From positions 27,936-67,221 of the forward strand of contig SUXO01000010.1 of assembly GCA_015060885.1 (NCBI GenBank): DNA of 39,286 nucleotides, in the 5' to 3' direction. Under the pieces are notes generated by a model. The model was not told the DNA's origin. It saw only the letters and a list, made by a program, of their open reading frames with translations, and ran no database searches. A program made the translations under genes and the position numbers. This DNA is from Bacteroidales bacterium (lineage in GTDB: Bacteria; Bacteroidota; Bacteroidia; Bacteroidales; Bacteroidaceae). Positions 1 through 39,286 of the stretch are shown here, one piece after another (positions within the stretch are counted from its first letter, which is position 1; the number at the start of each line of letters is the position of its first letter).

Positions 1-2
1 GC

Positions 3-3000
3 CTCACAAGCGTAATTATTCCCAACAGTGTAACAAGCATAGGAAATTATGCGTTCAGGGATTGCACAGGCCTCACAAGCGTAACAATTGGCAACAGTGT
101 AACAAGCATAGGAAATTATGCGTTCTATAATTGCACAGGCCTCACAAGCATTACCATTCCTAACAGCGTGGAAAGCATAGGAGAAAGTGCATTCTATGGT
201 TGCACCGGCCTCACAAGTATTACCATTGGTAACAGCGTAACAAGCATAGGTGGTAGTGCGTTCTATGGTTGCACAGGCCTCAAAAGCGTAATTATTCCCA
301 ACAGTGTAACAAGCATAGGTGGTAGTGCGTTCCGGGGTTGCTCCGGCCTCACAAGCGTATTTATTCCCAACAGCGTAACAAGCATTGGAGATAATGCGTT
401 CCTGGGTTGCACAGGCCTCACAATTGTTACAAACTATTCATCACTAACGTTTACAAAAGGTTCAAGCGATTATGGCTATATTGCCTATTATGCAGACAAA
501 GTGATTAATGCTCCTAACGGTTCTGTTGAAGGCGATTTTGCATTTGATATAATTGATGGTGTAAATACCTTGGTTAAATATATTGGCAATGGCGGTGATG
601 TAGTTTTGCCTGCAACTTACAATGGCGGGAATTATACAATTGGCGCAGATGCGTTCTCTAGTTGCTCCGGCCTCACAAGCGTAACAATTCCCAACAGTGT
701 AACATCGATAGGAGATTATGCGTTCAGTGGTTGCAGCGGCCTCACAAGCATTACTATTCCCAACAGTGTAACAAGCATAGGATATGAAGCGTTCTATGAT
801 TGTGACGGCCTCACAAGCGTTATAATAGGCAACAGTGTAACAAGCATAGGAAATTATGCGTTCTATGATTGTGACGGCCTCACAAGCGTTATAATAGGCA
901 ACAGCGTAACAACAATAGGAGATTATGCGTTCAGGTATTGCTACGGCCTCAAAACTGTTATAAACAATTCATCACTAACGCTTACAAAAGATTCAAAAAA
1001 TTATGGCTATGTTGCCTATTATGCAGACAACGTGATTAAAACTCTTAATGGCTCTATTGAAGGCGATTTTGTATTTGATATAATTGATGGTGTAAATACC
1101 TTGGCTAAATATATTGGCAAAGGCGGTGATATTACCCTGCCTGCAAATTACAATGGCGAGAATTATACAATTGGCGCAGATGCGTTCTCTAAATGCTACA
1201 ACCTCAAAAGCGTAATTATTCCCAACAGCGTAACATCGATAGGAGGCAGTGCGTTCTCTAAATGCTACGACCTCACAAGCATTACAATTCCCAACAGTGT
1301 AACATCGATAGGAGGCGGTGCGTTCCTGGATTGCTCCGGCCTCACAAGCATTACAATTCCCAACAGCGTAACATCGATAGGAGGCAGTGCGTTCCATGGT
1401 TGCACAGGCCTCACAAGCGTAACTATTCCCAACAGTGTAACAAGCATTGGAGATGCTGCGTTCTATGCTTGTGACAGCCTCACAAGCGTAACAATTGGCA
1501 ACAGCGTAACATCGATAGGAGGCCAGGCGTTCTCATTTTGCTCCGGCCTCACAAGCATTACAATTCCCAACAGCGTAACATCGATAGGAGGCGCTGCGTT
1601 CTGGAATTGCACAGGCCTCACAAGCGTTATAATAGGCAACAGTGTAACAAGCATAGGAGATTCTGCGTTCTATCTTTGCACAGGCCTCAAAACTGTTATA
1701 AACTATTCATCACTAACGTTTAAAATAGGTTTAAACAATCATGGCTTTGTTGCCTATTATGCAGACAACGTGATTAAAGCTCCTAACGGTTCTGTTGAAG
1801 GCGATTTTGTATTTGGTATAATTGATGGTGTAAATACCTTGGTTAAATATATTGGCAATGGCGGTGATATTACCCTGCCTGCAAATTACAATGGCGGGAA
1901 TTATACAATTGGCGCATCTGCGTTCATTAATTGTGACAGCCTCACAAGCGTAACTATTCCCAACAGCGTAACATCGATAGGAGGCAGTGCGTTCCAGGGT
2001 TGCAGCGGCCTCACAAGCGTAACTGTTCCAAACAGCGTAACATCGATAGGAGGCAGTGCGTTCCAGGGTTGCTCCGGCCTCACAAGCATTACAATTCCCA
2101 ACAGCGTAACATCGATAGAAAACAGTGCGTTCGATAGTTGCACCGGCCTCACCAGCATTACAATTCCCAACAGCGTAACAAGCATAGGAGGCAGTGCATT
2201 CCAGGGTTGCAGCGGCCTCACAAGCGTAACTATTCCAAACAGCGTAACAAGCATTGAAAATAATGCGTTCCTTAATTGTCCCCTTGAAAAAGTGGAAATA
2301 AATACCAGAACCATCGATTCGTGGTTTAGAGGACATACATCGATAAAAGAAATTATAATTGGCAACAGCGTAACATCGATAGGAGATTATGCGTTCAGGG
2401 ATTGCAGAAACCTCACAAGCATTACAATTCCCAACAGTGTAACATCGATAGGAGGCGGTGCGTTCTCAAATTGCGACAGCCTCACCGCGGTGCATATTAG
2501 CGACCTTTCGGCGTGGTGCAAATTTGATTTTAGTAACGTCGATTCCAATCCATTGTGTCAGGCAAAGAATTTGTATTTAAATGGAGAAAAGATAACCAAT
2601 CTTGTTATTCCAAGTGATATTACAGAAATTAAGGATTATGCGTTCAGGGATTGCACCGGCCTCACCAGCATTGAAATTCCCAACAGCGTAACAACAATAG
2701 GAGATTTTGCGTTCCAGGGTTGCAGCGGCCTCACAAGCGTAACAATTGGCAACAGTGTAATATGGATAGGAAGCTGTGCGTTCGATCGTTGCAGCGGCCT
2801 CACAAGCGTAATTATTCCCGACAGCGTAACATCGATAGGAGATTTTGCGTTCTATAATTGCTCCGGCCTCACAAGCGTTACAATTGGTAACAGTGTAACA
2901 AGCATAGAAGATTGTGCGTTCTATAATTGCACAGGCCTCAAAACTGTTAAAAACTATTCATCACTAACGTTTACAAAAGGTTCAATCAGTTATGGCTATG

Positions 3001-5620
3001 TTGCCTATTATGCAGACAACGTGATTAATGTTCCTAATGGCTCTATTGAAGGAGATTTTGTATTTGATATAATTGATGGTGTAAATACCTTGGTTAAATA
3101 TATTGGCAATGGCGGTGATATTACCCTGCCTGCAAATTACAATGGCGGGAATTATACAATTAGCGCAGATGCGTTCTATGATTGCTACGGCCTCACAAGC
3201 GTAACAATTCCCAACAGCGTAACAAGCATAGGAGATAAAGCGTTCTATAATTGCTCCGGCCTCACAAGCGTAACAATTCCCAACAGTGTAATATGGATAG
3301 GAAGCAGTGCGTTCTATAATTGCTCCGGCCTCACAAGCGTAACAATTCCCAACAGTGTAATATGGATAGGAAGCAGTGCGTTCGATAGTTGCACAGGCCT
3401 CACAAGCGTTATAATTGGTAACAGCGTAACAACAATAGGATATAAAGCGTTCCGGGGTTGCACAGGCCTCAAAAGCGTTGAAATAGGCAACAGTGTAACA
3501 AGCATTGGAATTTATGCGTTCGATAGTTGCACAGGCCTCACAAGCGTTGAAATAGGCAACAGCGTAACAACAATAGGAGATTTTGCGTTCAGGGATTGCA
3601 CAGGCCTCACAAGCGTAACAATACCCAACAGCGTAACAAGCATTAGAGGTGATGCGTTCTATAATTGTGACAGCCTCACCGCGGTGCATATTAGCGACCT
3701 TTCGGCGTGGTGCAAAATTGATTTTAGTAACGTCTATTCCAATCCATTGTATTATGCAAAGAATTTGTATTTAAATGGAGAAAAGATAACCGACCTTGTT
3801 ATCCCAATCGATATTACAGAAATAAAGAATTATACATTCACTGGTTGCACAGGCCTCACAAGCGTTACAATTGGCAACAGTGTAACATCGATAGGAGATT
3901 ATGCGTTCTATAATTGCACAGGCCTCACAAGCGTTACAATTGGCAACAGTGTAACATCGATAGGAGATTATGCGTTCTATAATTGCACAGGCCTCAAAAC
4001 TGTTATAAACTATTCATCACTAACGTTTACAATAGGTTCAAGCGATTATGGCTATGTTGCCTTTTATGCAGACAAGGTGATTAAAGATCCTAACGGTTCT
4101 ATTGAAGGCGATTTTGTATTTGATATAATTGATGGTGTAAATACCTTGGTTGAATATATTGGCAATGGCGGTGATATTACCCTGCCTGCAAATTACAATG
4201 GCGGGAATTATACAATTGGCGCAGATGCGTTCAGGGATTGCACAGGCCTCACAAGCGTAACTATTCCCAACAGTGTAACAAGCATTGGAGATGCTGCGTT
4301 CGTTGGTTGCACCGGCCTCACAAGCGTTACAATTGGCAACAGTGTAACAAGCATAGGAAATGATGCGTTCTATTATTGTGACGGCCTCAAAAGCATCACC
4401 GTTAATAGCGGCAATAGCGTTTATGACAGCCGCGAAGGTTGCAACGCCATTATAGAAACAGCAACAAACACCCTTATTGCAGGCTGCAAAAATACAATTA
4501 TTCCTGGTAGCGTAACAAGCATAGGAGGGTCTGCGTTCTATTATTGTGACGGCCTCAAAAGCATTGAAATTCCAAACAGCGTAACAAGCATAGGAGATAA
4601 AGCGTTCGAAGGTTGCACAGGCCTCACAAGCGTAACTATTCCCAATAGCGTAACGGAAATAGGAAGCAGAGCGTTCCATAGTTGTACAGGCCTCACAAGC
4701 GTTACAATTGGTAACAGTGTAACAAGCATTGGAGATTATGCGTTCTATTATTGTGACGGCCTCAAAACTGTTATAAACTATTCATCACTAACGTTTACAA
4801 TAGGTTCAAGCGATTATGGCTATGTTGCCTATTATGCAGACAAGGTGATTAAAGATCCTAACGGTTCTGTTGAAGGCGATTTTGTATTTGATATAATTGA
4901 TGGTGTAAATACCTTGGTTGAATATATTGGCAATGGCGGTGATATTACCCTGCCTGCAAATTACAATGGCGGGAATTATACAATTGGCGCAGATGCGTTC
5001 AGGGATTGCACAGGCCTCACAAGCGTAATTATTCCCAACAGTGTAACAAGCATAGGAGATAAAGCGTTCTATAATTGCACAGGCCTCACAAGCATTACTA
5101 TTCCCAACAGCGTAACATCGATAGGATCTCAAGCGTTCGTTGGTTGCTCCGGCCTCACAAGCATTACAATTCCCAACAGTGTAACAAGCATAGGAAATGA
5201 TGCGTTCTGGGTTTGCACAGGCCTCACAAGCATCACCGTTAATAGCGGCAATAGCGTTTATGACAGCCGCGAAGGTTGCAACGCCATTATAGAAACAGCA
5301 ACAAATACCCTTATTGCAGGCTGCAAAAATACAATTATTCCTGGTAGCGTAACAAGCATTGGAGATTATGCGTTCTATTATTGTGACGGCCTCACTAGCA
5401 TTGAAATTCCAAACAGCGTAACCAGCATAGGAAATCATGCGTTCAGGGATTGCACAGGCCTCACAAGCGTAACTATTCCCAACAGTGTAACAAGCATTGG
5501 AGATGCTGCGTTCGTTGGTTGCACCGGCCTCACAAGCGTTGAAATAGGCAATAGTGTAACAAGCATAGGAGATTATGCGTTCCTTGGTTGCGGCGGCCTC
5601 ACCGAGATTTATGTAAAAGC
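3..5620 (+). repeat. 69-base tandem LRR_5 repeat array with six longer spacer modules
   Basis: The unit is 69 bases (23 codons), with the near-invariant string GGCCTCACAAGC in most units. Some neighbours are exact copies, for example the two units from about 3850 to 3990. Longer spacer modules of about 219 bases begin near 432, 963, 1701, 2952, 4008 and 4776. A further block (Asn-Ser-Gly-Asn-Ser-Val-Tyr-Asp core) occurs twice, near 4395 and 5230, and another (SAWCKFDFSNV) near 2500 and 3700. The large-scale duplications suggest growth by unequal recombination. Confidence 0.95.
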
Positions 5621-6857
5621 AACAGAAACGCCTATCATTTATAGCAATACGTTCAATCAATACACCGCGACCCTCTATGTTCCCACAGGCACAAAAGCGG
5701 CCTACCAAGCAGCTGATTATTGGAAGGAGTTTACAAATATAATGGAGATGCACTTCGGCATCAAAGGTGATGTCGACGGTGACGGAACAGTGGACGTTGC
5801 CGATGTTACAGCGGTTGTAGGAGTAATACTCAATGGCGAGAAAACCACAGAACAAACATTCGAAGACTGGACTTCGACCAATGCCGGTGTTAGCAGCAGT
5901 ACATCGCAGAACAGCTATACGTTGGAAGCAGCCGAAGGTGGCGTGCTTACTTTCGATTGGAGCGTAAGTAGCGAGAGTAACTTCGATTGGTTGATTATAA
6001 CTATCGACGGCACACAAATTTTAAAGAAGAGCGGTAGCGACACGGGCAGTTACGAGCACACATTCACTACTGCCGGCACCCACACTCTGGTTGCAGAATA
6101 CACCAAAGACGGCAGCGTGAACGACGGTAGCGACCAAGGTGAAATATACAATATTAAATTGAGTGGCAGCGCAAGCAACAAAAACAATTCCACAGCCGAT
6201 GTCGACGGCGACGGAACAGTTGACGTTGCCGACGTTACAAAGATTGTTTCCATAATCCTGGGCACCGACACTGCAAGTGCAGCTCCTGCAAAAGCATCCG
6301 CTACACGCGCAGGTGAGATTAGCACAGTATCGGCCGATGGCGATGGCTCTACACTGCTCATCAACATCAACAACCCCGGCTATCCCTTCTCGGCAATCCA
6401 GTTCGACCTTGAACTCCCCGAAGGCATCGAGGTTGATTTCGACGGCGAGTACTACGCCGTTGACCTCGGCAGCCGTACAAATAGCCGCAGACACTCATAT
6501 CCCGAGTGCGCCATCCAGCCCGACGGTTCACTTCGCTTGGTAATCATCTCAATGAGCAACGCTCTTTACAACGGTACAGAGGGTGACGTTGCAACAGCTA
6601 CCCTCAAAGTGAACGGTGCAGCCGATGGCGACTACCTGTTCACCATCAAGAACGTGGTTCTCTCGGCTCCCGGTTCAAAAGAGAAACTTGCTCCCTACAC
6701 AGGCTGGATTAACGTAACAGGTGGTGTTACAGGCATCAGTGATATAAAAGAGGAGAGAGCAGAAAGCAATGATATTTACGACCTGCAAGGCCGCAAGGTA
6801 ACAGAGCCTGTCAAGGGCGGTATCTACATACAGAACGGCAAAAAGGTTATGTGGTAA
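3..6857 (+). CDS. BspA-like leucine-rich repeat protein with dockerin-like and cohesin-like C-terminal modules (5' partial)
   Basis: The reading frame is open from base 3, so the gene starts upstream of the window; the GTG at 168 is an internal Val codon. Most of the protein is about 23-residue BspA/LRR_5 repeats (core: TSVTIPNSVTSIGDYAF with an NCTGL link), a family of surface-exposed adhesin-type proteins. The array is broken by six copies of an about 73-residue spacer (containing YADNVIK, IDGVNTL and NYTIGADAF). After the array come a dockerin-like segment (DVDGDGTVDVADVT, near base 5769), a beta-sandwich insert, a second dockerin-like segment (near 6198), a cohesin-like stretch (PFSAIQFDLELPEG) and a sorting-type tail (YDLQGRKV, GIYIQNGKKV). 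Export to the surface is inferred from this tail. The last residues look frame-disturbed (see findings). The substrate or partner is unknown. Confidence 0.93.
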   Translation, partial: LTSVIIPNSVTSIGNYAFRDCTGLTSVTIGNSVTSIGNYAFYNCTGLTSITIPNSVESIGESAFYGCTGLTSITIGNSVTSIGGSAFYGCTGLKSVIIPNSVTSIGGSAFRGCSGLTSVFIPNSVTSIGDNAFLGCTGLTIVTNYSSLTFTKGSSDYGYIAYYADKVINAPNGSVEGDFAFDIIDGVNTLVKYIGNGGDVVLPATYNGGNYTIGADAFSSCSGLTSVTIPNSVTSIGDYAFSGCSGLTSITIPNSVTSIGYEAFYDCDGLTSVIIGNSVTSIGNYAFYDCDGLTSVIIGNSVTTIGDYAFRYCYGLKTVINNSSLTLTKDSKNYGYVAYYADNVIKTLNGSIEGDFVFDIIDGVNTLAKYIGKGGDITLPANYNGENYTIGADAFSKCYNLKSVIIPNSVTSIGGSAFSKCYDLTSITIPNSVTSIGGGAFLDCSGLTSITIPNSVTSIGGSAFHGCTGLTSVTIPNSVTSIGDAAFYACDSLTSVTIGNSVTSIGGQAFSFCSGLTSITIPNSVTSIGGAAFWNCTGLTSVIIGNSVTSIGDSAFYLCTGLKTVINYSSLTFKIGLNNHGFVAYYADNVIKAPNGSVEGDFVFGIIDGVNTLVKYIGNGGDITLPANYNGGNYTIGASAFINCDSLTSVTIPNSVTSIGGSAFQGCSGLTSVTVPNSVTSIGGSAFQGCSGLTSITIPNSVTSIENSAFDSCTGLTSITIPNSVTSIGGSAFQGCSGLTSVTIPNSVTSIENNAFLNCPLEKVEINTRTIDSWFRGHTSIKEIIIGNSVTSIGDYAFRDCRNLTSITIPNSVTSIGGGAFSNCDSLTAVHISDLSAWCKFDFSNVDSNPLCQAKNLYLNGEKITNLVIPSDITEIKDYAFRDCTGLTSIEIPNSVTTIGDFAFQGCSGLTSVTIGNSVIWIGSCAFDRCSGLTSVIIPDSVTSIGDFAFYNCSGLTSVTIGNSVTSIEDCAFYNCTGLKTVKNYSSLTFTKGSISYGYVAYYADNVINVPNGSIEGDFVFDIIDGVNTLVKYIGNGGDITLPANYNGGNYTISADAFYDCYGLTSVTIPNSVTSIGDKAFYNCSGLTSVTIPNSVIWIGSSAFYNCSGLTSVTIPNSVIWIGSSAFDSCTGLTSVIIGNSVTTIGYKAFRGCTGLKSVEIGNSVTSIGIYAFDSCTGLTSVEIGNSVTTIGDFAFRDCTGLTSVTIPNSVTSIRGDAFYNCDSLTAVHISDLSAWCKIDFSNVYSNPLYYAKNLYLNGEKITDLVIPIDITEIKNYTFTGCTGLTSVTIGNSVTSIGDYAFYNCTGLTSVTIGNSVTSIGDYAFYNCTGLKTVINYSSLTFTIGSSDYGYVAFYADKVIKDPNGSIEGDFVFDIIDGVNTLVEYIGNGGDITLPANYNGGNYTIGADAFRDCTGLTSVTIPNSVTSIGDAAFVGCTGLTSVTIGNSVTSIGNDAFYYCDGLKSITVNSGNSVYDSREGCNAIIETATNTLIAGCKNTIIPGSVTSIGGSAFYYCDGLKSIEIPNSVTSIGDKAFEGCTGLTSVTIPNSVTEIGSRAFHSCTGLTSVTIGNSVTSIGDYAFYYCDGLKTVINYSSLTFTIGSSDYGYVAYYADKVIKDPNGSVEGDFVFDIIDGVNTLVEYIGNGGDITLPANYNGGNYTIGADAFRDCTGLTSVIIPNSVTSIGDKAFYNCTGLTSITIPNSVTSIGSQAFVGCSGLTSITIPNSVTSIGNDAFWVCTGLTSITVNSGNSVYDSREGCNAIIETATNTLIAGCKNTIIPGSVTSIGDYAFYYCDGLTSIEIPNSVTSIGNHAFRDCTGLTSVTIPNSVTSIGDAAFVGCTGLTSVEIGNSVTSIGDYAFLGCGGLTEIYVKATETPIIYSNTFNQYTATLYVPTGTKAAYQAADYWKEFTNIMEMHFGIKGDVDGDGTVDVADVTAVVGVILNGEKTTEQTFEDWTSTNAGVSSSTSQNSYTLEAAEGGVLTFDWSVSSESNFDWLIITIDGTQILKKSGSDTGSYEHTFTTAGTHTLVAEYTKDGSVNDGSDQGEIYNIKLSGSASNKNNSTADVDGDGTVDVADVTKIVSIILGTDTASAAPAKASATRAGEISTVSADGDGSTLLININNPGYPFSAIQFDLELPEGIEVDFDGEYYAVDLGSRTNSRRHSYPECAIQPDGSLRLVIISMSNALYNGTEGDVATATLKVNGAADGDYLFTIKNVVLSAPGSKEKLAPYTGWINVTGGVTGISDIKEERAESNDIYDLQGRKVTEPVKGGIYIQNGKKVMW

Positions 6858-6934
6858 ACGGCAAGAAGGTGGTTGTAAATGATTAACCCGAAACGTGAAA
6901 AAGTTAATAAAATAAGAAATAGATTTTTCCTTCC

Positions 6935-6967
6935 GCCCCGGGCAGTTCGCTGCCCGGGGCTTTTTTG
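6935..6967 (+). terminator. Rho-independent terminator of the BspA-like gene
   Basis: The perfect 11-base stem GCCCCGGGCAG / CTGCCCGGGGC with a TTCG loop is followed by TTTTTTG. It lies about 80 bases after the stop and just before the 3' end of the convergent SIMPL gene. Confidence 0.93.
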
Positions 6968-6975
6968 TTTACTCT

Positions 6976-7671
6976 CTATCGCAGTGCATAGTCGATGGTG
7001 GTTACCACGCGCACCTTCTTTATTTGCGGGGTGACATCGTCGCTTGTGATGCTGAACTGCCCCTGGTTGGCGTTGCGTATGTCGCCTATGCGGCTTTGCG
7101 AGTCTTCGGCAAATTTCTGTGCTACGGCACGGGCGTTGCGTGTCGCCTCCTCAATCATCACCGGTTTAAGTTCGTTGAGTTTTGTGAATTCAAAGCGTGT
7201 CTGGTATTGGTAGTCGGTGGTTATGGCTATGTTCATTTTCATCAGCTCCACCTGCTTCTGCATAAGTGTGAGTATGTTCTCCACTTGTGACGATATAACG
7301 GTTATGACCGCGTCGGCCTGGTAGCGGTATTTTATTTCGTTGCTGCTGTAATAGTCGGCTTCGCGGTCGCGCACTTTGGGGGCCGATGTTATTATCTCCC
7401 TGTCGCTTATGCCGTTGCTCTTCAAAAAACCTATTATGGCACTGCTGTTGCTCTCCACCTCTTTATATAGCTGTTGCAGGTCATTGTTTACACACTTGTA
7501 AGGGAGGTTCCACACTACGCGGTCGGCCATAACCTCGCGCTCGGCAAGGCCTTTCACGGTTACATAACGGTCGCGGTTGGCAAAATTGTCTATTCCGCCT
7601 TTTATGAACCAGCCCATACCTATGAGCCCTGTCATTATGAGTGCTGCTGCAATAATCTTTGTTCTTTCCAT
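6976..7671 (-). CDS. SIMPL domain (DUF541) protein with an N-terminal membrane anchor
   Basis: A 231-residue protein starting at MERTKII. The frame is open further upstream to 7743, but the extra 24 residues precede the obvious membrane anchor, so the internal Met is preferred. Residues about 5-25 are one hydrophobic segment (signal anchor). The rest resembles the SIMPL/DUF541 family: RYVTVKGLAEREV at the start of the domain, the NARAVAQKFAEDS helix, and a final VRVVTTIDYALR strand. The family is periplasmic or envelope-associated and has no agreed biochemical role. It stands alone on the minus strand, convergent with the BspA-like gene and divergent from aspA. Confidence 0.85.
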   Translation of the reverse strand: MERTKIIAAALIMTGLIGMGWFIKGGIDNFANRDRYVTVKGLAEREVMADRVVWNLPYKCVNNDLQQLYKEVESNSSAIIGFLKSNGISDREIITSAPKVRDREADYYSSNEIKYRYQADAVITVISSQVENILTLMQKQVELMKMNIAITTDYQYQTRFEFTKLNELKPVMIEEATRNARAVAQKFAEDSQSRIGDIRNANQGQFSITSDDVTPQIKKVRVVTTIDYALR

Positions 7672-7776
7672 TGCTCTTTTTTTAAGGATGATTACAGGGA
7701 CTAAAATAGGGGTTTTATTCTCTTTTGTCAAGATATAATGCAATATTTATGTTTTTTTTAAAGAAAAATTCCTTTG

Positions 7777-7810
7777 TTTGCATTAAAAAGATAATAAATC
7801 ACTATCTTCG
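7777..7810 (+). promoter_or_regulatory. Bacteroidota-type promoter for aspA
   Basis: A TTTG at 7777-7780 is followed after 22 bases by TATCTTCG at 7803-7810, matching the TTTG / TAnnTTTG promoter form of Bacteroidota. The gene starts at 7881, giving a leader of about 65 bases. The string CTATCTTCGCG is identical at the nadC and rlmH promoters. Confidence 0.65.
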
Positions 7811-7880
7811 CGCAAAATACACCGGTGCTTTTGGCATTCAGTGTGTTGTTTGGTATTGAAGAAATTTAAATTTTAAGATA

Positions 7881-9299
7881 ATGAAGACACGTCTTGAACA
7901 CGATTCTTTGGGCGAGATTCAGGTCCCTGCCGATGCGTATTATGGAGCTCAGACATTGAGAGCACTGGTTAACTTTAAAGATGTAAGCGGCCTTTCGATA
8001 GGTGAGCACCCTTATTACATAAAGGCTTTGGCTATGGTAAAGTGGGCTGCCGCTCACGCCAATGTGTCGCTTGGCTCGCTCGACGAAACAATTGGTGCAG
8101 CCATTAAAAAGGCTTGCGAGGAGATTATGGAGGGCGCATTGAGCGACCAGTTCCCCATCGACCTCATACAGGGTGGTGCAGGAACATCGACCAATATGAA
8201 CATAAACGAGGTTGTTGCCAACCGTGCGTTGGAGATTATGGGCCACAACAAGGGCGAGTACCAGTATTGCAGCCCCACAGAGCACGTCGACCTCTCACAG
8301 TCGACCAACGATGCCTATCCCACAGCCTTCAAGTTGTGTTTTATTCTGCATAACGAGGACCTTGTGCGCGAATTGCAGCGTCTTATTGCCGTTTTCCGTG
8401 CAAAAGGCAAGGAGTTCGACCACATTATAAAGATGGGCCGTACACAGTTGCAGGATGCGGTGCCTATGACACTTGGCCAGGAGTTCGAAGCATTTGCCGT
8501 TACTCTTGACGAGGAGGTGAGCCGCCTGAACGAGGTTGCCAATCTCTTCTTGGAGGTAAACCTGGGTGCGACAGCCATTGGTACAGGTATCAACACCGTT
8601 CCCGGTTACTCTCACACCGCAGTAGATGCCTTGCGCGTTATTTCGGGCAAGAAGTTCGTGCTTGCAGGCAACCTTGTGGAGGCTACATCGGATGCCGGTT
8701 CATCGGTAATGTACTCGTCGGCATTGAAACGCTTGGCGGTTAAGCTGTCGAAGATTTGTAACGACTTGCGTCTGCTTGCGAGCGGTCCCCGTTGCGGTCT
8801 TAACGAGATTAACCTCCCTGCCGTTGTTCCCGGTTCCAATCTTATGCCCGGCAAGGTGAACCCCGTTATTCCCGAACTTGTGAACCAGATATGTTACAGC
8901 GTAATAGGCAATGACCTCACGGTGACTTTCGCAGCCGAGGCCGGCCAGTTGCAGCTGAATGCGATGGAGCCCATTATTGTCCACTCAATGCTTTCGTCGA
9001 TACGTATGATGCTCAAAGGCTTGACACGTCTGCGCGTGCTTTGTGTCGACGGCATTACTGCCAACGAGGGCCATTGCAAGGAGCTTGTGTTGGGCAGCAT
9101 TGGTATTGCAACCGCCCTTAACCCTGTTATCGGTTTCGAAAATACCGACCGTCTTGCGAAACGTGCCCTCAAAGAGAATTGCAGCATTTACGACCTTGTA
9201 CTCGAAGAGAAACTTATTTCGAAAGAGGAACTCGACGAACTGTTGCGTCCCGAAAAGATGATTTCGCCCCACCTGCTGAAATCAAAAAGACGTTATTGA
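7881..9299 (+). CDS. aspA: Aspartate ammonia-lyase
   Basis: A 472-residue cytosolic enzyme of the aspartase/fumarase superfamily, which converts L-aspartate to fumarate and ammonia and feeds the fumarate branch used by Bacteroidales for anaerobic respiration. Visible motifs are GTSTNMN (101-107), the Ser-Thr-Asn segment SQSTNDAYPT (139-148), TQLQDAVPMTLGQE (188-201) and the superfamily signature GSNLMPGKVN (318-327), whose mobile loop carries the catalytic Ser. Length and motifs fit aspartase; the TQLQDAVPMTLGQE segment is typical of AspA, whereas class II fumarases usually read TH-rather than TQ-L at this site. It has its own promoter and terminator and appears monocistronic. Confidence 0.93.
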   Translation: MKTRLEHDSLGEIQVPADAYYGAQTLRALVNFKDVSGLSIGEHPYYIKALAMVKWAAAHANVSLGSLDETIGAAIKKACEEIMEGALSDQFPIDLIQGGAGTSTNMNINEVVANRALEIMGHNKGEYQYCSPTEHVDLSQSTNDAYPTAFKLCFILHNEDLVRELQRLIAVFRAKGKEFDHIIKMGRTQLQDAVPMTLGQEFEAFAVTLDEEVSRLNEVANLFLEVNLGATAIGTGINTVPGYSHTAVDALRVISGKKFVLAGNLVEATSDAGSSVMYSSALKRLAVKLSKICNDLRLLASGPRCGLNEINLPAVVPGSNLMPGKVNPVIPELVNQICYSVIGNDLTVTFAAEAGQLQLNAMEPIIVHSMLSSIRMMLKGLTRLRVLCVDGITANEGHCKELVLGSIGIATALNPVIGFENTDRLAKRALKENCSIYDLVLEEKLISKEELDELLRPEKMISPHLLKSKRRY

Positions 9300-9322
9300 T
9301 ACTTTTTTACATAATAATAAGA

Positions 9323-9350
9323 CTATGGCCCGCTAGCAGGCGGGCCATAG
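9323..9350 (+). terminator. Terminator-like hairpin after aspA
   Basis: The perfect 11-base stem CTATGGCCCGC / GCGGGCCATAG has the 6-base loop TAGCAG. No long T tract follows, so it may act as a transcript-end or processing hairpin. It ends directly before the ATG at 9351, which supports choosing the later start for the next gene. Confidence 0.7.
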
Positions 9351-9368
9351 ATGTTTAAAGTCTTCCTT

Positions 9369-11363
9369 ATGAGAAACGCACTCCTCTTTATTATGATATT
9401 GTTTCTTGTTGCTTGCGGCGAGAAACAGCCTGCATACAAGGTGAATATAATAGACAATATTCCCACAATGGTACCGCAGTTGCCCGCCGACGTGAAACTT
9501 GACCAGGCTGCCTACACGCAAAAGCTCTTTGTGAGTTTTACCGGTGTGGGGGTTGAGGTTTCGAGTGCTCCCCACGGTGTGGATGTGAGCGTAAACGGCT
9601 CAAACGTAGTGTTGCGTTCCGCTGTGGCAGGCGTGGAGTATGTGGTGCGTGGTACCACCGATAACGGCTCCCTGACCATTGTCAGCGAACTCTCGCCATT
9701 GCTCACCCTTGATACTCTCGATATTCATTCAAAAGGGAACCATGCAATAGCCGTTTCATCGAAGGAGAAAATTTTTATACGTGGTTCGGTGGCGGCTCTC
9801 TCCGACGAGCCTGCGACCGGCGGTGTGGTTGACAAACAGGCTGCGCTGCTTTCGCTTATGGGCGATGCGGTGCTTTGCGGTGAAGTGGACATCTGCTTGC
9901 AGGCTACCCGTCGCGATGCTTTGCGCTCCACAGGCATAATATACATAGACAGCGCGCACATTGCAGTCGATTATGCGGCTGCAAGCGCCGTGAACGCCAC
10001 CAAAGGGGTGGTGCTTGCAGGTGGCGAGTTCGTGGGAACTGCGCTCAAAGATGTGATAAAGATTAAGCAGGGCAATTTCATAATGCTCGGCGGCGCGCTC
10101 ACACTTGGTGCTGCTGCCGACAAGGCCGATGCCATCACCGCCCGTAATATATACCTGTACGACGGCGTGCTCACTGCCGACGTGCAGGGTGCCGCGGCAA
10201 AGGGGCTCAAAAGCAAGGAGTCGGTATTCCTGCTTGGCGGCGAGTTGAAAGTACACACTTCGGGTGGGGCCCTCTTTGCCGAAAAGAAGAGTGATTACAG
10301 CTCCTCGTCCTGCATAAAGAGCAGCCTTAATACCTATATAAACGGTGCTAATGTGTCGCTTGTGAGCGACGGCGATGCCGGCAAGGGTATAAACTGCGAC
10401 GGCTTGTTGCAGATTGATGGCGGCCACATTGCAATAATGACTGCCGGCGACGATGTGAACCACCCGATAGACCTTAACGCCCACGCCTCGGCCAAAGGGG
10501 TAAAGTGCGATAGTACAATACTCATAAATGGCGGTAATATTGAAATTCTTGTATTCGGCAAGGGAACACGTTGCGAGGGGCTCGAATCGAAAAGGGATAT
10601 AATTATCGGCGGCGAGGATACAAAGCTCTACATATATGCCTATGACGATGCAATCAACACCGGCGGGAACCTCACAATAAACGACGGAAGGCTCTTTGTG
10701 TATTCGGTGACCAACGATGGCATCGACAGCAATGGAGCAATTGATATAAATGGCGGGCTTGTGATTGCCAACGGCTCACGCCATCCCGAACAGGGTATCG
10801 ATTGCGACTTCTTCGGCGATTATACCTTGCGTAGCGGTACCGTCATTTCGCTTGGCGGAACGGCAGGGCCGCATCCCTGTATGCCCGAAAACGCTGCTAC
10901 CGAAGCTGCGGTGGTTGCCTGGAACGGTGTTCCTGTGGAGAGCGGGCGTTATTTGAACCTGTCGGGCAGTGATGACGAAGTAATATTCTCATATTGCCTG
11001 CCCTTTACAATGAAAAATGCGACACTTGTAATATCATCGCCTCAAATGGAGAATGGCGGGGAATATACCCTGTTTATGAGCGACTCCATTTCGGGTGGCG
11101 AATACGTGGGTTGCGGCTTTTATACATCGGCTAATGCGGTTGCAGCATCTTCATCGGTTTCCTGGGAGCAGAAGGAATTGCTCTCGTTTATAGAACCCGA
11201 CGGCGAGATACGCCACGTCAACCCCGCAACGATGAAACGCGAAAGGGGAGTTCCTCCACCACCGCCTCCTCCACATAACCCCGGTGCTCCTTTCCCGCCT
11301 GTGGGAGGTGTACCGCAATTACCTCTGTACGATGCTAACAATTTACCGTGCAAGGGGTGGTAA
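9369..11363 (+). CDS. Cthe_2159-type carbohydrate-binding beta-helix lipoprotein
   Basis: A 664-residue protein. The start at 9369 gives a clean lipoprotein signal (MRNALLFIMILFLVAC; lipobox Cys16); the ATG at 9351 would add six residues and abuts the aspA hairpin. The body is a long parallel beta-helix of short repeats containing Asn-Gly-Gly and Asp-Gly turns (GGNLTINDGRLFVYS, NDGIDSNGAIDINGG), matching the Cthe_2159 family (carbohydrate-binding domain named after a Clostridium thermocellum protein reported to bind cellulose and acidic glycans). The C terminus has a proline run (residues about 625-640) and no known domain. It is probably anchored to the outer membrane. The next gene encodes a paralogue. 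Binding to plant or mucosal polysaccharide is inferred from the family only. Confidence 0.82.
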   Translation: MRNALLFIMILFLVACGEKQPAYKVNIIDNIPTMVPQLPADVKLDQAAYTQKLFVSFTGVGVEVSSAPHGVDVSVNGSNVVLRSAVAGVEYVVRGTTDNGSLTIVSELSPLLTLDTLDIHSKGNHAIAVSSKEKIFIRGSVAALSDEPATGGVVDKQAALLSLMGDAVLCGEVDICLQATRRDALRSTGIIYIDSAHIAVDYAAASAVNATKGVVLAGGEFVGTALKDVIKIKQGNFIMLGGALTLGAAADKADAITARNIYLYDGVLTADVQGAAAKGLKSKESVFLLGGELKVHTSGGALFAEKKSDYSSSSCIKSSLNTYINGANVSLVSDGDAGKGINCDGLLQIDGGHIAIMTAGDDVNHPIDLNAHASAKGVKCDSTILINGGNIEILVFGKGTRCEGLESKRDIIIGGEDTKLYIYAYDDAINTGGNLTINDGRLFVYSVTNDGIDSNGAIDINGGLVIANGSRHPEQGIDCDFFGDYTLRSGTVISLGGTAGPHPCMPENAATEAAVVAWNGVPVESGRYLNLSGSDDEVIFSYCLPFTMKNATLVISSPQMENGGEYTLFMSDSISGGEYVGCGFYTSANAVAASSSVSWEQKELLSFIEPDGEIRHVNPATMKRERGVPPPPPPPHNPGAPFPPVGGVPQLPLYDANNLPCKGW

Positions 11364-11371
11364 ACAGACAG

Positions 11372-11400
11372 CGGGGAGCCAATTGACTCCCCGTTGTTGT
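11372..11400 (+). terminator. Terminator of the Cthe_2159-type lipoprotein gene
   Basis: The stem CGGGGAG / CTCCCCG has an 8-base loop and is followed by TTGTTGTTT, starting 9 bases after the stop codon. Confidence 0.75.
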
Positions 11401-11404
11401 TTAT

Positions 11405-11760
11405 GGTTCATCTGCAAAAAAAAAGTTGGTGGAATAAAACTCTCTCACTTTTAAATTCTCGGTGGTTCGTGAGCTATTCTTTCTGTCATTGAATTTCTTT
11501 ATTTACTTTTTATCGCGTAAAAAGTAACTGAATAACCTTCTATCGTTTGCAGGTGAGCCTTGTTTTGCCTTGTGATGAATACCCCGGAATTGTCGGCCTT
11601 CACTGCAACAAAGTACAGCAATTGGCTTGTTTTGTACAGCCGTTATGTTTGTCAATTTCTTTATGGGAAAAAAATGTTTTTTTATAGTAAGATTTTGTGG
11701 GTTAATGAAATAGTTTGTCAATAAATCGTAATTAAGGCAAATGATTAGGTTTAAATCGTT
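11405..11760. other. Intergenic region with an AT hairpin and a short repeat remnant; no gene
   Basis: No convincing ORF is present. At 11503-11527 there is a perfect 10-base stem TTACTTTTTA / TAAAAAGTAA with a TCGCG loop. The string TTTGCAGGTGAG at 11546-11557, followed by a near match to TCTTG, recurs at 15546-15557 in the dispersed repeat, so this is probably a decayed fragment of that element. The rest is AT-rich leader for the downstream gene. Confidence 0.6.
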
Positions 11761-11768
11761 TATATTTG
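11761..11768 (+). promoter_or_regulatory. Candidate -7 promoter element for the dockerin/beta-helix gene
   Basis: TATATTTG matches the Bacteroidota -7 consensus TAnnTTTG exactly. It lies 17 bases before the ATG at 11786, implying a very short leader. No clear TTTG lies at the usual upstream distance, so the call is tentative. Confidence 0.4.
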
Positions 11769-11785
11769 CTTAAAATATTGTAAAA

Positions 11786-14700
11786 ATGATACAGCGGTTT
11801 ATTGCACTTCTTTTATTTGTCCACTGCTTTGTGCCTCTCTTTTCGCAAGGTGGCAAAGCACTGGTGATGGCAACTTCCGGGGGGACAACATTTATCCCTT
11901 TAAATAAGATTGTAAGTATAGGGTATGATGACAATATTATAAAAGTAAACGGCGCAGATGGCACCTTTTACATTAATGATATCGGCAATGTCGATAAAAT
12001 GTTTTTTGGTATTGTCGGTGATGTAAATATTGACAGTGTTGTTGATGTAGCCGATGTTACAAAAGTTGTTGCTATGATTCTCGACAACTCAACTGCTATA
12101 CCTGCCGGTGATGTTGATGGTGACGGAACAGTGGATGTAGCCGATGTGACAAATGTTGTTAACATAATCCTCGGCAACACAGACAGCGTAGCTTCGGTAA
12201 CCACAACTGTTGTCAACGATGCGGGTGACACAAGCATTGCTCATGCGGTGAATGGTATCGAATTCAATATGAACAGTGGAGAGGTGCGTTCTGTGGCATT
12301 GTCACGAATAGGAAGTATATCTTTCGATGGTTCACAGGAGTATCTCTATTTGACTTTTGCCGACAAAAGGGATTCCTTGTTGATAAACGATGTCGATAGT
12401 ATCATGTATGGGGAACTCTCCTCTGCTGTTATGGTCAATTATAGCGGAGAGTACGCAACTGTGGAGAATCCTTTTGCCTTTGATGGGGTTGGGGTAGAAA
12501 TTACAGGTGCAAAGCTTGTTGTGCGTTCCACTATTGACAGTGATGTCGATTATATATTGTCGGGTGAGAGCGATTGTGGAAATTTCAAGATATATGGCAC
12601 GAAAAAATATACCTTGCGCCTAGACGGCCTCTCTTTGACAAACAATGACGGTGCTGCAATAAACAGCCAATGCAAGAAACGCGCCAAAGTGATAATGGAG
12701 GAGGGGACTGTTAATTATTTGTGCGATGCGGCGCAGTATGTAACGCCAGCCGCGGAAGATGAAAAAGCTACCTTATTCAGTGAAGGGCAGTTAGTGTTTG
12801 AAGGAGCGGGGCAGTTGATAGTGTCGGGCAATTACAAGCACGCAATTTGCAGTGACGATTATATAGCATTCCGCAGCGGTAATATAGAGGTGATGTCGGC
12901 TGCGAGCGATGCTGTGCATTGTAACGATTCAATAATGGTATCGGGCGGTAATATAACGCTTGCGGCTTCGGGCGACGGCATGGATTGTGATGGTTACGTT
13001 ACAATATCGGGCGGCGATATTTCGATGGAACTGACAGGTGAAGACAAAAAGGGTATCAAGGCACTTGGGGAGATAAATATAATCGATGGTGCATTGTCCA
13101 TAATTTCGTCGGGTGACATTTCAAAAGGATTGAAAGGCTCGCGCAATATTACCATTTCGGGCGGAACAGTCAATATTTCCGTAAGCGGAAATTCAATATT
13201 GGAGGCCGGTGAACCCTCTTATTGTACGGGTATAAAGTGTGACTCTCTCTTTACTTTGAGTGGCGGAACATTGGATATAGATGCTACCGGTACTGCATCA
13301 CGCGGCATTTCGGCCGATGGCAATATCGATATTACCGGTGGTGTATGTAATGTGGCATGCAGCGGTGGGTATGAAATTTATGACCCATCGGCGGTAGAGG
13401 GTGATGCTGGCGAAGAGATTAAATCCTCCTACATTGTGTATGTAAGCAAGCCTTCCACTTCGACCGGCAGTAACAGGCCCGGTTTCTCATCCTCTTCCTG
13501 GAACAATATCTATCTATATAACAGTTCCAACAGTCTGGTGGCAACATTGACAAACAGCGTTACCGTCAATGGTACGCAATTCTATTATTACGATTTTGGA
13601 GCAGAAACCGGTGATACCTATTATTTCAAGAGCGACAATTCGCGTAACTATACAATACAGTCAACATCGTTTGACGGTGTTACCGGCGATGTCTATTATA
13701 TGATTTCATCAACCAGTACTACATCGGGAAATATAAAAACATATTCGCTTACCGATGTCACATCTTCTTATGCCGGTGCATCATCCTCAGTGGGAAGTTC
13801 CACGGAGAAGGCTTTTGCAGCAGCATGTATAAAGAGCGATTCTGTTGTAACAGTTTCGGGCGGAGTGCATACTCTTTCGACATCGGGCAATGCATCGAAG
13901 GCGATAAAGAGTGAGGGAGATTGTGTCATATCGGGCGGTGAGATTGATATAACCACAACCGGTAGTGCTGCAATAGTTGCTTATGATCCTGTCTATTGCA
14001 CGGCAATAAAATGTGATGCCGATTTTATAATGAGCAACGGCTCCGTAACTATAAATGCCACAGGGCAGGGCGGTTTGGGAATTTCGGCCGATGGTATGCT
14101 TACGATTGCCGGTGGGGAAGTTGATGCAACGATAGGTGGCGCAGGTTCATCCTATACGGCATCGACCGGCACCGATTACTATTCGACCAAAGCACTTAAA
14201 AGTGATGGTGCAATGTCGCTTACCGGTGGAACCATTGTTTGCACTGCAACTGCCAATGGCGGCAAGTGTATAGTTGCCGATGGTTTGTTGACTATTGGCG
14301 AGGAGGGACGTAACGATGGTTATCCTTATATAACCGCTATAACAAAGGGCGCATCACTTGGGGCAAACAGCTCCTTTATGGGTGGCGGACCGGGTGGTAA
14401 TGAGGGTTTTAATGCTGCTCCAAAAGCGATAAAGGGCAGTGCAGACGTTGTTGTTTATAGCGGCAATATCTACGCATCGACCACGGCCGACGGTGGCGAG
14501 GGGCTTGAAAGCAAGGCTACACTTACCATTAACGGTGGAAATATTGAGTGTGCCACGTATGACGATGCTATAAATGCAGCCACGGCCCTGGTTTTCAATG
14601 GCGGTTGTGTATATGCTCACGCAACAAACAACGATGCGATAGACTCAAACGGAACCATAGCAATCAATGGAGGCATCGTTCTTGCTTCGGGCAGTTCCCA

Positions 14701-15082
14701 ACCCGAAGGCGGGTTCGATTGCGATAACAATTCCTTTACAATTACGGGTGGAGTGATTTTGGGAACGGGTGGTGCAGCTTCGTCACCGACATCATCGTCG
14801 CAGTATTATTCCTCACTCTCCTCCGTTACCGTTTCTCAGGGTAAATATCTTGTTTTCAAGAATGCAGCCGGTGATGTACTCTTTTCATACAGGTGCCCCA
14901 ATAGTGTGAGCGGTGCATCGGTTTTGGTATCTTCACCGCAGTTTACAGCAGCTGCTCACAGCATGTTGTATGGTGTGACATCGGTGTCATCGCCAACAGA
15001 GAGCCATTTCGATGGTACTTTTATTATAGGAGGAACTCCTACGGGAGGAACAACTAAAAGCTTTACTCCTTCGACCAGATAG
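11786..15082 (+). CDS. Secreted dockerin-like plus Cthe_2159-type beta-helix protein
   Basis: A 1098-residue protein with an N-terminal signal peptide (MIQRFIALLLFVHCFVPLFS). Residues about 75-135 hold a pair of dockerin-like calcium-loop segments (GDVNIDSVVDVADVT and GDVDGDGTVDVADVT). From about 220 onwards the sequence becomes a long beta-helix of the Cthe_2159 type (SGGNITLAASGDGMDCDG, INGGNIECATYDDAINAA). A separate Ser/Tyr-rich beta insert (about 530-670) interrupts the helix. The last third closely parallels the end of the preceding lipoprotein (NDAIDSNGTIAINGG; FDCDNNS), so the two are paralogues. Unlike its neighbour it has no lipobox. The dockerin-like segments resemble those of the BspA-like protein at the window start. 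The target glycan is unknown. Confidence 0.82.
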   Translation: MIQRFIALLLFVHCFVPLFSQGGKALVMATSGGTTFIPLNKIVSIGYDDNIIKVNGADGTFYINDIGNVDKMFFGIVGDVNIDSVVDVADVTKVVAMILDNSTAIPAGDVDGDGTVDVADVTNVVNIILGNTDSVASVTTTVVNDAGDTSIAHAVNGIEFNMNSGEVRSVALSRIGSISFDGSQEYLYLTFADKRDSLLINDVDSIMYGELSSAVMVNYSGEYATVENPFAFDGVGVEITGAKLVVRSTIDSDVDYILSGESDCGNFKIYGTKKYTLRLDGLSLTNNDGAAINSQCKKRAKVIMEEGTVNYLCDAAQYVTPAAEDEKATLFSEGQLVFEGAGQLIVSGNYKHAICSDDYIAFRSGNIEVMSAASDAVHCNDSIMVSGGNITLAASGDGMDCDGYVTISGGDISMELTGEDKKGIKALGEINIIDGALSIISSGDISKGLKGSRNITISGGTVNISVSGNSILEAGEPSYCTGIKCDSLFTLSGGTLDIDATGTASRGISADGNIDITGGVCNVACSGGYEIYDPSAVEGDAGEEIKSSYIVYVSKPSTSTGSNRPGFSSSSWNNIYLYNSSNSLVATLTNSVTVNGTQFYYYDFGAETGDTYYFKSDNSRNYTIQSTSFDGVTGDVYYMISSTSTTSGNIKTYSLTDVTSSYAGASSSVGSSTEKAFAAACIKSDSVVTVSGGVHTLSTSGNASKAIKSEGDCVISGGEIDITTTGSAAIVAYDPVYCTAIKCDADFIMSNGSVTINATGQGGLGISADGMLTIAGGEVDATIGGAGSSYTASTGTDYYSTKALKSDGAMSLTGGTIVCTATANGGKCIVADGLLTIGEEGRNDGYPYITAITKGASLGANSSFMGGGPGGNEGFNAAPKAIKGSADVVVYSGNIYASTTADGGEGLESKATLTINGGNIECATYDDAINAATALVFNGGCVYAHATNNDAIDSNGTIAINGGIVLASGSSQPEGGFDCDNNSFTITGGVILGTGGAASSPTSSSQYYSSLSSVTVSQGKYLVFKNAAGDVLFSYRCPNSVSGASVLVSSPQFTAAAHSMLYGVTSVSSPTESHFDGTFIIGGTPTGGTTKSFTPSTR

Positions 15083-15098
15083 TGGATGTGCAGTTTGG

Positions 15099-15618
15099 AC
15101 ATAAAGCAAAAGCAGGGTTCAGTAGAAATTTAGTGTGGACAAATTGATTCTTTAATAAGTTGTTCTTCCTCATGCCATCCTATGTGTAACAAATTATTTC
15201 CTGCAATGGTAATTCTCAAAAAGAAACCGGCACCGTTAAAATCACAGTGTTTATCCGAGCATTTGCAGGAGAGAGTGCGAGGAATGTTTGCCCGCGAGTT
15301 AGGTGCCGCAAGGCAACTAACTGAGGAAGTCCCGCAGCACCCTGCAAATGTGAGAAAGATAAACACAGCAAGGGAGGTTCGACTGAAGGTTCGCCTTTGG
15401 GCGACGTGAACAAAGAACCGAGCGACTGATTTTTCTCGCGTGCCGGGCGTTTGGTTCTTTGCGCGACAAAGAACGTCAAAGATATATTTCCAATGAGAGA
15501 ATAGCCGATAATAACACCGAAAAGTTTTGAGTAAGCCCCCTAGAATTTGCAGGTGAGTCTTGAATATAAAGCAAAAGCAGGGGCGAATTTCTACTGTTCG
15601 CCCCTGCTTTTGCTTTAT
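15099..15618. repeat. Structured dispersed repeat, MITE-like, copy 1
   Basis: A non-coding block with matching inverted ends: ACATAAAGCAAAAGCAGGG (15099-15117) reappears inverted as the right end (to 15620). Bases 15116-15280 match 38752-38915 in direct orientation with roughly a dozen differences and one indel. Bases 15494-15557 match 38970-39033 perfectly but inverted. Inside are hairpins: CATTTGCAGG / CCTGCAAATG (15260-15269 / 15341-15350), AGTTAG-TGCC / GGCA-CTAACT around 15299-15322, and GTTCTTTG-CGCGA-CAAAGAAC (15454-15474). No transposase is present. Short ORFs here carry no recognisable protein. It fills the whole 547-base gap between genes. Confidence 0.75.
15566..15618. terminator. 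Long perfect hairpin at the 3' end of the OmpH-like operon
   Basis: A perfect 22-base inverted repeat (15566-15587 and 15597-15618; arm ATAAAGCAAAAGCAGGGGCG plus AA) with a 9-base loop lies 12 bases beyond the stop of the leftward ompH-like gene. It probably acts as a gene-end hairpin and is also the right end of the dispersed repeat. Confidence 0.7.
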
Positions 15619-15629
15619 GTCTGCAATAT

Positions 15630-16223
15630 TTATTTCTCGCTTGCCTGATATCTTTTGTTGAGCCCCTCGATAACCTCTTTTGTGATGTCGAGTGCTTCGT
15701 TGGCATAAAGGAGATTGTCGCCCACGCGGCTTATTATGAGGTCGTAACCTTTCTCCTTGTTGAACTCTTTGAGGTAGGCGTTTATTGAGTCGTGCAACAC
15801 AACATTGTTCTTCTGGCTCTCGGCTGCAAGTTCGCCTGCAAGACGCTCCGACAGTCTGTCATAATCCTCACGACGTTTGATGATGCGGGCCTGCTCCTCC
15901 TCGGCACGTTTCTGTGTGGCATATACGTTATTCTCAATCTTGCGCTGGAAGTCCTCAATGTCGGCCTGTATGTCCTTGGCTTTCTCGCTCAATGTCATAC
16001 GCATATTCTCTTCCTTGCGCAACATCTCCTTGTTTATTGTTTTTGAGAGTTCGTAGTTATTGAGAAGGGAGTCGATATCGACAAATGCGATTTTAATTCC
16101 GTTTATGCTGCCGCAGGCTGTTTGTGAGGGTGCGGGTTGTGAGTTCTCTTTTGTGCATTGTGCGAAGAGGAATATCGCGGCAATGGCTGTTGCGTAAATC
16201 GCGGCTTTTTTCAGATTTTTCAT
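15630..16223 (-). CDS. OmpH/Skp-family periplasmic chaperone, lipoprotein form
   Basis: A 197-residue protein with a lipoprotein-type signal (IFLFAQC, Cys23), then the OmpH start KIAFVDIDSLLNNYE (about 44-58), a long charged coiled coil (about 60-140; MRKEEN, EEEQARIIKRREDY) and the closing segment YDLIISRVGDNLLYANEALDITKEVI. This is the Skp/OmpH arrangement: a beta strand core with long helical arms that cradle unfolded outer-membrane proteins. The lipid anchor is unlike classical Skp but is common in Bacteroidales paralogues. It lies downstream of a small membrane protein gene on the same strand, 11 bases away, so they are probably co-transcribed. Confidence 0.85.
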   Translation of the reverse strand: MKNLKKAAIYATAIAAIFLFAQCTKENSQPAPSQTACGSINGIKIAFVDIDSLLNNYELSKTINKEMLRKEENMRMTLSEKAKDIQADIEDFQRKIENNVYATQKRAEEEQARIIKRREDYDRLSERLAGELAAESQKNNVVLHDSINAYLKEFNKEKGYDLIISRVGDNLLYANEALDITKEVIEGLNKRYQASEK

Positions 16224-16234
16224 AGTTTTAAGTG

Positions 16235-16450
16235 TTATTTTTTACTGTTTTCTTTCACTGCTAACGGGTTGTTGCGGCGTGCATCCTTGTCTTGCGACTG
16301 TGCGCACTTGATGCCTCTCTTGCGCATATGCTTGTTGCCGCCTATGTGTATGTTGGGGAATCTCCCGTTCTTTTTAATTATTATGGTTATTGCCAATAAT
16401 GCAAAGCTAATTGCAATTATGAGCAATGTGAGTAGCAAAGTAGGTAACAT
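16235..16450 (-). CDS. Small single-pass membrane protein conserved in Bacteroidales
   Basis: A 71-residue protein when started at MLPTLLLTLL (16450); an upstream in-frame ATG at 16486 would add 12 polar residues in front of the membrane segment. Residues about 2-26 are hydrophobic, followed by a basic Cys-containing tail (HIGGNKHMRKRGIKC, then AQSQDKDARR). It resembles short 'membrane or secreted' proteins seen in many Bacteroidales, with a conserved MRKRGI-x-C segment. No function is known. It precedes the ompH-like gene on the same strand. Confidence 0.65.
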   Translation of the reverse strand: MLPTLLLTLLIIAISFALLAITIIIKKNGRFPNIHIGGNKHMRKRGIKCAQSQDKDARRNNPLAVKENSKK

Positions 16451-16583
16451 ATCTGTTTTGTTTGTGTAACCTTCTAAAAGTGGCAATTGTTATAAATTGC
16501 AGGTGTGCTGCGATGCTCTCTGCAAAATGTCAAGGCAAATCTTGTAATCTTGCCCGCTTTCCAGTATATTTGCGTTAAATGTG

Positions 16584-16634
16584 CAAATATATGATGCACA
16601 AGGCAACAATTTGCGGTATGCGGTTGCGAAGATA
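16584..16634 (-). promoter_or_regulatory. Candidate leftward promoter elements for the small membrane protein / ompH operon
   Basis: Two minus-strand -7 like sequences lie in the 310-base gap before pepD: TATATTTG (complement of 16584-16591) and TATCTTCG (complement of 16627-16634), the latter identical to the aspA, nadC and rlmH elements. Neither has a clear TTTG partner. A plus-strand TATATTTG at 16565-16572 could serve pepD. The remainder of 16451-16759 shows no gene. Confidence 0.35.
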
Positions 16635-16759
16635 ACTTTTTTGCGGTTCATTACGCATTTTTGCCGGTGAAAAAATATCAAAAAGAGTTTAATTGTTTCA
16701 ATAATTAAAGTTCTTTTACAAAGTAGAAACGTAAATTAACAATTTTAAACAGAAATATT

Positions 16760-18217
16760 ATGGAAATTCTGAATCTGGAACCCAAAATGGTGTTCGACTA
16801 TTTTTTGCAATTGTGTAAAATTCCTCACGGTTCGAAGAACGAAGCGCAGATTTCTCAATTCTTGCAGGAGTTCGGCAAGAAGCTGGGGCTGGAAACAATG
16901 GCCGATTCCGTAGGTAACGTTCTCATAAAGAAACCTGCATCACCGGGCTACGAGAACAGAAAGACCGTGGTGCTGCAAGGACATATGGATATGGTGTGCG
17001 ACAAACGCCCCGACGTGGTACACGACTTTACAAAGGATCCCATTGAGGCTTATGTCGATGGCGAGTGGCTGAAAGCGAAGGGCACGACACTTGGTGCCGA
17101 CAATGGCATTGGCGTGGCTGCCGGTATGGCGGTGCTTGCCGACAATAGCCTTAAACACGGCCCCATAAACTGCCTTTTCACCATCGATGAGGAAACGGGC
17201 CTCACCGGTGCCGAAAAGCTTGCTCCCGAATTCCTGCAAGGTGATATACTCATAAACCTCGACTCGGAGGACGAGGGTGACATCTTCATCGGTTGTGCAG
17301 GCGGTATGCGTACAACGGCAACATTCAAGTATCTGTTGCAGCCTATATCGGGCGATATGTTCTATATGAAGGTGGATATTGCCGGCCTCACCGGCGGTCA
17401 CTCCGGCGATGACATTGAGAAGGGGCGTGCCAATGCCAATAAACTGTTGTGCCGTTTCCTGTGCCGTGTTGCCGAAAAGTATGAGTTCTATCTGTGCGAT
17501 ATTTCGGGCGGCAGCCTGCATAATGCAATACCTCGCGACGCTTCGGCTGTCATTGCAGTGCAGTCGGCCGAAAAGGAGTCGGTACGCATCGATTTCAATA
17601 TGTTCGCTGCCGAGGTACAAGACGAATATAGCGTAACCGAGCCCAACGCCCGTTTCATATTGCAGAGTACCGACCCTGTGAACCGTTGTATCGACCCGGC
17701 TGTGGCAAACAAGCTGCTGAAATCGGTGAATGCAGCCTTCAATGGCGTGTTCGCAATGAGCCAGGATATGCCGGGGCTGGTTGAAACGTCGAGCAACCTT
17801 GCTTCAATAAAACGCACTGCCGATAATATAATAACCATTGTGACCAGCCAACGCAGTTCCATTGAATCGGCACGTTATTGCGTGTCCGACACGGTGCGTG
17901 CGGCCTTTGAGCTTGCGGGCGCGGCAGTAGAGTGCAATGGCGGTTATCCGGGTTGGAAGCCCAACGTGAAATCGGAAATTTTGAAGGTGGCCTGCGATAC
18001 CTACAAGGAGATTTTCGGCCGCGATGCCAATATAAAGGCCATCCACGCCGGCTTGGAGTGCGGCCTGTTCCTTGAAAAGGCTCCGGGGCTCGATATGATA
18101 TCCTTTGGCCCCACAATGCGTGGTGTGCACTCGCCCGACGAGAGGCTGAACATTCCTTCGGTGGAGCGTTGGTGGCGTCATCTGGTGGCTGTGCTCGAAA
18201 ATACACCTGTAAAATAA
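16760..18217 (+). CDS. pepD: Cytosolic non-specific dipeptidase (aminoacyl-histidine dipeptidase, M20C)
   Basis: A 485-residue metallopeptidase of family M20C (PepD), which hydrolyses dipeptides including Xaa-His in the cytosol. Metal and catalytic motifs are in order: GHMDMVCDK (His75, Asp77), LGADNGIGVAAG (Asp114), the general base pair DEETG (Glu144/145), LINLDSEDEG (Asp168) and, near the end, the lid/metal region GPTMRGVHSPDERL. The central GGHSGDDI motif belongs to the dimerisation/lid domain. Length is typical of PepD. The ATG follows an AT-rich leader with no strong ribosome site, as is normal in this phylum. A lipoprotein gene follows after 47 bases, possibly co-transcribed. Confidence 0.93.
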   Translation: MEILNLEPKMVFDYFLQLCKIPHGSKNEAQISQFLQEFGKKLGLETMADSVGNVLIKKPASPGYENRKTVVLQGHMDMVCDKRPDVVHDFTKDPIEAYVDGEWLKAKGTTLGADNGIGVAAGMAVLADNSLKHGPINCLFTIDEETGLTGAEKLAPEFLQGDILINLDSEDEGDIFIGCAGGMRTTATFKYLLQPISGDMFYMKVDIAGLTGGHSGDDIEKGRANANKLLCRFLCRVAEKYEFYLCDISGGSLHNAIPRDASAVIAVQSAEKESVRIDFNMFAAEVQDEYSVTEPNARFILQSTDPVNRCIDPAVANKLLKSVNAAFNGVFAMSQDMPGLVETSSNLASIKRTADNIITIVTSQRSSIESARYCVSDTVRAAFELAGAAVECNGGYPGWKPNVKSEILKVACDTYKEIFGRDANIKAIHAGLECGLFLEKAPGLDMISFGPTMRGVHSPDERLNIPSVERWWRHLVAVLENTPVK

Positions 18218-18264
18218 TAAAACACAAATTTGCGCGTTATAACAATGTTATAACCGATAGATAG

Positions 18265-19719
18265 ATGAAAATTTTAAGCAAGATACTTTCGATACTTATG
18301 TTGGCGGTTATCGTCGTTGCTTGCAGCGACGATACCGATTTTTCGACCGACACCAATCACAGGCTGATATTTTCGACCGACACAATCCGTTTCGACACTC
18401 TTTTCACCACATTGAGCTCTTCGCGCGACGGGGCGGTCGTCTATAATTTCAACGACAAGGATCTGAGAATACTCTCGGTGGAACTTGAAGGCGGCTCTTC
18501 GTCGTCGTTCAATGTTATGGTCGATGGGCAGTACGGTACCACGATGCGCGACCTTGAAGTGCGCAGTGGCGACAGTTTGTATGTCTTTGTGAACGTGACT
18601 CCCGCACTCAACGGCTCCGACGTGCCTCTCTTCCTCTCCGACAGGCTGGTGTTCACGCTCGAAAGCGGAGTGCGGCAGGCGATAGTGCTCGAAGCGCACA
18701 GCCGTGATGCTGTGTTTATGCACGCCGTGACAGTAAATTCCGACTCTGTAATTAAACGTGGCCATTATGTTGTTTACGATAGTCTTGTGGTGGCTCCCGG
18801 TGTGACGCTCACTGTGGAACCCGGTACCATATTGTACTTCCACGACAAGGTGCCTATGGTGGTGCGTGGAACGCTCGCGGCTACGGGTGCGCAAGATGCC
18901 CCCATTGTGCTTCGTGGCGACAGAACCGACCGCATATTCTCTTACCTCCCTTACGACCGCTTGCCGGGGCAGTGGGGTGGAGTGAGTTTCGCATCGACAA
19001 GCAACGGCAATGTGTTGGAGTATTGCGATATTCACAGTGCAAATTATGGAATAAAGATTGAGCAAGGCGACGAGAGTGCGTTGCGCCTTACGATGAACGC
19101 ATCGCGCTTGCAGAATTTCTATGGCAACGCATTGGAAACGGTGCAGGCACAAGTGGATGTAACGAACACCCTTATTGCAAATGCCGGTGGCAATTGCGTG
19201 AAGGTTGTCGGCGGCAGGGTGAATTTCACTCACTGTACCATTGCCAATTTCTTTGTCTTCAAGTCACGCGATGTGGCCCTTTCGCTCTATAATTATGACG
19301 GATTGGAAGATGCTCCGCTCCATTCTGCACGTTTCCTGAACTGCATAATCACAGGCTCGCGCGAGGATGAGGTTATGGGCTATTTCCAGCCGCAGGATAA
19401 AGCAGTGCCGGGCAGTGAAAACATTTATTTTGAGAATTCGCTCCTGAATACAATAGTTCCCGAAGGTGACGAGCGTTTTGTGAATGTCCTTGTTGATGCA
19501 GCTGCTACGCCTCCTTTTGCAAGCGAGCATTTTGCATTCATCAACCACGACATCTACTATTACGATTTTCATTTGACCGAAGGCTCCACTGCACGCTCTT
19601 TGGGCAGCGACGCTGTGCTTTCAAGCGATATGTTCAAGCACGACAAGGATGGCAACCCGCGTGAACCGGGTTCAGTGGATGTGGGGTGCTATCAATATGC
19701 GGCACCTGCAACAGAATAG
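18265..19719 (+). CDS. Right-handed beta-helix lipoprotein
   Basis: A 484-residue protein with a lipoprotein signal (LAVIVVAC, Cys20). Residues about 30-150 form a beta domain (SFNVMVDGQYG; FVNVTPALNG). Residues about 165-440 have the look of a right-handed parallel beta-helix, starting with VAPGVTLTVEPGTILYF and WGGVSFASTSNGNVLEYC and continuing in short strands ending with DVGCYQYAA. The TLTVEPGT-type start is shared with many Bacteroidales surface beta-helix proteins and with some polysaccharide lyases, but no catalytic residues can be named. Probably surface or periplasmic. It lies between pepD and a bidirectional terminator. Confidence 0.78.
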   Translation: MKILSKILSILMLAVIVVACSDDTDFSTDTNHRLIFSTDTIRFDTLFTTLSSSRDGAVVYNFNDKDLRILSVELEGGSSSSFNVMVDGQYGTTMRDLEVRSGDSLYVFVNVTPALNGSDVPLFLSDRLVFTLESGVRQAIVLEAHSRDAVFMHAVTVNSDSVIKRGHYVVYDSLVVAPGVTLTVEPGTILYFHDKVPMVVRGTLAATGAQDAPIVLRGDRTDRIFSYLPYDRLPGQWGGVSFASTSNGNVLEYCDIHSANYGIKIEQGDESALRLTMNASRLQNFYGNALETVQAQVDVTNTLIANAGGNCVKVVGGRVNFTHCTIANFFVFKSRDVALSLYNYDGLEDAPLHSARFLNCIITGSREDEVMGYFQPQDKAVPGSENIYFENSLLNTIVPEGDERFVNVLVDAAATPPFASEHFAFINHDIYYYDFHLTEGSTARSLGSDAVLSSDMFKHDKDGNPREPGSVDVGCYQYAAPATE

Positions 19720-19768
19720 CGAATACTATTTTATATACAAAGAGGCTGACTAAAAAGGCTCTTTTGTT

Positions 19769-19835
19769 GTTACGCTTGACCGAAAAATACTCATTTACGC
19801 TTAGTAAACTGCGTTTTTTCGGGCTTCGCAAGCCT
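19769..19835. repeat. Repeat-like hairpin-rich intergenic segment
   Basis: The segment contains CCGAAAAA paired with TTTTTTCGG, enclosing an inner TTTAC / GTAAA hairpin with a GCTTA loop, and then GGCTTCGCAAGCC, a second perfect hairpin. It looks like a palindromic dispersed unit rather than coding sequence; other copies are not seen in this window. Confidence 0.45.
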
Positions 19836-19870
19836 AAAAATAGCTCTTTTTATCCAACCTCCCTACAAAC

Positions 19871-19903
19871 GTGGGTGACCCATTTCACTTTTGGGTCACC
19901 CAC
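19871..19903. terminator. Bidirectional terminator between the lipoprotein gene and rlmH
   Basis: The perfect 12-base stem GTGGGTGACCCA / TGGGTCACCCAC has a 9-base loop, followed by TTTGTGTTTG on the plus strand and AT-poor flank on the other. It sits between two convergent genes. Confidence 0.82.
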
Positions 19904-19915
19904 TTTGTGTTTGTG

Positions 19916-20389
19916 CTATTCGTGATGATAGGGGAGGTGGTTAATGATGGTGTAGGCCCGGTATAGTTGTTCCACGAAGAGCAGGCGTATCATCTGGTGC
20001 GAGAATGTCATCTTTGAAAGGGATAGTTTCTCGTGTGCGGCATCGTAGACTTTCGGTGAGAATCCATAGGGGCCGCCAACAATGAATACAAGCCTTTTTG
20101 TGGAGATGTTCTGCTTGTGTTCCACCCAGGCGGCGAACTCGGTGGAGCGGAACTCCTTGCCGCCCTCGTCGAGCAGTACCACGCGGTCACCGGGTTGCAG
20201 GGCTTTCAGAATGAGTTCGCCTTCCTGCTCTTTCTGTTGTGCTTCGCTTAACTTGCGCGCGTTTTTGAGTTCGGGAATAATCTCCATATCGAACTGTGCA
20301 AAGTGGCCCAGTCGCCCGGTGTAGTCTTTTATGCCGGCTATTATGTTGGTGTCGACGGTGCGCCCTACGACCAAGAGTGTTATTTTCAT
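19916..20389 (-). CDS. rlmH: 23S rRNA pseudouridine-1915 N3-methyltransferase
   Basis: A 157-residue SPOUT-class methyltransferase, the usual length for RlmH, which methylates pseudouridine 1915 of helix 69 in assembled 70S ribosomes. The sequence begins MKITLLVVGRT, has LDEGGKEFRSTEFAAW in the middle, the SAM-binding knot loop FIVGGPYGF (about 103-111) and the invariant C-terminal run LYRAYTIINHLPYHHE. It is transcribed divergently from nadC from a compact paired promoter. Confidence 0.95.
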   Translation of the reverse strand: MKITLLVVGRTVDTNIIAGIKDYTGRLGHFAQFDMEIIPELKNARKLSEAQQKEQEGELILKALQPGDRVVLLDEGGKEFRSTEFAAWVEHKQNISTKRLVFIVGGPYGFSPKVYDAAHEKLSLSKMTFSHQMIRLLFVEQLYRAYTIINHLPYHHE

Positions 20390-20413
20390 TCTCTATCCTG
20401 TTTTTTAGTGTCG

Positions 20414-20446
20414 CGAAGATAGGAACTTTTTGCGGTATATCACAAA
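20414..20446 (-). promoter_or_regulatory. Promoter of rlmH
   Basis: On the minus strand TTTG (complement of 20443-20446) is followed after 21 bases by TATCTTCG (complement of 20414-20421), about 25 bases before the rlmH start codon. It mirrors the nadC promoter. Confidence 0.65.
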
Positions 20447-20459
20447 AATGGCTTTTCAT

Positions 20460-20492
20460 TTTGCGGTTATTGCGGGATTTTGCCTATCTTCG
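20460..20492 (+). promoter_or_regulatory. Promoter of nadC
   Basis: TTTG at 20460-20463 is followed after 21 bases by TATCTTCG at 20485-20492. It shows that the in-frame ATGs at 20430 and 20448 lie in the promoter, so translation starts at 20511. Confidence 0.68.
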
Positions 20493-20510
20493 CGGAAAAT
20501 ACTTTTTACT

Positions 20511-21362
20511 ATGGATATTAAAGACGAACTTATCGATAGGCTCATCGACCTGTCGTTTGCCGAGGATATCGGCGATGGTGACCACACGACTCTCTCTTCA
20601 ATCCCTGCCGATGCAATGGGAAAGAATATGCTTCTCATAAAGGAGGATGGCGTGCTTGCCGGTGTTGAGATGGCGAAACGTATTTTTGCCCGTTTCGACA
20701 AGAATTTGCAGGTGGAGGTTCTCATTGAAGATGGTGCCGAGGTGAAGAAGGGCGATATTGCAATGTACGTGACCGGCAGTGTGCGCTCCTTGTTGCAGAC
20801 CGAGCGTCTTATGCTCAACGTTATGCAGCGTATGAGTGGTATTGCCACAATGACACGCAAATATGTGCGCCGTTTGGAGGGTACCAATACCCGTGTGCTC
20901 GACACCCGCAAGACAACTCCCGGTATGCGCATTATGGAGAAAGAGGCTGTGCGCATCGGCGGTGGTGTGAATCACCGTATAGGCCTGTTCGATATGATTC
21001 TGCTCAAAGATAACCACGTCGATTTTGCAGGCGGAATAACAGCTGCGATTACCCGCGCACAGGAGTATTGTAAGGCCAACGGAAAGGATCTTAAAATTGA
21101 GATTGAGGTGCGTAACTTCGAGGAGTTGCAGGAGGTGCTCGACCTGGGTGGTGTGCAGCGCATTATGTTCGACAACTTCGATACCGAAAAGACACGCAAG
21201 GCTGTGGAGATGGTTGCCGGCCGTTTCGAAACAGAATCATCGGGCGGTATCACTTTTGATACATTGCGCGATTATGCCCTCTGTGGTGTGGACTACATTT
21301 CGGTAGGTGCCCTCACTCACTCGGTTAAGGGGCTCGATATGAGCTTTAAGGCTGTGAAGTGA
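20511..21362 (+). CDS. nadC: Nicotinate-nucleotide pyrophosphorylase (carboxylating)
   Basis: A 283-residue quinolinate phosphoribosyltransferase, which makes nicotinate mononucleotide from quinolinate and PRPP in de novo NAD synthesis. Motifs in order: LSFAEDIGDGDHTT at the N terminus, QRMSGIATMTRKYV, LDTRKTTPGMR (PRPP/quinolinate-binding Arg and Lys), GGGVNHRIGLFDMILLKDNH, IEIEVRNFEEL, IMFDNF, and the closing SVGALTHSVKGLDMSFK. The start at 20511 gives the normal family length and falls 18 bases beyond the promoter. No nadA or nadB is adjacent. Confidence 0.94.
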   Translation: MDIKDELIDRLIDLSFAEDIGDGDHTTLSSIPADAMGKNMLLIKEDGVLAGVEMAKRIFARFDKNLQVEVLIEDGAEVKKGDIAMYVTGSVRSLLQTERLMLNVMQRMSGIATMTRKYVRRLEGTNTRVLDTRKTTPGMRIMEKEAVRIGGGVNHRIGLFDMILLKDNHVDFAGGITAAITRAQEYCKANGKDLKIEIEVRNFEELQEVLDLGGVQRIMFDNFDTEKTRKAVEMVAGRFETESSGGITFDTLRDYALCGVDYISVGALTHSVKGLDMSFKAVK

Positions 21363-21456
21363 GTTGATTGATTGATTTTTCGGAGCAGTTGACCGATTAT
21401 AATTCCACTTGTGGATAAAAAGGCGTAACTTGCTACCGAAAAATTGTGATTGCACT

Positions 21457-22683
21457 ATGAAAATAAGCAAGAGAACGACAGAGTATTCCATTTACTTCCT
21501 TTTCTGGGGAGCGCTCTTTCTTTCTCCTTTTTGGGGTATAAATCTAAATTCGCTGCCCGAAACGGTGGATTGGGAGCAGGTCTTCAAGTTCTGGACCTAT
21601 CTTATCCCGGCTCTTATTCTCTTTTTCATAAACAACAACCTGTTAATGCCGTTCCTCCTTTACAAAAAAGGGGGGCTGCATTACTTGTTGTATCTCATTT
21701 GTATCATTGTACTTGTTTACTTCGGCTTTGTGTTCGTGACATCGACAATGGGCGACAATGGGCACCATCCGCCGAAACATCATCACAAGGAACTGCACCG
21801 GGCAAAAGGCAAAGACCATCATATGCAGGTGGAGGCGTATGTCAAGTTATATGATACACAACTAACCGTACACGACTTCTTTTGCGACAATGTGGTCCAC
21901 AAGGTAACGAAGTCGCCGCCCGGTAGGTTCAAGGAGAAACCGTTGCCGTACGCAATGGTGCACCCCGACAGTGTGCAGATTCTGCTCATTGTCTTTACGC
22001 TCATATTCAATATATGTGTGAGGCTCTTTTTCCTCACAACACGCACCGATGAACATTTGAGGGAACTCGAAAAGCAGAACTTGCAAACCGAACTCAACTT
22101 CCTCAAATACCAGATAAATCCTCACTTCTTTATGAACACACTGAACAATATCCACGCACTCATAGATATTGATAAGGAGAAGGCGCAGGAGTCTGTGATT
22201 GGGCTGTCAAAGATGATGAGGCATATGCTTTACGATGCATCGGCTTCGTTCGTTCAGCTGTCGAAGGAGATTGAGTTCCTCGGCAGCTATGTGGAGCTTA
22301 TGCGCTTGCGATATACAAAGGCATTGAAAGTGCGATGCTCTTTTCCCGAACAGACCGACGGTTATTACGTGCCGTCGCTCCTCTTTGTCTCGTTTGTGGA
22401 AAATGCCTTCAAGCACGGTGTGGCTTATAATGGCAAATCGAATATCGATATAAGGATGTGGGTAGATGGTGAGCGCATCTGTTTCTGTTGTGAGAACAGT
22501 TGTGTGGCCGGCAACAGCAGTGTGAGGGAAAATTCCTACTCCGGCATTGGAATAGAAAATGTGAGAAAAAGGCTCTCTCTTATGTATGGGGAGGAATATA
22601 GTCTTGAAATAAAAAGAGATAAGAAAAATTTTAGTGTAACATTGAAAATACCGGTACAGAATGATAAAATGTATATTGGTTGA
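21457..22683 (+). CDS. LytS/YehU-type sensor histidine kinase with a His-rich extracytoplasmic loop
   Basis: A 408-residue membrane kinase. Starting at MKISKRTTEY (the ATG at 21409 lacks support) it has four hydrophobic spans, about 12-27, 47-69, 75-95 and 172-192. The segment between spans 3 and 4 (96-171) should face the periplasm and contains a run with eight His between residues 103 and 122 (GHHPPKHHHKELH ... HH). The cytoplasmic part has the His_kinase (PF06580) phosphoacceptor LKYQINPHFFMNTLNNI (His223) and the ATP-binding N box FVENAFKHGVAYNGKS and G box GIGIENVRKRL. Its response regulator gene overlaps the last 23 bases. The signal is unknown. Confidence 0.88.
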   Translation: MKISKRTTEYSIYFLFWGALFLSPFWGINLNSLPETVDWEQVFKFWTYLIPALILFFINNNLLMPFLLYKKGGLHYLLYLICIIVLVYFGFVFVTSTMGDNGHHPPKHHHKELHRAKGKDHHMQVEAYVKLYDTQLTVHDFFCDNVVHKVTKSPPGRFKEKPLPYAMVHPDSVQILLIVFTLIFNICVRLFFLTTRTDEHLRELEKQNLQTELNFLKYQINPHFFMNTLNNIHALIDIDKEKAQESVIGLSKMMRHMLYDASASFVQLSKEIEFLGSYVELMRLRYTKALKVRCSFPEQTDGYYVPSLLFVSFVENAFKHGVAYNGKSNIDIRMWVDGERICFCCENSCVAGNSSVRENSYSGIGIENVRKRLSLMYGEEYSLEIKRDKKNFSVTLKIPVQNDKMYIG

Positions 22684-23401
22684 CGATGAGCCTCTTGCTC
22701 TGGTGCAACTGCAAAAGTATGTCGAGCGCGTGCCGTTCCTCGAATGTGTGAGGGCGTGCAATTGTGCAACCGAGGCTATCGGGGCTTTGTCTGCCACCGA
22801 GGTCGATGTTATGTTTGTGGATATAAATATGCCCGACATCAACGGCCTGCAACTTGTCGGTTCGCTCGCGAAACCGCCGATGGTTGTATTCACGACTGCC
22901 TATTCCGAATATGCAATAGAGGGGTTCAGGCTCGACGCCGTGGATTACCTGCTCAAACCGTTCTCGTTCGAGAGTTTTATGAAAGCGGTGAACAAGGTGC
23001 ACGAACTTCATTCCTTGCGCAGCAAGGCCCGTCAAGGGTACACCGAAGAGGGTGCTCTGCAAGATAATTGCCTTTTTGTGAAGTCGGACTATCGTATCCT
23101 GCGTATTCCTATCGACGATATCAGATATATCGAGAGTATGAGCGAGTATGTGAGAATTTATGTCGATGGTTACACAAAGCCCATCATTTCGCTCATAAGT
23201 ATGAAGAAGATAGAGGAGTTTCTCCCCTCGTCGTCATTTATGCGCGTGCATCGCTCTTATATGGTCAATCTAAAAAAAATAGTTGAAGTGTCGAAGATGC
23301 GCATTGTCTATAACGGCGATGTCTTTGTGCCCATAGGCGATATGTACAAGGATAAATTCTTTGAATATATCGACAGCCGTTTTGTGGGCAAGAACAGTTG
23401 A
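22661..23401 (+). CDS. LytTR-family response regulator
   Basis: A 246-residue two-domain regulator. The receiver (1-120) has the acidic pair Asp8/Asp9 (LVDDEP), phosphoacceptor Asp54 (MFVDINMPD), the switch Thr in FTTAYSEYA and Lys in DYLLKPFSFE. The LytTR DNA-binding domain (about 135-240) shows LFVKSDYRILRIPIDDIRYIE, SLISMKKIEEFLP and FMRVHRSYMVNLKKI. It overlaps the kinase gene by 23 bases, so the two are translationally coupled partners. LytTR regulators bind direct repeats of about nine bases upstream of targets; none was identified here with confidence. Confidence 0.92.
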   Translation: MIKCILVDDEPLALVQLQKYVERVPFLECVRACNCATEAIGALSATEVDVMFVDINMPDINGLQLVGSLAKPPMVVFTTAYSEYAIEGFRLDAVDYLLKPFSFESFMKAVNKVHELHSLRSKARQGYTEEGALQDNCLFVKSDYRILRIPIDDIRYIESMSEYVRIYVDGYTKPIISLISMKKIEEFLPSSSFMRVHRSYMVNLKKIVEVSKMRIVYNGDVFVPIGDMYKDKFFEYIDSRFVGKNS

Positions 23402-23428
23402 TAATTTATCTGCTTTTTTATAGCTTTG
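23397..23428 (+). promoter_or_regulatory. Candidate promoter of the deaminase gene
   Basis: GTTG at 23397-23400 is followed after 20 bases by TAGCTTTG at 23421-23428. The upstream element overlaps the stop of the response regulator gene. The second element matches TAnnTTTG. Confidence 0.5.
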
Positions 23429-23487
23429 CGGTGTGGTGAACCATTACGGGTGGTTCTTTGTTGAATTTGCTGTTGAAAGAGATAATT

Positions 23488-23955
23488 ATGAGACACGAAG
23501 AATTTATGCGTCGAGCCATTGAGCTTGCAGTTGAGAATGTGAAGAGTGGTGGCGGCCCTTTCGGTGCCGTTATAGTACGTGACGGTGAGATTGTTGCCAC
23601 AGGTGTCAACAGGGTTACACCCAATAACGACCCTACGGCACACGCCGAGGTATCGGCCATCAGAGCGGCCTGTACAAAGCTTGGAACGTTCGATTTGAGC
23701 GGTTGTGTGATTTATACATCGTGCGAGCCTTGCCCCATGTGTCTGGGTGCAATCTATTGGGCCCACCTCGACAAAATATATTATGGTGCCAACCAGCACG
23801 ATGCTGCCGCCATAGATTTTGACGACTCTTTCATTTATCGTGAGCTTGAACTGCCGGTAGAAAAGCGGCATAAGCCGGTGGAGAATATTCTGCACGATGA
23901 GGCTCTCGCACCCTTTAACCTGTGGCGCGACAAAGAGGACAAGGTGGAATATTGA
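23488..23955 (+). CDS. Nucleobase/nucleoside deaminase, guanine deaminase-like
   Basis: A 155-residue cytidine-deaminase-fold enzyme when started at MRHEEFM (23488); the upstream ATG at 23458 adds ten unsupported residues. The zinc site is complete: HAE (NDPTAHAEVSAIRAA) and PCxxC (SCEPCPMCLGAIYWA). The C-terminal extension ending ALAPFNLWRDKEDKVEY is like bacterial GuaD guanine deaminases (guanine to xanthine) and unlike tRNA adenosine deaminases, which keep a helical C terminus. Guanine deaminase is the favoured role, but related enzymes act on other purines. It has its own promoter and a convergent terminator. Confidence 0.82.
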   Translation: MRHEEFMRRAIELAVENVKSGGGPFGAVIVRDGEIVATGVNRVTPNNDPTAHAEVSAIRAACTKLGTFDLSGCVIYTSCEPCPMCLGAIYWAHLDKIYYGANQHDAAAIDFDDSFIYRELELPVEKRHKPVENILHDEALAPFNLWRDKEDKVEY

Positions 23956-23981
23956 TTTCTTTGAATACAGAATAAATACAG

Positions 23982-24009
23982 AAAAGGTTGCCCTGCGTGG
24001 CAACCTTTT
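23982..24009. terminator. Bidirectional terminator between deaminase and DUF454 genes
   Basis: The perfect 11-base stem AAAAGGTTGCC / GGCAACCTTTT with a 6-base loop has A and T tracts built into the stem, so it can terminate both convergent transcripts. Confidence 0.88.
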
Positions 24010-24010
24010 G

Positions 24011-24373
24011 TTATTTCAGTGTCTTGAAATGCAGAATGTGGATGGTGATTCCTGTGGCAAGCAGCAGAAAGAGAATGCGCTGCCACCACACTTCGGCAAT
24101 GCCGAATGTGCAATAGAGCAGTGTGCCCCACACCATACTCACCGATATTATTTTTACTCTTAAAGGGATAGCCTTGTTCTCGCGGAAATTACGAATGTAG
24201 CTGCCCAGGTGCGGGTGGGATAGCAACCAGTCGTACAGCCTCTTGGAACTGCGGAAATAGAGTGCAGCCGAGAGCAACAGGAATGGAGTGGTGGGCAACA
24301 GAGGTACGAATATGCCTATAATGCCAAGCAGCAGGGTTACGGTTCCTAAAAATATAAGAAGATATTTCATCAT
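24011..24373 (-). CDS. DUF454 (YbaN-like) inner-membrane protein
   Basis: A 120-residue membrane protein with an N-terminal span (LLIFLGTVTLLLGIIGIFVPLLP), the DUF454 hallmark LPTTPFLLLSAALYFRSSKRLYDWLLSHPHLG, and two C-terminal spans. Family members (YbaN in Escherichia coli) are widespread and have no established function. The first codon can be either of two adjacent Met codons. It stands alone on the minus strand. Confidence 0.9.
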   Translation of the reverse strand: MMKYLLIFLGTVTLLLGIIGIFVPLLPTTPFLLLSAALYFRSSKRLYDWLLSHPHLGSYIRNFRENKAIPLRVKIISVSMVWGTLLYCTFGIAEVWWQRILFLLLATGITIHILHFKTLK

Positions 24374-24532
24374 TTATCAGTGGTGCTACGGGTTTGTGCA
24401 ACAGTTTGCCGCAAACGCACGCGAAGTTATGAATTTTCTTTCTATTAACGTATATGTGGGATTTAAAAATAGTTTGCCTCCTTTTGTCCGATATAAGTCC
24501 GTTACCTCGGTTAAAAATGAAACAACTTGTTA

Positions 24533-24544
24533 TGTAACGTTACA
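24533..24544. promoter_or_regulatory. Perfect 12-base palindrome, possible operator
   Basis: TGTAACGTTACA lies in the 290-base divergent gap between the DUF454 and DUF4488-like genes, about 120 bases before the latter. Its symmetry fits a dimeric regulator site, including the CRP/FNR type in loose form, but no binding factor can be named. The rest of the gap is very AT-rich with no gene. Confidence 0.35.
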
Positions 24545-24663
24545 AAATGGGGTATTTGTTTTAAAAAAATATTATTTTTTTTTATTTATTCAAAAATGTG
24601 TTGTACATTGCAGATGTTTAAGAAACACCACACTTATAATTAACCACTTTAAAAGATACCACT

Positions 24664-25155
24664 ATGAAACGATTGATGCTGCTTGCGCTGTTTGCTCTTA
24701 TGGCAGGTGCTGTTTATGTATCGGCCCAACAAAAGGCTGATAAGGATATTTATGGCTTGTGGCAGTATGCCGAAGAACGTGTTGCGCCCGATGGTACGGT
24801 GCAGTATATCGGGAAGCCCATTTTTAAGAGTATCAATCAGGACAACACCTATTTCGCAATGGTGAGCATCACGCTCGATGTTGCCGGCAGCGAAAAGGAG
24901 AAACCCTACTCGGTGACCGAAACCTATATCACACAGCAGGGTGAAATTGAGTTCTCTTCTCCCGGTTCCTATTTGGAGTACATTGGCGAGCACTTTACAA
25001 ACCCCGGCCTCACAAATACAATTTCGAGTATGAGATATGAGTTCAAGGACGATGCCAAGACCGTAATGTACATTGAATATCTCACAGCCAACAATAACGA
25101 TACCTGGTTTGGAGAGACCTGGATAAAGGTTCAGCCTTTTGGAACAAAGAAATGA
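24664..25155 (+). CDS. Secreted DUF4488-like lipocalin-type protein
   Basis: A 163-residue protein with a signal peptide (MKRLMLLALFALMAGAVYVSA, cleavage before QQ). The mature part has alternating beta strands beginning DIYGLWQYAEERVAPDGTVQYIGKP and ending WFGETWIKVQPFGTKK, matching the DUF4488 pattern found in Bacteroides-type periplasmic proteins. Function is unknown; a lipocalin-like barrel is only a guess from the start motif GLWQ. It has its own terminator. Confidence 0.72.
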   Translation: MKRLMLLALFALMAGAVYVSAQQKADKDIYGLWQYAEERVAPDGTVQYIGKPIFKSINQDNTYFAMVSITLDVAGSEKEKPYSVTETYITQQGEIEFSSPGSYLEYIGEHFTNPGLTNTISSMRYEFKDDAKTVMYIEYLTANNNDTWFGETWIKVQPFGTKK

Positions 25156-25174
25156 GTTTGAATGATACAAGCAT

Positions 25175-25207
25175 AAACATAGCCGCCCACGGGCGGCTAT
25201 GTTTTGT
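25175..25207. terminator. Strong bidirectional terminator at the left edge of the phage island
   Basis: The 14-base stem AAACATAGCCGCCC / GGGCGGCTATGTTT with a tight loop is followed by TGTTTTT. It serves the DUF4488-like gene and, read leftward, the terminase gene. Confidence 0.9.
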
Positions 25208-25209
25208 TT

Positions 25210-27228
25210 TTACAGGCTTGCTTCGCTTACTATGCGTGTGCGTCTGTTCTTGCCGCCTTTACCGGCAACGTGGTGGGGCAGCGGGTGGTTGTAACAGGCC
25301 CACACAAGTATGGCTGTGGCCATAACGCGGTCGTCGTGGTTGCCCTCGACGGCTCCCATCTCCTTGCCGTTCTCTTTAAGTTCATAGAGGTCGAGCTCGT
25401 ATGTGGTTTCAAGGCACCGCTCGATGTACAGTTCGTCGCGCAAGGCTTTCACAAGGAAGTTTATTACCATAGGCTTGGTGGAGCTGTTGGTGTGGAAACC
25501 CCACCGTCGTGGTCGTCCCTGCTTTATTTCGAGTTGCGACGTGCGGCTGTAAAGGTTGCTGTATTTGCCGGCTATTTCGTTCAGGATGTACTCAAAGTTA
25601 TCACCCTCGGTCCCGTCGGTTTCGAGAGTGTTCGACTCTATGATGAGCAGGGCGTTGTTGTAGGCACGGGCAATCTCAACTGCTTTCCAGGCAAGGCGGT
25701 CGTGCTCTATGTGACCGTGCCAACAGGCTGCAATTTCGGGTACTCCGCCGTCGAGCATCGCAAGGCGGTCGGCAACTACAATGCAGGAGTAGTCGGCCTT
25801 GTCGCTAACACCGCCTACATCAACGGTTACTATGTAGCGGTCGCGCAGTGTCTGCTCCTCATCGGGCATAAGCCACACCCACAACGAGTTTTCATCGCAC
25901 TGTTCCCCGTGGGCAGCCGCTTGAAATCTTGTCCTTTCCGTTGTGCGCCCCTGTTCGTCGGTGGCGTGTCCGTCGCTCACGATGTCGCCCTTGAATGGTG
26001 GCGGAACACAGGTGCGGCGTATGTTCTGCACATAAGAGAGGCGGAATACGCGGTGTCCGGTGCTTTGGAAGGCTTCGGCAGCGGTGGAGGGGAACTCCGA
26101 AAATAGCCTCCATTCGTCGGGCATCTCCCTGCGTTTTTCGCGGTACCAGGCAATCGCTTCGAGTGTAGCGCCCAGGGTGAACAGTTCTTGTTCGTAATCA
26201 TCGAGGCTTTCAATGAAGCTGTTGTAATCGTTGGCCTCAATGGGCTTGCTGTAAAGGTCTATGCTGTACCAGGGAATAAAGACCGGTGTGAAATTGTTTC
26301 TCCCGGCTACGGCATCAATCCAGGTGCGGTGAAAGAAATTGCCCACTCCTTTGGCGGTCGATTCGAGTACTTTCATTGTGTATGGGCCTGCTGCGATGGA
26401 GCCGAAGATGGACTGCACCAGGTCTTCGGGCTTGCGCCCCTGCGTCGCTTTCCACAAGCCAACTTCGGTAAGGTGGGCCATGCTTATGTCCTCGCTACGC
26501 AGGGAGTCGGGTTTCTGTGAAGAGCCAAGCGAATAGCGGCTGTTGCTCCAACTGATAACACGTGTCTTTTGTGCTCCCTGGTAGGGCGATGTGGTAATCT
26601 TTTTGCCGCCGGTAGCCCAAGTGGGGTAGCGGTTTATCACTTTTGCCAGCATACCTGCCACGATTGATGACTGTTTCTCAATATCGCCGCAAATTACGCT
26701 GTTCCAGTTCTGCTTGTGAACGAGTTGTATCCACAGCATATAAAGCTGCGTGAGCGTGCTTCCGCCCCATTGGCGTGCCTTGCACAGAATAATGTCTATG
26801 GGCTTGCCGGCAAGGCGCAGTGCTTCCATTGCTGCAAGGTATTGCCGTTGCGGGCGGTTGAGGGTAAACGGTATGTCACGCCCCTTTCCTTTGTCCGATA
26901 TCGTGGTCATACTCCTTGCCCAATATTCAAAATCGTGCTTTATTCGTGTGAGGCAGAATTCGAGCCACAATCTCAACAACTGCTTGCTTGTGGCTTGTGT
27001 CCCTTTCTCCTGCTCAATGTATTTGGGCGCACCAAGCCCTGCAAGTTTCTGTGTAATCTCCTCTTCAAGCATAGATGCGGGCAGGTAAATATATTCCAAT
27101 GGGAAGCCTTCAATCTCAACACGTTTACGTGGTAATGCCGTGGAACCTTCGCCCGTAATGGGATTATAAACGGCTGAGATTGCTCCCAGCCGTTCTATGT
27201 TCTCTTTTATTATTTTATCCTTTTCCAC
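25210..27228 (-). CDS. Phage terminase large subunit
   Basis: A 672-residue two-domain packaging motor. The ATPase has an adenine/Walker A region (IILCKARQWGGSTLTQ, phosphate loop 150-158), a Walker B-like strand (ISMAHLTEVG, Glu255) and a motif III-like LESTAKG (288-294). The RNase-H-type nuclease keeps all acidic residues: Asp470 (IVTVDVGG), Glu531 (LIIESNT) and Asp632/Asp633 (NHDDRVMATAI). Both activities therefore look intact. It is the last gene of the leftward operon, 12 bases after the preceding gene, whereas most phages place it next to portal and capsid on the same strand. No small terminase is certain; the upstream small genes are candidates. Confidence 0.93.
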   Translation of the reverse strand: MEKDKIIKENIERLGAISAVYNPITGEGSTALPRKRVEIEGFPLEYIYLPASMLEEEITQKLAGLGAPKYIEQEKGTQATSKQLLRLWLEFCLTRIKHDFEYWARSMTTISDKGKGRDIPFTLNRPQRQYLAAMEALRLAGKPIDIILCKARQWGGSTLTQLYMLWIQLVHKQNWNSVICGDIEKQSSIVAGMLAKVINRYPTWATGGKKITTSPYQGAQKTRVISWSNSRYSLGSSQKPDSLRSEDISMAHLTEVGLWKATQGRKPEDLVQSIFGSIAAGPYTMKVLESTAKGVGNFFHRTWIDAVAGRNNFTPVFIPWYSIDLYSKPIEANDYNSFIESLDDYEQELFTLGATLEAIAWYREKRREMPDEWRLFSEFPSTAAEAFQSTGHRVFRLSYVQNIRRTCVPPPFKGDIVSDGHATDEQGRTTERTRFQAAAHGEQCDENSLWVWLMPDEEQTLRDRYIVTVDVGGVSDKADYSCIVVADRLAMLDGGVPEIAACWHGHIEHDRLAWKAVEIARAYNNALLIIESNTLETDGTEGDNFEYILNEIAGKYSNLYSRTSQLEIKQGRPRRWGFHTNSSTKPMVINFLVKALRDELYIERCLETTYELDLYELKENGKEMGAVEGNHDDRVMATAILVWACYNHPLPHHVAGKGGKNRRTRIVSEASL

Positions 27229-27240
27229 TTTCTTCGCTAT

Positions 27241-27717
27241 TTATATTCCTGCCAGGTCTGTTGCACGGCGGTGCAGGCGATGGCTGTTGTATATTTTTGC
27301 AAACTGTTGCTGCACATTGTTGTGGAGAGTTGCCTTTATTGCCATATTGGGTTGCGCAAGCACCGGCTGACGCAACAACAGCCATTGCAGTATTGTCTCA
27401 TTCACAAGATAGTCGGTTATCGATTGTTTGAGCAGTGGCAATATGTGCGGTGGCACATCGCTTTTTGTATCAAAGGCAACTTCGATGTAGTTCTTTCCTA
27501 TTTTGTGTGTTATAGAAGGGAAACGAAGAGCAACAGCAGACGTGAGCTCGTTCAATGCTCTTTGTGCGAACATAACGAATAGTTCTTTATCATCGGTGCT
27601 GCTTTGCAGGGTATCGGCATCAAAGTCTTTGCGTTTTGCCGCTTCGCCCATATAGTGGTTCCTTAAATCGATCTGCTGTTGCAGTTCGTCTCTCTTTATT
27701 ATTATACAATGTGTCAT
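27241..27717 (-). CDS. Island protein of unknown function, family member 1
   Basis: A 158-residue protein, not recognised. The order of motifs (GEAAKRKDFDADTLQSSTDD, then FAQRALNELTSAV, then SITDYLVNETILQWLLL) parallels the next gene upstream (27723-28232) and the protein at 36699-37118, so the three are probably paralogues. Mostly helical with a beta-like middle; no signal peptide or membrane span. It lies between its paralogue (5 bases apart) and the terminase (12 bases). A virion or packaging accessory role is inferred from position only. Confidence 0.75.
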   Translation of the reverse strand: MTHCIIIKRDELQQQIDLRNHYMGEAAKRKDFDADTLQSSTDDKELFVMFAQRALNELTSAVALRFPSITHKIGKNYIEVAFDTKSDVPPHILPLLKQSITDYLVNETILQWLLLRQPVLAQPNMAIKATLHNNVQQQFAKIYNSHRLHRRATDLAGI

Positions 27718-27722
27718 TGCTG

Positions 27723-28232
27723 TTACAGGTCAATTATTTTATTGGGGTCTTTAAGCTCAATTACCGGTTTCTGTCGCAATGCAAACAATTCACGCAGCTG
27801 TTGTGCCATAGCTTGTGCCTCGGCTGCCGGTATCGCTGCCTCCTCGGGGCGGTGTTGCAACAACCATTGCTGCAAAACTCTTTTTACCGCATAGCTCTCC
27901 ATACTTTTTTCTATTCGTGAGAGAGCCGTTTCGGGGAACATTGCCGGCATAGGCAGGGTGAAAATATACATTCTGTCATAGTTTGTCGTTTCATCGGTTC
28001 TCTCTTCAATGCTGCAAATTGCAAAATAGCGTGAGATAAGGTTGCCCAGTTCGGCAATGGCATTGCCTATGTGGTCGCTTAACTGTGTGCTGTCGTCACT
28101 CGATACCTGCATCTGCGCTGCGAGTCTTTCGGGAATACCGATCTCTTTACGTGCTTCACCTGTGTAATAGGTGTAGATTTGAATTCTTTGTTCAATGTTC
28201 TTGTGCAGAACTTTCAGTTTAATCTCTTTCAT
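27723..28232 (-). CDS. Island protein of unknown function, family member 2
   Basis: A 169-residue protein, not recognised. It shares with the adjacent paralogue the sequence plan YTGEARKE - LAAQMQVSSDD - NAIAELGNLI - LPMP - KSMESYAVKRVLQQWLL, and ends in LRELFALRQKP, a match to LHILSLREKP in the 36.7 kb copy. Soluble, acidic-basic mixed, no membrane span. Cotranscribed leftward with the terminase; a partial operator-like motif sits just upstream at 28272. Confidence 0.75.
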   Translation of the reverse strand: MKEIKLKVLHKNIEQRIQIYTYYTGEARKEIGIPERLAAQMQVSSDDSTQLSDHIGNAIAELGNLISRYFAICSIEERTDETTNYDRMYIFTLPMPAMFPETALSRIEKSMESYAVKRVLQQWLLQHRPEEAAIPAAEAQAMAQQLRELFALRQKPVIELKDPNKIIDL

Positions 28233-28271
28233 AAGCCTTTTTTCGGCAAAGGTATATTCCTTTGCATACTG

Positions 28272-28286
28272 TGAGGTTGCTATTCT
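28272..28286. promoter_or_regulatory. Partial operator-like motif in the leftward operon
   Basis: TGAGGTTGCTATTCT matches TGAGGTTGCTATTTT at 37937-37951 at 14 of 15 positions. It lies in the 92-base gap between 28325 and 28232, the only sizeable gap inside the leftward operon, where a secondary promoter could sit. Confidence 0.45.
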
Positions 28287-28324
28287 GCCATTTTGCCGGT
28301 GTTTTGTGGCAATTTGGATACTTC

Positions 28325-28747
28325 TTATACTGTTGCAATCTTACGCTCGCGCAATGTCTTGTATATTATGCCGCGGAATGTTTCCTCATCGAGGTAAAAC
28401 GATGGTGCAGGTTCCTCTATGATTTTTTCGAGTATTATGTATCGGTAGTGGCTGCTGCTTTCCCGTATGCGTTTGAGGTAGCGGCTGTAAATCTCCTTGT
28501 ACATATCGAGCTTGTTCTTGTTTACAAGCGGAAGGCGTTTCTTGCGCATCATAGGTGATATGTAACGTCGCGCGTTTTCAAATGTTACATAGAAACGTGG
28601 TGCCTTTCCTTTGACCGCAGTTTCAATTACCTCGTTCTGTGTTGCCAGCGGGTTCTCTTTTCTCACCTCCCGCATTGTTTCGAAGAATGCTTCGATTACG
28701 TCGTTCTTGCGCATAGTGCGCACCGACCTCTTTTCTCTATCTTTCAT
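28325..28747 (-). CDS. Basic island protein, possible DNA-binding or small terminase role
   Basis: A 140-residue basic protein when started at MKDREKRSVRTMRKND (28747); the ATG at 28789 lies inside the operator region. Charged and helical: VIEAFFETMREVRKENPLAT, APRFYVTFENARRYISPMM, LDMYKEIYSRYLKRIRE. The N-terminal half has a helix-turn-helix-like spacing, and its place as first gene of the terminase operon makes a small terminase or regulator possible, but no family was recognised. Confidence 0.7.
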   Translation of the reverse strand: MKDREKRSVRTMRKNDVIEAFFETMREVRKENPLATQNEVIETAVKGKAPRFYVTFENARRYISPMMRKKRLPLVNKNKLDMYKEIYSRYLKRIRESSSHYRYIILEKIIEEPAPSFYLDEETFRGIIYKTLRERKIATV

Positions 28748-28773
28748 TTTGCTTTTGTGTTTGTTTGTGTCTG

Positions 28774-28814
28774 CAAAAATAATAGCCAAATACGGCTAAA
28801 AGGTTGCTCTTTTA
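28774..28814. promoter_or_regulatory. Operator-promoter for the leftward terminase operon
   Basis: A minus-strand -7 element TATTTTTG (complement of 28774-28781) sits beside the inverted repeat TAGCC-N6-GGCTA (28783-28798) and AGGTTGCTCTTTTA (28801-28814). The last two are shared with the control region at 37.9 kb. The 28748-29061 gap also must hold the rightward promoter, which I could not place with confidence. No gene is seen in it. Confidence 0.6.
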
Positions 28815-29061
28815 ACACTTTATTTGCTCGTCATTGTTAAATTGTTGATATATAGGGGATAATTTTTGCGTAAGATGGAACTATTATGCTTGCACGCGTA
28901 CCGTTTATAAATGAATTGGCAACTTTTGGCTTCTTTTGCCTCTGCTCACTTTCTCTTTTTTGTATTTCAACAACCTTTGATTGTCAATTTTGCAACCTTG
29001 TCGGGCGGTTTTGATATTTCCTTTGCCGTTGGAAAAAATGAACCATTATAAACTTTTATTT

Positions 29062-29853
29062 ATGAGACAGAATTTGAAAAATGAAACACAAGAACCTTAT
29101 TCCGAAAATGGAATCAAGGAGGGTGCGGCAGTTGCAGGAATGCAAGGCGTAGCCGCTGTTGAACAGCCATTGTCATTAGCAACTCTTGAAAGCGGGTTGA
29201 AGGAGCTGTTCGGCGATGATTTTGATATCAACGACAATGTGTCGCAAGAGGCTCTTTTGCAACACTTGCGCGTGAACCGCGAACAGAACGAGCGTTTGGC
29301 GGGAGCTTTGGAGCGCGATCCTCGTCTGGCGCAGATGTTGGTCGATATGATTGAAGGAAAACGTAATGCCCATTCGGCTATGGCGCGTTACTTCGGTCGC
29401 TCGGTTATGAATATCGACGAGAACAGTCCCGAATTTGAGGAGGTGATGCGTGCCGACGAGGAGCACCGCGATGAGTTGTTGCGCAATGCCACCGAGCGCC
29501 GCAATTACGAGGACAACCTGAATGCAAGCCGTGGTGTGATAGAGAATTTCTGCCGTGAACGCGGTTACGATGCGGCGACATTTATGAACGATGTGTGGGA
29601 CAAGCTGGTAATGCCCATACTGTCGGGCAATTACACATACGATGTGTGTACTGCGCTTGAACACGCAATAAATTATGAGCAGGATGTCGAGGACGCTTTT
29701 GCGGCAGGCGACATAAAAGGGCGCAATACAAACATACAGCGTATGAAGGAGAACTTCGGCGACGGTCTGCCGAAGGGTATGAGCAGTGCTGCTCCCGATG
29801 CAACAGCCAAACGTCGTCGCAACCCTCTTATCGAGGATGCCTTGCAAGCATAA
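29062..29853 (+). CDS. Probable capsid scaffolding protein
   Basis: A 263-residue protein from MRQNLKNET (29062), preferred over ATGs at 28981 and 29038 because the upstream residues are unlike the rest. It is strongly acidic and helical (LATLESGLKELFGDDFDIND; NREQNERLAGALERDPRLAQ; a RADEEHRDELLRNATERRN coil) with a short basic C terminus (AKRRRNPLIEDAL), as in many scaffolds whose tail binds the capsid protein. It lies 44 bases before the capsid gene. The call rests on composition and position; no scaffold family was recognised by sequence. Confidence 0.62.
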   Translation: MRQNLKNETQEPYSENGIKEGAAVAGMQGVAAVEQPLSLATLESGLKELFGDDFDINDNVSQEALLQHLRVNREQNERLAGALERDPRLAQMLVDMIEGKRNAHSAMARYFGRSVMNIDENSPEFEEVMRADEEHRDELLRNATERRNYEDNLNASRGVIENFCRERGYDAATFMNDVWDKLVMPILSGNYTYDVCTALEHAINYEQDVEDAFAAGDIKGRNTNIQRMKENFGDGLPKGMSSAAPDATAKRRRNPLIEDALQA

Positions 29854-29897
29854 ACAGGCAATATCTAATTATTTATCAATCAATAAACATTTAAAAA

Positions 29898-31520
29898 ATG
29901 AGAAAAATTTTCAATTTCTTGAAGGAGAACCCTCTCTTTGTTCTCCTTTCGTTAGTGAGTGTGGCGTTTGCTCTCTTTGTCGATGAGCAGGCAGGAATTT
30001 CGTTGGCAATGGCAACGGTGGTTGCTCCCGGTAACACAAAGGCATCCAGGGGTATTGCCGGCCTTCCCACCCAGGGCCTGGGCGATGCAACAACGGTGTC
30101 CAATGCATCGGAGCTGAGCCCCGACCTTATGGATGCCGACATCGACACCCAAATTGCCAGCATCGCCAGTGACGAAAGTATCATCGATACCATAAAGAGA
30201 AAGATACGCCGACAGGTGCCGGTGACATCATTCGAGGTCGACCACTATCTCATCGATGACAAGCGTTCAAAGGCATACACCAATGAAACCTATACCGGAA
30301 TTGGTGCCACACGTGCCGAAATCCCTTTCTCCACCACAGGCGAAAGAAAAATTTTCCAAGAGTATTTCACTGCAATATGCAAAGGCGTGAACGGCTACGA
30401 CTCTACCGGCCAGACCGAAATGCCCGGTGTCGACCTTATGCTCTTTTTCGTGGGCAAGAACAGTACTACCGAGGCTCCTATCGCAATGGCGGTGAATGGT
30501 CCCAAAGCCAACGCTACCGACGATTACTGCACGGTGCCCACAATCCCTGCCGGCACCGAGATAATACTACTCTCATCGGCTGCCTATGAAACACAGAAGT
30601 TCATAGCTCCCAGCACCATCGTTCCCGTTCCCGAACGAATGTATTTGCAGAAACAGCTATGCAACAGCATCGTGAGCGACTATTTTGCAGCACAGAAAAA
30701 ACGCATACAATTCAACAAATCGCAGATTGCCGAAGCTGTGTTGCGTCAGTTCCGCCTCGAAAGTTGCCGTACAGCCTGGGTTGGCCAGCCCGGTAAATTC
30801 AAAGTGCAGGCAATGGATGCCGCTATGGGTTACCAGTGGGACTATTTCAGCAAGGGTATCCGTTGGCAGTTCAAACGCCAGTACGACCTTTCGTCGAAAA
30901 TCACTTTTGCCGACCTCATAAACCTCTCAATGGTAAAGTTTACCGGTTTCAATTGTACCAAGAAGGCAATATGGCTGCTTGGTAAACAGTTGCTTAACGA
31001 TATCCAGAAAATCGACCTCACCCTGCACAAGAACATCAGTGTGGGCAGCAGCAAGACATTCGGCATAGAGTGTACACGCATACACACAGTGTTCGGTGAC
31101 ATCGACCTCATACACGACCCCACACTCGATGCGCTCGGATATTCTAATTGCGGCGGCCTCATAGATGCCAACGGCCTTGTACGCTATTACATGAAGAACG
31201 AGGACTCGAAAACCGAGAATGTCGATGGCGAGGAGGCAAGCCGCCAGGTTGTTATGACCATCGACTGCCTCTGCTTGAAGGGTTACAGCCACATATGGGT
31301 TAATGGCGCGGCTGCCGAGAGCGATATTCCCGGAACTTCACGAGTGGTGAGTGCGTCGGTGCTTCCCGCATCGCCCAAAACCAACGATGTGGTTGTTCTC
31401 ACCGAGGATGTAATGCACCAGGTGAATGGTGAGCAGAAATTGTGGTTTGCCGCCGGTTCGGTTGTCACATACAACGGTTCCACCTGGGTGGAATATACAG
31501 GCGAGATAATTGCAGCATAA
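29898..31520 (+). CDS. Probable major capsid protein with a hydrophobic N-terminal leader
   Basis: A 540-residue protein. Residues about 8-30 are hydrophobic (NPLFVLLSLVSVAFALF); then a start-like segment ATVVAPGNTKASRGIAGLP and the stretch SPDLMDADIDTQIASIASDESIIDTIKRKIRRQV, of the kind found near the N terminus of Bacteroidota phage capsid proteins. Central DIDLIHDPTLDALGYS is a typical capsid E-loop/P-domain-like run. Size, position after a scaffold-like gene and a separate following hairpin support a capsid role. The leader could be a removed propeptide; a Met at 38 could be an alternative start without it. There is no separate protease gene. Confidence 0.72.
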   Translation: MRKIFNFLKENPLFVLLSLVSVAFALFVDEQAGISLAMATVVAPGNTKASRGIAGLPTQGLGDATTVSNASELSPDLMDADIDTQIASIASDESIIDTIKRKIRRQVPVTSFEVDHYLIDDKRSKAYTNETYTGIGATRAEIPFSTTGERKIFQEYFTAICKGVNGYDSTGQTEMPGVDLMLFFVGKNSTTEAPIAMAVNGPKANATDDYCTVPTIPAGTEIILLSSAAYETQKFIAPSTIVPVPERMYLQKQLCNSIVSDYFAAQKKRIQFNKSQIAEAVLRQFRLESCRTAWVGQPGKFKVQAMDAAMGYQWDYFSKGIRWQFKRQYDLSSKITFADLINLSMVKFTGFNCTKKAIWLLGKQLLNDIQKIDLTLHKNISVGSSKTFGIECTRIHTVFGDIDLIHDPTLDALGYSNCGGLIDANGLVRYYMKNEDSKTENVDGEEASRQVVMTIDCLCLKGYSHIWVNGAAAESDIPGTSRVVSASVLPASPKTNDVVVLTEDVMHQVNGEQKLWFAAGSVVTYNGSTWVEYTGEIIAA

Positions 31521-31535
31521 AAGATGTTGAACATT

Positions 31536-31565
31536 GCATCACGCTCTTCACAAAGGGCGTGATGC
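31536..31565 (+). terminator. Hairpin after the capsid gene, possible partial terminator
   Basis: The stem GCATCACGC / GCGTGATGC, extended by three further pairs across one mismatch, is followed by TTAAAA and no strong T tract. It sits in the only sizeable gap of the rightward operon and may raise capsid transcript relative to later genes. Confidence 0.55.
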
Positions 31566-31583
31566 TTAAAACAGAAAAACAGA

Positions 31584-32009
31584 ATGAGAAAAAGAGTTAC
31601 ATATGAAATTCACGGACAGGTAGAGAGAAACAGTTTTTTCAGAGTGGGCAAGGTGCTGATAAGGGTTGAATTCACAGGCGGTATGATAAACTCCACCGGT
31701 TCCTATCCTGCGCAGTATACAACCGAGAACCCTCTCTATCAACAGGCAATAGAGAACAGTGAGGCCTTTCGCCGTGGTGAAATTAAGTGTGGCAAAGTCG
31801 ACATCCTCGACTCCGTTGAGAAGGATGAGAAGAGCGATGCCGGGAGTGATGATTCAGTGGCGGTTTTTGCCGATGTCACCAACCTGCAACAGGCACGCAC
31901 GGTCCTTATGGGCGAGCCGTATAACTGCAACCTTTCGGAATTGCAGAACAAGAATGCCGTGAAGGCTGTCGCTGCGCAGAAAGGCATATCGTTTCCCTCC
32001 TGGCTATGA
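31584..32009 (+). CDS. Small structural-type protein after the capsid gene
   Basis: A 141-residue protein. The N-terminal half is beta-rich (FRVGKVLIRVEFTGGM). The C-terminal third (VTNLQQARTVLMGEPYNCNL, then KNAVKAVAAQKGISFPSWL) is a short helical module ending in FPSW, recurrent in small proteins after the capsid in Bacteroidota phages. It overlaps the next start by ATGA (32006-32009), implying translational coupling. Head decoration or head-completion is inferred. Confidence 0.68.
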   Translation: MRKRVTYEIHGQVERNSFFRVGKVLIRVEFTGGMINSTGSYPAQYTTENPLYQQAIENSEAFRRGEIKCGKVDILDSVEKDEKSDAGSDDSVAVFADVTNLQQARTVLMGEPYNCNLSELQNKNAVKAVAAQKGISFPSWL

Positions 32010-32656
32010 TTACAACACAGGAACTTATAGACAAAGTCGCCTTTTTGGTGAACGAGCCCGGCAACGATTCGGCTATAACGCTGTTGAGCGAAGATACGCG
32101 CTCCTTGTCCGACACCATATACGAACTTCTGCCCGATGCAGTGATGTCTGTGCAGAACAGCAAGCATTGTGGCGTGCTTAATCCCAAAATCCATACAGCA
32201 ACCGATAGTGACATAACCGATAATGGAGAAGGCTGCGTGACGGTTGTTCTCCCAAACGATTTTGTGAGCCTGATAGAGTTGCGTTTCAAGGGATGGGCAA
32301 GGCCTTGTACCACAGTGGAGCCGCCTGCATCGCCGCTTGCGCTTGCGCAAAGCAATGCAAATACGCGAGGGGGCTGTTGCAAGCCTGTGTGTGTCGAGGG
32401 GGTGAACAGTGCGGGTTTAAGGGTGGTGAACTGCTACTCCTTGCCGCCGGGTGTGGCTCCTGTTGTGGAGAACTTTGTGTATGAAGCTCTCTTCGACCCG
32501 CAGGCAGGCCTGTCGTGCCGGCAATGGGGGCCGCTCGTGTGGGCTGTTGTCTACCAATGCGCGGCTCTTCTGTACAATGTATTCGAAAAGTACGATGCGG
32601 CAAACTCCTTTATGGCAATTGCGGCATCGTGGTGTAAAAACGGAAAAACAGAATAG
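32006..32656 (+). CDS. Probable head-tail connector/adaptor protein
   Basis: A 216-residue protein. The N-terminal helices (ELIDKVAFLVNEPGND; LSDTIYELLPDAVMSVQ) and the segment VVLPNDFVSLIELRFKGW resemble phage head-tail adaptor proteins that bind below the portal; VYEALFDPQAG and a helical C terminus (WAVVYQCAALLYNVFEKYDAA) follow. Five Cys residues make it unusual. Position after the capsid genes supports the role. Sequence-level family assignment is not certain. Confidence 0.6.
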   Translation: MITTQELIDKVAFLVNEPGNDSAITLLSEDTRSLSDTIYELLPDAVMSVQNSKHCGVLNPKIHTATDSDITDNGEGCVTVVLPNDFVSLIELRFKGWARPCTTVEPPASPLALAQSNANTRGGCCKPVCVEGVNSAGLRVVNCYSLPPGVAPVVENFVYEALFDPQAGLSCRQWGPLVWAVVYQCAALLYNVFEKYDAANSFMAIAASWCKNGKTE

Positions 32657-32660
32657 TGTT

Positions 32661-32942
32661 ATGGGTGCAAACAGAATGAAATTCTTTCCTAATGGAAACT
32701 ATTGGGAAACAGCCCCCTTGCAGTGTGCCGGGGGCGATGTGCGCGTGAGAATACATAAAAAGGGGCCTTATCCGGTCGATCTGCTTGTGAGCATCGACGG
32801 TGAGGAGGAGTATATAAAGTATGACGACTTCGGGCTCGACGAACTCAAAAGCGAAATTACTCTCGAAGGAACAATGGAAGGGCAGTGCGTGAAGTTCCGT
32901 TCGCGTAGCGAATTCACACTGGTGAAATATATGGAGCAGTAG
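32661..32942 (+). CDS. Small beta-rich island protein
   Basis: A 93-residue protein starting at MGANRMKFFPNGNYWETA, 4 bases after the previous stop. It shows a compact beta pattern (VRVRIHKKGPYPVDLLVSIDGEEEYIKYDDFG). It is not recognised. Its place in the structural operon suggests a virion or tail-fitting role. Confidence 0.68.
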   Translation: MGANRMKFFPNGNYWETAPLQCAGGDVRVRIHKKGPYPVDLLVSIDGEEEYIKYDDFGLDELKSEITLEGTMEGQCVKFRSRSEFTLVKYMEQ

Positions 32943-32946
32943 CCAT

Positions 32947-33420
32947 ATGGACACGATGAGATATATTTTTGCATCGCTTCTGGCCAATATCGCCGGTCTG
33001 CTCTTTCCCATCAGGAACGATATATTCGGGTTGGTACTGCTCTTTTCGCTCAATTTCGTTGTTGGGCTGTTTGCCGACCTGAGCAATCACCGCGATTGGA
33101 GTTTCAAAAAGGCATTCTGCTTTTTCAGGGATGCAGCGGTCTATTTCGTGATGGTTGCTTCAATGTATGTGCTGGGGCATCTCAAAGGAGAGGAGCAGGC
33201 TGCCGTACATTGCGTTTCGTTTATGATATATGTTGCAATCTATTTCTACGGTACAAATATCCTGCGCAACGCACGTATGCTCACACAGGAGCACAGCACA
33301 TTGTTCAGGATACTCGATTTCCTATACTATGTTTTGAGTTTTAAGGTAGTAGGGAAGTATGGTTACTTGAAGAGTTATATGGAGTCGTATGAAAAGGATA
33401 AGAAAAATATGGTGGTGTAG
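32947..33420 (+). CDS. Holin-like membrane protein
   Basis: A 157-residue protein with four hydrophobic segments (about 5-20, 26-44, 60-80, 90-105) and a charged C terminus (KSYMESYEKDKKNMVV). The loop FVVGLFADLSNHRDWSFKKAFCFFRDAAVY has the layout of Bacteroidota phage holin family proteins, where a basic stretch follows the second span. It overlaps the spanin-like gene by 32 bases, forming a lysis cassette. Role as holin is inferred from topology and context. Confidence 0.65.
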   Translation: MDTMRYIFASLLANIAGLLFPIRNDIFGLVLLFSLNFVVGLFADLSNHRDWSFKKAFCFFRDAAVYFVMVASMYVLGHLKGEEQAAVHCVSFMIYVAIYFYGTNILRNARMLTQEHSTLFRILDFLYYVLSFKVVGKYGYLKSYMESYEKDKKNMVV

Positions 33421-33784
33421 TATGCTGTTTCTCTTTGCCGCTTGCGTTACGGGCGGCAACAGAGAGGTGCTGCACGGCTCGCATAACAACAGGGCGGAAC
33501 GTGTGGTGCGCGATAGCATATATCTGCGCGACAGTGTATTTGTTGCAATGCGTGCCGACACTGTGTTCTACGAGAAGCAGAGAACTGTTTTCCGCGACAG
33601 GTTGAGCATTGATACCTTTATCGTGTGCGACACGCTCTTCAAGGAGCGTGTGGTTACAGTGGAGAAGGTGGTGAAACAGTATCCCTCTCCCTGGTTCTTG
33701 CTGTCGGCAGTAGTGTTGTATGTGGCTTGGCGCAAAGGTGTTCTGCACCGTTTGTGGAGCCTGTTGAAAGTTTTTATAGGATAA
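33389..33784 (+). CDS. Unimolecular-spanin-like lysis lipoprotein
   Basis: A 131-residue protein with an N-terminal lipoprotein signal (MLFLFAAC, Cys19), a charged stretch of Asp-Thr/Arg-Asp repeats (RDSIYLRDSVFV, ADTVFYEKQRTVFRDRLSIDT) and a C-terminal membrane span (SPWFLLSAVVLYVAW, about 99-115) with a basic tail. A lipid anchor in the outer membrane plus a span in the inner membrane is the unimolecular spanin (u-spanin) design known from phage T1 gp11, which fuses inner and outer membranes during lysis. It overlaps the holin-like gene. Confidence 0.72.
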   Translation: MKRIRKIWWCSMLFLFAACVTGGNREVLHGSHNNRAERVVRDSIYLRDSVFVAMRADTVFYEKQRTVFRDRLSIDTFIVCDTLFKERVVTVEKVVKQYPSPWFLLSAVVLYVAWRKGVLHRLWSLLKVFIG

Positions 33785-33788
33785 GTTT

Positions 33789-36692
33789 ATGCAAAAGAGT
33801 TTTTCATTTAAAGGAATTACAAGGAACAGCGACAATCTCCTGGTTGCCGATGGCGAATGTATGGAACTTATAAACCTGCGGGTAAAGGATGGTTGCCTTG
33901 AACCCTATCCGTCGGGGTATAATGAAACCGAACTTGAATGTTGTTTCTCAAAGATATATTGGCATCCCGCTGCCGAAATGTTTTTGTGCCTCGAATACAA
34001 TAACGAAGGGCGGGTGTACATATACGACAAGAATTTCAGGATTGTGAGGGAACGCACTACCGGCGACAGCGTCTACTTCCCCTTGTTGAAAGGGGTGGAG
34101 CGCATAGAGTTTGTCGGTAATATTGTATGTTGCATTGCTGAAACAACAACATATTATTTCATATACGACTCGGTGGAGTATCGTTGGCTGGGAGCACGTC
34201 CCGATATGCCCGAACTCTCCTTCTCTTGCGTGTCGCTTGTGTATGAGGCTGTCAGCGATGATGAATATGTTGCCGGCTACTCTTATCGCAACGGAGATGC
34301 TTCGCTCCGTTGGGGAAACGTTGCAAAGGGATATTTCGACCAGGCGTTGTCCATGTTGCACAGTCGCGGGTATTATGTCGACAGGGCTCTTTTCCGCTAT
34401 GCGTTGAGGCTCTTCGACGGCACTCATTTCTGCTACTCGCCCATATATTATGTCGATGACGACAGCACGAATAACGGGCTTGCACGCGATGCGGCAAACT
34501 TTCAGTCGGAACCGTTGAACCCCGGTACGTTGAGCAGTAAATATGTGGCGAAGGTGCAGGGCTTCATCCCTGCTTTTCATTTGAAGAACCTCAATCTTGC
34601 AGCCTGGGAGAATATAATAGTGGGAATAGATATCTTTACCACAGGCTCCATCTATGGGCACAAAATTGCAAGGTCCAATGAAAAATGGTCGTCGCGTAAC
34701 GGTGTGTACCATTCCGACGAGACGGGCTACGAACGCTATGTCGAAAAGAGCGGGCAGGAGATACTGAACGACGTTGCATCTGCCGCCAGTTTTTATAAAG
34801 TGGCTGAATATAACATTTACGGTGTGCTTGTCGATAACGTCGTGGATGTCTCCTTGTCGAGCCTGGCTCTCTGCGAGAACCTGCCCGACGATAGCGGTTC
34901 GCTGGTCGATCGTAAAGCTGCGTACAGCTACTTTTTCAATGGCCGTCTGCATCTTGCCGGGCTAAAAGAGATGTTTATGAAAGGGTATAACCCGCGTGTC
35001 TATTTGCCTGCAAATGTTACGCCAAGCTGTGCCGACTACGCGCTTGTGGTAACAAGGCTTAAAACCACAGCCGGCATTTCGGTTGTTAAAAGGGAGTATA
35101 TAAGGGATTTTACTCTTGGTCTTGAAAACGGAGAACTCTCGATGTCGCCCTATATAATGTACCCCGATTCGCGTGCCTTTGAGATTACCTTCACAATAAC
35201 GATGGGCGAAACCACATACCGCAGAACATTCCCGTTGAACAGGCATAAGACACTTAACCTTGCCCATTATATAAATGCAAGCGGCAGTCTTTACGAAGTG
35301 ACGCTCGAAGCACATCTTGCCAATGGAGCAACGCCATCCTCTTATGCCGAAAACAATATCCTGGCCTACTTCTCGTACACACCGGGAGTCTATCAGATAT
35401 CATATGTCGCCAATGGTATATGGTATTACGAAGGGAAACCGTTTGTGTTGCGCGACGGCCCCGACGGCAACAGGTATTATCGTATGTTGTCAATTCTCAG
35501 CCCAAGAGCCGGTGACACAATTACAATAACAATAAAAAGGAGCTCTTCCATTACAGAGGTTACCGGTGTAGAGGATATAAAACTCGATGACACCTGGGAA
35601 GTGATAGAGGATATTGAGGATATTGAAGATATTGAAGAGGAGAATGCCTGTGATGTTCGTGCCAACGTGATGAAAGTGTCGGCAGTGGACAATCCCTTCT
35701 ACTTTCCGGCGAAGAATACCTATTCTCCTTCGCGCGAGGCCATTGTTGCAATGTGCAGCAATACTGTGCCTCTTTCACAGGGACAGTTCGGCCAGCATCC
35801 GCTCTACCTCTTCTGCCGCGATGGCGTTTGGGCTATGCAGAGCGATGCTTCGGGTGGTGTCACTTATGCAACGGCCCATCCCGTAGCCCGCGAAATATGC
35901 GTGAATGCAGCCTCGGTGCGCAGTGCATCGTCGGGGATAGTCTTCCTGGGCAAAAGGGGGCTGATGCTTATGCAGGGCAACACTCTTAAATGTCTGTCCG
36001 CTGTCATCGATGCCGATTCGCACTTTATGCAGAATGTGGTTGTGCGCGACCTCTTATATCGCATAGCGATGATTGCCGACAACCACTACTCTCTGAGCCG
36101 AAGAAGTTTCAACGAATATATCAATGGGGAAATTGCAGTGGAGTATATACACGCCGAGAATGAAATCTGGGTTTCAAACAATGCTTATGAGTACTCCTAT
36201 GTGTATTCTCTCGACAATGGCACTTGGACAAAAATATCGCGTAGCTTCATCTGTTTCGTGAACGCCTATCCGCGCCAGCTGTGTATGAGAATCATTGACG
36301 ACAAGAGCTATGTTGCGGTAATCGACAGGAATAATGTGGAGCCTTACTCGCACATTACCCTCCTTACCCGCCCGCAACTTTGGGGCTCTAAACTGCCTAA
36401 ACGCATATTGCAGTTTATGCTTCACGCAGCCATAAAGAGTGCAGCTTCGGCTCCCGCTTACTTCTATCCCGGCTTGGCTTGTTATCTATTGTGCAGCAAC
36501 GACGGTGTACACTTTAAATTGGTGGCAGGAGCCGAAAAGAATAAAGATTTTAATGATATTGTTTTCCCGTATTTCCCAACGAAGGCATACAAATATTATA
36601 TAATAGCCTTGTCGGGTACAATAGGCAATGACAGCCGCATAGTGGGTGCCGAACTCTCCATTGCAGCTGCCTGGGAAAACCGTTTACGTTGA
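33789..36692 (+). CDS. Large virion-type protein (967 residues), possible stabilisation or tail protein
   Basis: The largest island protein. The N terminus (FKGITRNSDNLLVADGECMELINLRVKDG) and the long alternating beta structure, including LAGLKEMFMKGYNPRVYLPA and DGPDGNRYYRMLSIL, recall packaged-DNA stabilisation or tail-attached proteins, several of which are large beta propellers, in other Bacteroidota phages. A run of acidic repeats (EDIEDIEDIEE, coded near 35605-35645 by 9-base direct repeats) splits the protein near residue 610. It follows the spanin-like gene by 4 bases. Family placement is by pattern only. Confidence 0.6.
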   Translation: MQKSFSFKGITRNSDNLLVADGECMELINLRVKDGCLEPYPSGYNETELECCFSKIYWHPAAEMFLCLEYNNEGRVYIYDKNFRIVRERTTGDSVYFPLLKGVERIEFVGNIVCCIAETTTYYFIYDSVEYRWLGARPDMPELSFSCVSLVYEAVSDDEYVAGYSYRNGDASLRWGNVAKGYFDQALSMLHSRGYYVDRALFRYALRLFDGTHFCYSPIYYVDDDSTNNGLARDAANFQSEPLNPGTLSSKYVAKVQGFIPAFHLKNLNLAAWENIIVGIDIFTTGSIYGHKIARSNEKWSSRNGVYHSDETGYERYVEKSGQEILNDVASAASFYKVAEYNIYGVLVDNVVDVSLSSLALCENLPDDSGSLVDRKAAYSYFFNGRLHLAGLKEMFMKGYNPRVYLPANVTPSCADYALVVTRLKTTAGISVVKREYIRDFTLGLENGELSMSPYIMYPDSRAFEITFTITMGETTYRRTFPLNRHKTLNLAHYINASGSLYEVTLEAHLANGATPSSYAENNILAYFSYTPGVYQISYVANGIWYYEGKPFVLRDGPDGNRYYRMLSILSPRAGDTITITIKRSSSITEVTGVEDIKLDDTWEVIEDIEDIEDIEEENACDVRANVMKVSAVDNPFYFPAKNTYSPSREAIVAMCSNTVPLSQGQFGQHPLYLFCRDGVWAMQSDASGGVTYATAHPVAREICVNAASVRSASSGIVFLGKRGLMLMQGNTLKCLSAVIDADSHFMQNVVVRDLLYRIAMIADNHYSLSRRSFNEYINGEIAVEYIHAENEIWVSNNAYEYSYVYSLDNGTWTKISRSFICFVNAYPRQLCMRIIDDKSYVAVIDRNNVEPYSHITLLTRPQLWGSKLPKRILQFMLHAAIKSAASAPAYFYPGLACYLLCSNDGVHFKLVAGAEKNKDFNDIVFPYFPTKAYKYYIIALSGTIGNDSRIVGAELSIAAAWENRLR

Positions 36693-36698
36693 TTTGTT

Positions 36699-37118
36699 AT
36701 GAATATAGTTGTAGATAAAAAGGAACTTTTGGCCGGCTTGCATAAATTGTCGGCTCATTTCGGGATGAAACTTTCAGCTCCCGAACTTGTTGCCTCCACT
36801 GCCGATGACGAAGAGAAAATCTCCATTATGTTACAGGCATCGGCAATGGAACTGCTTAAATTGTTATCGCCCTATGCAATGCTTGATAGTGATGCTTTTC
36901 AGCTCGATTTTACGCTTAAAATGCCTGTCAACTGGAAGAGCGGCAGGCTTGAAAGCCTGGCAGCCCTGTGCAAGGACTATCTGCTGCATTCGCTCTTTTC
37001 CCGCTGGCTCGATTTTGTGAAGAGTGACAGCGCAGGGCTTTACAGGGCGTTGAATAAAGAAACCGCAGCCGCAATCCTGCATATATTGTCGTTGCGCGAA
37101 AAACCGCTCCGTGACTGA
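36699..37118 (+). CDS. Island protein of unknown function, family member 3
   Basis: A 139-residue protein. KKELLAGLHKLSAHFGMKL, ELVASTADDEEKISIML, LLKLLSPYAML, KMPVNW and KDYLLHSLFSRWLDF then LHILSLREKP follow the same order as the two proteins at 27241 and 27723, so it is a shorter third paralogue. It is the last gene of the rightward operon and is followed by a strong terminator. Function unknown. Confidence 0.75.
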   Translation: MNIVVDKKELLAGLHKLSAHFGMKLSAPELVASTADDEEKISIMLQASAMELLKLLSPYAMLDSDAFQLDFTLKMPVNWKSGRLESLAALCKDYLLHSLFSRWLDFVKSDSAGLYRALNKETAAAILHILSLREKPLRD

Positions 37119-37123
37119 ACGGG

Positions 37124-37168
37124 ATAATCAAAAAAAAAGCGAAGAATTCTTCGCTTTTTTTTGATTAT
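37124..37168. terminator. Bidirectional terminator of the structural operon
   Basis: GCGAAGAATTCTTCGC (37139-37154) is a perfect palindrome flanked by nine A and eight T, with outer AATC/GATT pairing. It serves the rightward operon and the convergent leftward pair, whose last stop codon lies inside it. Confidence 0.92.
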
Positions 37169-37380
37169 TGTACAGCCAGCTTTTTCCTTGAATACCGCCG
37201 GTTGGTCTCTTTTATGATATCTTTTTTGTTCCGTCCTATATATATGCTGCATACGGCAAATATAATGAACGCTACGATAAAAGTAATGCTCGATATTGTG
37301 TTTTCCAAAAATCCTTCTGCACTTCCTATTATAAGTGCAAGGCTTATGAGCTGTATTGTAATGAGTGTGTCTGCTTTCAT
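37165..37380 (-). CDS. Small two-span membrane protein
   Basis: A 71-residue protein from MKADTLITIQ (37380). The upstream in-frame Met would add 95 residues that overlap the previous gene and look unlike coding sequence. Residues about 5-22 and 29-48 are hydrophobic with a short acidic link; the tail is basic (GRNKKDIIKETNRRYSRKKL). Size and topology fit a second holin, an antiholin or a superinfection-exclusion type protein; no family can be named. It lies 8 bases after its partner gene. Confidence 0.62.
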   Translation of the reverse strand: MKADTLITIQLISLALIIGSAEGFLENTISSITFIVAFIIFAVCSIYIGRNKKDIIKETNRRYSRKKLAVQ

Positions 37381-37388
37381 AATGGGTG

Positions 37389-37772
37389 TTACTTGTTGTT
37401 TTCGAATGACCAATATATAAGCCCGCTCCCTGCGGTATCGCCGCTCTTGGTTTTGAGCGTTGCCTGGCTTATCAGTTTCCCTTTGCGCAGTAGCAGGACT
37501 TTGCCAATCTCGTTTTTCCCTCCTTCGTGCGGCAATCTTTTTATTTCCATCCTGTATCGGTTGAGTTTTAGTATCCTGCTTCTTTCCCCCAGGAAGTCCT
37601 TGACAAAATCCTCGTCTTTGTATTTGTCGTAAATATGATAACTCTCCGTGAGGTTGCTTGTCCACTCCCGTTTATGCCTGAAAACGTGTAGCAGATGTTC
37701 TGCCCATTCAAGACATTTTTCTGCTATGCAGTCGCATAAATGTCTGCTTTTGCCAACTTCTCTACTTCTCAT
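37389..37772 (-). CDS. Island early-region protein of unknown function
   Basis: A 127-residue protein from MRSREVGKSRHLCDCIAEKC (37772); the longer frame to 37892 enters the operator region. It is basic, with a Cys-rich start, then EDFVKDFLGERSRILKLNRYRMEIKRL and the closing LISQATLKTKSGDTAG. Not recognised. It is first in a leftward pair that is divergent from the S24 repressor gene, a place often held by early or regulatory genes. Confidence 0.6.
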   Translation of the reverse strand: MRSREVGKSRHLCDCIAEKCLEWAEHLLHVFRHKREWTSNLTESYHIYDKYKDEDFVKDFLGERSRILKLNRYRMEIKRLPHEGGKNEIGKVLLLRKGKLISQATLKTKSGDTAGSGLIYWSFENNK

Positions 37773-37891
37773 AATTAAAATAGGTTTTATTTGCTTTTGT
37801 GTTTTATTATAATTTTTGTATGTTTGTCGCAGAAATGGTCTTGTAGCCTTTTTTTGCTTCTGTTTTCGGCTTTTGCAGCCGTTTTGTTGCA

Positions 37892-37979
37892 AAAATAGCC
37901 ATTTGTGGCTGCAAATATAACTTTATATTTGGTAAATGAGGTTGCTATTTTACTCCATTTAGTAAAAAATGGCTATTTT
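37892..37979. promoter_or_regulatory. Divergent control region of the S24 repressor, with operator motifs
   Basis: A rightward promoter is visible: TTTG 37902-37905, 18 bases, TATATTTG 37924-37931. A leftward -7 element TATATTTG is the complement of 37912-37919. Around these lie AAAATAGCCATT (37892-37903) and its perfect inverse AATGGCTATTTT (37968-37979), the near-palindrome TAGCC-N6-GGCT at 37896-37910, AGGTTGCTATTTTA (37939-37952), and TTTTACT / AGTAAAA (37948-37954 / 37961-37967). This is a dense, symmetric operator typical of an autorepressed phage switch. Confidence 0.68.
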
Positions 37980-38025
37980 ATAATTGGTCTAAATAATGCG
38001 CCTTGCGCTGTAACGAATAACAATA

Positions 38026-38658
38026 ATGGACAGAACAATAAAAGATAGGATATTGAGTGTTTTCAAGTTCAAGAAGATAAATGCCAACCGTGCCAGCCGT
38101 CTGCTTGGAATTCCTCAACGAACCCTCAACAGGCAGGTGAACGAGGATGGCAAGGTGGGTATGGAACTTGTCTATTCCCTGCTGAACACTTTTAAGGATA
38201 TCTCCCCCGCCTGGCTGCTGCTCGGGCACGGCGAAATGGTGCAGGATGCCGACGCGCTTGCAGCCGTTGAAGGCTCGGCTCCCTTTTTCAGCAACCTGCC
38301 TGTGAGTGCGGGCTACAAAGAGGCCTTCGACCCTGCGCGGGAGAAACCCACCGGCTTCATATCCATGCCGGGCCTCTCTGCTCAATTCTACTTTCCTGTT
38401 TCGGGTACATCCATGGAACCCGAAATCCATTCGGGCGACATCATTGGCGTGAACAGGGTGGAATCCTTGCGCGACGTGGACCCCGACAAGATATATATGA
38501 TTGTCACAAACGAGTCGCGCATGATAAAGCGTTGTCATTCCGACGAGAACGATGACAGCATAATGTGGTGTGTGTCGCCCAATTATCCCTCGTTCAAGAT
38601 TAACAAGAACGATATATGCGCTCTGTTCCATGTTGTGAACAGAATTGAAAGGCTTTGA
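38026..38658 (+). CDS. S24-family (LexA/CI-like) repressor
   Basis: A 210-residue repressor. Residues about 1-60 hold a small helix-turn-helix (KINANRASRLLGIPQRTLNRQV). A self-cleavage Ala-Gly lies at 95-96 (PVSAGYKE), and the protease has nucleophile Ser129 (PVSGTSMEPEIHSGD) and Lys168 (SRMIKRC). Ser-Lys spacing of 39 and the Ala-Gly site fit RecA-stimulated autocleavage as in LexA and lambda CI. The gene faces the dense operator at 37.9 kb, which suggests autoregulation. DNA damage should relieve repression. Confidence 0.9.
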   Translation: MDRTIKDRILSVFKFKKINANRASRLLGIPQRTLNRQVNEDGKVGMELVYSLLNTFKDISPAWLLLGHGEMVQDADALAAVEGSAPFFSNLPVSAGYKEAFDPAREKPTGFISMPGLSAQFYFPVSGTSMEPEIHSGDIIGVNRVESLRDVDPDKIYMIVTNESRMIKRCHSDENDDSIMWCVSPNYPSFKINKNDICALFHVVNRIERL

Positions 38659-38681
38659 TTATAAGCCTTTATGTCTCCGAT

Positions 38682-38713
38682 ATTATGGCAGGCAAACGCT
38701 TGCCATAATTATT
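38682..38713 (+). terminator. Terminator of the repressor gene
   Basis: The stem ATTATGGCAGGC / GCTTGCCATAAT has one mismatch and a 4-base loop, followed by TATTATATGG. A second hairpin (AAAGGCTT / AAGCCTTT, 38648-38670) spans the stop codon. Confidence 0.65.
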
Positions 38714-38751
38714 ATATGGTATTCCTGAAAAGAATAAAATTCAATTTTTAC

Positions 38752-39033
38752 GGTTCAGTAGAAATTTAGTGTGGACAAATTGCTTCTTTAATAAGTTGTG
38801 CTCCCTCACGCTGCCCTTTGTATAACGAATTATCTCCTGCAATGGTAATTCTAAAAAGAAACCGGCACCGTTAAAATCACAGTGTTTATCCGAGCATTTG
38901 CAGGAGAGAGTGCGAAAGCTCGTGCAAATGAGCGAGTGAAAGTTTACTTGCACGCAAAGCGAATGCAGGCTCACCTGCAAATTCTAGGGGGCTTACTCAA
39001 AACTTTTCGGTGTTATTATCGGCTATTCTCTCA
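38752..39033. repeat. Structured dispersed repeat, copy 2
   Basis: Bases 38752-38915 match 15116-15280 in the same orientation, while 38970-39033 match 15494-15557 perfectly in the inverse orientation. The outer stem ATTTGCAGG / CCTGCAAAT (38896-38904 / 38974-38982) is kept, but the bases between its arms differ from copy 1. No protein is predicted. Confidence 0.78.
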
Positions 39034-39286
39034 ATTAAGAGAGGATTTCTGCTGCACTTTTTGAAAAAAGTGCCCAAAAACGTGGGCAGTCGTACTTACC
39101 AGTCGGCACTTGCTTTGCTCACAAGTCGCTGCTACGCCTGCGACATTCTTCGGTCGCTTCGTGCCTTGCCGCTCACTACTGGTCGCAATGCTTGGGCGTG
39201 GCACGACTCGCTGCGCTCAAACATGTACCACGCTTTTTCCTGCGCATTGCTCGGTAGCTCTCTGTGTCGCGCCACGCAGCCCTTTG
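39034..39286. other. Non-coding, hairpin-containing tail of the window; no gene recognised
   Basis: A hairpin GCACTTTTT / AAAAAGTGC lies at 39054-39073. The rest is GC-richer, with many short motifs such as CGCTTCGTGCC, but no open frame of note in either direction. It probably continues the repeat or an intergenic region beyond the window. Confidence 0.45.

Follow-up and report, generated by a model that had tools for sequence, protein, structure and literature searches.

Why would a bacterial chromosome keep an island of open, phage-type genes, with a terminase and a capsid protein, in which no portal can be recognised? The island (25208..38713) lies in a stretch of 39,286 nucleotides, here called the window, from a Bacteroidales bacterium of the Bacteroidaceae (GCA_015060885.1, contig SUXO01000010.1, positions 27,936 to 67,221 of the forward strand), and contig and window end together 628 bp past its S24 repressor gene. 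The island is genuine and its reading frames are open and coding, yet it is one portion of a larger system, and because collinear relatives exist (42 loci, with their gene maps) it is more than a chance arrangement. We put at about 0.7 the probability that this system encodes a vertically inherited particle resembling gene transfer agents (GTAs), which would have originated independently by domestication of a phage related to BKO1-TP3 and would package and transfer DNA. The overall interpretation of the initial annotation, made from the window, is partly supported.

Gene content of the island

The features of the island, in positions of the window, are:

25210..27228, minus: TerL, large terminase subunit, 672 aa (phrog_2, 4.4e-20)
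27241..27717, minus: small protein B, 158 aa, related to C, in conserved order
27723..28232, minus: small protein C, 169 aa (phrog_19255, 5e-10)
28325..28789, minus: protein D, 154 aa, opening the terminase operon (phrog_27246, 6e-13)
28783..28798, no strand: candidate operator TAGCC-N6-GGCTA at the divergent structural promoter, overlapping the start of D
28981..29853, plus: scaffold/head gene, at most 290 aa, start codon uncertain (phrog_22323, 2e-12)
29898..31520, plus: major capsid protein (MCP), 540 aa (weak SU10_MCP match, phage homologue, weak PDB profile match)
31584..32009, plus: virion-type protein g141, located after the capsid gene both in islands and in phages
32006..32656, plus: connector-type protein g216, role from position (phrog_22135, 8e-9)
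32661..32942, plus: small protein of family c14, about 93 aa
32947..33420, plus: holin-like membrane protein, family of 19 (Phage_holin_4_1, 0.0012)
33389..33784, plus: u-spanin-like lipoprotein with a C-terminal membrane segment, function putative
33789..36692, plus: 967-aa tail/ring protein, fast evolving (phrog_32516, 2e-50)
36699..37118, plus: small protein g139, clustering with B and C, no Pfam match
37126..37166, no strand: inverted repeat with A and T runs on either side, read directly from the sequence
37165..37380, minus: small membrane protein gx166/c18, with matching genes of 73-74 aa in G003 and G023
37389..37892, minus: conserved protein gx167/c10, 21 members, no Pfam match
37896..37911, no strand: candidate operator at the repressor promoter, with one mismatch in the window
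38026..38658, plus: S24 (LexA/CI-type) repressor, 210 aa (Peptidase_S24, 2.3e-9)

The initial annotation had placed the terminase, capsid, 967-aa, holin-like, spanin-like and repressor genes correctly. It had also described the motor and nuclease residues of the terminase as intact, and indeed Walker A (K150-T158), D470 and the C-terminal HDD (H631-D633) are invariant in the covering rows of a 34-row alignment, one row being gapped at the last motif. Several island proteins have counterparts in BKO1-TP3: the TerL of G023 is 38% identical to gp51, the copy of C in the same genome matches gp36 (5e-8), D is related to gp49, the scaffold/head gene copies of G003 and G023 match gp48, and the g216 family includes gp45. 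D is a candidate for the small terminase on position alone, and the scaffold role is also assigned from position. Proteins B, C and g139 form a single cluster, the G023 copy of B having a weak BLAST match to C (9e-4). Support for the capsid assignment comes from a weak SU10_MCP match in Pfam (0.0066, under the cut-off), from the phage homologue, which matches the 'major head protein' family, and from one weak capsid match (9in6, 0.0073) in a profile search against PDB sequences. The holin-like protein also scores below the Pfam cut-off (19.3 bits, cut-off 22.2), and the Colicin_V match of c18 (11 members, 0.0017) falls far under it. No Pfam match was obtained for g141 or for the u-spanin-like protein; in four inspected members of the latter's family of 21, a lipobox-like N-terminus is combined with a hydrophobic C-terminus. 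Family c14 occupies the spot where phages have other, often large, genes; a remnant of a phage gene was considered and rejected, with 0 matches in 219 phage and prophage ORFs. The inverted repeat is a probable bidirectional terminator.

The 967-aa protein, one of the few that the initial annotation deemed large enough to be a portal, is not one; it corresponds to a structural protein that related phages encode in addition to their portal. Its family has a profile match in 42 of the 44 genomes of the genus and 0 matches in a profile search against PDB sequences, and is presumably 'muzzle'-like, as we label it. The repressor retains the Ser motif in 21/23 copies and Ala-Gly, in a [T/S/A]AG context, in 20/23. 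Exact copies of the candidate operator occur at the structural promoter in 11 genomes and 5' of the repressor in 12 relatives, and 23 of the 73 exact sites fall inside these two promoter windows. It was looked for and absent at the endolysin loci, and absent at the portal promoter save for upstream sites with one mismatch in G024 and G031.

Chromosomal layout and inheritance in the genus

Profile and homology searches recognised no portal, integrase, tape-measure or endolysin gene inside the island, as the initial annotation had stated. No integrase was found in the window, and the mapped ORFs of the TerL-repressor clusters gave no match to three phage integrases. For the genome, however, the absence of portal and endolysin does not hold, since both are encoded at separate chromosomal loci. 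The portal lies on another contig (P22_portal, 1.1e-33). Its homologues are found in 41/44 genomes of the genus (those of G008 and G030 contain a stop), directly before ligA in 23 of the 41, and they belong to a cluster, c23-c29-gp55L-portal, that often precedes this gene. The endolysin has a match in 19/44 genomes, and in 14 of these 19 its gene stands by itself, with trmD and gyrA on either side; a BKO1-type endolysin was rejected as the endolysin of the genus, with good matches in 3/44 genomes and weak ones in 10 more. Of the 10 contigs with both clusters on one strand, 8 have the ATP-synthase operon between them, and a diverged 967-aa protein is encoded on a different contig in 5 genomes. 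The surroundings of the TerL cluster vary from one species to another, and the cluster has therefore been moved.

An island-type MCP is present in 42 of 44 congeners and in 11/11 high-quality genomes, as a rule in one copy per genome. It has no internal stop in any of them and is 77-91% identical to the MCP of the window where complete. Of the other two genomes, G039 has prophage-type MCPs only and G014 has no MCP. The core genes are open and vary within a narrow length range over about 30-40 species. MCP, TerL and portal are under strong purifying selection, near that on rpoB: median dN/dS is 0.051 (44 pairs), 0.061 (3) and 0.054 (6), respectively, against 0.041 (131 pairs) for rpoB and 0.046 (8) for ligA; because dS is saturated in most pairs, the estimates for several genes come from few pairs. 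The most changed larger genes encode the 967-aa protein (median identity 0.41), g216 (0.44) and gp55L (0.33).

For rpoB, which has a match in 32/44 genomes, 27 rows were used in the trees, leaving out L120-L122, which are fragmentary, and pieces smaller still; for ligA, 33 of the 43 genomes with a match were used. Prophage rows (the second copy of G026 and the G039 prophage) were left out of the dN/dS and tree comparisons, as was the MCP fragment of G021 from the MCP tree, and each comparison took the genomes having both genes (20 to 42). The rpoB and MCP trees have 10/23 splits in common (n 26; shuffle maximum 2), with a distance correlation of 0.81; ligA and MCP have 16/28 (n 31), and MCP and portal 20/34 (n 37), despite their separate clusters. 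The two housekeeping trees, rpoB and ligA, share only 3/17 splits, and the trees are therefore poorly resolved. In the MCP tree, 41 island MCPs form one clade, with 11 phage MCPs outside it. Presence, trees, the single clade and the position of the portal at ligA thus argue for vertical inheritance with the host rather than as a mobile unit, with the variable flanks pointing the other way. Near genus-wide presence, the usual single copy, open frames, dN/dS far below 1 and host co-descent give good support to the selection for a particle function that the initial annotation had suggested, and are a poor fit for a decayed prophage or a satellite.

Proposed mechanism and competing explanations

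Predicted head, packaging, tail and lysis genes thus lie in chromosomal clusters, descend with the host and are under purifying selection. The system has several features of a GTA. First, phage-type capsid, portal and terminase genes are present in the host genome. Second, these genes are intact and under purifying selection, with few unsaturated pairs for several of them. Third, they are spread over more than one locus without integration or replication genes of their own, four recombinases being found near the portal module in four genomes. We propose that an ancestor of this genus, which lives mostly in the ruminant hindgut, captured a BKO1-TP3-related phage whose portal was of P22 type, and that this phage was domesticated, apparently in one event. 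The S24 repressor would occupy the candidate operators at the divergent structural promoter and at its own promoter, and DNA damage would trigger its RecA-dependent self-cleavage and free these sites. Heads would then assemble, TerL would pack host DNA via the portal, holin, endolysin and spanin would lyse a few cells, and the released particles would bring DNA to relatives. Related prophages of the genus might in principle also provide these parts or make use of them.

The conservation and selection described above would suit any beneficial particle, including one without DNA transfer, kept for killing competitors, for immunity against related phages or as a compartment, and the most changed larger genes are those of the 967-aa protein, g216 and gp55L. 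We nevertheless consider this unlikely: the terminase motifs and the portal are under near-housekeeping selection, for which DNA packaging is the simplest account, and no tail-sheath or long-tail gene was recognised among the scanned proteins. An encapsulin, an HK97-type shell around a cargo, requires neither terminase nor portal, and a compartment of this kind was rejected, both being conserved here.

A widespread active prophage, highly prevalent in the genus by chance, is very improbable. Close phage relatives do exist, with MCPs 74% identical in prophage G026:C6 and 60-63% in 6 viral contigs, and cluster positions differ between species. Tyrosine recombinases adjoin the portal module in G011, G012 and G024 and lie upstream of it in G029; they are 27-31% identical to prophage integrases, but their positions vary and are not conserved. 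Furthermore, island copies are usually single, chromosomal operons separate the parts, the portal is often at ligA and the single clade tracks the host. Among 2.9 million viral contigs no relative of the island MCP above 63% was found, whereas the same method finds 90 with a related phage MCP. The system is not the contiguous, integrase-bearing and sporadic unit expected of a temperate prophage, in contrast to the two prophages of the same genus, G039:C128 and G026:C6, whose integrases are 52% alike.

These two prophages are of the helper type that a satellite might hijack or be packaged by. A satellite is mobile and in most cases relies on borrowed head genes. The present system has its own capsid, portal and terminase, is near-fixed and split over loci, and non-island MCP copies occur only in G026, G039 and G043 among the 44 genomes; it does not resemble a mobile, integrase-bearing PICI/P4-type element with a borrowed capsid, and we regard a satellite as more improbable still. 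Least probable of all is a decaying remnant: replication genes, integrase, the large gene after g216 and over half of gp55 have been lost, but the core genes are open, narrow in length and under selection near that on rpoB.

Origin and comparison with known systems

Among the closest known systems are the Bacteroides phages BKO1-TP3 (PQ571269), BS-TP4 (PQ571277) and BF1-TP2 (PQ571263). All have a homologue of the MCP, at 24-25% identity, and one of the 967-aa protein, at about 30% over part of its length, and BKO1-TP3 additionally has homologues of TerL, portal (31-39%), scaffold and D. Unlike the island, they have genomes of 64-68 kb; in BKO1-TP3 and BS-TP4 the portal gene is near that of TerL and a gp55-type protein of giant size is encoded, and BS-TP4 has an integrase. 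The gp55 protein ranges from 4176 aa (complete, in G026:C6) to 5553 aa (as annotated in BKO1-TP3), compared with 1107-1887 aa for the island versions. Because related, integrase-bearing prophages occur in the same genus, a clean comparison of before and after domestication is possible.

A second clade of chromosomally embedded capsid clusters was found in other Bacteroidales families, apparently separate in origin from the island of this genus, in a MCP tree that took in 8 of the 41 island MCPs. In three families its scaffold-capsid cluster lies next to a divergently oriented class I fumarase gene, and it has kin in six families, with 52-75% identity between genera. The chances are about even that a single phage group gave rise to GTA-like particles two or more times in Bacteroidales, in this genus and, probably much earlier, in the second clade; if so, capsid-mediated DNA exchange is an old inherited trait of the order. 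Few lineages are known to have GTAs. In the literature searched we found no GTA reported from Bacteroidota, where the system is apparently new. A near-fixed, independent particle system in gut Bacteroidaceae would add a route of gene exchange in a major gut order and could explain why virus-like particles from herbivore guts contain host DNA. More generally, islands described as missing a portal may be pieces of systems scattered over the chromosome.

The FpGTA of Faecalibacterium, as described in PMC12946183, likewise has terminase, portal, scaffold and capsid genes of short-tailed-phage type at two loci, which in one strain are separated by about 125 kb, a likeness of described gene content and layout. 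Its locus I was present in 12/12 Faecalibacterium genomes and locus II (holin, endolysin) in 5/12. It belongs to Bacillota, and its particles and packaged DNA of 8.4-8.9 kb were demonstrated; the same source credits Bacteroidota with lateral transduction. RcGTA of Alphaproteobacteria is also described as phage-derived, host-inherited and encoded at several loci (PMC7947584), and we infer an independent origin for the present system from the BKO1-type relatives found. BaGTA of Bartonella differs, in the account of PMC3610622, by its coupling to a phage-derived replication origin and by occupying one constant site in every genome examined there, whereas the TerL cluster of the present system has moved. 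It is likewise genus-wide, of single origin and under core-gene-like purifying selection, the features from which that study argued for a conserved GTA.

Layout and distribution of the island

All island genes in the window are open and lie where they were initially annotated. From left to right, TerL, B, C and D stand on the minus strand, followed on the plus strand by the scaffold, MCP, g141, g216, c14, holin, spanin, 967-aa and g139 genes; after g139 come two small minus-strand genes and then the plus-strand S24 repressor. The left side of the island consists of ordinary chromosomal genes, and downstream the assembly breaks off, since the contig ends with the window (67221 of C31), 628 bp past the repressor.

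Features of the window
3-6857: BspA-type leucine-rich-repeat protein, very long and continuing past the left edge; has a dockerin-like match
9351-15082: two adjacent large Cthe_2159-type carbohydrate-binding proteins (670 and 1098 aa)
left flank of the island: Lyase_1/FumaraseC_C enzyme, M20 peptidase, quinolinate phosphoribosyltransferase, histidine kinase with LytTR regulator, and others
27241-28232, minus strand: B and C
28783-28798: candidate operator TAGCC-N6-GGCTA, at the divergent promoter
36699-37118, plus strand: g139
~37126-37166: inverted repeat with A and T runs at the end of the structural operon, read from the sequence
37165-37892, minus strand: two small genes of conserved families (11 and 21 members), separating the repressor from the 967-aa operon

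B, C and g139 form one cluster of small proteins. Islands carry up to three such genes, including two in the D-TerL interval, where related phages carry one gene of ~160 aa, or none.

An MCP match occurs in 43 of the 44 congeneric genomes and is of island type in 42, including all 11 high-quality ones; G039 has other-type copies only (40% and 26%). Island-type MCPs are 77-91% identical to that of the window and none has an internal stop, the G021 copy consisting of two contig-end fragments (89% and 73%). The 967-aa family is likewise present in 42/44 genomes. Among 399 genomes of the family, 50 have an MCP match: 34 belong to this genus (965-1034 bits) and the remaining 16 to 10 of 29 other genera (at most 624 bits), a count that takes in genomes with a match only and leaves genus members without one, if sampled, unlisted. 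The 42 collinear loci comprise 41 islands and one prophage (L039); their titles name a ruminant host in 38 cases and none in 4.

In 2.9 million viral contigs, the window MCP retrieved one relative (41%) and the MCP profile seven (41-63%); the MCP of Bacteroides phage BKO1-TP3, by the same method and in the same contigs, retrieved 90, of which 80 were kept. Among 50,697 phage records, tblastn found three relatives of the MCP and four of the 967-aa protein (23-31% identity), chiefly BKO1-TP3, BS-TP4 and BF1-TP2. Both the island and BKO1-TP3 MCPs match phrog_26635, and the latter also matches phrog_1328 'major head protein'. The order in BKO1-TP3 is gp55, portal, two small genes, TerL, gp50, gp49 (= D), scaffold, MCP, gp46, gp45. 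Its TerL (gp51, PQ571269.1) is annotated 'tail spike protein', yet matches terminase families; gp7 of PQ571277.1 is annotated likewise, its own record note giving terminase as structural match.

Two prophages of the same genus, G039:C128 (L153/L190/L228) and G026:C6 (L039/L186/L226/L227), carry related virion genes and a large gp55, and the G026:C6 MCP is the nearest to that of the island (74%). G039:C128 has a tyrosine integrase (Pfam), of which the G026:C6 contig has a homologue, 52% identical. Portal and TerL are neighbours in G039:C128, at locus L044 and in all but one of the six mapped viral contigs; in that one (L248) a 967-aa homologue sits between them, and in G026:C6 several genes do.

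Portal module and endolysin at other loci

The initial annotation described the island as lacking a portal and an endolysin; homologues of both are encoded elsewhere in the same genome.

G000:C55:28854-30794: portal, 646 aa, on a different contig from the island; P22_portal, PF16510, 1.1e-33, above the Pfam cut-off
G000:C5:77620-78045: endolysin, between trmD and gyrA (gene names by NCBIfam)

With the BKO1-TP3 portal as query, matches at 31-39% identity, some partial or fragmented, were found in 41 of the 44 genus genomes and in none of G005, G013 and G015; prophage copies come in addition (one at 64% in G039, a second copy in G026). The G003 copy matches phrog_156 (4e-53) and the solved portal 8jov (2e-7). 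The matches in G008:C34 and G030:C1 have one in-frame stop each, even though these loci yielded open frames of 691 and 642 aa, respectively; the stop may be due to an assembly error or fall outside the gene.

The portal is the last gene of a module c23-c29-gp55L-portal, in which c29 was recognisable in some but not all genomes. Downstream of the portal, ligA lies within 1.5 kb and in the same orientation in 23/41 genomes; it is on the same contig and non-adjacent in 3, and on another contig or not found in 15. The gp55L proteins have 1107-1887 aa (39 copies, some truncated by contig or stretch ends), and that of the window's genome matches the Large polyvalent protein domain LPD23 (6.9e-12); phage gp55 has 4176 aa in G026:C6, at least 4071 aa in G039:C128, where the contig start cuts the gene; the BKO1-TP3 protein is annotated with 5553 aa. 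MCP and portal share a contig in 11/39 genomes. The ATP-synthase operon separates the two clusters in eight (G003, G006, G022, G023, G024, G027, G037, G041); they lie 12-14 kb apart, with no such operon between, in G008 and G012, and 103 kb apart on opposite strands in G035.

An endolysin like that of the G039 prophage, with a profile match (2.6e-19) to the solved endolysin 7q47, was found in 19/44 genomes (8/11 high-quality), standing alone between trmD and gyrA in 14 of the 19. The other 25 gave no match, and the gene is therefore not universal.

The absence of an integrase must be qualified. A blastp search with three phage integrases against 1751 ORFs of the (overlapping) mapped stretches returned the G039 prophage's own gene and, all on portal-side stretches, four further ORFs; these are 20-31% identical to the queries and 27-31% to the pair of prophage integrases from this genus. 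The search gave no match in the TerL-repressor clusters of the other mapped stretches.

Tyrosine recombinase ORFs, placed on the maps by size and order
L163 (G011) and L170 (G012): ~400 aa, after the portal, where ligA otherwise stands
L188 (G024): 400 aa, between atpG and c23
L178 (G029): upstream of the portal module

As they occupy no single conserved place, we read these genes as later insertions; remnants of mobility would be the alternative. Insertion may also account for ligA no longer adjoining the portal in G011 and G012. They weaken a plain claim of 'no integrase' and count against a GTA-like particle system. The P22_portal match adds to the evidence for such a system, and the two findings offset each other.

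Selection, descent and a second clade

Gene lengths vary little across the genus, and the largest single pairwise dN/dS is 0.56, in C.

Median dN/dS over those pairs whose dS is unsaturated (number of pairs)
Island: TerL 0.061 (3); MCP 0.051 (44); repressor 0.037 (2); 967-aa 0.103 (2); g216 0.135 (5); scaffold 0.179 (9); g141 0.223 (26); C 0.241 (5); D 0.172 (7); g139 0.083 (2)
Portal module: portal 0.054 (6); gp55L 0.167 (4)
Housekeeping: rpoB 0.041 (131); ligA 0.046 (8)

FastTree gene trees were compared by shared splits. With rpoB, the MCP shares 10/23 (n=26), the portal 7/23 (n=26) and TerL 6/18 (n=21, correlation 0.36); with ligA, which neighbours the portal as rpoB does not, the MCP shares 16/28 (n=31) and TerL 15/21 (n=24); MCP and portal share 20/34 (n=37). 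Label shuffles gave at most 4, and all 30 distance correlations exceeded all 300 shuffles. Tree resolution is limited, since rpoB and ligA themselves share only 3/17 splits (n=20). A maximum-likelihood tree from a quick search, in which the phage branches are long, unites the 41 island MCPs in a single clade (SH-aLRT 99) and leaves the 11 phage MCPs outside it.

An order-wide search found matches in 20/393 genomes, the window's included: five each in g58 and g51, four in g138 and five singles. The 19 other regions (L341-L359; families f20, f22, f26, f29, f60, f68, f88 and f109) hold scaffold-MCP-g216 clusters embedded in the chromosome. No ORF was recovered for the G732 MCP, and the MCPs of G427 and G638, on long divergent branches, were left out of the identity ranges; the remaining 16, from six families, are 52-95% identical to one another, 38-43% to the BKO1-TP3 MCP and 23-27% to that of the window, and G638 joins them in one clade (SH-aLRT 97). 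A fumarase gene, of class I by its Pfam pair, lies next to the cluster in divergent orientation in G643 and G436 (g58), G475 (g97), and G697 and G516 (g138), three families in all, the gene being assigned by clustering in G643, G697 and G516; two genes intervene in G615 (g138). In G542, G715 and G778 (g51) the cluster is flanked by aminopeptidase P and, one further gene on, ligA. Within genera, MCP dN/dS is 0.022-0.067 (six pairs); three g97-g138 pairs give 0.184-0.218. A portal lies near the MCP in G719 and G718; TerL was not located in the 19 regions. This second clade is probably a separate, older and independent domestication.

Control, proposed mechanism and known systems

The S24 serine motif is present in 21/23 repressor copies and the [T/S/A]AG dipeptide, presumably the cleavage site after LexA/CI, in 20/23. 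Besides the exact operator candidate, the window has one-mismatch sites before the repressor and inside TerL; 3/100 shuffles of the window attain three sites, so that the motif is unremarkable there alone. The 44 genomes hold 73 exact sites, of which 11 lie at the divergent promoter and 12 upstream of the repressor gene, over 21 genomes; these promoter windows were defined after the motif was seen, and by our arithmetic chance would place ~0.2 of the 73 there. The reversed pattern, serving as control, gives 0-8 sites per genome, so the counts are not enriched genome-wide, and what is unexpected is the location of the sites rather than their number. The endolysin loci have no site, and near the portal promoter one-mismatch sites occur in G024 and G031 only.

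DNA damage would lead to repressor cleavage and release both promoters. Heads would assemble on the scaffold and chromosomal DNA would be packaged by TerL and portal, with D, by its position only, as candidate small terminase; the 967-aa protein and gp55L would supply tail and injection parts. Holin, endolysin and spanin would lyse the cell, and the particles would then deliver their DNA.

The literature matches listed (GTA or domesticated prophage, with Bacteroidota, Bacteroidales, Prevotella or rumen; subscription papers and preprints thinly covered) include no Bacteroidota GTA. GTAs for comparison are treated in PMC3610622 (Bartonella BaGTA) and PMC7947584 (RcGTA of Alphaproteobacteria), and PMC12946183 demonstrates a two-locus GTA in Faecalibacterium.
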